From: Oidiodendron maius Zn
Taxonomy: Eukaryota; Ascomycota; Leotiomycetes; Myxotrichaceae
Direction of reading: 5' to 3'
Assembly (NCBI GenBank): GCA_000827325.1
Contig: KN832870.1
Span: 5,456,001 to 5,520,000, forward strand
Length of the DNA: 64,000 bases
The notes beneath the pieces were generated by a model. The model was not told the origin of the DNA. It saw only the letters and a list, made by a program, of their open reading frames with translations, and did not search any database. Of the stretch, positions 1 through 64,000 are shown piece after piece. Positions within the stretch are counted from its first letter, which is position 1. Every line of letters starts with the position of its first letter. Position numbers and translations under genes: made by a program.

Positions 1-131
1 GTCTCTGTTGCCTAGACCTAGATACTATACTGCACTGTACCTGTAGGTGTGCTAGGTGACAGGAATGATGAGACTATCTCATTTCCACTGAGCAACTTAA
101 CCTTCTCTTAGCATCTGTAGATATGTGAGCA

Positions 132-154
132 TTCAAATCAATATGACATTAATC
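132..154 (+). repeat. Left copy of a 23-bp direct repeat flanking the esterase gene
   Basis: A 23-bp stretch (TTCAAATCAATATGACATTA plus ATC) recurs at 2768-2790 with 21 of 23 bases identical, in the same orientation. The two copies bracket the carboxylesterase gene. Seen directly; its meaning is unknown. The rest of 1-924 shows no gene I can support. Confidence 0.4.
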
Positions 155-924
155 TGCTAACTTTCTCGATAAATTTTCAGTCCTACCTTTTTGCCTAGCT
201 CTGTGGGGCATGATTAAGTATGACTAGCATCTTAAGGGAGTCCATTGTCCACTCTGACTTGCACCATACTAAGAGCTGACCTATGATTTATTAGTCGTCC
301 AATGAAGCAGCTGCTAAACCCGTCTGTCGCACCGTATACTGATAATTTATCGCCAGCCAAAGGAAATGTAGTACACACTAGAGCATCCGAGGTCCTCCAT
401 AAGCGAATGACTTCTACTTCGGAAAACCTTCTAGTCATATCCGGCATTCCGAATACAGGTCACCTGGCACCTAGCAACAACACAGAGAAGAGACAATTAC
501 AGAAGCATCGCCACAAAATGAATTTCCAATCCCTTGGCGTCAGATATTGATTTGCCGTTCAAGTATTCTAGAAGCGAGATCTAACCAATGTAAAAAGGCG
601 GAATCCTGCTGCCTGCGGGAGCCCGCCCGCTTCATCTGCTACCATCTCCAGAAATAGAACAAGCGACTATGACGAGGTATCAATAACTGAGAGAAGGGGC
701 TAAGATCGTAATTGACTTCCCTGGTGTATAGAGATTCTGTTCCGAAGACTTACACTACAGGACCCGAAGTCCGAAGTTCCTGGCTACAGCAACTGAGACT
801 AACAGCTAAGCGATTTTGGATATGGTTTTGATCATCTGTATAAAAATGTGCGATATTGACCAAGTAGGACTCTCCTTTATTCCAATTCTCTACGTTCTTT
901 AAACGTATTATTTGTAAATTCGAC

Positions 925-2651
925 ATGCAGTATCTACCTCTCTTCGCCAGAATTCTCGGGGCCTCGACGTCGACAGCTTCCCCGACAAACAGTGGAAGTG
1001 GACACGGGAAATGGATCGTAGGACAGATAGTGAAGACCACTAGCGGACTTGTCCAAGGACACCCTGCATCAAATGCCACAGGTGTATCTGAATATCTAGG
1101 CATTCCCTACGCCTTGCCGCCCGTTGGCAGTCTCCGTTTCCAGCCTCCAATAAAATACCACGGCCATGATACGATTAACGGTACCAATTTTGTAAGAAAA
1201 TGCTAGCCTTGTATAATACACTGGTAGAACCGAGTAACTGACATTAGCAAGGGGTATGGATGCATTCAATCAAACATATCCTCCAGCGACGCTCACTTCC
1301 CGGATGATCTTATCAAGTCGTACGGGATCACTGAAGCTGGCCTGCGTATTCTTGTAGAAGAGACAAACCCCGGTATTAAATTTAGTGAAGATTGTCTTAG
1401 CCTGAATGTGTGGACAAAGCCTGAAGTTGGAGAGAAGAGCAAAGCTGTTCTTGTCTGGGTTCATGGTGGATCCTATGTATCAGGTACGTGCTGTGCCCGA
1501 GAAGCATATAACTCGAATCTTACCACTCAACAGGAAGTTCCGCCTTATCCATGTACAATGGTCAGTTCTTTGCGGCTCAGGAAGATGTAGTTATTGTTTC
1601 TATCAAGTAAGCATATTCTTCTCTCGAAGTTCCGAAAGCGGTCATCTCTTGCGGCGTCAACTAATTCAATCATCACAGCTATCGGCTCACCATCTTCGGT
1701 TTTCCTGGAAATCCCCTGAGCAGCCCAAATCTCGGCCTTCTCGACCAGCGCATGGCTGTGGAGTGGGTTCGTGATAATATCGCTGCCTTTGGCGGTGACC
1801 CCTCTCGCATTACACTCTTTGGAGAATCTGCTGGTGGTATTTCGGTTGACCACTACTCGTACGCATGGAGGCATGATCCGATCGTACATGCCTTGGTACC
1901 GATGTCTGGATTGGCGTCAAGTCTCGGATTGCGTACAAAGGAGCTAGGAGAAGAATTGTGGTTCAACGCCTCTGAAGCTGTCGGATGTGGTGGCCAGAAC
2001 ACATCTGTAGTGGAAGTCTACAAGTGCATGATGACCAAGCCAGCCGAGGACATAGTCAAGGGCCTTGTCAACACCATTGATGGTCCCATCAGCCTCCCAT
2101 ACAGTCCAACTGTCGATAATATAATTGTCTTTGCGAACTACAACGGTCTCCCAAGTGCTACTCTTCCGATGGTGGTAGGCTGTACAGATTTTGAAGGTGG
2201 TTTATTCCGCGTGTTCGTGCCAAAAGGAGCGCCCGATGGATTTTGGGCACATGAAAGCCAGATCCAATTTGTTTGTCCCGCCGCCGTTCGCGCCAATATC
2301 TCTGTGCAGGCAGGAAATCCAACGTGGCGATATCGTTATATGGGCGTCTTCCCCAATCTGATCCTTTCGACCAATCCACAGAGTGGTGCCTATCACTCCG
2401 GAGAACTGCCTCCATTATTCGACACCGTCGCACAGGATCTCATAGCCAGTACGCCGGAAGAAATTGCGATAGGTAATTACATGCGTGGTGCGTGGGCAGC
2501 GTTTGCGAAGGACCCAGTCCATGGATTGGAGCGGTATGAGGATGGTTGGCCGCGGTATTCAGTTGATAAACCATCGCTGATCCGGATTGGCTACGAGAAC
2601 CGTACAAGGGCAAATCTCGTTAATGGGAACTACTACGATGACGGGTGCTGA
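925..2651 (+). CDS. Type-B carboxylesterase/lipase
   Basis: Alpha/beta-hydrolase that cleaves carboxylic esters. Four exons fit: 925-1191, 1252-1483, 1534-1606 and 1679-2651, giving 514 aa, slightly short of the usual 550 or so. Visible family landmarks in order are the N-terminal strand with YLGIPYALPPVG, the EDCLSLNVW block, the oxyanion-hole segment WVHGGSY, the nucleophile elbow FGESAGG, the acidic residue in TDFEGG and the catalytic histidine in AYHSGELP. All three triad positions are therefore present and the gene looks intact. The start at 925 is the first ATG in frame; no convincing hydrophobic signal peptide follows it, so either the enzyme is cytosolic or an upstream exon was missed. 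No neighbour explains its substrate. Confidence 0.88.
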
Positions 2652-5600
2652 GTGCATGTCGCCCTATACTGAGGGTTATTTTTCGGGAGCGGCTTTTGGA
2701 AGATTAATCTTTGTTCTGTGTTGAAGGGTCGATTCTACTAGTATTATATCTTGCATAATGTGCAATCTTCGAATCAATATGATATTAATCGAAACTTTCA
2801 ATCCAAATAACATCGTCCCTATTCACAAGTCGAGATTGTGAGGACTTCAGCACCACCTCAGTTACTACACACTATCCAAACCTGCACTGTACCGTTGTGC
2901 AAGAGCGAACACGCAACGTGCTTTACTCAGTCCCCACCCCGAGGTTGTCACAACTTCGCAAACCACCAAAGCAAGGCACGCGAAACTAGGTGATCCTCTC
3001 AGCCCGTTGAGTGACTGCGATCTCTGAAATTAGATTCGATGTTGCAATGATCACTCGCCCATTGAGATCCAAGACTTCTTGCTCATCTAATACGAGTCTT
3101 CCCCACTTGCCCAGCTACCATTGAAGAGGGAAATGACTGGCTCAGAGCTCCTGTCAGCAGACTTCAAGACCACAGGCTACCAGAAAACTATGAGAATAGC
3201 CCTATCGCGACAAATCATATATCTTCGTCGACGTAGCTCTGCTCGTCCCTCAGATCCAGGGCCATAATTCTCGCGACATCACTTCTGGTTTGTGTACTGT
3301 TAGGGACAGTTACTCAATGGTTATAGATCAGCAGGAGCTTGGCCAATACCTTGGTCGACATCTTTGTCGCTCTTGGTTCCCAATACCTTGGCACACAATT
3401 CCGACATCTCGATTCAATTTGCATCCTTTTGCTAGGCAACACCTCCCTTCAGCCCGTCTCGGAATGCTCCGGGGGGCTCCCATGCGACTCGCCTCCTAAG
3501 CCCCTTCCCTTAGCCACCAAGATTCGCATCCTTCACTCGGGTACCATTGAATTCTCTCTTCTTATAGCAGTCCTTCCCTCTCGCCAGTCGAGAAGATACA
3601 TTAGTCGGGTTGCTAGACAATTTACGAACAATAGTTCGTAGTAACATCGTCAACCAACCAATCGTGCCGCATAGCAATTTGGTACATAGCACGACGGCCA
3701 ACTTGCACATTGGAAGGCCGATAATCTAAGCTGGCGTAAGAAATTTGTCCCCATCGCCCTTAATTTCGGTTATCGAAGTCTGAAGTTAAGATTGGAGCTA
3801 TGAACTAAGCATTTCCTCCTCACGAACGCCAAATCCGTATCCAAGAATGTTAAATGCATTTCCAGGAAAGTATTCAATTTCGTAACCATGAATAGAGACT
3901 TTTGAAGGTCCGGATCTAGCGGATAGGGGATCAGGGCTCTTCGTATCGAATACGAAACATGATTCAGTTAATCGGGTGAACTTGGGAGACACGAGACTGC
4001 TACCAAGGATATTACGAAAATAATGCGATATGAGATGTCTAATTTCTCATCAGTTGGGAAAACTTTAAATTGGAGACTGCCCAGGTAGGAAACTCACTTA
4101 GATGTGTTCAAAACTGTTTCATAGTGGAAATTCCATCCGGGGAGCTTCCGCTTGTTACAAACCTTAATTTCAACAGCATCCATCAATAGAACTGGTTACA
4201 CGACGATGCCGACAATCCTTTGTAAGACTACAGCATAGCTGTGTTTATGGGGCACCTTCTACATTGGAGTTGGTTTGTACATTCTGTGTCAACCACATGC
4301 TTGTGTATCCCCTGCTGTGCTCTCTGCCCCACTTTGAGGACTGTAAATGATCATCCCGATACTGATACATCACCACCGCTTATTGCCGGTGCTGGCTCTG
4401 GCTCTTGGTGCTAGCTCTTCCCAGTGAAATGATCACATTGATACTTCAGCTGAAATCTTAGATCTGCAGAGCTCTGGTCTCAGCCACCCTACTCTGAGCC
4501 GCAACATATACGTAATGCGACTGCAAAGGTAAATCCTTGCCGGCATCCCGAAGCCAGCAACTACTATAATGTGGCGAAGATGACATCTATATAATGATGG
4601 GACGTCCAGAGAATCCCCGACAGATAGCGATTACTAGATTTTTCTACTTTTCGCGCAATCACATGGCTGCGCAAAAGTTCTGCGTCCTAGTTCGGATGAA
4701 CCTCTCACTGCCCTTACATTTGCCCGCTTAAGCATAAAATGTAGCGCTATTTATAATGTAGATCATATACTGCAGGACATAATTCCGTATATTGTAATAT
4801 AGGTCTACTAAGGGACGAGTTTGAATTCTAAATTAGGCTGTGACGGTCGCATTATGCCACGCAGCACTCCGCCCCTTCAATTTATGCATGTACGGTACTT
4901 TTACGTGCAATCGAATTTAAATACGCGCAACCCTCAAACTGAAACGCAAGGCTTGGCCAAGAACAAGCAATCTATTCCCTCTGCTCCCTCCAGGGTACCA
5001 TTACCACCCGTATTTATCACGTGCCGTGCCGCAATTGCATGACTGTTCACGCATGACACGCACTCGCCATCCATCAGTGGCTATACCATGATGAGCAGTT
5101 GGAGAAAACAAGGATAAACAAGGATAAACTAGCACGGACCGATAGAATGTCCCGTGTTCTCCGCAGGAGGCGGATGGAGGATTTGTATTGGCGACAGCTA
5201 GGGTTCATTAGGCAACTCCATGGGGATCTTCTCGCCGATCGTGCGATTTTCAGATAATCTGCCCCGAGCTTCCTATAATCTCCTAGTGGGGTTATCGGCT
5301 GGTGCTAAATACAACAATAGACGTGGACATTCCGTGCTGCGATATCGTTCACTGGTTATCGGGGACTGCATTCGCCCTCTCTCACGAAAGTTCTAATTTA
5401 AGGTTGGATTAAGTTGTTGGGTGCTGGAATCGCCGCAATGTCGCCGTATATTGTGGCTTAGGGGGCGTCTTTATGCCCTGGAGTAGTGCCACTTCCAAGA
5501 CATTTACCGAACTTGGCGCCAGCCACATCGTCAGCACATGTGCCGATATGGCCCAGGTGGCCTAGCCCTCTTCAAATGGGTCCAGATTGTGGCTTAAGCC

Positions 5601-6037
5601 ACCTCCGTCGTCTAGAATTTATTAGGGGTCTCAATCCCTTGCGTGATGCGGGGTCAGATACTCTTCCAACCACTAGATTTGTCTCCTGCCAAGTCTGTCC
5701 TTCGCCCGATGGCTGATATCCTGGCTAAGCGTATCTACATTAGCATAAGGTGCATGAGAAGGGCGGACTTCGCCCTGATTTTGGCATGGAATAGGCAGGT
5801 AAGGGACTTTCCACACCCAACTCTCTTGAGATGCATGGCTGCTGTAGAAATATTTGGCCAATAGTGATGAAATATATTTCAACATGAGAAAATAAGCTCG
5901 TTATTCCTAGCAGCTACCTATAATACTTTCCTTATACGGTGCGGCATCAACGATAGCTCGGGATAATGTTACCCCTTCATGGCCCTTCCGGGGTCCCGAG
6001 AGCGTCGACCAGTCATGCAACGTAGGATTATCGTCTG

Positions 6038-6043
6038 CTTGGC
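6038..6043 (-). promoter_or_regulatory. Possible PacC core site upstream of the acid protease
   Basis: CTTGGC on the plus strand is the complement of GCCAAG, the PacC consensus GCCARG. It lies about 150 bp before the protease ATG. A hexamer is weak evidence by itself, but pH control by PacC is known for fungal acid proteases. Confidence 0.25.
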
Positions 6044-6070
6044 AATGTGCACAGCACTACACCGTGAAGA

Positions 6071-6077
6071 TATAAAG
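6071..6077 (+). promoter_or_regulatory. TATA box of the glutamic protease gene
   Basis: TATAAAG lies about 120 bp before the ATG at 6195, followed by a pyrimidine-rich leader (TCCATCCTGTC, CCTCTTAGTCCTC). This layout is typical of strongly expressed secreted-enzyme genes. Confidence 0.5.
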
Positions 6078-6194
6078 TCTGGCATCTAACCCTTCGACTC
6101 CATCCTGTCACGCAAGGGAACACATTTCTCCACCGCCAGCCTTCCTCAAGACTCGTTACCCCTCTTAGTCCTCAGCCTCTCCAGAACAAACAAG

Positions 6195-6962
6195 ATGAAG
6201 TTCACTGCTTCAGCTGCTGCCCTTCTCCTGGCCGGCTCCGCCGTTGCCTCCCCATTGGCTGCTCGCGCTGCTGCCCGCGGTGTGTCTACTCGCCGTACCC
6301 GCATCAACCACCGCAATGAGACCTTCGACCAGACATCTTCGAACTGGGGAGGTGCCGTCATTGTCTCTTCTGATATTACCCAGGTGCAAGGTACCTTCAC
6401 TGTTCCTCAGCCCAGCCCTCCTTCAGGAGGTAGCTCTAGCACCGAGTACTGCGGCGCCGCCTGGGTTGGTATTGATGGCGACACTTGCCAGACCGGTCTG
6501 ATCCAGACTGGCGTCTTCTGGTGTGTCCAAGATGGCCAATACAGCTTTGAGGCCTGGTACGAGTACATTCCTGAGGCGTCAATTGCCTTCAATGGTATTG
6601 ATGTAAGTGCTGGCGACGTTATCACCGTCACTGTCACCCGTTCTGGCGACAACGGCGGAACCACCACTCTTGAGAACACCAGCACCGGCCAGCAGGGCAC
6701 ACACACCTTCAGCGGCCAGACCGATGGAACTCTGTGCGGTACCAATGCTGAGTGGATCGTCGAGGATTTCGAGGAGGGTTCCTCTCTGGTTCCATTCGCT
6801 AACTTTGGAACTGTCACCTTCTCTGACTCCAGCGCCGTCATCGGCGGATCCACCGTCAGCGCTGGTAGTGGTAGCCCGCAGATCATTGATCTCAATCAAG
6901 GTAGTGGAGATCTCACCTCTACCTCAGTTTCCGGCAGCGATGTGACGGTTACATACGTATAA
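6195..6962 (+). CDS. Secreted glutamic protease (eqolisin, peptidase family G1)
   Basis: Acid endopeptidase of the scytalidoglutamic/aspergilloglutamic type, a single exon of 255 aa. Residues 1-19 are a clear signal peptide (hydrophobic ALLLAGSAVASP). Residues 20-40 are an Ala/Arg-rich propeptide with dibasic sites. The mature beta-sandwich starts near TSSNWGGAV. By alignment from memory with scytalidopepsin B, the catalytic glutamine is Q104 in GLIQTG and the catalytic glutamate is E190 in WIVEDFEE; both are present. The conserved AAWVGIDGDTCQTG and AWYEYIPE segments are intact, and the protein ends on the usual VTVTYV-like terminal strand. Codon use is strongly C/G-ending compared with neighbouring genes, which suggests high expression. 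It stands alone, with no cluster partner. Identification is firm. Confidence 0.95.
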   Translation: MKFTASAAALLLAGSAVASPLAARAAARGVSTRRTRINHRNETFDQTSSNWGGAVIVSSDITQVQGTFTVPQPSPPSGGSSSTEYCGAAWVGIDGDTCQTGLIQTGVFWCVQDGQYSFEAWYEYIPEASIAFNGIDVSAGDVITVTVTRSGDNGGTTTLENTSTGQQGTHTFSGQTDGTLCGTNAEWIVEDFEEGSSLVPFANFGTVTFSDSSAVIGGSTVSAGSGSPQIIDLNQGSGDLTSTSVSGSDVTVTYV

Positions 6963-8052
6963 ATTGATTGACCCGGAATTGACTGGATCCAAATGAAGGA
7001 ATAAGTGAGCTAAATGATGTCACTATTTGGACTATGATGGCGTGCATACCATACTTGTATATAGCTTATTACTTAATACCTATATACACAGACATATTCT
7101 GCTATTTTTACCTCTCACATTTTAACCCGGATCAATGGCAGTATGCATCTGTCACGAGCCTAGATACACGTGACTATTATATAGCCGAAAGAAACATCCA
7201 GACCCCGCCATGCATGCGGGATGATGAGCATTGAGGCTCTGTATGCGCTCCCCCTAGTACCACCTGATTCCTGTGACCCTCCTTCTTGACGCCACTTGCT
7301 ACACATTTTCGGTTATCTAACCACTTGCCCAGCTGGATCGGCCCAGTAAGTGGGGGTAGGGCCGGCGGGCATTGACAGGTAGCCAATAATACGAGAATGC
7401 CAGCCATCCATTGACGTTTTGGCTTCCCTGCCAAATCTATACATACTTATCTCCGTTTGAAGCTCTCATAACCGTGTGATATTTCACCGTGCAAGGTTGA
7501 TAACTGGCTATATACATGCGTAAATGCTAGATAAATTATAACCAGATGGTTGACGTCTAGTTTGAGACATCTTGAGCCCTTTATATCCAACTTTTTACGG
7601 AAATACGCAAATATATTCGCACTTAAGTGAGTAATATTGAAGGAAATGCTTCAGAGCATGAGGTGGTGTACACATCTGCGCCGATATATTGTAATCGCGC
7701 GAATCAAGGAGAGACATGTGTTTCTGTTATATCCATTCCCAATGAAAAGGGTATTCTCTTTTGACCATGCGGATACTTTTTCTATCGTGGTGTCCCGCAT
7801 GCGTCTGTGATAGGGTTATAGTATGACGGCCGAGGGAGGGGGTGAGGCTCTGCTCTCATGGGTAATGGTGGGGTTGTCACACCGTTTGATTATGGAGTTG
7901 ACAAGAGGGGAGAGTAGGCCGTCCACAAGTTATAAATCTACGCACGGATCTATTAGGGACGTGAATATATCTTCAGGACGATACAAGGACTTCAAATTTA
8001 AATCAACTTTCTTAAGAACCTATAGCTCAATACACCTCTCTCATCTTGCAAT
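6963..8052. other. Intergenic region, no gene seen
   Basis: About 1.1 kb, A+T-rich, between the protease and the dioxygenase genes. It holds only short open frames without family features. CT-rich and CTATAGC-type leader sequence lies just before the ATG at 8053. Confidence 0.6.
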
Positions 8053-9566
8053 ATGGCGCCGTCCGTTGATGCAATAAACCTATCTGAGTTCGGTCAGGAC
8101 TACTACTCCAGCGGACTACGGGCTAAGTACAACATAGAGGTAGCTAGACTGACTGCGCCCACCTCGCAGCGCCCCCAGAAAGCTGCAGATATTGCCTATG
8201 AGCCGAATATCTCTAGCTACCTCGCACGGTCATCCGCTAGAACTTGTTCGACTGAGCTAGTCAAGGATGTTCCGGAAGGATGGCCTAAAACACTTTCTGG
8301 GCCTATGGCCTGGACAGGTTCGGATTTCATGAATGAATCCGAGTGGTTGTATACCTTGTCAAGCAATGACAAGAAAGAGGTCAATTCTGCTCTGGGCCAT
8401 TTCAAGAGTGAGAATCAATATTTTAGCCCCATAATACAGCAGTCCCCTTCACATACCTCAAAGCTTAACACTTGCAGACCTCGGACTTCCCTTCCATAAA
8501 GTCTCCAAAGAAAGCTTTCCCCTGCCAAGTCTCGCATCACTTCTCTTGAAAACATGCGATGACATTTATCAGGGCCGAGGCTTTGCAGTCATCCGCGGAC
8601 TGAATCCGAATGAGTACACCCCAGAGGATTTCGCAGTAATCTTCCTCGGTATCTCCGGCTATATTGCTGAAAGACGAGGAAAACAGGACCAGAGAGGAAC
8701 TATGATGAGTAATTGAACTTTATCTCTTTGCAGGAAACATGGAGCTGACGTAGTCAAAATCAAGTGCATGTCATCGACAGGAATCCAGGAGACGCGTATA
8801 ATACCATTGGAAGAGCAAAACAGGTTAGAAGCCAGAACACTATTATCACTATTCAATTTCCTATACTTACCATGGTGGCAGCCCTTCCATACGGACGTGG
8901 TTTGTGACACTCTGGCTTTAGCCACTCGTAATTGTTCTTCGCAGGGAGGCAGAGGTTTTGTGGCGTCCTCATGGACTGTCTACAATGAACTAGCTGCCAC
9001 ACGTCCTGATTTAATTCACACGCTCTCTCAACCTAACTGGCCACATGATACGTAAGTAGTTGCAATGATTAAGGGTCAAGCTGAAGCTCTGCTGACGCAA
9101 TCTCGCCAGTTATGGAAGAACTCCTGCATTTTACAACAGAGCCCTCTTGTATCACGCCAACAACAAAGTGGTCCTCAGTTTTTCTCGTAGGCTCTTAACT
9201 GGCCACATCGACTCCCCTCGTACACCTGGGGTGCCAGGTTTGACAGAAGAACAAGCCGAGGCGCTTGATGCCATTCAATTCATCGCGCAGAAGCATCGAC
9301 TTGGCATGTCATTGAAGAAAGGCGACCTACGATTCATCAATAACATGTCCATGATTCACAGTCGCGAGGCTTTTGAAGATGACGAGGAGAATCATAGGCA
9401 TCTGCTACGACTGTGGTTGAGCAACCGGGATAAGAAATGGGAGCTAGACCCTGAATTGGAACTCGCTTGGGCAAGGGTATTTGAGGACCAAGAGCGTGAC
9501 ACACGTTGGGATGCTGATCCAGTCTGGCTCAATGGCAAGATAATCAGGGCTGAGTCTTGTGACTAA
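8053..9566 (+). CDS. TauD/TfdA-family Fe(II)/2-oxoglutarate dioxygenase
   Basis: Non-haem iron oxygenase that would hydroxylate or demethylate a small molecule. Five exons fit: 8053-8407, 8478-8708, 8765-8823, 8882-9051 and 9110-9566, giving 423 aa. The two-His-one-carboxylate iron site is visible as PFHTD (His and Asp) in exon 4 and MIHSREAF (distal His) in exon 5. RHLLRLWL supplies the arginine expected to bind 2-oxoglutarate. The family blocks GFAVIRGLNP, HVIDRNPGDAYNT and WTVYNELAA are also present. Exon 3 is recovered only with an intron ending CAAG at 8764 that carries a CTGAC branch sequence; simple open-frame reading misses it. The Zn2Cys6 regulator gene is convergent downstream, 321 bp away. 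Substrate unknown. Confidence 0.9.
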
Positions 9567-9887
9567 TTTTTCTACCGTGCTCTACTGCCTCAGAGAAATC
9601 ATTCATTTAGCAGGTGCCATTTCCTACTGTTTAACGCGCGTCTTTGATTTAATTTGGAATTACTTAACGGCCCTAACTATTCAACGACTAAATTGGAATA
9701 AGTGATAGTTCATAACATACTTAGGCTTGTTTATTCAGTATTATTTTCTCCAACGTATTATTGCGTCTTGCATCAGCCGCCTATTCAGCAGAGTAAGAAT
9801 GGAGTGGGGAACCGGGCAATATCTGGCATTGTCTAAGGTTAAATCACATTCCATCTCCTTGCCCTAGGCGACAACGTATTTTGCACT

Positions 9888-12090
9888 TTACAGTGCTTCT
9901 GCGATAGGTGTGGGGCACCAATCTGCATCGTATAGTTGAGAAATAAAGTAATAGTCATTGCCGAAATTTCTGTCTTCTCGGACTTTCAGCATCATTTCAC
10001 CTATAAAAGTGAGAATCGATTCTACCAAAGATTGACATTGCCTCATCTTACGCTTCTGTTGAACCAATTTCGCTGTATCTTTCAGAAATTGAACTTGGTC
10101 TTCATTTAGTTCAGCAAATTTTTTTAACTCGTGTAACTTGGCTGAACTCTCGACCAAGGTGAAAGGCATGGATTTCTTGTTTGAGTAGTGGAACTGTAAT
10201 AGAAGTATAAGGGCACTGAAATGATGGTCGGATATTGATTGAGGATTGGCAAATGGTGTCTGAGAAATTGTTAGAGTTTGACACAATTTGAATCTATAGG
10301 AATCAAAGCATAACGGAAGGATTGTTTACAACTAACAGAAAGATTTATTTGTCTCGCATACTCCCGGTCCCTTCTTGTCACCAAAGCACAGCTGTGGAGC
10401 AAAATGAAGTACGTAAGATAGAGGGCGAACCAATTTTTCCTGGTATCCGCAGCTGAGCTCATACGGGTTAGAAGGTTCACAAGTCCCTCCTTCAGCGGCC
10501 TAAGGATCTTAGAAATGGCGATAATTTGAAACTGCGCACTCATGACAGGCGGAATAGGAGTGTGTTTATAGTATGGACTTGCGGCATCAGTAACAGGCTC
10601 CATGTCCAGGAGATCGTCGCCACAGAGCCACTCTGTTGTGCTTGACATCCGAGCTGCAACCCACATATATAACGCGTGTCTAAGAAGAGTTTTTTCTTCT
10701 TCCCCCTATAGCCGTATTAACAGGAAGAACTTTGCTATTAAAAGAGGTGCAGTCGAGGATGTACCTTCGCTTCGGCAGAATGTCGCAATGCTCGCTCATA
10801 AGTTAACTGAATTAGCTCGTCAGAATTGCTGACACTACACTCAATATAGGTTTTAAAATTGTCTCGGATAAACCGGAATCGAGATTGTGCCGCTTTTTCC
10901 AAGTCGACTATTGCATATGGAGGAACAAAGCATTTCCTTTCATCTCCATTGACGGTCCAAAATTTATACATCAGGTCGCCATCCATGGGAACAAACTTTT
11001 GAACTTCGAGTTCGTAAGATGAGTTACCCATTCCATGAGTGACTTTTATTTTCCGAATGGTTGTTGAGGCCCAGAGAGTGATATTTTGAGGAGTGAAATC
11101 TTTCCATCTTCTTGTCCAGATTGGGTTTGGTTCCTTCTGCTCTCGATACAACGAAATGCTATTAGTAATTTTGTAACGAAAACATAAGGGTCTTGACATT
11201 GTTGAACTAGCTCTAAGACACGTTTCGCATGGTCCTTTTGGGTCATGGGTATTTATAATGCACTATGCAGTTAGGAATGATGGATTTAAACCCAAGATGT
11301 GTATTTGGACATACCCTTATCTTTTGCCTTGAGCAGCGAAGACATGATTTTAACTTCCTTGTTAATGCTGTTGCTTTCCTCGATTCTTCGTCCGGGAAAG
11401 GAGATCTGGTTTTTGAACCCTTCGTTCCGCAACCGGAAGTCTTCGATTTCATTCGATTGCTCGTTAGTGAACTGTTCTTTTTCCGCCTGCCCTAAGAAGC
11501 AGTGTTAGATAGGACTATATAAATGCAGGCTACAGGCATACTCGTTTTGGAACTGTCCATTCAAACTGACACAGCGTTGGTTCTGAGGAGGCTGACCGTA
11601 CCCTGAAAATCTTTTGGTCGCCTGGCGGTGAATAGGAACCGTCGACGAAATCATTTTCAGAGGGTGGGGTAACGATGACGAAAGAACTTGAAGATGTCGA
11701 TGATGAAGCTTCCGTGCTTTTCGAGAGCTGTCTTTCCAGAGAAGCTAAGTGCGGTTTTTGTCGAACAGGGATCATTGCGGCATGTTGACCATTTTGCAGA
11801 TTGTCGATTGCAGGGCTATTAGGATACTCATTTGTAGAAGTAGTACCGCCTATTGACTCCAATGTAGGATGCAGTATATCTGTTATTAACTCTTGTGAAG
11901 TCAAATCTGAGTTAGAAATGTTACTGAAGTCTAACGTATCGAGTAACGAATCTGTCAGAGCAGATTGAAACTCTTGGTGGGTTACTGAATAGGGCACATA
12001 TTCAAGGTCGTCTTCAGGCTGAAAAACGTTTTCTTGGTAGGATGGAGCTATAAAAACCCACTCTGATGGGGCCAGATTTTGATCCGTCAT
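9888..12090 (-). CDS. Zn2Cys6 transcription factor
   Basis: Fungal regulator, 654 aa if begun at the ATG at 12090. Exons: 12090-11542, 11491-11315, 11262-10765, 10705-10337 and 10259-9888. The binuclear zinc cluster is split by an intron: CLRCSRQKIR ends exon 2 and C-IINTHDPKGP-C-ET-C-LRASSTMSRPL-C opens exon 3, so the first four cysteine spacings are classical and the last gap is 11 residues instead of 6-8. That long last loop followed by FRYKI and an EWTRRW-like segment (here IWTRRW) is known from a large filamentous-fungal subfamily. The C-terminal part shows the subfamily pattern, ending in YYFISQLYDADW. The first 180 residues are acidic and Ser/Thr-rich. An open frame at 12598-12104 could be an extra 5' exon, but I find no good donor. 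It may regulate the convergent dioxygenase. Confidence 0.85.
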
Positions 12091-12103
12091 CGGGAAGTTC
12101 TAC

Positions 12104-12598
12104 TCATCTAGTCAGTGATAACTGTTTCAGAAGAAGCAGCTTTGAAAACTTAACTGAAGAAATATTGGAGGGATTAGTGAGCTCAATGAACGGTCCAAGG
12201 TTTGAAACTGGCGGGTTGCAGCTGAGTAGCGGTTCGCTATTGAAGTAACCCGTAGGTGGTGGGCAGTGTGTCTGAAAAGTAGCAGGATCTTGGTTTGGCG
12301 CATTGGCACCTAAAGAAAAGCAATTTCCCAATGGCTCCTCCGATGTCCAGGGGTGTTGCAAACGCGTGGCGTAAAACCAAGAATATTGGCCCACAGCATC
12401 ATGCGATTCAAGTCTTGTACTACAACCATCTTGTATTACTGGCATTACCCCAGCCGCACCCTGCCACGAGGTCCGTAAATTTTGCGTCTCTTCCAGGGCC
12501 TCCGCAGGCGATGTTACACTGGCACATTTTGCACGTTCCCTATCAGAAATCTGTGACGCTGTTGACATCTCTACGGAAGGATCTCTCATTTCCGCCAT
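12104..12598 (-). other. Open frame upstream of the Zn2Cys6 gene (possible 5' exon)
   Basis: A 164-codon open frame beginning MAEMRDPSVEMSTASQ, with composition like a disordered regulator N-terminus. It is in a different frame from the Zn2Cys6 exon that starts at 12090, and I find no canonical donor-acceptor pair joining them. It may be a missed 5' exon, an upstream leader frame or chance. Confidence 0.25.
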
Positions 12599-15175
12599 TG
12601 AGAGGGATGGCTGTGGTTCTTTTATTGGCCACTGCTTGATAAGTTAGCCACAGTTGCACTAAGGACAGAGAGATTGAGGCCGTACAAAATCCATGTCGAC
12701 CGGAGGGCGTAAATCCCGAAGTATCTCTCGTCAGCGTTCAGGCCCGGAGGATCCCCACGTTTCGAAATATGTCGGGAGGCAAAAATGAGACTCATCGCCT
12801 GCCGTCGCAATATCGATTTGCGAGAAGGGCGGAACAACCCCTTTTTACACCGGTCAAACACTGATTGGGTGTCTGCAATTGGGCAGGATGTCTTTCCATA
12901 ATCAACTTAGTCACAAGGCTGGTGATATAGGAATTCCTATCTCCCTTATAGATCCATGCTTCCTCGAGAAAATTTTGCTAGTTCGCAACTGTCAGCCCAA
13001 TTCAAGAGTCGTGTGCCTTTGACCGGCCACCGTAAGAGCTGTCTCTGATGGGCTAACTCGTTGATCAGTTGGGCTTTGAAGTCAGCCTTGGGTGCATTCT
13101 CCGAATTCTCGCCCTCGGTCAGCAAATGTGTCTCTACTCGGCAGCGGGTGGCAAATACTTATGCAGGATGTCGTAGGGTCGATGAATGCGTCCCTGCGAA
13201 ACTGTGGGGGCTGAGCCGAGCAGACGACTGATCATGTTGATTCGAGCCTCGTCAGCCACTGGACCGGTGAAGAAAAGCTTTACTCTGATACGGCCACGAA
13301 GGTTGGGCAGATTGTGCGCCATACGCCCAGGGGGGTGAAATATTTTTTAAAAAAAGGGGGCAGATTCCGCCGCTTCAACTCTTGTTCTCTTGTTGTCTTG
13401 TCGCAATAAGGCTTTTCAACATTGACCGGTTTTCTTTCTTTACAACAGTCTGATTGGACCAGGAAGCAGCCTGCACACTCTTGACAATATACCACCATCA
13501 ACTTTCGGTTTATGTACTCCGAGGCACCGTCACGACGAAACGGTTCCATATCACACCAGTCGATCACGTTCTAGGATGATTGATCTTCGTTCTTCCTATG
13601 TAGTCCCGATTGCAGAGTTCAGCGCCTCCAATCTAAGGCAGTCATATCTGTCAAAAGCTTATCTGGCGGCAGCTACAACGCGCTCATTGCAAAAACACCT
13701 TGTGAACAGACTCGGCTGAGAGGGACAGCCTGGGGGATATTTTTGCACCGCACATTTTGGACCAGACCGTTGCGTCAACCAGTAAGCTTTCCGAACAGTG
13801 TGGTTTCCCCATGTCCTCCTGGCAGAAATGCCAACAGAAAGTTGAAACACGTGACCGGTGAATATCAAAAGCTTCCTTTATTGCTCAAATCGGTAAGGGT
13901 AGCCAACCCCATGTGTCTCCGGGACACCGAAAAGGGGGGGGTATGGTAATGTATCCTAATGGCAATGAATTCATGTCTGCCTTGTCAATGTTCATATATA
14001 AAGCGATCGTGAGCAATAGAAAACGTATTCTTGAGCTGCCCACTAATCTACGTAACCCCAAGTATATTAGTTGCACATCCAGAATCACCCTGTCAAGCCC
14101 CATTCGTGAGTCCATTATCTCTACAAGTCTCTTTGGCTTGGAGAGGTTCCATATGATCAAGCCATTGTCAAAACTCGTTCAATATGTCACGGGGCTCTGA
14201 CAGGGTGAATAATTACACATATCTGCTCTCCTTCAACGGTATGCCGGCAAAGGCTCCCTTTTCAGTCTGTATCACACTAACCCTTTAGGCTCGTTTGGCT
14301 ATCCCCCGGTCGATGCACAGACTAGCCGGTCAAGCTCAATGGAAGTCCATATCGGCTCAGATCACGGGGGCAATTCTGGGGAGCACGAGCAGATGAACAA
14401 GTCCGACAAATACGTTCAGGATGACAATAATGAGAAGAAGAGGAAGAGGGAGCCAAGAAAATATAAGAACTAATCACGACAGACACGAACGCTAAGCTGT
14501 TACTTACGCGGCTCGAGATATTCAGTTTAACACGACAGGAGTCATGCTGACACCTAACATAATTATACGTTGCTCCTATCTACGACAGATACGAGTCCAG
14601 ATGTATCGCGTTACACAATACATCACGATAAAGATCACGATAACGATTTCCCTGGCCCCTCCTTTGCACCATCTGGTTGGATTCGAGTGTAGGGCTTTCA
14701 TACAGCTATGATTGTTGAATCCTTCTGTGCGGATCTAAATATGCGCTCATTATAATATTTACGACTCTCTTAGTTAATTCAATAAACGCTCCTTTATATC
14801 TTCTTACATCTACTAGTTAGTAAATCATTACCTAGAGCAGGTAGTAATTTCTCTGCGGATGACGTTCTTATAATCACTGGGGCTTCTGTTCGCGAATTGC
14901 TTTACAAAATTATATCGAAACTCGGTACTCAACCTATCGGCTGTACAATATTTCAACAACTTTTCGTATTACAATCCCTGTTTAATGCCAAGCTCATCAG
15001 AGCATCTTCCGTAAGTGAATGAATTATTAATGAATATCCCTATTTCGTCACAAATCGTAAACTTTTTAGATATCATGTCGAGCATTCCTGCTCAGTTGGC
15101 GAATCCTTTCTTCATACTGGTTCGAGTTAGATCAAGGCCTTGACGCCATTTTATCTCCTCAGGCCACTGAACTCA
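12599..15175. other. Gene-poor region with unrecognised minus-strand frames
   Basis: About 2.6 kb. Two overlapping minus-strand frames, 13567-13280 and 13322-13134, have protein-like composition (ECAGCFLVQSDCCKE; ISRLLGSAPTVSQGRIHRP) and could be pieces of one decayed gene, but I do not recognise the family and cannot join them cleanly. From 14200 to 15170 the DNA is A+T-rich with nothing I can support. Confidence 0.4.
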
Positions 15176-15610
15176 CCTTGTAAAAGATATATGGAAGGGG
15201 TATAAAGCAGAGTGCAATACTGCCCAGGAGGGAAATGCCTGGGCAAAATCCCAACTTGCGAAAGAGCTGCCTTGCCTATGATGGCCATGATTGAAAGAAC
15301 TTTTATGCGAGTTTAGGTCAAATATAACTTGCATAGAGTAGGGAAACGGCTCCAAATGAGGCACCGAATAATGCATTTCCTGCAAATATGGATGCCGCGA
15401 ACCAAGAGTATATCATGCCTAGATAATTGAGGACTGCTTGGAATAACGTGACCATGCCTACAGTAAAGAACCTAGAGCCAATAATGGGCATAATCCAATG
15501 TACACTTTGTCGCGCTGACCAGCCTTACCAGAATAAGCAGATTAGAAGGGAGGCAGACCCAAAAAATGTCGGTGGAAGAATCATCTCCGGTTTAAAGCTT
15601 TGCAAGGCGA
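15176..15610 (-). pseudogene. Decayed DHA1-type MFS drug transporter, C-terminal part
   Basis: Reading the minus strand gives PEMILPPTFFGSASLLICLFW, an in-frame stop, GWSARQSVHWIMPIIGS, then TLFQAVLNYLGMIYSWFAAS, AGNALFGASFGAVSLLYASY and LLGSIALCFIPLPYIFYK. That is the usual order of the last five or six transmembrane helices of DHA1 multidrug permeases. At least three in-frame stops interrupt it and no N-terminal half is visible, so it is a dead host gene rather than a transposon. It lies about 840 bp beyond the 3' end of the methyltransferase gene at the left edge of the metabolic block and may be a lost exporter of that block. Confidence 0.75.
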
Positions 15611-16446
15611 ACCCTGGAACAATGCGATATTTTATGCAGAGTAGGAAGAGAGGCAGCAGCGGAGATAGGCCATTTTACCCATTGCATACTGAATGCGTCT
15701 CAATGGGCTTCGGAATCTGGCTCCCAGGTATTCATATGTAATGTTGAGTTTCGCAAGATTGGGTATGAGGCTGAATGTCCTCTAGCCTGATCCGTTTGGT
15801 GGAACCTCCCCCATCGCTTGCTCCTCCAATGTTTTTTGCGGCGTCCTTTTTGCAGTTGAAAGATACTTGTCCGAAATAAGAGAGCGTCTCGGGCTACAGT
15901 TAGAATGGAAATGAGAAGAATATTGCTAACTCGCCCCTTTTATACGCAAACAGTCTGACTGTTAAGGAAATTTATGAGATCATCTAAACTTATCAGAAGA
16001 AACTAATTTATGGCTCAGAAGCGTGGCGTGGCAAAAGAAGAAACGATCTCGTTACAGATCTTAATTTGCACAAATTTCCCAGGATCATAAAACTCTCAGC
16101 TACGATCTTGGCTATCAAGGTAGATATATTTGGACTGATAATTTTAAATTGGGAGAGGCCCTTCTTAACTTCATTTGAGAATGACAGCGAAAGAGAATGT
16201 GATTCGTGATGGATGTTCCGGATGTCACATTCGACAGGACAAGATACCACCTGAAGGTGGTGGGAAAGCCAATAGAAAAATGTAGTCTGGAATCTCGAGA
16301 AAAGCAGCATTGTTAAGAGAGGCATTTATATGTATGTCGCAATGTCCCTAGCTCTATACCAGCACCCTAATGATGGAGAGGTTGCGTAGTTTAGTTGACG
16401 ACGTGACTGATCTCCATTTCATCCTTTGTTTATGTTAGCTTGTTAC

Positions 16447-17254
16447 TTAAAGGTTAACCAGGCCGCTCACCTCCAGATCGGCTGGTAGAATTAGTCCCCT
16501 GACACCTTCACTCTTCAATCCTGGGTTACTCCTAACGAGGGTTCGATACTCCGGCGCACCTGGCCGAACAACATTATCCGCAACAATTACAGAGCCTCTT
16601 TTCAGCAACTTCAGTTCCTCGCAAACTTTGAAATCGGGTACATAGAGCTCTTCCTCATGGTCCAGAAATAGAAGGTCGACTTCACTAACCTTCCCTTGCT
16701 CTTTCAGTTGTCGAAGGGACACTTCTGCCGGACCGACTATGAAGGTTATCATTTCTGTCAAACCTGAAAGTTCAACTATCTCTCTAGCTATTGCTGCAAA
16801 GTCGGAATTTAATTCAAGACTCCACACATGAATACCCTGAGTGACTCCGTGGACTCGGCGCATGGTATCTGCAAATAAAATGGCGGAATAGCCGAGATAT
16901 CCTCCAAGTTCAACAATGACATTAGGCTTTTCCTTTTCAATGAGATTAGATAAGATATTGGCCTTGTGACTACCAATGCTGATCAGAAAATCGCACTTCG
17001 TTGAAAATTCGTCCATCGTATCGAGGACTTTGGATGGATTGCCCTTAATCTGTTCAATATCCGGATGCGACAGGATGAAAGAGAGAAGTTTCTGCTCTCG
17101 ACCATCGTTAGACTGTAGAGATTTAGTAAGATTGTGCGCGAAACAGGCCTAAAATATTCAAGAGTGGGTGACTCACCTCGATGCCCGTTTCAAAAGCTTT
17201 CCTGAGGGAAGGATACCTTTCCACAAGCTTTGCAATATCCTGCGGAAGGTCCAT
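16447..17254 (-). CDS. SAM-dependent O-methyltransferase, catechol-OMT-like
   Basis: Transfers a methyl group from SAM, probably to a catechol-type or small hydroxylated substrate. Two exons, 17254-17177 and 17112-16447, give 247 aa, close to the usual fungal COMT-like length. Motif I is IVELGGYLGYSAILFA (glycine-rich SAM loop). HVWSLELN follows as the acidic residue binding the ribose, and VDLLFLDHEEELYVPDF matches the COMT metal-binding region (Asp-His). IVADNVVRPGAPEY is the second metal-site block. All are intact. The intron begins GTGAGT and ends CTACAG. The gene is transcribed in the same direction as the FMN dehydrogenase next to it. Three AGGGG-containing repeats sit about 530-585 bp upstream. 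A role in the neighbouring pathway is inferred from position only. Confidence 0.88.
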
Positions 17255-17785
17255 GATGAAATACGTGATGTGGCTGATAGGCAATGAGTTGGCTGTGAAG
17301 TGGAGCGGGTACCCTGCGGTGAAGAATTGAGAAGAGGATACATCAAGATCGTGGGAGCACTCTGGGTATTTATATGTGGGTGCCTGTTCGCATTGACAAG
17401 GTTGTGATGCCGTATTCTCTCTCGGGCGCCGAACGAAAAGAGCTCTGCGAATGAACTGGCCTGTAGGCATGGCGGATCGTAGCAAAATATTCATTGTCAC
17501 GTACATGCCCTTCATACCTGCCATAATTAGTATAGCGCTGACGTGTAAATGGACTTTGGAAACTCCTAGAACACAAAAACAAGAATGTCCGTTTAAAATC
17601 CTGCGAAATGGAAGTTTTGGAGGAATACGGTCGCGCCCGAACATGAAAACTGGGGCTTTCGTCAGAATAGGACAATGGCCGGTTAGACGTATTGAGTAGA
17701 TTAGGTTTCAGTGACAATTATGCTAAGGGAAAAGTATGGTTGATGAAAGAAGTAGGCTCGTATCGATTTCTACTTTAGGAAGTCG

Positions 17786-17838
17786 AAAAAGGGGCTCGCT
17801 TCGATTTGTGAAAAGGGGTTCGCTTAAGAAAAGGGGGT
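17786..17838. repeat. Three imperfect AAAAGGGG repeats
   Basis: GAAAAAGGGGCTCGCTTCG, GAAAAGGGGTTCGCTTAAG and GAAAAGGGGGTGATTTC follow each other upstream of the methyltransferase gene. Each holds AGGGG, the core of the fungal stress response element. Seen directly; the regulatory meaning is a guess. Confidence 0.35.
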
Positions 17839-18159
17839 GATTTCCCAGTGTGTTCTAGCGGTTCGCCTACTTCTGATTTGCCCTAAAAAGTCTGAACGTG
17901 ACATGCATAAGATCGTTCATGTTATCAACAACAAGAGAGGATTCAAAATAAGACGTCTTGACTGATTATATTCTTTGGGGAAGTTGGGATGATCCAGGTT
18001 GTGAAATCGATCTTTGAGCTGCCTTACGTGTGTAATTATGGCCACTTCCCACGCCCACAAATCCCTTGAGTCGAGATAAGCCTAGAGAAGCACATATATG
18101 AGTGTATGTTTCTTTACCGCTTTAGTTTATTATATATGTGGACGATTTTTACATTCAAG

Positions 18160-19682
18160 CTACAATTTTGCTGCTCCAATAAGTTCCCTCTCAAGTCTAC
18201 TTGCATTAACCATGTCTGGCACAATTTCAGCCACGCTCGTCGCACCTGACAGCGCCATGTTTGTATGTAACTCTTCCTGTAGAATTTCAATCATCTTCCT
18301 AACACCTTCTTCGCCACCAACAGCCAGGGCATGTAGAAATGGGCGCCCGAGTCCAACTGCATTTGCGCCTAATGCCAGTGCCTTTACGATATCCGTACCG
18401 CGACGAATTCCGCCGTCAATATATATTTCCATCTTGTCTTTGATTAGGAAAGGAGCAAATTTTCTGATCTCCAATAGAGTAAGAAGTGGAGCCTGGGACC
18501 TACGAATTTCGTTAGTGTGAAGGGCAACCTATCCACGAGGATACATACGTATCCTGAGATCTACCACCGTGATTGGAAAGCACAATTGCTTGAACTCCGT
18601 GTCTATGGGCAAGTATGGCATCCTCTACTGATTGAATCCCCTTAATTACCAGAGGAAGAGAAGTCTCATTCCGAATCCATTCGATATCGTTCCAATCTAA
18701 ACGAGATGAAATATAACCTGTTGTCGACTTCGCAATTCCGCCACTTCCGGCATTGTTCTTGAATACTTGTCAGCACAATATTCAACCTTCCAATCACAAC
18801 TAACATTATCCCTAGCCTTTATTCTGCCATCCCTCTCTCTCTTTCCTAAGACTGGTGAATCGACTGTGAGCCAAATGGAACTAAATCCCAGCTTTTCAAC
18901 TCTTCTTATGAGCGACTTTGATTTTTCTATATCTTTATTGACATAAAGCTGAAAGAAAACGGGCTGCGATTTATCAATTCTTGCCGCCATGATGCTCTCT
19001 GGCGACATGCTGGCTCCAGTGCTAATAACTTGAATTAGTCCAGCTTTCCCAGCAGCAGAAGTGATACCACATTCTCCTTGTGGGTGCGCCAACTTATTCA
19101 ATCCACACGGTGCGACAAATATAGGCATAGAACTAGATTTTCCTAGAATCGTTATACGAGCATTGATGTTCTCTACGTTTCGCAAAATTCTAGGCCTCAA
19201 AGTGACTTTTCGAAACGCCCTTAAGTTGTGTGCTTTACTAATCTCATCGTCGGCTGCTGATTCGAAGTAGGCCCATGCAGTAGCCGTGACCTTTCGTTCA
19301 GCAGCTAGTTCGAAGTCCTTTAGATTCAGCAATACCGGGTCGCCTTCCGTTTCAGTAACGGCTTGAGTATCCAGGTACTTGATCTGTGATACAGTTGCAG
19401 GGTCTACATCACCGAGGGAGGCAGATGCAGGAAGCGTCTGATGTACTAGTTCAGGAGAGTGTACCAAATCATAGTCCGCCGTTATATCTCTGCTTTTTTG
19501 CCGGAGAAAGACATGGGCACCGCCGGGATGCGAATCGAGAAAGCCTGGAAATTCCACTCAGAAAAGTGAAGCATATACTGCATTGGAACTACATTACCCG
19601 TCACATCGTATATCTTCTCGTGGATGATAACCCAGCAGGAATCTTTCTCGCTGTGCTCTGCAACTTCTTTGGCACTCAACAT
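18160..19682 (-). CDS. Cytochrome b5-FMN alpha-hydroxyacid dehydrogenase (flavocytochrome b2 type)
   Basis: Oxidises an L-2-hydroxy acid to the 2-oxo acid using FMN and passes electrons to a fused b5 haem. Exons 19682-19598, 19544-18805, 18757-18549 and 18499-18160 give 457 aa. The b5 domain (about 1-75) has YDVTGFLDSHPGGA and a second haem histidine in DLVHSPE. The FMN domain follows with PIFVAPCGLNKLAHPQGE, QLYVNKD, WLTVDSPVLGKRERD, LPLVIKG (FMN lysine), LSNHGGRSQD (catalytic His plus substrate Arg) and IYIDGGIRRGTD. The 47-nt intron at 18804-18758 (GTTAGT donor, CTGAC branch) restores the frame that otherwise looks shifted. No mitochondrial presequence is seen, so it is probably cytosolic. 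It is divergent from a permease, with an AGCGTGGGG site between them. The true substrate (lactate, glycolate or a longer hydroxy acid) cannot be told. Confidence 0.92.
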
Positions 19683-19916
19683 GGCTTCAAACTTGCCGTG
19701 CACAAGAAAATTATGCTGCTAGAATATATCGAGAAAACTGTTGCTTATAATACCAAAAGAAGACTGACGAATTGGCTCTTGACCCTCCTTGGCCATGGAC
19801 CTGCGCCCGCGCTGCTAGCATTCAGATCTCTACTTTGCCATACACAGAAGAAATCCCACAAACTCTGCTACATTCTTCAAAACCAATTTCCGACATTCGG
19901 GTTACGACATTAAACT

Positions 19917-19925
19917 AGCGTGGGG
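19917..19925 (+). promoter_or_regulatory. Cluster motif AGCGTGGGG, copy 1
   Basis: Lies in the 633-bp divergent promoter between the FMN dehydrogenase (ATG 19682, minus) and the permease (ATG 20316, plus). The same 9-mer occurs at 28196, 29992, 44599 and, reversed, 44721. It contains GTGGGG, which also fits the CreA consensus SYGGRG. Confidence 0.5.
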
Positions 19926-20315
19926 GCAAGCGTAGGACCTGATCGGTTCATAGTGCGGGGTCATTTTCGGACTATCCTAATTATGGCAATATGGCAGAGA
20001 GCATTGCCGACAAAGGGAAATGCGGAGATGGAACCACGCGGTCTTTTTTCATGTAGTAAACCCTGTATTTTATTCGTTTCTGAGGGGAACCTTGTCAAAA
20101 GACGATGCATTGGATACTGTAAACTCTTCCTTAAGGGCCAATTGGGGAATGCGCCTCTTTTTTGGGGCTAGCAATGTACGCAAATCAGCAAGTAAGGCTA
20201 TGGGATAATATAACACTACCTTCATCCTTGGGGATCTCGGTTCATATAAATTTTTTTCTCTTTTGTTTGGTCACCAGCGTCACCCATCATTACGACAAAA
20301 TCTCATACCAGAAAT

Positions 20316-22185
20316 ATGGCTGACCGCGAACAAAATCCTCAGGGTGCTCGGAATATCGATACTGGCGCCAAGAAATCGGAGAATAACATCGAGCTTTCAG
20401 AGAGCGTGGACCGGGTTGCAGTCGACCACCATGAAGCGCTGTCACCATCATCAACGATTCCAGCTTGGAAGTCGCTTAACCAAGTAGATGGGGATACTGC
20501 CCTTGCTCTCTTTGACAATGCTGAGCAGTTGAATGAAATTGTTGACCCAGCCGAAGAAAGGAGACTTGTTCGGAAGATCGACATGCTGATACTGCCGTGT
20601 CTAATTGTCTGTTATACGTTCTACTATGTAAGCATTTGCCTATCTTATGACTTAACATGTGGCTATTACTAAGATTTGCTTAGGTTGATAAGACTACACT
20701 ATCATATGCTGCAATATTTGGCATTAGAACTGACCTGAATCTTGTCGGAACCGAGTACTCCTGGCTTTCTAGCGTGTTTTACTTTGGATGGTTGGTGTGG
20801 GCGTTCCCTACTAATTACATGCTGCAACGATTTCCCTTGGCAAAGTATCTCGCCATCAACATTTTCATGTGGGGAGCTCTCCTTATGTGCCAAGGTATTA
20901 AGTTATCAAAGATGTATATTTATATCCATTGCTAAGTTAATTTATAGCTGCTGCAAGAAACTTCACCCAGCTTGCCGTCTTGCGCATACTTTCTGGAGGA
21001 GTAGAGGGCTGCAGGTCTGTTTATTTCACTCACTGAGTTTTATGAGTTAATTAATGAGCACAAGCTAATGTAACGTTTAGTGATTCTGCGTTTATGCTTA
21101 TAACGACAATGTGGTACACTCGCCGTGAGCAGCCAATAAGAGTCGGTATCTGGTATACAGCAAACGGTCTGGGTAATGCTATTGGAGGTCTCCTTGGCTA
21201 CGGAATAGGGCACATTAATGGCAGCCTTCCATCATGGAAGTATGAATTCCTAATTGTTGGTGCCTTATGTTGCGTGTGGGGAATTATTCTCTTCATTTTC
21301 CTTCCAGACTCCCCAGTCACGGCCCGTTTCTTAACATACGACGAGAAAAGAACATCTGTCGAGCGTCTCCGCGAGAACCAAACTGGCGTTGAGAACAAAC
21401 ACTTCAAGCTGTACCAAGTGAAGGAAACATTTTGTGACTACAAGACTCTCATGTTTTTCTTTATTGCTACGTTTGCCAATATTCCGAATGGAGGCATCAG
21501 CAACTTCGGAACACTCATTATCAAAGGCTTCGGCTTTTCAACTTGTATGCCTGTCCCTAGTTTATACCAATGCATTACTGACTATTTGGCAGTGGTTACC
21601 ACTCTAATGGCGATTCCATATGGTGCTATCATTATAATATCAATTCTCACTTGTGTATTCATCAATGATCGCCTCCCCCCGAATAACCGATATATAATGG
21701 CAGTTCTGTTTCTTCTTCCCAGCTTCGCCGGCGCGCTTGGGCTGCGTTTTCTGAGCTCTGATCATCGTGTTGGCCTTCTTATAATGTATTATCTCACTGG
21801 AACCAATCAGGCAGCATTCGTCCTTATCCTCTCAATTTTAACTGGAAATACAGCAGGACATACAAAGAAGGTCATTACTAGTGCGACGCTTTTCGTTGGG
21901 GTGTGTGTCGGCAATATTGGCGGACCGTTCTTTTATAAATCCAATCAAGCTCCAGAATATCGCCTCGGAATCGGCTCAATGATCGTGGGCTATGCTGTGG
22001 AAATAGGGTTAGTCTTTACGCTCGGCTTGCTATTGAAGAGAGAGAACAAGAGGAGGGATGCCCTTCAAGGCATCGACAGATCATCCACTGCAGCGGATGA
22101 GTTTGAAGCTCGGAGGGAGCTTAATGCTACTGCTTTCAGTGATATGACTGATCGAGAAAACATGAACTTTCGATATGTCTACTGA
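20316..22185 (+). CDS. MFS anion permease, allantoate/Dal5-like family
   Basis: Plasma-membrane importer of an organic anion. Five exons, 20316-20627, 20684-20894, 20948-21014, 21081-21544 and 21593-22185, give 548 aa. A hydrophilic tail of about 90 residues comes first, ending in EERRLVRKIDMLILP. Then follow the family segments DKTTLSYAAIFGIRTDLNL, EYSWLSSVFYFGWLVWAFP, MWYTRREQPIRVGIWYTANG and the half-way loop PDSPVTARFLTYDEK, and the tail ends DRENMNFRYVY. The DKTTL/YAAIFG and RREQP motifs are diagnostic of the Dal5/Tna1 group. About twelve transmembrane helices are present and nothing looks broken. It shares its promoter with the FMN dehydrogenase. A second family member lies at 26267-27944. 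The likely cargo is a carboxylate used by the cluster, but that is inference. Confidence 0.92.
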
Positions 22186-22531
22186 CGGCAAACGCTGAGA
22201 TGGAAACAATGAATTCTCGCGCATAGCTATCTGCATAGTTATATTTTTGTAGAGGTAAAATATATCTAAGAAAGTCTTTAAAAAAGATTGTCACATTTGA
22301 AGTTGGCCACAATTTCCTGTGCTTTGGTGCGATTATCCACGCTGTCCTTGAAAAAGCTCGAAATAATTGCGGTGTGGATACATCGAAATAGCCTTACAAT
22401 AATTGGTGGAATAAATAATTGATTACAGGAACACGTACAGGTTATCATTAGCGATTTCTTACGCATATGCGCAGTATTGGGACCCAAGCTCTCGCCCGGA
22501 AGTTGGACTCTCGGATATCCCCACAACAAAA

Positions 22532-22540
22532 CCCCACGTT
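22532..22540 (-). promoter_or_regulatory. Variant cluster motif AACGTGGGG before the NRPS-like gene
   Basis: CCCCACGTT on the plus strand, 222 bp before the ATG at 22762, differs in one base from the AGCGTGGGG motif of the neighbouring promoters. A second CCCCAC lies at 22519-22524. Confidence 0.35.
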
Positions 22541-22761
22541 AAAACCTCACCCGGATAAATCCCGGGTCGAGATCCGAAACTCGCAGCAGAATTCTGTGTG
22601 GTGGGATCGAGCTGTATCTTTCAATCGGGTTTATATTCCGAGCTGCCAAATTGCGACTTCCAGTATGAGATGGAGATTTCCAGTCATCTTACTTTCGTTT
22701 AGAAGGAGTGACGACACTACTGCAAGCAATCCAGGGCATTCTGACCTTACAGTAATTGGCC

Positions 22762-25700
22762 ATGGCATCAACGACAACAACCGTGTTGGAGACATCCAAA
22801 GAGTCTGCCTCTAACCCGACGCGAAATCCTTTCATACCTGTACATTCCACAATCGACGAACTTCTAAGGTCTTACGCTGCAGAACCAGTCAATACCCCGC
22901 TAGTTGGCTATCCGGTTCACGGCGTGAGCGATTTTGAAGAGTATACTGCAAGGGATTTGGACCGATTTGCGGATGCAGCGGTTGCGAGATACATGAACGT
23001 TGGAATTGAACCTGCCGTAAGTAACTGTCTGTCTATATTCCACGTTCGGGTTGGTGTATGACAACAATCGAAACTAAACGCTTCAGGACCCTACTCAAGA
23101 GAAGGCGCCAATTGTTGCTATTTTGGCTCCGTCAAGCCTTGAAATAGTTGTCAGTATCTTCGCACTCAATCGACTGGGATGGGGAATCTTGTTTCTATCC
23201 ACAAGGCTGACGGCCCCTGCGTATATACGTCTTCTCGAGATGGCTGAATGCTCAATGCTGATTACAAACACAAATTTCAAGGCCACGCTACAGGCTATCC
23301 AAGCAGTAAGGGGAGTTAAGTCAATACCCATGTTGGAGAGAACGCATTACCGGGATGTTTTGGCGCCTAAATTCCAGCGCGTGTGCGATCCTGCGAAGGA
23401 ATCTCATAAAATTGCTTGGATTATTCACTCATCTGGCTCAACCGGCTTTCCCAAGCCCATCTTCCTCTCTAATTACGCTTGTCTGGCCAACTTTTGCAAG
23501 ACACTCGCTCGGCGTGCATTTTGTACATCGCCACTATTCCACAGCCATGGCCTCATGGAGTTATTTCGTTGCATTTATTCAAAGAACACATTCTTCCTCG
23601 GCAACTACGCATTTCCAGTCACGCGACAGAATCTGGTAGAGGCTATGAGTGTAGCCAAGCCAAAAATGCTCTGTGCAGTACCTTACGTCATGAAGCTTCT
23701 GGCTGAGAGCGACGACGGAATGAAGGCACTGGCGCAGACGGAGTTGGTTTTATATGCCGGAAGCAGTTGTCCTGATGATCTTGGTAACAAGCTCGTGGAG
23801 AGGGGAATTAACGTGGTGGCCAACTACGGGGCGTAAGTCATGCGCAACTCAGACTCGCGACTGTATGTCAAGATACTAATACTACGAAGGACTGAGACTG
23901 GACAAATTATGACCTCATTCCGTCCAGCAGGAGATAATGAATGGAGTTGGATGCGTCTCAAGTGCCCGGTTGCTGACCATGTGCTTATGGATGAAATCTC
24001 GCCTGGAATCTATGAATGCGTTGCCTTGGATGGATTGCCATCAAAGGGGCCATCCAATTCAGATGACCCTCCAAACTCTTTTCGTACCCGAGATTTATTC
24101 ATTCGCCATCCGGATCCTAAAAAGCCAAATTATTGGAAATATGTCAGCCGTCTTGACGACAGAATTACCCTCTTAAACGGAGAGAAAGTGCTTCCGATAC
24201 CGGTCGAGGGTCGCATCAGGCAGTCCGAACTGGTCAAGGAAGCAGCTATGATGGGCGTCGGCAGAGCTGCTCCGGGTCTCCTTGTATTTAGAAGCGATAA
24301 TGCTGCTAAATTAACCAATGAAGAATATATGGCCCGGATTTGGCCTTTAATAGAATCTGCGAACTACGTCGCGGAGACTTTTGGGCGCATACCGAAGGAA
24401 CTCGTGGTTTTATTGCCTGCGGATGCCGACTATCCTCGTACAGATAAGGGTACATTCATCCGTGCGCAGCTATATGAGAAATATGCTACAGTCATTGATG
24501 AGATATACAGTCGTTTCGAGAATGATGAAGTGGGGACGCTCCAGCTTGATGTACCGAACTTAGAAGTATGGCTCACGAGCAAGTTTCGGGATGAGTTTAA
24601 CGTCATCTTGGACACTGTTGAAAGTGATATATTCTCTGCCGGCGTGGATAGCTTGCAGACAATGCGCATGTGGGGCATCATAAAAAAGGAACTGGACCTT
24701 GGAGACAGAGCGGGGGAGTTGAGTCAGAATGTCGTCTTCGAAAAGGGCAACATTCGATCACTGGCAAAACATCTCTACTTCCTACGGACTTCTGAGGGAG
24801 ATGAAGACGTAGACGAGATTAAGTTAATGCGCGAACTTATTGAGAAATACTCTGACTTCAAGAGGGTTACCGTCGAAAATCTACCACAGCCCGAGAAAAA
24901 CTGCGCGGTAAGTAGCTATAGAGTAAGTAAATATGGACTATTTTAGACTAATAGATGCACAGCTTATTACGGGAACAACTGGCAATCTCGGCAGCTTTCT
25001 TCTCGCCAGTGTTATCAAGATGGAGAGCGTCTTCAAAGTTGTGGCTCTGGTGAGGGCAGCAGATGAGTCCACTGCCCTATCCCGTGCTCTAACTTCTCTA
25101 TCTTCTCGTGGTTTGAATCTTACTGAACACGAAAAGGAGAAACTGGTTGCATTACCTAGTGACTTTAGTCGCTCTGATCTCGGTCTATCCAATGAAAATC
25201 TGGAAATGCTTCTCTCGAGCACCACCCATGTCATCCACAGCGCCTGGGCGGTGAACTTCAATCTCGGCGTTCGGTCCTTTGAAGAACAACACATTAAAGG
25301 GGTGCATAATCTCTTGAATTTATGTCTTCGCGTACGATTTGCGTTTCCAGCCAAATTCTTCTTTTGTAGCTCCGTTTCTGTCGCAGGTGGGACTCCCAAA
25401 CCCGCTTCAATACCCGAAAGGATGATTGAAGACCTCAGCCACGCCCAGAATATGGGTTACGGTCGAAGTAAGCTCGTCTGTGAGCATATTGTTCGTAACG
25501 CCATGAGATCCACAGGGATGACGGGACAAGTTCTCCGAATCGGACAACTAGCCGGCGATGGAGTTACCGGTGTCTGGAACGAAACGGAAGCGGTCCCTCT
25601 GATGATCAGGAGTGCAGTGAGTATTGGGGCATTACCAAAATTGGAAGAGGTTAGTTCAAAATTTAAATCTATGATCAAGAGTCCAAGAGGACCCTGCGAA

Positions 25701-26221
25701 GAAATCACTGACGGGCCTTGTAGGATGTGTCATGGCTCCCTGTCGATATTTGTGCAAACACAATTCTCGGATTGGTGTTTCCACAAAAAAGAAAAGCTGC
25801 GACCTCTTCAAACGGTATCGCTGACTATGATCTCGTGTATCATATAGTCAATCCACAGAGATTCCACTGGACGAGGGATCTTCTTCCAGCCCTAATGCGC
25901 ACAAATATTTCCGCATTTGAAACAGTTGACGCAATGGAATGGTTGGATAGACTAAAGAATAGTAATCCGGACCCTATTAAGAATCCCACTTTCAAGTTAT
26001 ACGACTTTTATGCTGCGAAATATGGTGCTACTGGTAGCGCACGTAGCGGAGAGTCGACAAGTGCTGTTACAGAGATTGCAGATGAAGATGTAAAAGGGCT
26101 GCTCTTTGAAACTCAAGAGACGATTTCACACTGCCCGTTGTTAGGGGCAGTACCCGACTTGATCGAACAGGGATATATAGACCGCTTCGTTGACAACTGG
26201 TTGAAAAGATGGAACATCTAG
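22762..26221 (+). CDS. NRPS-like carboxylate reductase: adenylation, carrier, reductase (A-T-R)
   Basis: Activates one carboxylic acid as the AMP ester, loads it on a phosphopantetheine arm and releases it reductively as aldehyde or alcohol. Exons 22762-23016, 23087-23832, 23890-24907, 24963-25649 and 25724-26221 give 1067 aa. The adenylation domain (about 20-560) shows IIHSSGSTGFPKPI (A3), SPLFHSHGLMELFR, NYGATETGQ (A5) and DYPRTDKGTFIR with the A10 lysine. The carrier domain (about 565-650) has DIFSAGVDSLQT with the serine for the pantetheine arm. The reductase domain (about 680-1060) has LITGTTGNLGSFLLA for NADPH and the active-site YGRSK. There is no condensation domain. An AACGTGGGG site lies upstream. 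The start at 22762 is the first true ATG. A homologous but dead reductase tail lies at 45775-46905. Substrate unknown; the A domain resembles the aryl-acid-type NRPS-like reductases. Confidence 0.94.
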
Positions 26222-26266
26222 CAAGGAATAGCGGTCTAGAACCAACAAAACCTTTACATATATTAT

Positions 26267-27944
26267 TCAATAGATATAAACAAACGCATCATTTTTTCGA
26301 TCCGTCACGTCTGACACATCAGCATCCATTGAGCCATCCTCAATGCCGTCTTCTTCTTTGACGTCGGTATATCTAGCCATCATGGAACGATCCTGAATTG
26401 TTGCGCTCCTCCCATTCAATACCCTCTTTCTGGCCTGCATTCTGTTTAAAAACACAAGATTTGCTAGCTGTACAAAAACAAGGACAAATAGCGCAACAAA
26501 AATTCCTAACACAGCGCGAAGGCCAGGGAGGTATGCTGGAGCATCTTTGCTAGTAAACAGCTGAGGGCCTACGAGGTTGCCAGCCGAGACTCCAATGTTG
26601 AAAACACACATAACGAGAGACTTCTTGGTTTGTCCCGCCGTATTCCCTAAGATCCAGCTTACAATGAGCGGATTCGCGCCGTATAGGAATGCAAGGAAAT
26701 AATAGCCTGCAAGTAGACCGCCCTGGTGGCTATGATCGCGCGGCAGGACATAAAGGGTGGTTAGTCCAGCTACCACAGGGAGCACAAGGATAGCCACCAT
26801 GATGAACTTCACACGAACCCTCTGGACAATGTAAGAAGCTACCATGATGATGATGGACTGAACGGCGCCGAAAGGCATGTTTAGGAGTGAGGTGATATTT
26901 TGATTGAATCCGAGGCCGCTCAGAATCAGGGGGCCGAAAACGTTGGTAACGGATGCTCCTACATTTAGGAGGAGAGCCATGCTGAACCAGAGATATGTCT
27001 TTGGGTCCAAAAACCCCTCTATGACGTGGTCCCACTTAAAAATTTCGGATCCTATTCCGGTCTTATTTGCTCGGAGGCGCTCAACGGCCTGTGCACGCTC
27101 GCGCTCCGTCAAGAATCGAGCCGTAGTGATATCATTTTCGAGTTTCCAATAAACTATCGGAGCGGTTACAATAGTAACAAGACCCACAAAGAGAAAGATT
27201 ATCTGCCATGACTTAAGAGTCGGGGATGGAATTTGACCTAGCCCGTACGAAATTGCCGAGCCTATTATTGTTGCGACCCCATTCATGGCGTACCATATGG
27301 CAACTCTTAGCGGCTGCTCAGCTCGACGGTACCACTGACTTGTAATTATACTGAATAGTGGAAGGCAAGCAGCTTCGAAAAGGCCCAAGAAAAATCTGGT
27401 GGTTGCAAGTCCAGCAAAGTTATGACAGGCCGCCATCGACGCCAATGCAAGGCCCCAGCCAAAGACCAATGAAGCCATAAGGATGCGGCTCGGAATCTTG
27501 ACAATCAAGAACGACGCAAAAGGAAGCCAGATTAGTTGTGCAATTGGAGCCATAGAGCCAACCAGAGAGTACTGGCTTCCGACAAGCCCGGTATCTTTCT
27601 GAAGACCAAAAACCGCGCCATAGCCAAGAACGGACTTGTCAAGAACCTTTAGAGTTTAGATTTTTAGCTCAAATGACTCAGTACTAAGGTATGGTAATGC
27701 GGACCTGGAGGAAATACACCCAAACAAGAATAGGAAGAATAACTTTATCCGTTTTCCGCAGAATGATCCTGTTCTACAAAAAGTCAGCGGAATATGTGAC
27801 ATTGCAAATTGCGAAAATAGATGTTCAAAAGCGCCATACATCTTCCTCCGTCACTGTAATATGTGGCCGATGATCAGCACCATTTTCGACATCCTCTATC
27901 TGATCAGTAGTGAAATCTTCTTTGGCGGCAGACGCGGATGGCAT
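26267..27944 (-). CDS. Second Dal5-like MFS anion permease
   Basis: Exons 27944-27840, 27773-27705 and 27646-26267 give 517 aa. The short first exon (MPSASAAKEDFTTDQIEDVE) and the 69-nt second exon (RKTDKVILPILVWVYFLQ) restore the N-terminal helix; after the third splice the protein continues VLDKSVLGYGAVFGLQKDTG, GSQYSLVGSMAPIAQLIWLP and YRRAEQPLRVAIWYAMNG, the hallmarks of the Dal5 group. The first splice of exon 2 to 3 uses a slightly unusual GTCCGC donor. About twelve helices are present and the tail ends KNDAFVYIY, much like its partner at 20316. It is convergent with the NRPS-like gene (45 bp apart) and divergent from the ketopantoate-reductase-like gene, sharing an AGCGTGGGG site with it. 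Probably imports a substrate or exports a product of the block. Confidence 0.92.
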
Positions 27945-28195
27945 CTCGGTTCCTATCCTTCGATCGGGAAATTCGGTAGCGTGAGTTCTGGACTATCCAA
28001 GACATATAACAATTAAAACGTGTTTTAGGCTGAGTCTCTAACTTTTCATACGCCTATACTTTATACTGTGGTGTATTAATCCTTCTGCTTTGACATTGCC
28101 TGATCCTCGACTTACTCATACAGTACCATAAGCCAATGCAATGATCGCATAGACTTGGCGGGGGAAAAAACAGGCCCCTGGGAATGCGGTCAACA

Positions 28196-28204
28196 AGCGT
28201 GGGG
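28196..28204 (+). promoter_or_regulatory. Cluster motif AGCGTGGGG, copy 2
   Basis: Lies midway in the 472-bp divergent promoter between permease 2 (ATG 27944, minus) and the ketopantoate-reductase-like gene (ATG 28417, plus). GTGGGGAATCT on the minus strand is 25 bp away. Confidence 0.5.
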
Positions 28205-28228
28205 GTTGCTGCTCCACCGCGGGTCGCC

Positions 28229-28239
28229 AGATTCCCCAC
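28229..28239 (-). promoter_or_regulatory. Second shared motif GTGGGGAATCT, copy 1
   Basis: AGATTCCCCAC on the plus strand. The identical 11-mer lies at 30199-30209 before the aldolase gene, and GCGGGGAATCT at 29969-29979 is a one-base variant. Confidence 0.4.
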
Positions 28240-28416
28240 ACGAGATCTGAGAGTCGACTAGTATTTAGCCCGAAGTTGCGGGGTATTGCGCAGACGCATG
28301 AGACGGTCTCAAATTCGGCATTTTTGTCTTCTTCAACTTACGTATGATTTAGCTTCCATATTGAGAAGTACTTTTCCGTTTCAAAGTTTACCTATTTTGG
28401 CCCGGTCTTAGCTGGA

Positions 28417-29603
28417 ATGTCAGCTCCAACTTCTGTGAATATGACCGAGAAAACCAACGTCCTGCTCTTTGGTCTCGGAGCGTACGTTGACCTTCATTTG
28501 TACGGCCAGAATTAACCTAAAAGTTATAGTATAGGGTCATTCTACGCTTTCATATTAAGTCGCAAGGATACAGTCTCCTTGACAGTGGTGGCACGGTCTA
28601 ATTATGAGGCTGTTAAAAATAATGTACTATTTCTACGAATTGTAAAATCTGGCCACGCTCAGCTAACTGAGACGTGTTAGGGCCTTACAATAGAGAGTGA
28701 AGTCCATGGAAAACATATATATTATCCTGACCAAGGTATAGCTTCCAGCTTACAGCTTTAGATTGCCCAACGATAACAATTTCAGTTGTAAAAAGCCCTG
28801 CGGATGCAACTGGGATGTACGATTTTGTTGTGTGCGCGAACAAAGCTATCAATCAAAACGCAGTACCAGAGAAACTACGTCCTGTCATTGATGGCAAGGA
28901 CACTACACTTGTTATCATACAAAATGGCGTCGGCAACGAAGAGCCTTTCCGCGAGGCATTCACGGAAAACACGATCCTTACCTGTGTGGCATGTTTCACC
29001 CCCACGCCTGCAGTACGAGAAATGTTTACTGACAATGGACAGACGTGGGTTGGAGCAAGCCAGGCAGTACCGGGCATTGTCAAACACACAAAATCTGAGC
29101 ATACGCAAATTGGCTTGTACCGCAATCCAAAACTTGGCGAGGAGCAAGAGCAGAAGCGGTTGGAGCGATTCACGGCTCTCTTGAGTGCAGGAAATACTCC
29201 GTTTGATGTGGAAGAGAATATGCAATTAAAGCGCTGGGAGAAGGTGGTGTGGAATGCTGCATGGAATTCTCTCACTACACTCACCTTGCTTGATACTCAG
29301 TCTTGGCTAAAGTCCTCGCCAAGGGCCATGCCCATGACTCGACAGCTCATGCGAGAAGTTATTGACGTCGCTCAAAAGTGCGACGTGCCGTTGCAATACG
29401 ACTTAATCGATCAACTTATCGATAAAATTCTAGCTATGCCAGGAATTGGAAGCAGCATGCAAGCTGATTTCAAAGCTGGGAGAAGGATGGAAGTTGAAAT
29501 TATATTAGGCTATCCTGTTCGTAAAGCTCACGAGCTGCAGGTGCCAACTCCGGTCCTGGACACACTATACACACTTTTGACAGCTATAAACAATCGACTA
29601 TAG
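28417..29603 (+). CDS. Ketopantoate reductase-like 2-oxo acid reductase (ApbA/PanE family)
   Basis: NAD(P)H-dependent reductase of a branched or sugar-derived 2-oxo acid; classical members make pantoate. Exons 28417-28481, 28530-28623, 28681-28735 and 28786-29603 give 343 aa, normal for the family. The nucleotide-binding fold begins VLLFGLGAIGSFYAFIL (GxGxxG). VCANKAINQNA and IIQNGVGNEEPF follow, the latter with the conserved Asn-Gly. The catalytic-lysine region is seen as WEKVVWNAAWNSLT and the C-terminal helical domain carries SSMQADFKAGRRMEVEIILG with the conserved Ser/Asp and Glu, all intact. It is divergent from permease 2. In a cluster with a dehydratase and an aldolase it may reduce a 2-oxo intermediate rather than make pantothenate; that is inference. 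Confidence 0.92.
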
Positions 29604-29968
29604 AGAAGATAGATTAGAAAGTTTCATTTTAATAGTATTGACGTCTATTATATTTCATACAAGTGGGAAGTTCACTATGCTACTATATAAGGTTAGCTAC
29701 ATCACCTTTTTATTTCTAGTTCAAAACGATGTCTGCGCTAAGGGAAATTTTTCATAACAGAATATGGGGAGTGTCGTGTGATCTAGTCTAAAACTCAGCT
29801 CTAGAATACTGTTCCAATCTTGCCCAGTGGGTTATCAGTGTAATGGTAAATGCCGTTCACTTGCATCGTCAACTTCTGGCAGGCAAGGCAAGCATTGTTT
29901 TAGAAAGCTTCATTCAATACCTAGTAACTTAGCGTGGTGGACTTTTATTTCTTCGATTGACTTTCAAT

Positions 29969-29979
29969 GCGGGGAATCT
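29969..29979 (+). promoter_or_regulatory. Variant of second motif, GCGGGGAATCT
   Basis: One base away from GTGGGGAATCT; 13 bp before the AGCGTGGGG copy at 29992 in the aldolase upstream region. Confidence 0.3.
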
Positions 29980-29991
29980 GCATGTCTAAGT

Positions 29992-30000
29992 AGCGTGGGG
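29992..30000 (+). promoter_or_regulatory. Cluster motif AGCGTGGGG, copy 3
   Basis: 362 bp before the aldolase ATG at 30362 and 389 bp after the stop of the reductase gene. Confidence 0.5.
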
Positions 30001-30198
30001 GAAGACGGGCTGACAATTACGTTTCTACTTGGAAGACTATGAGGGACTGTTGCCGGTTTTCCAGGAGACCATATCCACTAGTAGTTAATCATCTTGTCTG
30101 TCCAGTGAATTGGAGCAAAATGAATAACGCAGCAAGCCACCGTAATTTTACGCCACTTTCCAGAGAAGGTACGTCCCTGCCGCTAATATTGACACAAA

Positions 30199-30209
30199 GT
30201 GGGGAATCT
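30199..30209 (+). promoter_or_regulatory. Second shared motif GTGGGGAATCT, copy 2
   Basis: 153 bp before the aldolase ATG; identical to the reversed copy at 28229-28239. A TATA-like CTATAATAAATA follows near 30245. Confidence 0.4.
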
Positions 30210-30361
30210 CGCCGAAGCGTAGGCCGAACATAATTTCTCCAGCCTCTATAATAAATACATCTCTCTGCAAGTGGAGATATTGTGTATGGCTCATCAAGGC
30301 TCAAAAGTGTGACAATATTTGTCTGTCAATCATTCTTGTGAGATACTTCATATGTTCAGTT

Positions 30362-31342
30362 ATGTCTCCTGCAACGATAAGCTCCTCCTCTGAGAAAGGT
30401 GGCCCAACTGCGACACTAACCGGAAGACCACTTGTTTCCGGCATATATGTTCCAACGGTTGCCTTTTTCGACGACAAAACAAACAGCATTGATGTGGACG
30501 TTATTGAAAAGCATGCTATTAGACTTGCAAAAGCAGGAGTAGCGGGTCTGGTGACACACGGCAGCAATGGCGAAGCAGTTCACCTAGATCACCGAGAACG
30601 AATGCTTATCAATGCCGCTACCCGACGTGCACTTGATGCTATTGGCAGACAGGACATGCCCGTAATAGTCGGGTGTGGTGCACAATCAACGAGGGAGACA
30701 ATACAGCTCTGTATTGAAGCTTCTCGCTCTGGAGGCAGCTATGCACTTGTGCTTCCGCCAAGTTACTACGGGTCTTTGTTGACGCCTAACTTGATAGTCG
30801 ACTATTTCCGAGATGTGGCCAATGAAAGTCCAATTCCGTTACTTGTCTATAACTTTCCTGCAGCATGCAGTGGCTTAGATCTCAACTCGGACGTGATATT
30901 GCAATTATCAAAGCATCCAAATATCGTTGGGGTTAAACTCACTTGTGGCAATACGGGAAAATTGGCGCGCATTGCGGCAGGCACAAGTGAAAGGTTCTTA
31001 ACTGCAGGCGGATCAGCGGATTTCATCCTCCAGACCCTTATAGTTGGCGGTGACGGCGTAATTGCAGGTCTTGCCAACATAGCCCCGAAGGCTTGCGTGA
31101 GAATAATGAATCTCTACAAGACGGGCAAGGTGGATGATGCTCGAGAAATCCAAGCCATTGTCGCGCGTGGAGACTGGACGGCGATTAAAGGTGGTTTCGT
31201 TGCTGTTAAATGCGCACTTCAAATGTTTTATGGCTATGGTGGACTGCCACGAAAGCCCTGTGCCATTCCAAGTGAGGAAGGGTTGGAGGACATCAGAAAA
31301 GGACTTGCTGAGTTGGTCAAGCTGGAAAATAAGCTCGATTGA
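30362..31342 (+). CDS. DapA-family aldolase (2-keto-3-deoxy-acid aldolase type)
   Basis: Class I Schiff-base aldolase of the dihydrodipicolinate synthase/N-acetylneuraminate lyase family. Single exon of 326 aa. The first true ATG is 30362. The oxo-acid-binding motif is GSNGEAVHL (family GTTGE/GSNGE), the general-base tyrosine is in VYNFPAACSG, and the Schiff-base lysine is in VGVKLTCGNTG; the glycine-rich GGDGVIAGLANIAP closes the site. Fungal relatives include the galacturonate-pathway aldolase, which splits 2-keto-3-deoxy-L-galactonate into pyruvate and glyceraldehyde. Bacterial-type lysine synthesis is absent from fungi, so a catabolic aldol cleavage is likely. The upstream region holds AGCGTGGGG and GTGGGGAATCT sites. 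Together with the galactonate-dehydratase-like gene at 41748 it gives two consecutive sugar-acid steps. The exact substrate is not fixed by the sequence. Confidence 0.92.
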   Translation: MSPATISSSSEKGGPTATLTGRPLVSGIYVPTVAFFDDKTNSIDVDVIEKHAIRLAKAGVAGLVTHGSNGEAVHLDHRERMLINAATRRALDAIGRQDMPVIVGCGAQSTRETIQLCIEASRSGGSYALVLPPSYYGSLLTPNLIVDYFRDVANESPIPLLVYNFPAACSGLDLNSDVILQLSKHPNIVGVKLTCGNTGKLARIAAGTSERFLTAGGSADFILQTLIVGGDGVIAGLANIAPKACVRIMNLYKTGKVDDAREIQAIVARGDWTAIKGGFVAVKCALQMFYGYGGLPRKPCAIPSEEGLEDIRKGLAELVKLENKLD

Positions 31343-32029
31343 AAGGCAACAAGATACAAAGTGTAATTTCAGTCTCATTATATGTAAAAAGGATAGGAAA
31401 GTATATCGGGGTCGTTTATATAATAAATTCAGCCAGTAACAACCCCCAGGAAGGTTTCTCGAAGCGAGACAATTATGATGGTATACATCAACTGCTTACT
31501 TCCTTAAGCAACCAAAAATCCGATTCTTCTAGCTACCAAAATAACCCTAATGGGTGACTCATTACGCTAGAGAAGATACAAAATACTGAGCCGGGGAGAC
31601 CAATGTTTAAGGTGGAGTCCAATCGGTGAGGAGGTTGCTGTGACCGTGATTCCTTGGCTCTCGGGTTGTAAGCGAGCAGCCTGGTTTCAGATCCAGCCTC
31701 TATTTCTCACCACCTCCATGTGCATCTTGGCGCCCTTTCCATATATGGTACACTCTGTAGCTTTGCATTGTCTAGTCCTTGATCGAACGGATGTCTATCT
31801 TGGACACTCGTCACCTACCAAAGAATACCTCAAGGATTTCAATTTTACTGTTCCACAGCTATCTCTCGCCCTTTTAAGGTTGACCCGATGTTTATGACAT
31901 GGTTTCTACTAAACAAATCACACAAAGTACAAGGGACGGACCTGGAAACCCTTTCCAATCAGGTTACGGAGTCTCTACCACCATCCAGAGTATCTCTTTA
32001 TGATGTCTTAGATGAGCACTAATTTCTAG
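31343..32029. other. Intergenic region, possible further HET relic
   Basis: No gene can be supported. Because a HET C-terminal fragment starts at 32030, part of this stretch may be the unrecognisable remainder of that gene. Confidence 0.4.
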
Positions 32030-32298
32030 CAAGATTCTGTGATACAAATTCAAAAATGAATCGTCGTCTTCTGGTATCAGAGAATGGCAGGCTTGGAATA
32101 GCTCCAGTCAAAACTAAGACAGGCAAAGTTATATGTATCTTTTTTGGCTGTAGCGTTCCATTGCTACTACGACAGCGCCATTCCCAGAAAGAGAATGAGT
32201 TTATTGGAGAATGTTTTCTTGATGGACATATGAATGGAAATGATTTAGACTCTATTGAAGTGGAACCCAATTCCTTACGGACCTTTCGAATTTCTTGA
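32030..32298 (+). pseudogene. Relic of a HET-domain protein, C-terminal exon only
   Basis: After an intron-like end (CTAATTTCTAG) the frame reads FCDTNSKMNRRLLVSENG, GRLGIAPVKTKTGKVICIFF, GCSVPLLLR and FIGECFLDGHMNGND. This is the standard tail of fungal HET proteins (R-F-x-T-ENG-x-G, GDxVCIFxGCxVPxxLR, Y-x-L-V-GECYVHGxMDGE). No HET domain precedes it. It is a broken host gene, a sign of turnover in this allorecognition patch. Confidence 0.75.
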
Positions 32299-32531
32299 TT
32301 TATCTGCCGCCGAGTCTCGAGCCTGGTGACATACAGGGAAAATGTGGGGTGCGGAGTGAAGTCCGCTGTTGCGGTTGGCCCATAGAGGAGGCACAGTATT
32401 TTTCAAGTTCCATATGAAGGATCCTCACTCTTCCATTGCTTGATATAATTGTTGAGAGTACGCTCACTAATTATAGGTTAGCTGAGGAAATTAATTACTG
32501 GATAGGCAGAAGGAGCGGGTTAACTAATAGC

Positions 32532-32846
32532 TTACCTCGCATCAAAGCCGCAGAGTCTTTGGTTTTGCAGCCTTTGATCTCTTTCGCCAGTATAACCCTG
32601 CAGTCGCAGAAGGATTAACCTATGAGAATTGGACTTGAAGGGTTTCTGATCAGTAGCAGACTCTGCCAAAATCTGTCTGATCTCATCTTTGAAGAATAAA
32701 TATTGTCTCTTGACGACTTGATCCTTCAGCCTGGGAGAATTGACATAACCATCATCTTTGAGTTCCGTCATCAATTCCGGATAGCTTAATCCTCGGCCAA
32801 GCTTAGCATCGATGACGGCGTTTGGCACTGGCACCCTTGCGGGCAT
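32532..32846 (-). CDS. Small hypothetical protein
   Basis: A frame of 104 codons from the ATG at 32846: a short N-terminus MPARVPVPNAVIDAKLGRG, then a predicted helical stretch SYPELMTELKDDGYVNSPR followed by KDQVVKRQYLFFKDEIRQIL. It ends GFDAR next to a good donor, AG-GTAAGC at 32535, so the last codons may be spliced and would stop almost at once in the next exon. I do not recognise a family. The charged helical composition and the splice site argue for a real gene, but it could also be a relic. Confidence 0.4.
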   Translation of the reverse strand: MPARVPVPNAVIDAKLGRGLSYPELMTELKDDGYVNSPRLKDQVVKRQYLFFKDEIRQILAESATDQKPFKSNSHRLILLRLQGYTGERDQRLQNQRLCGFDAR

Positions 32847-33585
32847 ATTTGTGACCGGAAGGACAAATAGAGTAATTGTACTGGCAAGGTGACAAAGACG
32901 CGCTAAAAGCTAATCTACTAAGAATAGAAGGGCTGGGATTGAGAACTAGAAAAACTCTGGGGCTTTAAAGATCATCTATCGTTGATTGAGTTACTTTAAC
33001 CAGGAGACATGGAAGCCTTATATACAAGAATGACATGAAAATTGTACGCCGCATTCCGTTACGCCATCTGTTACGTGCGCGCATCTCTTGAACCTCAAAA
33101 GATGCTTGATTGGATACCATGTTGTTGAGAAACTGTGGCTCATCCGCGGGTCGGAATGTTGCTGAAATACGGTAAGAAAATTCCAGAGAGTAAAGCATAG
33201 GAAGAGCTTCCAGAATGAGGATCCTGACTCGGGATTGCTGAAATACGCAGGAACGCATGGAGTACGCTCGCAACTTGCAGGAACGCATGCAGTTCTCATC
33301 TTGTGGCATCCAAGGAGTGGCCCAGGAGGGTCGCCTCAACGGGGCGAGCGAACGAAGCGACATGTCATTGGGCCCCATTCTTGCTGCTTCTACGGCGGCA
33401 AAATAAGTGGGTTTTTTCAACATAATCACGGTAACTCCTCTCTAGAAAGTAAATAAAAATTGAAATGGCTTATCATTTAACTAATTACTATACATGAAGA
33501 AAGTTTCAGTAACACGGAATCCTACAGCCGTATAAAAACGATACTCTCGTCGTACTTAAAGGGTATTTTGTTTTTTTGCGACTTA

Positions 33586-35493
33586 TTACACCAACCAAAT
33601 AACGCCCGTTGAGCACCGGCCCTTTCTCACCCATTCAATCGCTTCACCATCCATCATCCCATCGACATAACTAGTCAATTTAGTCGGCAGTTCTCTGACA
33701 AGAGGATTAGTGGTCGGGTTCAGAAGCACTTACCACTCCCCAATCAATTTGAACCTCTGGCCCCAGGGACGAATCACATAAGGGACCCGGCCGCCTACAA
33801 ACACACATATCCGGTCGTTCGCCTTTGCATTTTCAGGGAAGATCCCCATTCCTCCTGCTGCAGTTACCCCAAAATTTCTTGAAAATTGTGCCCCTCCCTT
33901 TTTATTCAGCATTGCAACTAGATATTCCTCCTCCGAGCGATTTTTAGGGGGCAGGTAATCAACATGGCTTGGTATTCGTCGTTCTTCCACGTCTTGTAAA
34001 TCAGCATTTGTGTTTTTCTCAGGCATATCAAGGTCGAGTAGTACCGTTCTCCAAAAGTCCTTCTCGCGCTGCTCGGGAGAAGTGAGAAGGGGTGGGAGTG
34101 ACGCCGCAACCGCTTTCCAATTTCCAATTACCGAACCAATGGAGCCATTGGAATTCCCCATAAGATGTTCGTCCATGTCGGGAGAGGTTGTACCGAGCTT
34201 CTTGATTATATCGACAATAATGCTTCCAACTCCCAGAAAATGGTCTGAGTCTGACGCTCCTTTCACATAAGCCACAGCAGAGCGGTCAAAACGACTGGTA
34301 GGACCTCCCGCAGTATACAGGCTCGGATTATTGGCTTCTCGTGCATGCGAAGAAAACGACTTGATAGGTTTTCCCAAAATAGTTCCCGCCCTGCCACCAA
34401 AGTCTACTACCCAGGAAGGCAAAGTTTTGATCGACTTAAACCGTTCACAGCCAATGCGGTCCAAGATATCGAATCGATTTTCCTCCTTCAGCGCAGAAAC
34501 TGTTGCGTTTATATATACCTCGGCCTCAGTGAGATTATAATCTACTTTCATGGGGAAGCCGGGAGATTTTAAGCCAAGTAGCGCAAAGATTTTGTCCTTA
34601 GGATCTGTGGACTGTCGGTCCTTAGTTGCGATAAGCAAGTCTGAAAAGGTTTGTACTTCATCAGTCTGATATATTGAACGCATCTTCATCAGCTCTCTTA
34701 CATGCATCAGCGTTGACTTCAAGCCGGTGAATTGAAGATTCAAATTTCCGTGTCCTTGGTGACGTAGGTTGATACGCCGGTAGACATTTGTATACAACGG
34801 GCCCGACAATGCCTCGTTGATAAAACTTAGAAGTATGTCCCATTCTAAGGTTTCTGCTCCATGATAGAATACGGGGGGATTTTTGCAGACGGTCACTTCC
34901 TGGACAACCCACATGCGCGACCACCAACCGCCGGAAAGGAAATATCGAACATCATTAATATGGGTAAGAAAGCGGATTTCATTGAAGTCTTTCTGGAAGC
35001 CATCGTCTTCCTCGAAATACCCAGGGCGTAGCAGTTTGGCTGTGAAAACTCGGATGAAAGCGATAGTACTCGTGTTTCCAAACACATTATGCTCGTTGTT
35101 CCCAAGCCAGATAGCCACTCTGTCGGCTCTTGAATATATATTTCTCATCTGAGCGACCTGAATATTTTTCTCCCCTATGTCCGATTGATTGATGCAAATA
35201 GCATCTGCCCAAATCCGTTGAGCAACTTCTGGCTGGCGCATTCTTCGAAGCGCATTGGAAAGGTTTTTTCCAACTGGGAATGGTGTGTCGTTGACTATAA
35301 TTTGCTCTTTAAGCACGACAGATCCCCACATGTAAGAAAGAGCGACATAAGGTTCTGCAGCTTCAAATGTGTCTTTGAGCAGATGGCAATGGATTTCAGC
35401 TGAGGGATCGCGAGACGGTAGGATGAGAAGGACTCGAAATTCACCGCGAGTAAGTATACCGTACTTGAAAGCTCGATTACTCGACTCAGCCAT
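33586..35493 (-). CDS. HET-domain (heterokaryon incompatibility) protein
   Basis: Probable allorecognition/cell-death protein. Two exons, 35493-33734 and 33670-33586, give 614 aa. I chose the ATG at 35493 (MAESSNRAFKYGIL) because the HET domain starts right after it; the frame is open further up but lacks similarity. HET landmarks: PYVALSYMWGS, RIWADAICINQSDIGEKNIQ, VAIWLGNNEHN, GGWWSRMWVVQEV and the later KDKIFALLGL. The C-terminal end is RICVFVGGRVPYVIRPWGQR, FKLIGE and, after a 63-nt intron ending GACTAG, CYVDGMMDGEAIEWV, the standard family tail. The intron is needed: the unspliced frame stops just after GEW. Nothing looks broken. It has no link to the metabolic genes on either side. Confidence 0.9.
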
Positions 35494-36221
35494 CTCCAAA
35501 CAAGTATAGTAAGGGTGGCAAGGCTCGGGTTGTTGGTGTTTGATTGAGGAGGCGAGGAATAGAAAATAGTCGTTACCTACTGATAACCAGGGCGCAGGGC
35601 GGAGGTAGCGAGTCAGGCCATAAAGGTTAACGGTAAGGTTTAACGCATCTGTATCTAATTTAGGCCAGTCAGTTTTACTGGTCCTGCTGTTCCTTTCCGG
35701 AAATCTGCAGGCAAGCACAATTGTGATAGTGGCTTTTTTTTTGGGCTCCGGCACCACCAATTATCGACTGACTCACCAGACTGGGAGCAACTAATCAATG
35801 CTAAGACTAAGCTTGTCTCTAGAAATTTCTCAAGGAAAGTAGAAATGGGTAAAATCATGTTATATTCGATAAACATGTATGGAAAACTCAGTTGAGCTTT
35901 CTGGGAGAGTATTCGCATAATATAGATACAAAAAAGAGTCCAGCTCTTCGGCCAAGTGCTACCATCAGTCGTTAGGCCATAACTAATATCAAGCCGAGTT
36001 GTATTTAACATATATAACAATCATCCGATCGTAATGGAAGCTGGAAACATGCCCCTCCCCCCTTCTGGATTCTTAGCTGATAAACCTTCTGTCACTACGT
36101 AGAGAACCTCGTCCATTCGTAGTGTCTGGATTACAAGCATTCGTCAATTTATACATAGAACAAGTCTAGAAGCAAGAAGATTACTTTAACAGAAATAAAT
36201 TAAAAACAGTATATGAGCTAT
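35494..36221. other. Intergenic region, no gene seen
   Basis: About 0.7 kb between the HET gene and the hydrolase-domain relic. The frame upstream of the HET start stays open but shows no family features. Confidence 0.5.
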
Positions 36222-36687
36222 ATGGCCATAAAATCCGCCCGCAGCCCTCCGATCGTCCGATCCGTCGTCGGCAGCGACGCCGAACAAAATAGGGTGCGGA
36301 GTCGCCTGCACATGCTCTAACATATCAGCCTTCACAACCCACAAAGAAATCGGTCTGCTTGAGCTCGCAAAGGGACAGGGTGTTGAGGAAAAGACTGTTG
36401 ACGTGGCCACCATCCACGGGCTGCAGGGGGATGCGTATGAGAGTTGGAAACACGAGGATGGCACCATGTGGCACGAAAGCATCCTGCCCGATAAAATCCC
36501 CTTTGCTCGCATCATGACGTTCGGTTACGATTCGACTATTGCCTTCAGCAGCTCAGGGGCTACGCTAGAAGACAAGTCGATTGAACTCATCAATCGGCTA
36601 AGCATAAAGAGGTCTTCCATTGAGATCAATGACCTAGTCTCCAATCAATTGCCTTGGCTTCAAAGGTTCCAACATCTTCTGACATAG
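36222..36687 (+). pseudogene. Relic of an NLR-type N-terminal alpha/beta-hydrolase (DUF676-like) domain
   Basis: From about 36340 the plus strand reads GLLELAKGQGVEEKTVDVA, TIHGLQGDAYESWKHEDGTM and IPFARIMTFGYDSTIAFS, ending LQRFQHLLT at a stop. This matches the first third of the lipase-like domain that fungal NLR proteins carry before their NACHT or NB-ARC domain (VFVHGLGG..SWTHEDG..W, ARIMTFGYDS). The GHSLGG nucleophile and everything after it are missing, so it is truncated. A possible first exon starts at the ATG at 36222 (MAIKSARSPPIVRSVVGSDA). It is broken host DNA among HET genes. Confidence 0.65.
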
Positions 36688-36821
36688 GTTGCCAAAGGAC
36701 AATAGCCCTCCAACAAGCATGTCTGGGCATATATATGTTGAGTCAACACACTCCATAGAGGCTGATGCGAATTGAAAATAACCAAATCCAACTGGCCAAA
36801 TTTTCCTTAAAGCGGTCAAAA

Positions 36822-37742
36822 TTATCCAATTTTACTCTCCAAGCTCTTCAGAAAATCCGCAACCTGAGCATAAGCTTCCCGACCAGCCTCCATCTGGTTT
36901 TCTCGCTTCTTATTCTTGTCAAAGCCGTGATCACAATCCTCCATCCGCCTTACCACTATATTCCTACCGCTTGCATGGCCTTCTTTCTTGATTCTCTCAG
37001 CCAGCGCTTCCATATCTGTGGCAGAAACGTCATGGTCCGCCGTAAATATTAGCATTTCCTGGGGGAAGTTGGTAGTATCAGCAAAAGCTGGCGAGATTCG
37101 GGGGTCTCGGGCATCTTTTCCACGTATGTAAGCCTCACGGAAGACCTTCGTCCAGAACGACGGTCGTTCTCTACCGGGCACGGGAGCCTTTCTCTCCCCC
37201 GGATCTCCAGCCATGCTAGGGGACGGATAGAATCCGATGAGGGACTCAAATGTACCCCGGGGAAACAGGGTCGAGGTGACAAGTGCAAGGGTGCCACCCG
37301 ACGAGAATCCGCACAAGGAGACGTGCGACGTCTGGTACTTGTCCGGGTGGCCAAGCAGATATTGCACGGCGTCCTCGGCGTCGTTAACCGCCGCGGGAAA
37401 AGGGTTCTCTGGTGCCACACGGTACTGGACGTCAAGAACTACGTGGCTGGAGTGCGTGGCAACGAACCGGCAGAAACGGTCGTCAGCACCATGATATTGG
37501 AGAGCAAACCCACTGCCATAGAAATTGATCAGCACGGGATACGGCTCCCCTCCAGCGCTTCTTGCCACCCCGCTGGGGTTGTAGACATGAATCTTGATGG
37601 TCCGCCCCTTGTCGCGAGATGGGATCCTCAAAACCGAGTCGGGCTTGGGTGCTGGTAACGGAACGAGGAGTCTCACAAGGAGGCGAAGAGACGAAATAAG
37701 GAATTTGAGGCGCAGATAGCGCAAGAAGTCGAACAGACCCAT
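36822..37742 (-). CDS. HSL-family alpha/beta hydrolase (esterase/lipase), altered oxyanion motif
   Basis: Single exon, 306 aa from the ATG at 37742 (MGLFDFLRYLR); the frame is open further upstream but without an ATG. Family blocks: VLINFYGSGFALQ, LDVQYRVAPENPFPAAVND, the elbow SLCGFSSGGTLAL with the nucleophile, FTADHDV with the acid, and MEDCDHGFD with the histidine. The triad is complete. The oxyanion-hole motif, normally HGGG or HGSGF, reads YGSGF: a tyrosine replaces the first histidine. An N-terminal hydrophobic/basic segment (LKFLISSLRLLVRLLV) may anchor it to a membrane. C/G-rich codon use sets it apart from the A+T-rich neighbours. Substrate unknown. Confidence 0.88.
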   Translation of the reverse strand: MGLFDFLRYLRLKFLISSLRLLVRLLVPLPAPKPDSVLRIPSRDKGRTIKIHVYNPSGVARSAGGEPYPVLINFYGSGFALQYHGADDRFCRFVATHSSHVVLDVQYRVAPENPFPAAVNDAEDAVQYLLGHPDKYQTSHVSLCGFSSGGTLALVTSTLFPRGTFESLIGFYPSPSMAGDPGERKAPVPGRERPSFWTKVFREAYIRGKDARDPRISPAFADTTNFPQEMLIFTADHDVSATDMEALAERIKKEGHASGRNIVVRRMEDCDHGFDKNKKRENQMEAGREAYAQVADFLKSLESKIG

Positions 37743-38226
37743 CGTCGAGGTGATGATCGCGTTTCGCCTGCCCTCGTACTCCCCGCGTTGGTGCAATAAT
37801 GCCCTTAGTTACTGATAGAACGCAGCTTGAGCAGTAGATAAATAGGCATCGATAAGTGTTGGTATAAAGTTTATAGTAAGTATACCCTATAAATTTAGTG
37901 AGTGCAGCCTAAAGCTAAATGGATGACTAATGCTCGCACCACCTGTAGCCTAGAAGGGTAATTGATATGCGGTGGTGCGATCGGGAGCTGTTCTCAAGCT
38001 GGATGCAACATTTCCCACCCGGAAGGCTCTCCACTCTCAACAACATTCAATTCATACCCAACAGGCTCTTGGATATCTTGGCTGCATTTACATCCGAGCA
38101 GGTTGACCTAGCTACTCACAATCACAACGCAACAGAGTCAGCTGGCGATATTCGACGCGCGTACTCTAGAGGCATCTCCCCTTCAAACTATTCGATATTC
38201 CGATTGTCTCTCAAGTAGCTGCCATT

Positions 38227-40304
38227 ATGCGACTCTTGCAAACAGCAACCTTACAATTGGAAGAATTCTTCGCGAGTAGTGCAATCGATCAGAGGCTAGA
38301 AAACCAAAGAATTCCTAAATACGCCATACTCTCCCACACATGTGAGTTGGCCAAGGCTAATAGTTCCCTTGTATGGGAAAAAGTCTCCGCAATAGCCCGT
38401 AGTTCAAACAGAATAAAAATGTCAATCTTGCTGCAAGCAATCCTGAGTTGTACAGAAATGTTAACCGGCTGACTTCTCCACTCTATTAGGGGGCTTTGAA
38501 GAAATCACCTTTCAGGATATCACGGGAGATAAAACCATTATACAGCACAAAGCTGGATTTAACAAAGTTCGAGACAGTTGCAGACAAGCTCGCGCTGATG
38601 GTTATGCATATATTTGGATCGACACATGCTGCATCGATAAGACAAGCTCTGCCGAATTATCCGAGGCTGTAAATTCGATGTATCAATGGTACAAAGACTC
38701 TGCAATTTGCTATGCATATCTTTCCGATGTTCTTATATATCCCGAGGCCCCAAATTCAACCCACCACCCTCAGCAACCATTTTACGCAGAAGATGGTATG
38801 CAATACAGCTCATCACCTTCCTTCTCCCGCTGGTTTTCGCGAGGATGGACATTGCAAGAACTCCTGGCTCCGGCCAAGCTCCAATTCTTTGATAAGAGCT
38901 GGAATTCCATCGGGATGAAAGAAGATCATATGAACGTCATTTCAGTAATTACCAACATCGACCTATTTGCCTTAAATGGAGGGGATTTGCGACGACTAAG
39001 CATTGCTCGCCGGATGTCATGGGCTGCCAATCGTCAGACTACCCGTATCGAAGACATGGCGTACTGTTTGCTCGGAATATTCGGTATCAACATGCCACTA
39101 TTATATGGAGAGGGCGCCAAGGCCTTTATTCGTCTGCAAGAAGAAATATTGAAGATCTCAAACGACCAGTCGCTCTTTGCCTGGAAGTATCCAATCATCG
39201 AATTCTATCGAGACGAGTATTCAGAAGATTTCAAGCTTCAGGGGCTTTTGGCGCCCACCCCAGAGCTCTTCCGGCATTCCGATACTATTTCACAATTCTA
39301 TTCCGAAACTGCAGGACGTGCCTTTCCAGTATCTACCAATAAAGGAATCCAGGTTGAATTCTTGATGTGTCAGGATATGGGTTACCCATCTGGGTTGGTG
39401 TATTTAGCGATATTGAACTGTCCTGTTGGGCATGTTCCCGGACGGCTACCAGCAATTCATCTAAAACAACTTTCTCCCAGCAGCGAGCAGTATACACGTG
39501 TTGATACGTCTCAACTCTTCATGTTCAGCTCCTATGACTCCGCGGGTCGGATCGAGTTAGAGGGTTTCGACCCAAGGAAGCCGCAGCGTCAGTTGGTAGA
39601 GATTCGTTCAAGTAAGTATGTTTTTGTTAGCACGTTTTTAATTTTTATGCTAACGTTTCTGGGATGTAGGGACTTTGTACTCGGACTGGACTGTCCAGAC
39701 CATCTTCATAAAACAAGATACTCAGTTTGCGTTACCGCCCGGATTCTGGTTGGTAATTCCTGAACCCTTTTCTGATTCCGACATGGTGGTTATTCAAGCA
39801 CATCCACGGGACCTTTGGGATCCAACAACTAGGTTCCTGCAACCTCAGGTTGATTTCAAACAAGGGCTAGGGGCTTTGGAAGCCAGGAAATTGGGTGCAT
39901 TTCTCATCAGATGGGAGCAATTTAGTATAGAGACTGAGCGGCAGATCACTTACTGCGTTCTTATTTTTGGGATTACCTGCAGCGGTTTCGTTCCCTGGTG
40001 CTATATAAGCCCTGCAATAGGATTTAATAAGGAGCTTTATCAGCAGATGAGTTTGGGGCCTCGGGAGCAAGCTGATTATTTCCAACAGCCTCGGACCAAT
40101 ACCTATCTGCAGCACGAATTTGATAACTTTCGTGTCGATCCTTTCTCAATTGGTATGGATCTGGAGGACTCCAGAAGACACGTACATATTTGCAAAGATC
40201 TGCAGCTAGCTACTATAGCTGAACTTAGAATTGTTTCGGGGAAGGAAGTTTATCTGCTTCACTTACTCACCATGTCGAAATATCTAGATAGATGGTCCAG
40301 TTAA
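38227..40304 (+). CDS. HET-domain protein, HET-D/E-like N-terminal type
   Basis: Exons 38227-38341, 38490-39611 and 39670-40304 give 623 aa. It begins MRLLQTATLQLEEF and has the HET-D/E style domain: YAILSHTW, an intron, GFEEITFQDI, AYIWIDTCCIDKTSSAELSE, SMYQWYKDSAICYAYLSDV, SRWFSRGWTLQELLAP, RRMSWAANRQTTRIEDMAY and LLGIFGINMPLLYGEG. The 148-nt first intron splits the tryptophan of SHTW. After about residue 260 there is no NACHT or WD40, only a 360-residue tail of unknown fold with the blocks YLAILNCPVGHV and GFWLVIPEP. It is close in the HET domain to the receptor at 55296-59465, so it could act as a partner executing domain, as known for stand-alone HET proteins in other fungi; that is inference. 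Confidence 0.9.
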
Positions 40305-40379
40305 TCGAATGTCAGAAGTTGCGAATTCTAGTTGCTAAAATTTATATGATAAAAAAGCATCTCTAAAATTGCTCCCATG

Positions 40380-41000
40380 GAATATTTGAAATGATTCCCA
40401 AATACTTATAACACTATATTAAAAAAAAAAACGAACTAATATTGAGGAGTTACTTTATTCTTTTAATTAAGAAAATAAACTTTATTAATTTTAAATTATA
40501 ACTTAAGTATTTAAAATGATATATATATTAATTATATATAATAAAGTCTTATTATAAGAGTCGAAGTAGCCTATTATATTTTAACTTCTAAGACTAGATT
40601 ACTATTATATAAGCTCTTTAATAAGAAGGACTTAAATCTGCTCTAGCAGGAATTTAAAAGGGAGCAGAAACGGATTCTCGCTAAAATTCAGGAAACTATA
40701 GCTGGGCATATAGGAGGCCAAATAGGTACTATATTATAATACACTGGCTAACTCAGGCATCCTCAGGATGCTTAGGCTTGCTCGGGCTTGCTCAGGCTCT
40801 GCTCCAGTATGCTCAACCTCGGCTCAGGTTAAGGCAGCAGTTGCTACGTCTGTAGACTAAAACAGAACCAGCGAAAGAGAAAACTAATCCTAAGTCTCTA
40901 GGTATCCGGAAGCTAGTCTAGTTTTAGTGCTAAGTAACTAACTTAAATGCTAATACTAAAGCCCTAAAGACTAATATAATGGGCTGTATGAAGGAGAACA
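40380..41000. repeat. A+T-rich degraded repeat, RIP-like
   Basis: Strikingly TA-rich DNA (runs such as TATATATTAATTATATATAAT) with few CpG, followed at 40745-40835 by degenerate GCTCAGG-type units. It looks like an old repeat hit by C-to-T mutation. A short stretch near 40640-40730 has a coiled-coil-like, lysine/glutamate-rich reading that might be an ancient retroelement piece. Family and ends cannot be set. Confidence 0.4.
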
Positions 41001-41747
41001 TGTTATAGATGCTGAAACCACTTGATTTGAGTCATCTAAGACTGTATTTAGAATTCTAGCTTAGTCATGAAGTATAAAGGTGGTGGTTGAACCCAGCTTT
41101 AGATATACAGAGCATTTTTGCCTGAAAATCGAAGCTATCACGTGCGCTTAAATTAAGCCCCTCTCTGCCATACGCGTAGAGCTCGGGGTTATCCATTTTC
41201 AGGGCCACATTTCATTCCGAGAGAAGGCACGTCCTTATTCTTGGCGTGGTGCTAGTGTGGGACCTAGAGTGGGGGACCTTTAAGGGAGGATTTCGACTCC
41301 TAGGATAGTTAGCTGACTACTTCATTGGAGAATCAGGCTCCGAGTTCACAGATGAACCCGGTTTTCCGCTTTTGCTCCATCCAAAAACACCTTTTAATGT
41401 TAGTCCAGATCAAGTCTTGATAGCTATAGTGATTGTGTTTTCACTTCCCCACACCGAGCATCTCAGTCGGATCGAGTTCAGGTCTAGATCACACGGCATG
41501 GAGACACGCTGGCCAGTTGCACGTGTGGGACCGTAATACGTGGTGGGGTTGTACCTACCCCGCAGCAGACTACCACTCTTTACGATGGCCAGCGAGCTCC
41601 ACCCCGAACTCCATCCGTTCGCGGCCAGGAAGCTTAGAGTTTAATTTTGTCATAATATATGAGCAGTGGTTTCGTAGTCTTCTGAGACCGAATTGTGGAA
41701 GTTCTCTACGTCATCTCTTCGCACTTTTCCGTCACAAATTCTTTACC

Positions 41748-43068
41748 ATGACAAAAATAAAAAGTATTGAATATTTCCGCGTCAAGCCTCGCTGGCTTTT
41801 CGTGCTCATTAAGGACGAATCTGGTGGATATGGATGGGGCGAGGCAACGCTTGAAGGCCATTCACTAGCTGTGGAGGGAGCACTAGATGAGATGATTGTT
41901 CGCCTCTTGGGTTCTGAAGCAGAGTAAGCTCTAGTCAATGTCCTTTCGTATATTTTGAGCTTTGCTAATAGAAGTAGCGACATCGAACATATCTGGCAAA
42001 CGATCTGGCGGCATGGATTCTACCGTGGCGGTCCTGTCTTCATGTCTGCTCTCTCCGGTATCGATATCGCCCTTTGGGATCTCAAGGGTATGTCAAGGAA
42101 CAAACGGGAATGTATTTCAATCATCGAGAGTATCGCTGACAGTTTTATTTGTAGCTCGTAACTTGAAGGTGCCTGTCTATCAGCTTCTTGGTGGCAAAGT
42201 GCGCAACAAGGTCCAAGTTTATGCGTGGATTGGTGGAGATCGACCAAAAGACATTGAAATAGCAGCGTAAGTTTTTAGCCCATCTAATTTCATCTGGCTA
42301 ATAATACATCCTAGAAAAGCACGTATTTCACAGGGTCTTAAGTGCATCAAAATGAATGCCACAGAAGGCGTAAATTGGCTTGATTCGCCGTCAGTACTCG
42401 ACTCCTGCGTTGAGCGACTGAAGGCGGTCAAGTCTCTAGGCTTGGACGCTGGATTGGACTTCCATGGCCGCTTGCACAAGCCCATGGCAAAACAATTAGC
42501 CAAGGCTCTTGAACCCATCCGCCCTCTATTTATTGAGGAGCCTCTCCTTGTTGAGCATCCGGAAGCTTTAAAACTTCTCGCCGGTCAGACCACTATTCCC
42601 ATCGCATTTGGCGAACGATTATACACGAGATGGGATGTTAAGAGATTCCTCGAAGATAGCACAGTCGATATTCTTCAGCCTGATATTGCACATGCAGGTG
42701 GCATATCTGAGACTCGTCGCATAGCTATAATGGCCGAGGCATACGATGTGGGTATTGCACCACACTGCCCGCTTGGACCAATTGCCTTTGCTGCATCTAT
42801 GCAGATCGCGCTATCGACACCAAATTTTGTCATCTGTGAGATGAGTTTAGGAATGCATTATAATGTGGAAGCTGGAGATATTGATCTCACTTCGTATTTG
42901 GTAGATGAAAGTGTCTTTGACATCAAGGACGGATATGTCATGGCCCCCACTGGAATTGGCCTCGGAATCGAGATCAATGATGAGATGGTGCGGAAGATAG
43001 CGAAAGACACGGAACCATGGCAACCAAAAAGCTTTTTCGGTCCAGATGGGGCAATTCGGGAATGGTAA
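41748..43068 (+). CDS. Enolase-superfamily dehydratase, D-galactonate dehydratase (DgoD)-like
   Basis: Removes water from a sugar acid to give the 2-keto-3-deoxy acid. Exons 41748-41923, 41972-42087, 42155-42266 and 42315-43068 give 385 aa, the length of E. coli DgoD, which it resembles throughout. Matching blocks: [66 protein letters not shown] (metal Asp and catalytic His), LFIEEPLL (metal Glu), [12 protein letters not shown] (metal Glu), [14 protein letters not shown] and [13 protein letters not shown] (catalytic His). All metal ligands and both histidines are present. Its partners in the window are the DapA-family aldolase at 30362 and the KduD-like SDR downstream. The upstream 500 bp hold three GTGGGG hexamers (41269, 41447 reversed, 41543). 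Substrate is inferred from family resemblance. Confidence 0.95.
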
Positions 43069-43078
43069 ACCGAAGCAG

Positions 43079-43110
43079 GTAATAGAACAGAATAGAACAG
43101 AACAGAACAA
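43079..43110 (+). repeat. AATAGAACAG microsatellite after the dehydratase stop
   Basis: GTAATAGAACAG, AATAGAACAG and AACAGAACAA follow one another directly downstream of the dehydratase stop codon. Confidence 0.6.
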
Positions 43111-43281
43111 ACTGCGTGTTATAAACTTTGAATTAGAGTTGCTATTTAGTAGAATTATGTTTACTCAGTATTTGATTGTGTAATCTTACTTATACATTTG
43201 TGAGAATATATGCCAAATATGCAATTCATCGAATGTCTCAGACGGCGTTCATCATAGGTATATGCATTGCAATATAAACTA

Positions 43282-43464
43282 CAGTAGAACCTCGATATAA
43301 GAATCCTCGATATAAGAATACTCCACAAAAAACCTCTATATTCTTACGTGATACAAAGGTCCCGAAATAGTATTTGGGTGTAAAAGTTTCTCGATATAAA
43401 AATACCTCAGTATATTCTTATAAATTTTAGGTCCCGATCGTATTCTTATATTGAAGTTCTACTG
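43282..43464. mobile_element. 183-bp pogo-type MITE with TA target duplication
   Basis: The left end CAGTAGAACCTCGATATAAG and the right end (complement CAGTAGAACTTCAATATAAG) form terminal inverted repeats of about 22 bp, flanked on both sides by TA (43280-43281 and 43465-43466). The start CAGTAGAACC is typical of pogo/Emigrant-like Tc1-mariner MITEs. The left side has a tandem copy of CTCGATATAAGAAT. It has no coding capacity and sits between the dehydratase and SDR genes. Confidence 0.8.
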
Positions 43465-43517
43465 TAATCTAAGTCCTGTTTATATTATTCACTGACTGCA
43501 AGATTATTTATATTCAA

Positions 43518-44451
43518 CTACCGTCCCATCCAGCCTCCGTCTACAGTTAGAATCTCTCCAGAGACGTACAAACTCGCAGCACTAGCCAGGAACACGACAG
43601 CTCCCTGAAAATCCTCTGGTGTGCCCCAACGGCCTGCTGGAATTCTTGCCAGAATACTCGCTGCCCGATCTTGGTCCGCAATCAATGCCTCGTTCATATC
43701 TGTTGCGACATATCCCGGTGCAATTGCATTTACATTAACTCCTTTTGACGCCCATTCATTTGACAGAGCCTTGGTCAGCTGTGCTACTCCTCCCTTTGCT
43801 GAGGCATATGCTGGAACTGTAAGGCCTCCCTGGAAAGAAACCAGGGAAGCTACATTGATTATGCTTCCACGGTGGCCGGATTCCGTGCTCCGAGTGAGCA
43901 TATAAGCTCCAAAATCGCGACACAGTGTGAAGACAGTAGATAGGTTGACTTGGAGTACCTAGAGGATTTGAGAAATTGGTCAACGATCAATACGTGAGAT
44001 AATAAAGTGGGTTCAAAAGATCAGATTATGTACCTCATCCCAGTCGCTTTTGGGGAAGAGATGACTTGGGTGTCGTCTCTGAATACCGGCGCAATTAACC
44101 AAAATATCAACGTCGTGTCCATCTGCTAAGATTGTCTTTGCCAATATTGAGACGTCTTTGTCAGAAGATAAATCCGCCGAGTAGATATATGCCTTCCGAC
44201 CGACCGACTCTATCTTCTTTTTCGTCTCCAAAACTTTATTGTCTCTCTAGCAGAATACTCATCAGCTCTCTCGGTACTGTACATATTGGCTAGGTAACCA
44301 AGACAGATGATCATACTTGAACAAGAATAATATCAGCCCCAGCCTCCGCAAGGGCTATTGCCATCTGTTCACCAATCCCTCTGGTCGCACCAGTTACGAC
44401 GGCATTCCTCCCTTTGAGTGAAAATAGCCTAGTAAGGATGTTCTCTGCCAT
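43518..44451 (-). CDS. Short-chain dehydrogenase, 2-deoxy-D-gluconate 3-dehydrogenase (KduD)-like
   Basis: NAD(P)-dependent sugar-acid oxidoreductase. Exons 44451-44317, 44246-44034 and 43958-43518 give 262 aa, classical SDR length. Rossmann motif [20 protein letters not shown] (usual NNAG with a Cys), the active-site Ser in [19 protein letters not shown] (Tyr-x-x-x-Lys) and the end DGGWMGR. The run [33 protein letters not shown] and [15 protein letters not shown] closely follows bacterial KduD, which acts on 2-keto-3-deoxygluconate-type compounds. It is convergent with the dehydratase gene. Its upstream region carries two AGCGTGGGG sites. The likely role is a redox step on the deoxy keto acid made by the dehydratase; the substrate is inferred. 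Confidence 0.93.
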
Positions 44452-44598
44452 ATTGGAAGGAAATCGCCGGTTAACTGGATTTGAGTGAGTTTACCGGTGA
44501 TCGGAGATTAAAATAAACCGATCTTGTACACCTACTAATAATGCCATATTTCAAGGATCTCTATCTCAGTGTAGAATCCCATTCTCCACGCGTTTTGA

Positions 44599-44617
44599 AG
44601 CGTGGGGTTACCCCACC
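44599..44617. promoter_or_regulatory. Cluster motif AGCGTGGGG, copy 4, in an inverted pair
   Basis: AGCGTGGGG (44599-44607) runs straight into TTACCCCAC, so GTGGGG-TTA-CCCCAC at 44603-44617 is an inverted repeat suited to a dimer or paired sites. It lies about 150 bp before the SDR ATG at 44451 (minus strand). Confidence 0.5.
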
Positions 44618-44720
44618 TTGTGCCTGAGGACTACTTCGCCCTTTTCCGGAAACGTGGTTTTCCGACGTCGCGGCCCGGAAAAGTAAAGCTGGCAAAATTA
44701 TCCCGGCGTACCGCGCATAC

Positions 44721-44729
44721 CCCCACGCT
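44721..44729 (-). promoter_or_regulatory. Cluster motif AGCGTGGGG, copy 5
   Basis: CCCCACGCT on the plus strand, about 270 bp before the SDR ATG. Second copy in the same upstream region. Confidence 0.5.
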
Positions 44730-44978
44730 AGATGACTAGAAGAATCCTGCGGAGGTGAGGATCAGAGGCCAAAGCGGAAATAAAGGGCATTGGTAGGTCC
44801 TTGGATCAAAATCGCACAGCTCTAAGGGTACCTATAGCGCAAGGAGCATGTCGCTGTTTGACGGCCTTTGGCCCTTGTAGATTCACAAAGTCAATCCAGT
44901 TACATTGCTGAATAAGAGGCAGTTTGTATAAATATGATTTCTACATTAACATATACAAGTAGCCTTGATAAAAAAGCT

Positions 44979-45575
44979 TCAAGACTTCTCTTCGTCACTT
45001 TCATTAATAACGTGCTCGCTTTCCTCACTTGAAGACAGTCCCGCCAAAATCCACACCCGGATCAGATGAGTTTTGTCATTAGTAGAATGATAAATCCAAA
45101 GCTAGACAGTTCCAATAACACCATCATTCCATAAGCCCATCCCGCATTAACCATTGCTATCCACTGGTTAATGTAAAACGCTACACTCACGCCAAAGCTC
45201 ACTCGAAACAAATTCATGCTCACCTCGGCAGGGTTGTGTATAAAGCATTCATTAATATAGTTTACTGTGATGGGAGCTTTAGCGATTCATCCAAATGTAG
45301 TGAATACCGTGCCGAGAGCCAACACGCCCAGGATAGATGGTACAAAAGGCCTGATCCGAAAAAGCCTAGTCCGATGGGATTGAAGACAGCAGGAGCCCAG
45401 AAGTTATAAAGGTGGTGCTCGGGCTTCCAGACGCCCTTGCCAAAGCGGCGACAGAGCCGGAGAGGGAGGCAATTAGATACGGCCTGGCCATCTGCAAGTG
45501 CGGTGACAATTCCAACCAAATATAAAAGGGAAACTGGATAGGGCTGTTAGAAGCTTGTACAACATAAATCAATTA
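44979..45575 (-). pseudogene. Decayed MFS permease, C-terminal part
   Basis: Minus-strand fragments read VWKPEHHLYNFWAPAVFNPI, GLGFFGSGLLYHLSWA and then, in another frame, CFIHNPAEVSMNLFRVSFGV, AFYINQWIAMVNAGWAYG and a charged tail ending NESDEEKS. These are the last loop and four helices of a fungal MFS transporter (PEYRL..GPIGLFIFG..HWA; C-terminal NAFKN-like region). The frame changes and the N-terminal two thirds are missing. It is a dead host gene next to the SDR promoter. Confidence 0.65.
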
Positions 45576-45774
45576 ATATTAGAAGATACTCATATTCTGC
45601 GTTCTGCAAAATGGTAAATCCATAGCCCTCTGCTGTGAGTGGACGTGATCGAGAAATATTCGGTCCTCCCAAAGTTTGTTTCTCATGAAGGGATAAGTAA
45701 GATTACCGAAAACATAGTTGTTGTATGTACCTGATAGATCCTTATCACAGCATCGTCATGCTAAAAGGCTCAGA

Positions 45775-46905
45775 TCCTCATGGGAGTTACCGGTTTTCTG
45801 GGTGCACATATCCTCGCAGATCTTCTTACCAACTCTTAAGTCTCTAAGCTCTTCTGCCTCGTCCGCTCACTCTCTTCCCAGACAGCTCTCGAGCATCTAT
45901 CATTATCTTTGAAGGTTCACTCCCCCCTTCGTTATCTCCCTTCATCCAAAGTCTCTGTCCATTCCGCCTACTTCTCAATCCCCAATCTTGGCCTAGCTCC
46001 AGACATCTACGCAATGCTCAAAAATGAAACGTTTCACATATCCACTGCGTATGGACGGTCAGCTTCTCCATCCCTCTCTTGAGGTTCGTACCACAACTTC
46101 TCGGTTACAAAACCTGCTGTCTCTGTCCCTCTCAACCTCCGCCTCTGGTCCGGCTAATTTTATCTGCTTTTCCGTTTCCGCGGCGCTAGGCACGAAGCCC
46201 CAGCCATCATCCCATCGACACCAATACAAGATCTGTATCAAGTCTCGCTGACAGGCTACGGTCGCTCGAAATCTGTGGCCAAGAAGATCCTGCAACGGGG
46301 CAGCGAGTTCAGCGGTTGAAGGACGATCACGCTGAGAATTGGACAGAGAATGCCGAGTCGAGATTTGGGTGCGAGAAAGCTATGGAATCCGACGGAGATG
46401 ATTCCGTTGCTAATTAGGAGTGCCAATGTTGTGCACTATTGGTCAGATAGAATATCTAGCACAGGTGAAGATGATTGTGAGTGGGGTCGAGATTGGATTC
46501 GCGGCAAAGAGCGTCGTAGATATATGTTATTTTAATGGGCTAGAGGGGAAACAAGACAGCCTGCAGGTGTATAATATCACTCATCCGAGATCATTCTCTT
46601 GGGAACGAGAATTTCTTTCCGCCTTGAAACAATCGGGGATAGAGTTCCGAAAGGTTAGCTATAGAGATTGGGTAGGGTCTTTGAGAGATACAGACGCGGA
46701 CTTGGAGAAAACCCCAGACTCGTAAGTTGCTCTCGTTCTGGAAGGACTAAATTAAGAACGAGGAGAATGCGAAAGGGTTATCAAGTTTGACACTAACCCT
46801 GCAGTTGAGATCAGTCCCGCCTTTAGAGACGCTGCGAGAGTCGTGGACGGCCTGCCTGTAAAGGAAATGGTTAAGGCCTGGAGGGAATTCGGAGTTCCTA
46901 TCTAA
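45775..46905 (+). pseudogene. Decayed thioester-reductase domain of a second NRPS-like enzyme
   Basis: Recognisable pieces in order: ILMGVTGFLGAHILADLLTN (NADPH loop), LFCLVRSLSSQTALEHLS, a shifted frame with IHCVWTVSFSIPLEV, LQNLLSLSLSTSASGPANF and SVSAALGTKPQP, then YGRSK (active site), LRIGQR, WNPTEMIPLLIRSAN and the tail VYNITHPRSFSWEREFLSAL, ending GLPVKEMVKAWREFGVP. Each block lines up with the intact NRPS-like reductase at 22762-26221. There is at least one stop in the first block and several frame changes, and no A or carrier domain is present. It is a truncated, dead relative lying 20 kb from the live gene. Confidence 0.8.
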
Positions 46906-47040
46906 AAGTACGGTCATCTACTCAGATTTAGGATAAATTTCAACGATATCTTCATAGCCATTTACCCCCTTTAAAGAAGATTCCCTTTCAGTATCTGCTT
47001 TATTTATAGACCTACTATAAACCGCGATTTTAACCCTCCA

Positions 47041-47240
47041 GGCCTGTCGTGTCAGGACAGGCCGGAATCTCGGCTATTGCCCTCATAGCGCATGATAGAC
47101 CGCACCGCTTGGTACGGCTAGCCCCCCATTTCCTGGTGTTCACGCCAGTTGCACTACCCCATCCTTGAGGGAGGCACAAGCAAATATCCCCGCGGGGATC
47201 GAGAGCATGGGTCAAGGGTGTGGTGCGGGGGTAAGCCGCG
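47041..47240. repeat. G+C-rich repeat-like segment with hairpin and palindrome
   Basis: Much richer in G+C than its surroundings. It opens with GGCCTGTC-GTGTCAG-GACAGGCC (8-bp stem, 47041-47063) and contains the perfect 14-bp palindrome ATCCCCGCGGGGAT (47187-47200). It looks like a dispersed repeat or a dense regulatory block before the C2H2 gene; I cannot name it. Confidence 0.35.
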
Positions 47241-47403
47241 GAGGTCCCAAGTAAACCTACTATTTAAAATTCATGCGGTCGCTTCCTTTTTCAACACCTC
47301 CTGCGCTGGTATATGCAGCAAATAGCACTCCCTCACCACCTCATTTCAGTTCCAGGAATCTTCACTGGCTGCGTTATCAATTCCTGGACATGCCGCATGT
47401 GAT

Positions 47404-50339
47404 ATGGAGCTAGCTGAGCAGAACTGGGAGCCCAGGTCGGCCAGCAGACCTTCAACATCAATTACTAGCCTCAACGGAGCAGAGTCCAGAACTGAAAGTA
47501 GGATTCGTAAGCGCTCATCCAAAGTGTTTCACTGCTCTCTTTGTGGAAAGGCCTACTCCAGAGCAGAACACCTGTAAGTTGGAGTGGCTTGACCTGGCCC
47601 TCTCATCTTTTCCGTCACCTCCAGGATACTGATTTGGACGCTGATTCTAGCTCTCGTCATCAACTAAATCACAATCCGAAGCAGATTTACAAGTGCGACT
47701 TGCGTAACTGCGGCAGGATTTTCGTTCGCGAAGACTTACTAAGTCGACATAAGGAGCGGCACAGTAACAGCGATAAGGAGTACCAATGGCAATGCGAAAA
47801 TCACTCAAGAACAGAAGGGAAAAGCGCTGTTGATGCATCTCTTTCCAGTCTCACCTATCTACCAAATTCCACGCACTCGCCTCCCATCACCGAAACTGAA
47901 GACCTCGCCCCTGGTCCCCCCAGGACTGATCATTTCACAGATCATCACCTCAGAACGGACATGTCGCAGTCGCAGTTAGAAGCGAGAAACTTTGGTTTGG
48001 ATTCTTCTGTTCCGGAACAGCGCAAAACCCCCAAAGCTGTGGGTGTACTGATGGATGAAGATATTATCTTCACTTATAATATGCAAAACCAACTGGATAG
48101 CAACGGGATAGATTGTCCTGGCCAAGATCTGGATACTCCTCACTTGTATGATTCATGTGCATTATGGCAAGATGAATTGGCTATTTCTGGAAGCATGCCA
48201 GACTTTGGAGGCCAAGGCTACAACAGGTCTCCCTTTACAATGTCGGATGATTTTATAAGCTTTCTCTTTGAGGGTATCGTGTCAGACAATAACCCCAGAA
48301 TGCCTATTGCTTCTCCCAGTGCCGATGAAATAACCAAGTAAGACCTATCCTCACTTCAAGTTTTTCTGGTATGCTTTTGCTAACAACCAGAATTGGAAGT
48401 AATTCTAGCACTTTAACCGATTCCCATCAGCACAAGTCAACAACAACTGAACGCATAATCAATGACGAAAGTTTTAGCACCAGGTCATCAATTGATGAAA
48501 ATCTCTCAATGAGGCTAGATCAGTCATCAGTAATGATATCAGACTCAAGAAGCCAAGAGATATATGACCTGGTAAAGAACAAGTTCAGTGAGTCGGGTAA
48601 TAGGTTAGCCATGCATGGACACTCTCTTCTTGGGGGAGATCGGGGCCAAAATTTCAGCATTTTGAGCAGAACCATGATGCAGGCCTATATAGACAACTTC
48701 TGGCGCAATTTCCATCCCCAACTACCTATCTGTGAGTGAACTAAATGTGCCGCTGAGCATCACATGGCCTGCTATTCGAGATTCTAATACTTATAGCTAA
48801 CAATCATCAGTACATAAACCAACATTCTCACCTGAGAATACCCCCGATCTGCTCCTTATCGCAGTTATGATGATCGGTGCATCTTGCTCGAACAAAGGAG
48901 GTAACCTTGAAGTCATAAGAGCCAGTGTAGATATGGGGAATATTCTAGCTCGTCATCTTCGATGGGAAATATTTCGCGACGACCATTTCCATCCCGCAAG
49001 TTTGTGGGTATTTCAAACACTTCTTCTGCTCGAGGTGTATGAGAAAATGTTCTCCACGAGATATCTTCATGAACGTGCACATATTCATCACGCTACCACA
49101 ATAACACTGCTGAGGAGGGATATTGCCTTAACGGAGCGGTCGATACTTGACTCGCCTTCCCGATATCAAGAAAACCCAGCCTATTCGAAGTCAGGACTAG
49201 AATCTCCCCCAAATGACTCATGGGAGCATTGGATTACGAGGGAGGCAACACGAAGAGTTGCTTTCGCGGCATTTATGATTGACGCAACTCATGCAACTAT
49301 GTTCGGACACTCTACTATCATGGTAACTCATGAGATACGATGTTTGTTACCTTGTGACGACGCGTTGTGGTTTGCAACAAGTGCGACAGAAGTAGGAAGA
49401 ATTAAGTCAGCCCTCCAAGCTAATCACATAAAACCCATTTCATTTTTGGAGGGGCTGCAACGAACTTTGAATGGACAAGAGGTGCCAACTAATGAGTTTG
49501 GGAAAGGAATATTGATGTGTGGCCTGTTAAGTGTCAGCTGGTACATGAACCAGCGCGATCTTCAGATCAAATCTCTCGGGGTAGATCCTGAGACTCCAAG
49601 CCGAGGGATGAAATGGGAGAAGTCGATTACGCGAGCATTTGAAATATGGAAGCAGTCTTGTGAAAAAGCCGCTGTCAATAACTCTAACGACAGAATGGGA
49701 TATAACCTCGACAAGGACTTAGTTCTCGAGAGCAGAATCGCTTTATACCACCTTGCTCGAATCAGCATGTATTCTGATATTGTTGAATGTCAAATCTTTG
49801 CTGGGGCAAAGAGGGTTCTTGGACGAGCGATTTCAAAATTGGACTTCGAAAGCGCTCAGCGACGGATCCGAAATATCTGGGCTCCAACTGCAGATGCTCG
49901 GACTGCTGCCTTCTACGCTATTCGCTATTTATGCACAGTATTGCTACCCAAGGCTTCTACAGATGAAGTCTATCCACCTAATCATGATTTCGTCCCTGAC
50001 TATGCGGCACGAAAGAGCATAATTCCGAGTCGTTGTTGGGTCCTGTACTATGCCGGCCTTGTTGTTTGGTCATATAGCTATGCAATTGATGGGCCAATGA
50101 CTGCCCTTGTACCCTCTGGTAGCTCGCTGGAGAATTATATAAATGACATGAACTCTTTTCTACTACGTGTAGACAGGATCAAGACTCCAGATGAAGTAGT
50201 TCATCATAGACTCAATGGATGTGGCGGAATGCTCAAGGTTCTCCGATACATTTTTCGTCAAGCAGATTGGGAGCTTCTTCTTGAAGCAGCAGATTTACTT
50301 ACAAATTGCATTAAGTTGATAGAAAAAAGGGGAGGGTGA
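47404..50339 (+). CDS. C2H2 zinc-finger regulator with fungal_trans domain
   Basis: Exons 47404-47573, 47651-48337, 48391-48731 and 48811-50339 give 908 aa. Two adjacent C2H2 fingers lie at residues about 40-100: FHCSLCGKAYSRAEHLSRHQ (split by the first intron inside the leucine codon of HLSRH), then YKCDLRNCGRIFVREDLLSR followed by HKERH. A long disordered middle leads to the fungal-specific domain (PF04082 type): LPILHKPTFSPENTPDLLLI, MMIGASCS, SLWVFQTLLLLEVYEKMFS, EHWITREATRRVAFAAFM and DATHATMFGH. The 4-exon frame is clean throughout. It is the nearest regulator to the dehydratase/SDR genes and a reasonable candidate to bind G-rich sites such as AGCGTGGGG, since C2H2 proteins like CreA recognise GTGGGG cores; that link is inference. 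Confidence 0.92.
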
Positions 50340-50937
50340 GCAGATTTGCTTTAATAACCCATAAAAGTAGAGAGTATCGAGCAGCTCAGGATACAGGGCA
50401 GTTCCAGAAATCATACATAATAGGCTTCCGATGTATTTTGAATAGATCATTTAATCTTGTTCTCCTCATAGCTCAACGGCAGCGGTTCTGAAGTAACCTA
50501 ACACTCATGCACAACCTAGATCAGCCTTTCCTCCAAAGTATAACGCAGGTCGTTGGTTCTTACTCAAAGCGATTCGCATCTTCTAGACATCTAATGGAAT
50601 CTTGCATCTCCACCACTTCCCAACCACCATTCTCAATCCTTCTAATCCGGGATATAAATTCTGACTTAAAGTATTTACCCTTCCATAACACCTCTACCCT
50701 AGTCCTGTCGCCAGATGACGTGATCATCTTCTCATGTACTCAATGTTATACCATGGGAATGTTTGCTCCTCCCAATCCTATTTCTCACATGACCAGCCTC
50801 GCCCTTACTCAGGCTCGGCTAAGGCCAGGCTCATCTTCGGCTCAGGTGTGCTCAAGAGCTACTCAGGGTCTACTCACTCCTATTACACAATATAGTTCAG
50901 CTAAAACTAACCTCACCAGAAATCATCAACTTTTAAC

Positions 50938-50959
50938 GAGGGGCCTTTTCAGGCCCCTC
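50938..50959. repeat. Perfect 8-bp hairpin
   Basis: GAGGGGCC-TTTTCA-GGCCCCTC: an uninterrupted G+C stem with a six-base loop. Possibly the end of a repeat element. Confidence 0.6.
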
Positions 50960-51032
50960 CCTAGCCAAGGATCCTAAATATATTACTACTTATACTATAG
51001 AGACAGATACTAGAGACTATAATCTTAGATAA

Positions 51033-51254
51033 CGTCACGGATCGATCAGAACGCCTAATCAACGACCCCTCCCTGCCTCACTTAGGCCCTCACGTGATTA
51101 TGCGACTAGGTGTACTATACACTCCTTTCTTCTCCTTTTTCTTTTAGTTTGTTCTCTTAGTCAAAACAGTTGATAGTCGAATACACTTTTGAGTCTACAC
51201 CTTTATGTTCTTCAGGACTGAGATCCCTATTCAGCTTGAGCCGTTATAGTGACA
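51033..51254. mobile_element. Possible solo LTR-like fossil
   Basis: About 222 bp bounded by ends that are inverted versions of a TGTCAC/GTGACA-type terminus, with promoter-like CT-rich DNA inside, as in solo LTRs of fungal Ty3/mdg4-like elements. No target duplication could be confirmed and no internal coding region is present. Old and broken if real. Confidence 0.3.
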
Positions 51255-51692
51255 ATATTAGATACACTAATCATATTAACTATCGTAATCTATATAATAG
51301 TAGATGTCTAGGATGGCAAGCTTAGGGTTCGTTTATTGTAGAGGCAGTCTAGTTGTATATTAGGAATAAGTGAAGGCAGTCTGATCCTGACGAAAGGGAA
51401 CACTAGGATAGGTCAAGCGGCAAATATACGACTGGATAGTTTAAAGAGGTGATATGGTTGTTGTACTTCCAAGGAAAATGCCCTAGAACGGAGTTATGTA
51501 ACGACGAAGTGTAAGGGGTTTTCCAGCTTCGAAGTGTAGGGGAAATTTGTCTCGCTTATCGCCCCTGAAACAGGTCATTTGCTAAAATAGTTTTGGCACC
51601 TAGCCAATAACATTCACGTGACCTCCACAAGAACTTTGATCCGAGCCGGTCTCGTCTCGAAGGTCAAAAAAATAAATATATAAAAAGATAAG

Positions 51693-51764
51693 TAGCAATA
51701 TCACGTTTCGATCGTGAGACCTCCGGGTTATGAGCCCGGCGCGCTTCCACTGCGCCCTGGGATT
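51693..51764 (-). tRNA. tRNA-Met(CAU)-like sequence, probably not functional
   Basis: The minus strand shows a D arm GCGC-AGTGGAA-GCGC, an anticodon arm CCGGG-CTCATAA-CCCGG (anticodon CAU) and a T arm TCACG-ATCGAAA-CGTGA, all perfectly paired and typical of fungal elongator tRNA-Met. The expected acceptor strands (AATCCCA and TATTGCT) do not pair. A CTTTTT run follows. It is either a tRNA pseudogene or the head of a tRNA-derived SINE. Confidence 0.5.
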
Positions 51765-51928
51765 TAGTTAGCAATTTGTGTCGACATGACAATTTTAATA
51801 CGCACATATTGCTAGGCTAGTGTTTGTTGCTCGGCGTTGCTCCACTCCGCCATTTTGTACTATTTGAAAATGAGATCGCTTATTTAAATATATATAGTAA
51901 GTTTAAACGCCGTTAGCTTAGTCGCTTA

Positions 51929-52369
51929 ATAACGTAGGTGTACAGTAAGCGGATCAGGACAGTAAGCGGATCACCTAATTTTACCGCAAAAACCACGAAT
52001 TTAAAACTACAATAACTTAGCCATTTCTTAATGTTTTAATCTAAAACTGAAAATCCTAGCTATTCACTTATATGCGATTAATACTTAAGCTTAACTTAAT
52101 TATCTATTAGGTAGTTATTTAGTTATAAGGTTTAATACCAAATTTTAGGGAATCTAACAGCTAGAATTTAATATCTTAAATATTTATCTATAGATTTCTT
52201 TTAAAGTTATAAATATTAATAATATATATATAAAAAGCCATAACTTTTAGTTTTATATTAAAATATTAAGAAATGGCTAAGTTATTCAGTTTTAAAATCG
52301 TGGTTTTTGCGGTAAAATTAGAGTGATCCGCTTACTGTCCTGATCCGCTTACTATACACCTACGTTATA
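51929..52369. mobile_element. About 440-bp MITE with long terminal inverted repeats
   Basis: The first 115 bp or so (ATAACGTAGGTGTACAGTAA onward to TTAGCCATTTCTTAAT) return inverted at the right end with few differences. Each arm carries two tandem 17-bp units, ACAGTAAGCGGATCAGG-like. A TA (51930-51931 and 52367-52368) can be read as target duplication, as in Tc1-mariner/pogo elements. The A+T-rich centre has no coding frame, so it is non-autonomous. It lies 195 bp before the GIY-YIG gene. Confidence 0.85.
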
Positions 52370-52563
52370 ACGTTAACGTATTTGATAAGCGAGTGACGTA
52401 TTTATGCGAGGGGCGCACTCCTCCTCGATTTCAGGGCTTTTAGGGCCCTGAAACGCTAAGCGATTTCCAGCAAAAATAACAGATTTGTCGGAACCCACTG
52501 TGCACACCGGTGCCTTACGACACAAAACATTGCTGCTTACAGCTAATCGATCGCGCGTAAGCC

Positions 52564-54085
52564 ATGGAGAAACCAAACCCCCAACCTGTGAAATTGGAAG
52601 GCTGCCTCTCTCAAATTTGGAATTTCTCGACGGGAGAGCTACTAAACACGACTCAAAAATACAACTGTAGCGACTATGGTTGCCCTGTTCTTACTATAGC
52701 CACTATAGTTCTTCGAATTTGTATAGAGATCAAGAACTTAAAGCTACGTGCTTGTATACAAGTTTTAGATTATATTAATAATACTGAAACAGAACAGATA
52801 ATTTGGACAATGGTCAAATCAATACATAAGAGCTTTCAAGAATATATAAACGGGATTAAAAATGGGTTTATTGACCTTAAGTATATTTTTAGAATATACT
52901 TTGATTTAGGACAAAAGTTAATATCTTAATAGTCTTCCTTCTCTCCAGAAGGACCTTCTCTGTATATCAGATCAAGGTGTCTATGCTGGAATTGTCCACA
53001 AGGCCTGTAGGCAAACATGTATATATATCGGTAGCTCATACGGTACAAGTGGTCTTAAAAATAGAATTATAAACGGCCACCCAAGTCAAGCAAATAGAAG
53101 GAGAGAACCAGAGAAGCCTTTATATGCTGTAATAGAGGAACAAGATACTACTATATTCTTTATTCCTTTAGTAGTATATAAGGAAGTTGTCGAAATAGGA
53201 CAAGTTCTCCTTGCCGAATCTGTTTGTTGTGCTATATTTGGTGCTCTAAACTCAGAAGAATACCGCCAGATAAGACTAGAACAGCTTCCGAAAGTAGACT
53301 GGAATTATGGTCTAAATAGAAGCGATCCACTTTGGACATTTCGAACCGGATATAGAATGCTTGGGCGTGATCTAACTTTATATAGAAGGTTACGAACGCT
53401 CTATAATTGTTTAAACTCTGGGCCAGTGTGTGTTAAAAGTAGAACAGCTAATGGCCCTTATATAATTTCCCTCTTTGACGAACCTTTCATAATCCCTAAG
53501 AAAATTGGACAGAAATGGGGACTTCAAAATAATTCTAAGGTTAATGTTGAATGGGATATCGCTAATGGCACTCATCTACATGCATTTGCGCCGCTAGCTA
53601 TAGAGACTGATGATGGAAGACGAATTGGAATTAGGGTATTTACGACTAAAAATGAACACTGGATTATTCGAAACATTGAATCAGCTATTCCTCTAGCAAA
53701 TACACTATACGACCTATTGACTGGCAAGATTATTGGTAAAAGGTACAGATGGGATAGTTCTCGAAAGTTTATTTTTCGAAGCGATAAATATAACGAAACG
53801 CAAAATATCACTAATGGGGATGACTTTCTGCCTCAACCACGGATCGGCCTACTATATAACGAAAAGTTTGCATGGGGCGATCTAACAAGGCAACCAGAGA
53901 CTAGGCCAGGAGATATTATAGTACAGGAACCGAAGGATGAAGAAATCGAAATGGCCGACTCCGACTTTACCGAGACCTTGGAATACGAGAGCTACCTTCA
54001 AGAGCTCTATAGAAAGTATTTGCTTCCACACCACCGAGATCTCCAGAGGCAAGGATGCAAGATAGACACAGGGGACGAAAATTAG
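52564..54085 (+). CDS. GIY-YIG-type nuclease-domain protein
   Basis: Two exons, 52564-52880 and 52933-54085, joined by a 52-nt GTATAT...TAG intron, give 489 aa. Residues about 105-210 fit the GIY-YIG fold: QGVYAGIV (GIY strand), CIYIGSS (YIG strand) 13 residues later, GLKNRIINGHPS with the conserved Arg and a following His, and VLLAESVCCAIFGALN where the metal-binding glutamate is expected. The first 100 residues are helical and unrecognised; the last 280 (from DWNYGLNRSDPLWTFRTGY) have no known domain but contain a PRIGLLYNEKFAWGDL block and an acidic tail. No reverse transcriptase is near, so this is not an obvious Penelope-type element. Codon use is A-rich, unlike the cluster genes. The fold call rests on motif spacing only. 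It could be a selfish or defence nuclease. Confidence 0.65.
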
Positions 54086-55295
54086 GTAGACACCGCAGCA
54101 GCTCAGGTCCAGAGACAGAAATGAAAAGTGTTATGAGAACATTCCCGTACTGAATTGCCTGTAACCAGGAACTTCCCACCCCACCAAGACAGCAGGCCAG
54201 GGCAAATAGTTATTTCAAGCAAGGTTACAAATTCCATCATTAGTAACAACCGTAATTCTGACCCCTTTAAGCCCAGAATCCAGAATTTGGCTTCTATAGC
54301 AGGAGATACATAGTCAACTGGCTCTCCTAGGTATGCTAACCATGTACATGAGGGTAGATTTGAATATATCGATCTTGGGCATGTACTCACGTATCTACTA
54401 TAAGCCATTTATGACCAATAAAATTGTTCCATTAGTATCCATTGCAACTGCTATAGGTCTCAAAATATCGGCATTAAGGTATTTGAGATATGCTTGATTT
54501 ATGTCTCCAATAGTAAGGAAAGTAAGAGTATAGAGGGTCCTGGGAATCATTTAGGTAGCAACGCCGTGATCCTAAATTTGAATGTGTTAGACCTACAGGA
54601 TAAAGGAGATAGCTGTGTTCACTACTATACGAGATCCGCGACCCGAGTCTCAGGTACGACGATTGTACCATAGCTCGTCCTATAATATGCACTTCAGCCT
54701 GTCGACATGGGAGATACAGCAGTGGCATGTGGATATGTGTATATTTGGAGGAATTACATACGATATAAGAGGGTTCTGACACCCGAATGACAACATGGGA
54801 TAATTTACAGCGTTGATATAGCCGCAGCTGATAAACCCGTTGGCGAAGGAGTCAATATCACGGCAATCGTACTGTTCGTTTTGCATCTTCTAAAGGGTCG
54901 GCTCAAATGTTTACATGACATCTCTGCAGGATGACTTGTTGGCCTGTCAATCGGTGATCCGGAGAAGCAACTTTCTCTCGAAAAGTTCGAAAGCATCCCT
55001 GGATCAACGAGCACGGCTTTAAAAGCCAGTGTTGCAGTCACATACTCCTAGAGCCTCGTAGCCGCCGACCCCGATGGGAAGCGCTGCAAATTAAGCGCCC
55101 ACAGGACGTCTTAACCTTGCCATCATCGAGGATGATGGCATTACTTTGACGAATACAAGATCGTCGGCGTTGCTTTGGAGATATTGATTCGAGAGATGTT
55201 ACATATCTAATTAAGCCATTGCCACTACCATCACTCTCAGAGCACTTAAAAAAACATCAATCCCAATAGAGGTAGGGAGGAGATCAAGGGACATT
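54086..55295. other. Intergenic region, no gene seen
   Basis: About 1.2 kb between the GIY-YIG gene and the 3' end of the HET-NACHT-WD40 gene. Minus-strand frames are short and without family features. Confidence 0.55.
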
Positions 55296-58200
55296 TCAAA
55301 AAGCAAATTCCATAATTGATACTCGACCAGACCTGTATCCGAAGCTGACAATGCTCCCGTGAATAGCGACACAGCTTGGTCGATAATCGGAAGGAAGCCA
55401 AAGTAAATTTTCCATGTCTAAACCTACCCATTGCTCCTTGACAAATAGAGAGCGCAGAGGGATCGGTTGAGAAACAGCTGCAGCATATAACGGTCCCTCA
55501 TTAGTCTGGACAAATGTTCCATCATCAGAGAACAAAATGGTCCGAGCCGCGACATCAACATCGAGCGTGTGAAGCACCGCTCCCGAGCCGGCGTCCAACA
55601 GCTTGACTGTCCCATCGCCCAATACTGAGGCTAGTAGCTTGCCGTCCACCGAGAAGGCCACGGCTTTGACCCATCCTGAATAACCTTCTAGGGTCTGTAG
55701 CACTGATCCCGAGCTGGCATCACATAGCTTGACTGTCCGATCGTCTGATGCCGATGCCAGCAGTTTACCGTCTGGTGAGAAAGCTACGGCGCTGACTGGG
55801 CCAGAATGGGCCACTAGTATGTGTAGTGCTGCTCCTGAGACAGCATCCCATAGTTCGACTCTCCCGTCGCCCGATGCCGACACCACCAACTTGCCGTCCG
55901 GAGAGAACGCCACAGCGCTTAATCTAACTGGGGCCGAATAACCTCTGAGCGTTTGTAGCACTGCTCCCGAGCTGGTGTCCCACAGCTTGACTGTCCCGTC
56001 GCTGGATGCTGATGCCAGAAGCTTGCCGTCCGGCGAGAAGGTCACTGCCCTAACCGTGCCCGAGTGGCCATTAAGCGTCTGTACTGCCTCTCCCGAGCCC
56101 ACATCCCACAGCTTGATTGTTCCGTCACCCGATGCCGATGCCAGTAGCTCGCTGTCCGGCGAGAACACAACGTCCCAGACCCTTATCCGGCCCGGATGGC
56201 CCTCGAGCGTCTGTAGCGCTGCTCCTGAGCTGGCGTCCCACAGCTTGACTATCCCGTCGTCTGATGCCGATGCCAGCATCTTGCCGTCCGGCGAGATGGC
56301 CACGTCCCAGACCCAGCCCAAATGGCCTTCCAACGTCTGTAGCGACGCCCCTGATCTAGTATCCCACAGTTTTACTGTCTTATCACCCGATGCTGACGCC
56401 AGCAGCTTGCCGTCCGGTGAGAAGGCCACGGTCCTGACCCAGCCTAAATGGCCCTTGAGCGTCTGTATCGCCTCTCCTGAGCTAGTGTCCCATAGCTTGA
56501 CTGTCTGATCGTCTGATGCTGATGCCAGCAGCTTGCTGTCCGGCGAGAAGGCCATATCCCTGACAGTGTCCGAATGACCTTTGAGCATCTGTAGCGCTAC
56601 TCCTGAGGTGTCCCATATCTTGACAGTCTCATCGCCTGATGCCGAAGCTAGCAGCTTGCCGTCGGGCGAGAAGACTAAGCGTGAATGGCCCTCGAACGCC
56701 CGCAGCACAGCATCCCAATTCTTCTCGACTTCTGGTAGTCTTCGCATCCATCGAGGTACGCAGTCTTTAAAATGATTTTTCACTATACTAATCGCCGGAG
56801 AAAACACGAGCGCACTGCAGTATGTCTGAAAAGGAGCCTGCTCGATCACGGGTCTGTTGCTGAGGACGAATCGCTTTGTGTCATAGACAAATTCGTATAG
56901 TTGAGGACATACACATGCCTAAACTATATATTAGCCAATTTGTGTCACACTAAGATGGTAAATTAAGCCAATTGGAACATCATAGCAACGAAATTCTCTA
57001 TACTGTCTCAATCTGCTACAGCCGAGACCCATCCCGTATTTGTGTGTTACTGTGGGCCTCCAAGCGTTCGAATAGGATCGGCTGGCTTACAGCTGCAATA
57101 GACTCCAAAGTAGAGATAGCATAGATTCCTTCAGAAACCTTCCGCATCCATCCAAGAGCCTCGAGCCAGTGGAGGAGATGTTTCTGTAGGAATTGATGCA
57201 CTAGGTCATTGTCGTGTAGCTGAGCGTGGCTCCTGTGTAAATGCTGAATCCAGTGAAGACATGCATACTGAAGCTCTGCCGGAAGACTACGCTTGACTCG
57301 ACTAATATGTATATCAGATATTAGTGCACCAGGAGCATCTAGTCCGCATATATCTTGCTTAAGCGATTCCGACATAAGCTGTATGCATCTAGCGGCTATC
57401 TTCTGATGCATTTGCCTATCATTAACCTGAAAGTTAGTATCTGTACACCTATTGCTATCAAGTAAAAAATCGCGAAATGAGGGGTGGTGTAGACGGAGTG
57501 GGTATGTTTCATCCTTTGGGATCTCTAGAATAGCGTGGATATTCTTCAATGTCCGGTTTACCTGTTGTTTCGTAGTATAGAGTAGCCTGCTTAAAGACTC
57601 CACAGAGAGAGGAGAGAATAGAATGACGATACATCCAAGCAGTTCTCTCAACATCCCACATAACATTTGTCTTTCCTTTTCAATATAACTTGTTTGGATA
57701 GAGTTTCGCAGAACGGTGATATAGATTCTGTTCAGGTGATCCTCTGGCGTAGAGGAAGCGCTGTCGCCCTCAAGAAGCATACCTAGCCTTTCCTCAGTAG
57801 ATAGGCCCTCACGAATAAATCGGCAGCCAATTGCGGCCCAAATGAACAGGCCGCTGGCAATCTCAACTAGACGTCGGATAGCCTCTAAACCCGGCCAGCC
57901 TGGCTCTTGTGCATCTTCCTGGCCGATAAGTCTCAAGTTGTACTCCAGGAAAATAAAGATATCATGGTCTACTATCGAGCGCGATATACTATGCAGAACA
58001 AAACACTCGAGCACCTCGTCTGGCACCTGATTAAATCCATATCGAATTGGGATCTCAGGTCTGCTGGTTAAAAAGACTCGTAACCGGATGTTCTGTAATA
58101 AGCGGACTTCTGCTAAGAGCTGTAGAATAATTCGAATATTATTATCATCCTCACATTCATCGAGCGCATCAACTATAAGAATATATGAGGAAGAGTAGTA

Positions 58201-59465
58201 GCCGTTACCGCCACCCAGCTTTGATAGCGGACGAATGATGAGCTGGTGCCACTGGTCGCAGAGAGACTGGCTTGCAACGTCACTATGCTCAGTTATAGCC
58301 GCACAGATATACCAATAGAGGTGAGGTATATAGCTTGCAAGCTGTACAGCAATGCTTGTAACAAATTTGCTAGCATAGTCTCTGCTGTCTTTTGTAAAGA
58401 AAAAGCTAGCCCCAAGCCGTTTCTTCTCCAGGAATGTGCGTGCGACAGTGCGGGCAATAGTCGACTTTCCTGTACCAGCTAAGCCATTTAGCCAGAAGAT
58501 ACAGCGCTTGTCGTGTGTATCAGCCCATGTGTATATCTTGTGAAGAATATCAACACGGGTATTATGAAGGCATGTGGGCTCATGTTGTCTCTGGTATGAA
58601 TTAAAGGCCGCATCTATAGCGTGTGGTAAGCTGTTGAGTGGATTGCCTGATCATCCGCCAGTCAGTATTCCGTCTTCACTAGGAGGCTAATGTAAACGAA
58701 ACAACATCATAAGTTATACTCACCAGTCTGTGGACTTGAACGCTTATCAATCACCTCTCGAAGCCGACTAATTGCGCCCCCTACCCCTTCACCATAAAGG
58801 AGCGGCATATAGATATCGAATATACCTAATAGGGAGTAAGCCTTATCTTCTTCACGCTTAGTTTCGCGACTTTCTGCCCATGACATTCGCTCAGCGACAC
58901 TAAATCCAGATAGCGTCCCTTGAATCGCCCTTGCTGCAATTCCCGTTATCTCATGAATTTGTTCCTCTAACGACTTCTTATCGCCAAGCCGTTTGCCTTC
59001 TGAGGAGAAGAATTCAACTAATGGCGGAGCAATAAGCTCTTGGAGTGTCCAGCCCCGGGTGAACCATCTGCTTTTCCGAAAAGACGCTTCCCATGACCTG
59101 GACAAGTTATCGTTATGGCCTTTTATCGAAACATCGGACAAATATACATAACATCTAGCTGCATTACGATACCAGCGAAACATAGAGTTGATAGCCTCCG
59201 AGAGCTCTGTATTATTTGATTTATCAATGCAACAGGTATCGACCCAGAAATACTGTAGGTCATTGCTAGCGGCTTGCTCTGCGCAGAACTGGATCTTTCG
59301 ATATCCAGCCTTATTGTTCCCAGAACCTTCTGCTAAGTCTTTAAAAGTAACCTCTTCATCATCGTTTCCCCAGGTATGCGAAAGAATCCCATAAGGTGGG
59401 ATATTACTGATAATGTCCTTGGTAAGGCTAAGTTCGCCATTGGGTTTGAGTCGCAAAAGACGCAT
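55296..59465 (-). CDS. HET-NACHT-WD40 STAND receptor (HET-D/E-like NLR)
   Basis: Three exons, 59465-58724, 58646-57091 and 56918-55296, give 1306 aa. The HET domain (1-245) has YGILSHTWG, YFWVDTCCIDKSNNTELSE, FTRGWTLQELIAP and MPLLYGEG. The NACHT domain has Walker A GLAGTGKST, Walker B YILIVDALDECED and the sensor region FLTSRPEIPIRYGF. A helical linker leads to CPQLYEFVYDTKRFVLSNRP. Then come nine clear WD40 units plus a degenerate tenth, each like GHSGTVRAV-FSPDGKLLASAS-DGTVKLWD. The intron at 57090-56919 removes a stop that would otherwise separate NACHT from WD40; the phases match. In Podospora, proteins of this architecture trigger incompatibility cell death when WD40 repeats sense a non-self partner. 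The gene looks whole. Confidence 0.95.
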
Positions 59466-61772
59466 CACTGAGCGCGGAAAATGAGAGGCCGCTCGATTGT
59501 TCTAGACAGTGAGAATTGCAAGCCGCAATTCGAAGGGAGAGGCTGGTAATTGAGGTCACCATGCACAATAGCATTCGGATTGCGGTATCTCAGCATAACA
59601 AATCGCAAGGCCACTAATATCTTCGCTGTGTCAAATGCACATCGGTGGCCCGATATCTCAAACTGATCCTTAAGACTTCTGAACTCTTCAGCACACTGTA
59701 CTACTTAGAGGCAAACATCGCCGGTGCGCTCGTTCATTCCTACCGGAACGCTGTTACACAACATGAGCAGGATGTGACCTAATTGAGCAGAATGTGACCC
59801 AACTGAGCAAAGTGTGACCCAACTGAGCAGGTGCATAATCACCCCGCACCTACACCACAATGATGACCTCTGTCGCCTTACTCCAACAGACCTGTAAGGT
59901 GGCGACATTTTAAGGATATTTGTTTTGAGATTCGCCTCCAAACTGGAAGGGAGGTAGCTGGGCAAGATGTGGTCACACCGCCCGATGTATTGCGGGCAAC
60001 CTGATCGGGTTTCGATTCACCAGACTCACTTGCCGAAACATTTGATCAAACGCCAAAATCGACCTCCTTACACCGACAGTCAGCGAAGGTCAGGCTGATA
60101 AACCATCGTTGCCCTCATGGATCGATTACCATGAGGATTGTCCGCAGAACTGCCTTAGGCGGCCAACTGCAAACACCTCTATTTGGTTGTTCCTGTCAGC
60201 CCGCGACAACCAATCATCCAAATGGATCCCATTGACTTCCCGCGCGCCGTGGACGACATTGGAGTTCCAGTCTATTCAGAATGGCACAGAGTGGCGCCAC
60301 GGTTAGAGGCAAGCAAAGACACGCTGCTCCCATGCTGCGGCCCTGACAATCTGACTCTTTCTTAGATTCAAGGCATGATATAGATGAAATCCATCGATTC
60401 ACATCAGGGCGATGGCTCCGGGGGGAACGAGAACAGCTTCCGACCTGCTACGTCGAATACTGTGGGCCTGGGATGCGATAGGCATCCCTTGGTGCCCTGT
60501 CCGCTCCACTTTTCGGCCCCTAGAATCCAGCAGCAGGAAACGGATGAGAAGCTACAGGCTCAGGGGTTCGAGTTTAGGAACACCTTTTATCAGTGACAAA
60601 GGAAGTTTTAAACACTGGGATGGCAGAGATGAGGATTATTAGACATTAAAAGACCAGCTGGCTAGTGGCATCAAAATACTTTTTAGATCGCGAGGCCAGT
60701 AAAGCGGCGGAGCAGGCGGTACGGCTGAAAGCATTGCCGTTTGTCGATCATGAATAGGTGGACTGGAGGATTGTAAATTAAGGTCATGTCACACTCTTGC
60801 ACCAAATGAGCATAATATCTTCGCGCTTTTATAGCGTAGGACGGACCGAGCCCTAGGTTAGTTCTTAGCTCCTTTATCTGTTTATGTTGCATCTGCCTTT
60901 ATTGGCTACACCTCGTCCGACGACATCGCAAGCAACCACCACATATAGCCAGCTTCTGTTAGGTCGTCCGCATGCGTCGAGTGGCTTAAGGCGTCAAGGA
61001 TTCGAGCTCGAAACATGAAGTGCCACGTCTAGGGGCTGGCGGCTTCTTCACGGCATTTTGAAGATTCCTCTGCCTACTGTATCAATTTATAGAGTTGAAC
61101 TGAGTACCCAGCGAGAGAAGACGATGTAGTTTTATGTCAGAGTAGTATCTACACCCGCTTCAGCCTATGAACGAACATTGAAAAAGTTGACTGATTATTC
61201 CTTTTTATTTATGCCTCGCGAAATTACACTTATTTTAACGATGCTCTAGGCCGTCTTCAGTGTCTTGTGCCAATCACAGTGAGTCTGTGTGATGCTACCT
61301 GCTCAAGTGCTTAGAAGACAATTTTACCTCTGCGAATAATCAGAAAATCCCATTGAGAGCGACCTTGTGACGATATTCTAATATTTAGAATGGAATGTGG
61401 ATATTACCTTAATCTTCAGTTGCGCAGTTATGAAGCAGGTGCCATACATGTCTCAGATATCAAGCTTTGCGGCTGTCTTGCATATGCGATCCAGCCATTC
61501 GGGAGATATGGGCTAGTGCCACAGATCCCCAACTTTTGGCAAACCACTGACGACACTATAAATAGATATTATGTTTTGACTCCTATTTAGTAGTGGGTAT
61601 GATCCGAGGACTATATTCATGTCATTTCATATCATGCAAAGCGTATATATATTGGCCAACCCTTCATTATATCTGTATAGCAAAGTAAGGAAAGAAAACA
61701 CATTGTGAAACCCTGTACGATATTATCTAGGAAGTGGTATATCTCTAAAGAAATTCTACAAGTGAAAATTGT
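59466..61772. other. Gene-poor region
   Basis: About 2.3 kb upstream of the receptor gene. It holds the 20-bp minisatellite at 59764-59830. Frames at 60109-60642 and 60892-60683 are short with no family features. Nothing else I can support. Confidence 0.5.
59764..59830. repeat. 20-bp minisatellite, about 3.3 units
   Basis: Units TGAGCAGGATGTGACCTAAT, TGAGCAGAATGTGACCCAAC and TGAGCAAAGTGTGACCCAAC, then a partial TGAGCAG. Upstream of the HET-NACHT-WD40 gene. Confidence 0.8.
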
Positions 61773-63695
61773 CTATCCGCTGCAAGTTGTGCGAGAGAAC
61801 AGCTTGACGCTTTTTATGGTCATTCCACGAGTATCACCTTCACCCCAAGTCGGCTCCCAAGCGGACTGGGCATTCAGAAATTGCTCTGCGGCAGTAGGAG
61901 AACCATCAACCCAGGGTTTGTTACGGTAGCCATCCCTGTAGTTGAGCGTGAGCCTTAGAGTCGACGATCGGAAGAGAGATGTCTAAGATGAGCAGAGAGA
62001 TAATGCAAAGGGAAACTAACTGGAAATACCCATTCGTCGCCCCAACAGCCACATTCAAGATCAGGTAGAAAGGTTCGTCAAATGGTGTATTAAACCGGCC
62101 TGTCACAGACCACGGATCGAGCTTCGTAGTTCAGTAATTTGTCAAACTCAGAGCAGATAGAACTTACAGGAATAGATCCATTAATAGACATTTTGGAGAA
62201 GAACCCTCTGTCATACATGTCACCATATTTCTTGCCGAATGGAATATACATCGATTGCTAGATTTTGTCAGTCTCACAGCATTTCTAGGGCTCAATCTCT
62301 GTGGCTATGAAGCCAGGGAGATGGAATGAGGCATTCATACCGCAAGTCGGCTGTCAACCCAAGTATAGATATAATCTTCACCCCATTCCATACCGAAGGT
62401 GTGGAAATCATCGGAGTAGTCGCCACGTTTCAGGTAGCGGACTCCGCTCGTGCGGTAGTATGCATCTAAAACGGAATCTGGAGCCCAATGGAGAGTACCT
62501 CCAACCTAGATAAAGCATTAGAAAGAAACTAGCTTCGTCTCGAATTGCATGATACTGAAAGTGTCAAGTATGAATTGAGATATAACATACAAGGTTACGA
62601 CCCCCAGCATATCTAGAATTTAGTAGTTAGCTTAGCAAGGGATATCATCTGAGAGAAGACTTACGTGAGACCATCATTGCCTTTCGATTCCATTATATCA
62701 ATCTCTCCACTGGCTGGCCAAGCACCGTAAACACTGCTTTCGGGCATCATCCTAGGCAATCAAACCTTGTCAATAGGCGCCTTTCCAACCGCGCGCGTTA
62801 CTGAAACGGGTGTGTGGACTTACCAAATAGCTGGCCATAGCCAATCGCCACGAGGCAATTTTGCCACAACTTCAACCTTCCCGTAGGTAATGTTATGCTT
62901 CCCTTGCGTTGTCAATCGTGCGCTTCTTACTGGGTTAATGACGGTTCCAGTAGTAGAATTGCTAACAACAACACATGCTGATGTATCTGTACTGGTACAT
63001 ATTCCCTGTGCCGTGAGATTGAGCGTATACCCGTTCAAGATCTGGCCTTGGGTAATACTAGTGACTTCGCTCGTAACTGTGGGCACGATGTGAAGTCCAT
63101 TTTCATCTGCATACGCATTCTTCTCGTCGTTAGTGGTCCAGTCGAATGAGCCGCTTCCGTAGCCTCCAACTTGGATCTCGTAGTTCCAATTGCTCTCGTC
63201 AATTCCACTGCTAAAATCGTCTTCAAATATTAAACAATACTGAATCGCTGATCAGTCCTGAATAGGTGGCATAAGGGAAAACGGCACGTACAGGAGGGTT
63301 ATCAACGCTAGCCCAACCTGTGTATATGATATACGCCCCAAGGCCCAATCCTATAGTTGCCAAACCCCAGAAAAAAAACTTGTCCCAGAGCATACGAGGG
63401 TCTCTTTTAGTTGTCCATGGCTTATCATAGGAACCGATGAGTCGCGCAGACTTGAATTTACGCTGTCTGAGCGGTCTTGTTCCTTCTATAGCGGCATTAG
63501 CGAATGTAATTCCAGATCAGTTTAAAAATGCCCGGATATACCTGATAGGTTGTAAGATACTGCCGCAGACGAACGTATCGTCCCTGGCCTGGATTGATTT
63601 CGTGGTGTCAAGAAGGGATTGTCAATTGTTCTTGGGAGGTAGTAAGGGGCATTCGGCTCGGGATCGTCCCGGCCATGATCACCCTGTTTCTCCAT
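61773..63695 (-). CDS. Membrane-anchored GH16 beta-1,3-glucanase-like enzyme
   Basis: Glycoside hydrolase family 16 acting on beta-glucan at the cell surface or wall. Nine exons (63695-63542, 63485-63292, 63239-62824, 62751-62665, 62612-62591, 62505-62341, 62257-62168, 62121-62021, 61935-61773) give 463 aa. A cytosolic N-terminus (MEKQGDHGRDDPEPNAPYY) leads to one membrane helix (FFFWGLATIGLGLGAYIIY), so it is type II with the enzyme outside. Then EDDFSSGIDESNWNYE, ARLTTQGKHNITYGKVEVVA, RGDWLWPAIWMMPE, the catalytic ASGEIDIMESKGND (ExDxxE), GRNL, GTLHW, FHTFGMEWGEDYIYTWVD and FYLILNVAVGATNGYF. Exon 5 is only 22 nt. Catalytic residues are complete. It is outside the metabolic block. Confidence 0.93.
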
Positions 63696-63714
63696 ATGGA
63701 TGGGATGAGTTTTC

Positions 63715-63792
63715 CGGGAGAATTTGGAACGAAACTTAGAAGGAAACTTAGGAGAGAATTTAGGGGGGGGTTTAGGGAGGGATTTTGAGAAG
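63715..63792 (-). promoter_or_regulatory. CT-rich tract upstream of the GH16 gene
   Basis: On the gene strand about 75 bp are nearly all pyrimidine with repeated CTAAATTCTC/CTAAGTTTCCTTC-like units, just before the ATG at 63695. Such tracts are common just upstream of fungal transcription starts. Confidence 0.45.
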
Positions 63793-64000
63793 GGTGGGTG
63801 AAGATGGACGTGGGAGTTGCAGAGCAACCGGGAATATCCACTCAATTGGAAAGCATGAACAGCGCGGGACAGCGAACCGCCTTACGCTTCAAATCACACA
63901 GCCCTTTATCAAGCATTGGATAAGCTTTTTCAGCCCAGCACACATGGTCTTTATCACGCCACTTCCTCGGTGATGCCCTGAAGATCAAACGCGGCTGAAA

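Follow-up and report, generated by a model that had tools for sequence, protein, structure and literature searches.

The window analysed here, a 64-kb stretch of one contig, contains at 16447-44451 a group of genes for sugar-acid and hydroxy-acid enzymes, and the next intact gene to its right encodes a C2H2 factor:

16447-17254, minus strand: O-methyltransferase, at the left end of the block
18160-19682, minus strand: flavocytochrome b2-like dehydrogenase (cytochrome b5 and FMN_dh domains; 457 aa, 4 exons)
20316-22185, plus strand: MFS anion permease 1 (Dal5/ACS type; Pfam MFS_1)
22762-26221, plus strand: NRPS-like A-T-R carboxylate reductase (1067 aa, 5 exons)
26267-27944, minus strand: MFS anion permease 2 (Dal5/ACS type; 517 aa, 3 exons; Pfam MFS_1, scored with a model whose N terminus was incomplete)
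28417-29603, plus strand: 2-oxoacid reductase of the PanE/ApbA (ketopantoate reductase) family (352 aa; Pfam ApbA and ApbA_C)
30362-31342, plus strand: DapA-superfamily aldolase (326 aa; Pfam DHDPS, 138.5 bits)
33586-35858: HET gene
about 36626-37742: alpha/beta hydrolase (esterase)
38227-40123: HET gene
41748-43068, plus strand: D-galactonate dehydratase (DgoD type, enolase superfamily; 383 aa, 4 exons)
43518-44451, minus strand: KduD-like short-chain dehydrogenase (SDR; 262 aa, 3 exons)
47404-50339, plus strand: C2H2 and Fungal_trans regulator with two fingers (helices RAEHLSR and REDLLSR)

Every enzyme class named in a preliminary description of this DNA was recovered as a spliced, open gene. 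That description treated 16447-44451 as one block and did not include the two HET genes and the esterase; these lie between the aldolase and the dehydratase in a stretch of ∼10 kb and do not carry the shared promoter signal described below, so the region is not a single uninterrupted block. An AT-rich patch is found in the same interval (35.4% GC for the 1-kb bin at 40001). Among the 20 of 22 gene models that were scanned, we recognised no lactonase family member, no clear galactose dehydrogenase and no aldo-keto reductase. At bacterial and archaeal DgoD loci, a gene of the window's aldolase family lay nearby in 2 of 80, and the flavodehydrogenase, the PanE-type reductase, the permease and the A-T-R enzyme in none of the 80; therefore the gene set draws no support from an inherited operon.

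The dehydratase scored 493.2 bits against the galactonate dehydratase model NF010624, above its curated cut-off of 311. It is 46% identical to PDB 3rr1 and conserves D181, H183, E207, E233 and H283, the catalytic acid/base and metal residues of DgoD. By its sequence it is firmly predicted to be a D-galactonate dehydratase, and it is the only sugar-acid step here with so firm an assignment because the permease, KduD and DapA models all scored below their curated cut-offs. Judged by curated score, the aldolase does not qualify as the dihydrodipicolinate synthase DapA (131.3 bits against an equivalog cut-off of 206.15), and its score against the archaeal KDG aldolase model was far below the cut-off (99.7 bits versus 390). 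Its Schiff-base Lys lies in a K-x-T context, as in YagE and 3qfe, and we consider this DapA-type enzyme a candidate fungal 2-keto-3-deoxy-D-galactonate aldolase. In A. terreus the D-galactonate route, a dehydratase followed by an aldolase, is known enzymologically from assays reported in 1991 (PMC11219438, in excerpt), and the enzymes of the penultimate step of the fungal route, the aldolase according to that source's own list of five, were described as "still elusive" (PMC9781776, in excerpt). This gap is not undisputed, since an A. niger gene has been used under the name KDG aldolase; when this gene was introduced into a strain that had galactose dehydrogenase and galactonate dehydratase, the strain no longer grew on galactose (PMC8113861). 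In 2025 the D-galactonate route was proposed as a possible galactose back-up in A. niger (PMC12744346).

The best NCBIfam model for both permeases was TIGR00893, a D-galactonate transporter, with 220.1 bits for permease 1 (scored without its first 27 residues) and 155.1 bits for permease 2, both below the cut-off of 395; judged by their sequences, both resemble acid uptake systems. The PanE-type reductase scored 186.8 bits against TIGR00745 (cut-off 141.35). The SDR had TIGR01832 (kduD) as its best model, at 315.2 bits and below the cut-off of 338.85, and could be the dehydrogenase of the De Ley-Doudoroff pathway.

The A-T-R enzyme contains the Pfam domains AMP-binding, AMP-binding_C_3, PP-binding and NAD_binding_4, with adenylation, carrier and reductase motifs present, and its reductase domain is nearest to PDB 8aep (151.7 bits). 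It resembles the fungal A-T-R reductases NcCAR, AtCAR and PnlA in domain order and catalytic motifs. While clade VI carboxylate reductases are linked to NR-PKSs, no ketosynthase was recognised here (20 of 22 models scanned); A-T-R enzymes make aldehydes, and several fungal ones accept aryl acids (PMC9605436, in excerpt). Our literature search returned no described link between carboxylate reductases and sugar-acid breakdown, and if the A-T-R enzyme truly belongs with its neighbours, it would be the first such link known to us.

The flavocytochrome scored 383.6 bits against Pfam FMN_dh, on a model with a wrong first intron; the corrected model contains the HPGG haem motif. It aligned with PDB 1szf over residues 2-454 (344 bits), and in this alignment, with the numbering checked, Gly occupies the positions of both A198 and L230 of the yeast enzyme. 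These two residues hinder bulky side chains in yeast flavocytochrome b2, and bona fide mandelate dehydrogenases have small residues in their place (PMC10153336, in excerpt). Thus the protein shares its cytochrome b5 and FMN domains with the L-lactate enzyme flavocytochrome b2 but lacks A198 and L230, and its Gly/Gly pocket, like that of a mandelate dehydrogenase, suggests bulky or aromatic hydroxy acids as substrates. An aromatic or long-chain 2-hydroxy-acid pathway could be built on this, in which the flavocytochrome would oxidise the (S)-acid, the PanE-type enzyme would handle the (R)-acid and the A-T-R enzyme would reduce an aryl acid, as several of its fungal relatives accept such acids, while the same regulator would also control the sugar-acid genes as a branch for another substrate. 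Long-chain hydroxy acid oxidases do slightly outscore yeast b2 in the first half of the FMN domain, where glycolate oxidases and a lactate oxidase outscore it too. However, Gly/Gly indicates only an open pocket, sugar acids are bulky as well, and none of the motif-bearing genes was recognised as encoding an enzyme that handles aromatic rings. We consider such a pathway quite improbable.

The promoters of these genes share a motif. The exact 9-mer CCCCACGCT occurs five times in the window, each time inside one of the seven cluster promoters that were tested, and is absent from the gene bodies and from the other intergenic DNA of the window. Two of the five copies belong to the SDR; the promoter shared by flavocytochrome and permease 1, that shared by permease 2 and the PanE-type reductase, and that of the aldolase have one each. 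Copies with one mismatch lie upstream of the A-T-R enzyme and the dehydratase (distances in brackets run to the start of the gene named):

19917..19925, minus strand: exact copy, AGCGTGGGG, in the divergent flavocytochrome/permease 1 promoter, 235 bp from the flavocytochrome start
22532..22540, plus strand: one-mismatch copy ahead of the A-T-R gene (221 bp); another GTGGGG lies 7 bp from it
28196..28204, minus strand: exact copy between the divergent genes for permease 2 (252 bp) and the PanE/ApbA-type reductase (212 bp)
29931-29939: additional one-mismatch copy in the aldolase promoter
29992..30000, minus strand: exact copy ahead of the aldolase gene (361 bp)
41266..41274, minus strand: one-mismatch copy ahead of the dehydratase gene (473 bp)
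44599..44607, minus strand: exact copy ahead of the SDR gene (148 bp), in the inverted repeat GTGGGG-TTA-CCCCAC
44721..44729, plus strand: exact copy ahead of the SDR gene (270 bp)

Because the exact 9-mer is confined to cluster promoters, most genes of the block belong together more than chance would allow. The alternative is that two unrelated gene groups adjoin and have the 9-mer in common by chance. In its favour, the HET/esterase stretch divides the aldolase from the dehydratase, there are only five exact sites, the motif was discovered by scanning and tested afterwards, and a second 8-mer, ACTTTTCC, is likewise present in four of the seven promoters. Against it, the 10-mer CCCCCACGCT is present in four of the seven cluster promoters, a degree of sharing never reached in simulated promoter sets (400 + 400) nor in 1000 control sets of seven drawn from 38 other intergenic segments; 2 of 1000 control sets shared a 9-mer as widely, and none of 300 letter-permuted 9-mers reached five copies. 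Two of three held-out promoters (A-T-R and dehydratase) had a one-mismatch copy (P 0.02-0.03), and 13 of 26 intergenic GTGGGG half-sites fell in cluster promoters versus 4.2 expected, a count that includes the five discovery sites. As the motif core also appears to fit the fingers of the nearby regulator (below), we regard chance adjacency as rather unlikely. So far as sequence can tell, a common rare promoter motif argues against independent expression of the two halves, which the preliminary description had named as the outcome contrary to its proposal. The signal does not extend to every gene that it had included. The O-methyltransferase promoter has no copy at up to one mismatch, and the protein reads DHEEE where COMT has DHWKD, with Glu in place of the Lys that is catalytic in COMT; both points count against its membership. 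Nor was a specific tie between the A-T-R enzyme and the sugar-acid steps borne out, its promoter copy having one mismatch.

The factor encoded at 47404-50339 is the proposed activator of the motif-bearing genes. It scored 209 bits against Pfam Fungal_trans, on a gene model whose splicing removed the first finger; the exon with that finger was later recovered. Its fingers match many C2H2 structures, among them ADR1 (2adr, 43.3 bits), which other C2H2 proteins outscore. The C2H2 recognition code links finger residues to DNA bases, and by this code the fingers are predicted to read GNGGGG, which is the core of the motif. Their specificity residues, R-E-H-R and R-D-L-R, are those that we take to be the finger contacts of ADR1. 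The ADR1 site, TTGGRG N(6-38) CYCCAA, is likewise G-rich and inverted; in contrast, the motif here is AGCGTGGGG and not TTGGRG, and a close inverted pair is found at only one of the five exact copies.

From these data we infer, with about an even chance of being right, a fungal regulon for the catabolism of a sugar acid of the galactonate type, under an ADR1-like C2H2 regulator, the simplest reading of which is a non-phosphorylated De Ley-Doudoroff (D-galactonate) module. The regulator would bind the AGCGTGGGG sites and switch the motif-bearing genes on together, the two permeases would import the sugar acid, and the dehydratase would convert it to 2-keto-3-deoxy-galactonate for the candidate aldolase. 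Further 2-hydroxy acids would be linked to the same pool of 2-keto acids by two enzymes: the flavocytochrome, which may oxidise bulky (S)-2-hydroxy acids to the keto form, and the PanE-type reductase, which may convert 2-keto acids to D-2-hydroxy acids or the reverse. The substrate of the KduD-like SDR would be a 5-keto or 5-hydroxy form of the keto acid. This reading leaves the A-T-R carboxylate reductase without a place in the pathway; the HET genes that interrupt the block and a flavocytochrome pocket suited to bulky or aromatic acids also count against it.

GaaR, the regulator of the D-galacturonate pathway (gaaA-D), is a Zn2Cys6 protein, whereas here we find a D-galactonate-type dehydratase and a proposed C2H2 regulator. 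The two systems are alike in that gaaA-D also pairs a sugar-acid dehydratase with an aldolase yielding pyruvate and glyceraldehyde (PMC9781776, in excerpt). In the non-phosphorylated De Ley-Doudoroff pathway of A. terreus and A. niger, a D-galactonate dehydratase supplies the substrate of a direct aldol cleavage that gives pyruvate and D-glyceraldehyde, and the excerpts of its two sources mention no gene cluster or dedicated regulator (PMC11219438, PMC9781776); in the present DNA the dehydratase, candidate aldolase, permeases and regulator lie near each other, together with an A-T-R enzyme. In the L-fucose system of Trichoderma reesei (FUR1, FDH1, LGD1, LGA1) a sugar acid is likewise dehydrated and then cleaved by an aldolase, and one transcription factor is needed for growth; FUR1 is likened to XYR1/XlnR (PMC12370193, in excerpt), while the factor here is of the C2H2 type and the dehydratase is DgoD-like. 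A co-regulated dehydratase, DapA-type aldolase, permeases and regulator would single out a gene for enzyme assays, with a DNA site that can be traced in other genomes.

Could the same genes serve biosynthesis instead? DapA-type aldolases are reversible, so that an aldehyde from the A-T-R enzyme might be joined to pyruvate, and the reductases, the SDR and the flavocytochrome, with its mandelate-type pocket, might tailor the resulting 2-keto-4-hydroxy acid into a small exported product. Aldehydes are the known products of A-T-R enzymes (PMC9605436, in excerpt), and the one-mismatch motif with its tandem GTGGGG lies upstream of the A-T-R gene. However, the galactonate dehydratase (493 bits) would feed cleavage and not synthesis, the permeases resemble acid importers, the 20 of 22 models that were scanned included no recognisable PKS, full NRPS or P450, and the methyltransferase lacks both the motif and the COMT Lys. 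We therefore hold this route to be unlikely. Of the two readings in the preliminary description, hydroxy-acid catabolism is favoured over biosynthesis of a reduced or methylated product because the dehydratase-aldolase pair is predicted to run towards cleavage and the permeases resemble acid uptake systems. It is doubtful, and we would give it little weight, that a dedicated regulon under the ADR1-like factor joins De Ley-Doudoroff cleavage, with its missing aldolase, to the ATP-driven carboxylate reductase, turning a sugar acid, or a hydroxy acid taken from the shared keto-acid pool, into an aldehyde; we found no description of such an aldehyde-making sugar-acid salvage or product route for fungi. 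Just to the right of 44451 we observed the remains of a second reductase domain and, by eye, a probable permease remnant.

Gene models for the window were made with our own gene finder, trained on its long reading frames. The finder gave 22 models, 20 of which were covered by a Pfam scan, and models were corrected by hand where the protein family required it: in the flavocytochrome the cytochrome b5 exon, in the KduD-like short-chain dehydrogenase (SDR) the C-terminus, in each permease the N-terminus and in the regulator the finger exon. Introns are short and of the GT-AG type, as expected of eukaryotic DNA, and the presence of HET domains, an A4 peptidase and a Fungal_trans factor among the products indicates a filamentous ascomycete. 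Every enzyme class named in the preliminary description was present as an open gene in the block 16447-44451, as judged from the gene models and family searches.

Seven stretches of promoter DNA from block genes were then set against eleven further stretches. CCCCACG and AGCGTGG each occurred in five of the seven block promoters and in none of the eleven others, and the 8-mer ACTTTTCC occurred in four of seven and none of eleven; palindromes of the Zn2Cys6 kind (CGG...CCG) were absent from the leading palindromic triplets and were rejected as the shared motif. The exact 9-mer CCCCACGCT had five copies in the 64 kb, both strands counted (at 19917, 28196, 29992, 44599 and 44721); neither the gene bodies (35.3 kb) nor the other intergenic DNA (24.0 kb) contained it. 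Allowing up to one mismatch raised the count to 14, of which 8 fell in cluster promoters (4.7 kb in all), 3 in genes, including one within the PanE-type reductase gene, and 3 elsewhere. A TauD/TfdA-family dioxygenase gene at 8053-9566 had no copy nearby at this stringency.

As the motif came from scanning, the scan itself was put to a statistical test. The top shared 10-mer, found in four of seven promoters, was matched in 0/400 window-simulated sets, 0/400 intergenic-simulated sets and 0/1000 draws of seven segments from the 38 other intergenic ones; for the 9-mer the corresponding counts were 8/400, 3/400 and 2/1000. Shorter words were not significant, an 8-mer in four of seven promoters arising in 30-36% of simulations. 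With four promoters used to derive the motif and the other three kept for trial, a one-mismatch copy was found in two of the three (P 0.02-0.03), those of the A-T-R enzyme (an NRPS-like carboxylate reductase) and the dehydratase, and not in that of the O-methyltransferase. Given the exact versus one-mismatch copies and their statistics, predicted motif membership has a strong case at four promoters (flavocytochrome/permease 1, permease 2/PanE-type reductase, aldolase, SDR) and a moderate one at those of the A-T-R enzyme and the dehydratase. Which of two genes a site in a divergent promoter would serve cannot be told from its position.

Two features bear on the extent of the cluster and its control:

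31342 (aldolase end) to 41748 (dehydratase start): gap with a HET fragment, two HET genes and an alpha/beta hydrolase
47404-50339 (+): proposed regulator, with two C2H2 fingers (helices RAEHLSR and REDLLSR) and a Fungal_trans domain; first intact gene rightward

Even with one mismatch allowed, 31343-41047 and the O-methyltransferase promoter yielded no motif copy; in that promoter the sole motif-like word was the 7-mer CCCACGC at 18048. The O-methyltransferase (16447-17254) is a relative of catechol-O-methyltransferase, in which the Lys of DHWKD acts as the base; here the motif reads DHEEE, with Glu replacing Lys, and the protein may be inactive or have an altered chemistry. Because the HET/hydrolase stretch and the O-methyltransferase promoter lack the motif, and the methyltransferase carries DHEEE, we let the putative cluster cover 18160-31342 and 41748-44451, the regulator lying at 47404-50339. 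The earlier view of 16447-44451 as one cluster was supported for these two parts, but not for the stretch between them or for the O-methyltransferase, whose membership was not borne out.

By the recognition code, finger RAEHLSR presumably reads GGG and REDLLSR GNG, together 5'-GNGGGG-3', and this prediction fits the GTGGGG core of AGCGTGGGG. We take the contact residues of the fingers to be those of yeast ADR1, which was among the solved relatives of the fingers, with many other structures scoring higher. The ADR1 site is given as TTGGRG N(6-38) CYCCAA (PMC2536678). The site at 44599 has an ADR1-like trait in that it forms a close inverted pair (GTGGGG-TTA-CCCCAC), unlike the remaining four exact copies, which are not in an equally close inverted pair. 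In the cluster promoters GTGGGG occurred 13 times against 4.2 expected, discovery sites counted. The finger prediction and the motif core agree, making the regulator and the motif a candidate pair; this is a match short of proof, because G-rich cores are common among C2H2 factors.

As far as sequence can tell, the dehydratase is the best-assigned protein of the block. It scored 493 bits against the curated galactonate dehydratase model (cut-off 311), was 46% identical to the bacterial structure 3rr1 with conserved catalytic residues, and was the only enzyme of the sugar-acid steps to reach a curated specific cut-off. Since it is of the DgoD type, galacturonate and L-fucose cluster identities were set aside. 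The DapA-type aldolase remained under the dapA cut-off (131.3 versus 206.15) and fell further short of the archaeal KDG aldolase model (99.7, cut-off 390). Its closest solved structure was 3qfe, a putative family member; the Schiff-base Lys lies in K-x-T, as in 3qfe and YagE, whereas in the 4-hydroxy-2-oxoglutarate aldolase of the same search output it lies in K-x-S. No relatives of the aldolase were found in a sequence scan of viral contigs, and a genome scan with one query sequence found no relative.

The SDR was below the cut-off of its top model, KduD (315.2 versus 338.85), and the PanE-type reductase was above that of the subfamily model TIGR00745. For permeases 1 and 2 the top model was the D-galactonate transporter, with both scores (220.1 and 155.1) below the cut-off of 395; such scores mark the anion-symporter family and not a given substrate. 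The A-T-R enzyme has its catalytic motifs, and comparison of its A-domain specificity residues by eye gave no usable outcome. Between the SDR and the regulator lie stop-containing remains of a second A-T-R reductase domain (45765-46905 (+)), of which 45765-46424 is 30% identical to the reductase domain of the window's own A-T-R enzyme; on account of these remains, the locus probably once carried a further reductase. MFS permease remains with stops, judged by eye, lie in the same interval at ~45100-45560 (-).

The flavocytochrome aligned along its length to yeast cytochrome b2, with 1szf as the top match (344.0 bits; wild type, 339.5). In a PDB search with the first half of the FMN domain, wild-type yeast b2 scored 114.4 bits and 1szf 119.0, and chains of lactate oxidase, long-chain hydroxy acid oxidase and glycolate oxidase scored slightly over b2, so overall resemblance leaves the substrate unsettled. 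From the 1szf alignment row and a numbering check, position 198 is Gly in both 1szf and the window's protein, and position 230 is Ala in 1szf and Gly in the window's protein. According to one study, A198 and L230 hinder mandelate in the yeast enzyme, smaller residues there increase mandelate oxidation, and true mandelate dehydrogenases have small residues at the equivalent positions (PMC10153336). The Gly/Gly pocket led us to drop a role in L-lactate catabolism; rather than being a plain lactate dehydrogenase, the enzyme probably acts on bulkier (S)-2-hydroxy acids.

From these assignments we infer a scheme in which the permeases would bring in a galactonate-type acid, the dehydratase would convert it to a 2-keto-3-deoxy acid and the aldolase would split the latter. 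The flavocytochrome, PanE-type reductase and SDR could be side entries to the 2-keto (or 5-keto) 3-deoxy acid pool, because their chemistries could meet at such an acid. The A-T-R enzyme has no place in this pathway.

A route via D-galactonate dehydratase and an aldolase is described from enzymology for A. terreus (PMC11219438). Another study used a D-galactonate dehydratase and a gene that it names KDG aldolase, both from A. niger, and growth on galactose was lost in the strain with dehydratase, KDG aldolase and galactose dehydrogenase (PMC8113861). A further source counts five enzymes in the fungal route and terms those of the penultimate step still elusive (PMC9781776); by its own list, that step is the aldolase. 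For A. niger the same route has been offered as an explanation of galactose back-up, with mention of six putative genes (PMC12744346). In the open-licence literature, searched by exact wording, we found no paper on galactonate dehydratase with NRPS-like clusters, on galactonate dehydratase with dihydrodipicolinate and biosynthetic clusters, on the mixed set of block enzymes, or on D-galactonate with C2H2 factors.

As a stand-in for fungal synteny, prokaryotic loci of the best 80 of at least 588 DgoD relatives were searched by tblastn (E 1e-8); 73 of the 80 loci exceeded 12 kb. The window's aldolase family lay near DgoD in 2 of the 80, and the SDR had a match at any identity in 22 and at ≥40% identity in none; flavodehydrogenase, PanE-type reductase, A-T-R enzyme and permease were each found in 0/80. 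These best 80 loci thus gave no support for the gene set by co-location.

Some minor features lie outside the cluster. The HET fragment at 32050-32256 runs on the strand opposite to the HET gene at 33586-35858 and shares 32% identity with the C-terminal part of that gene. Patches rich in AT, where the TpA/ApT ratio is elevated (~1.2; 1.21 at 40001), occur at 40001-41000, in the gap between aldolase and dehydratase, and at 51001-53000, and are possible remains of mutated transposable elements. Finally, a gene at 52564-54085 is low in GC (33.5% in the 1-kb window at 52001); it had no match in the Pfam scan, and it contains CIYIGSSYGTSGLKNRI, which by eye resembles a GIY-YIG-type motif.
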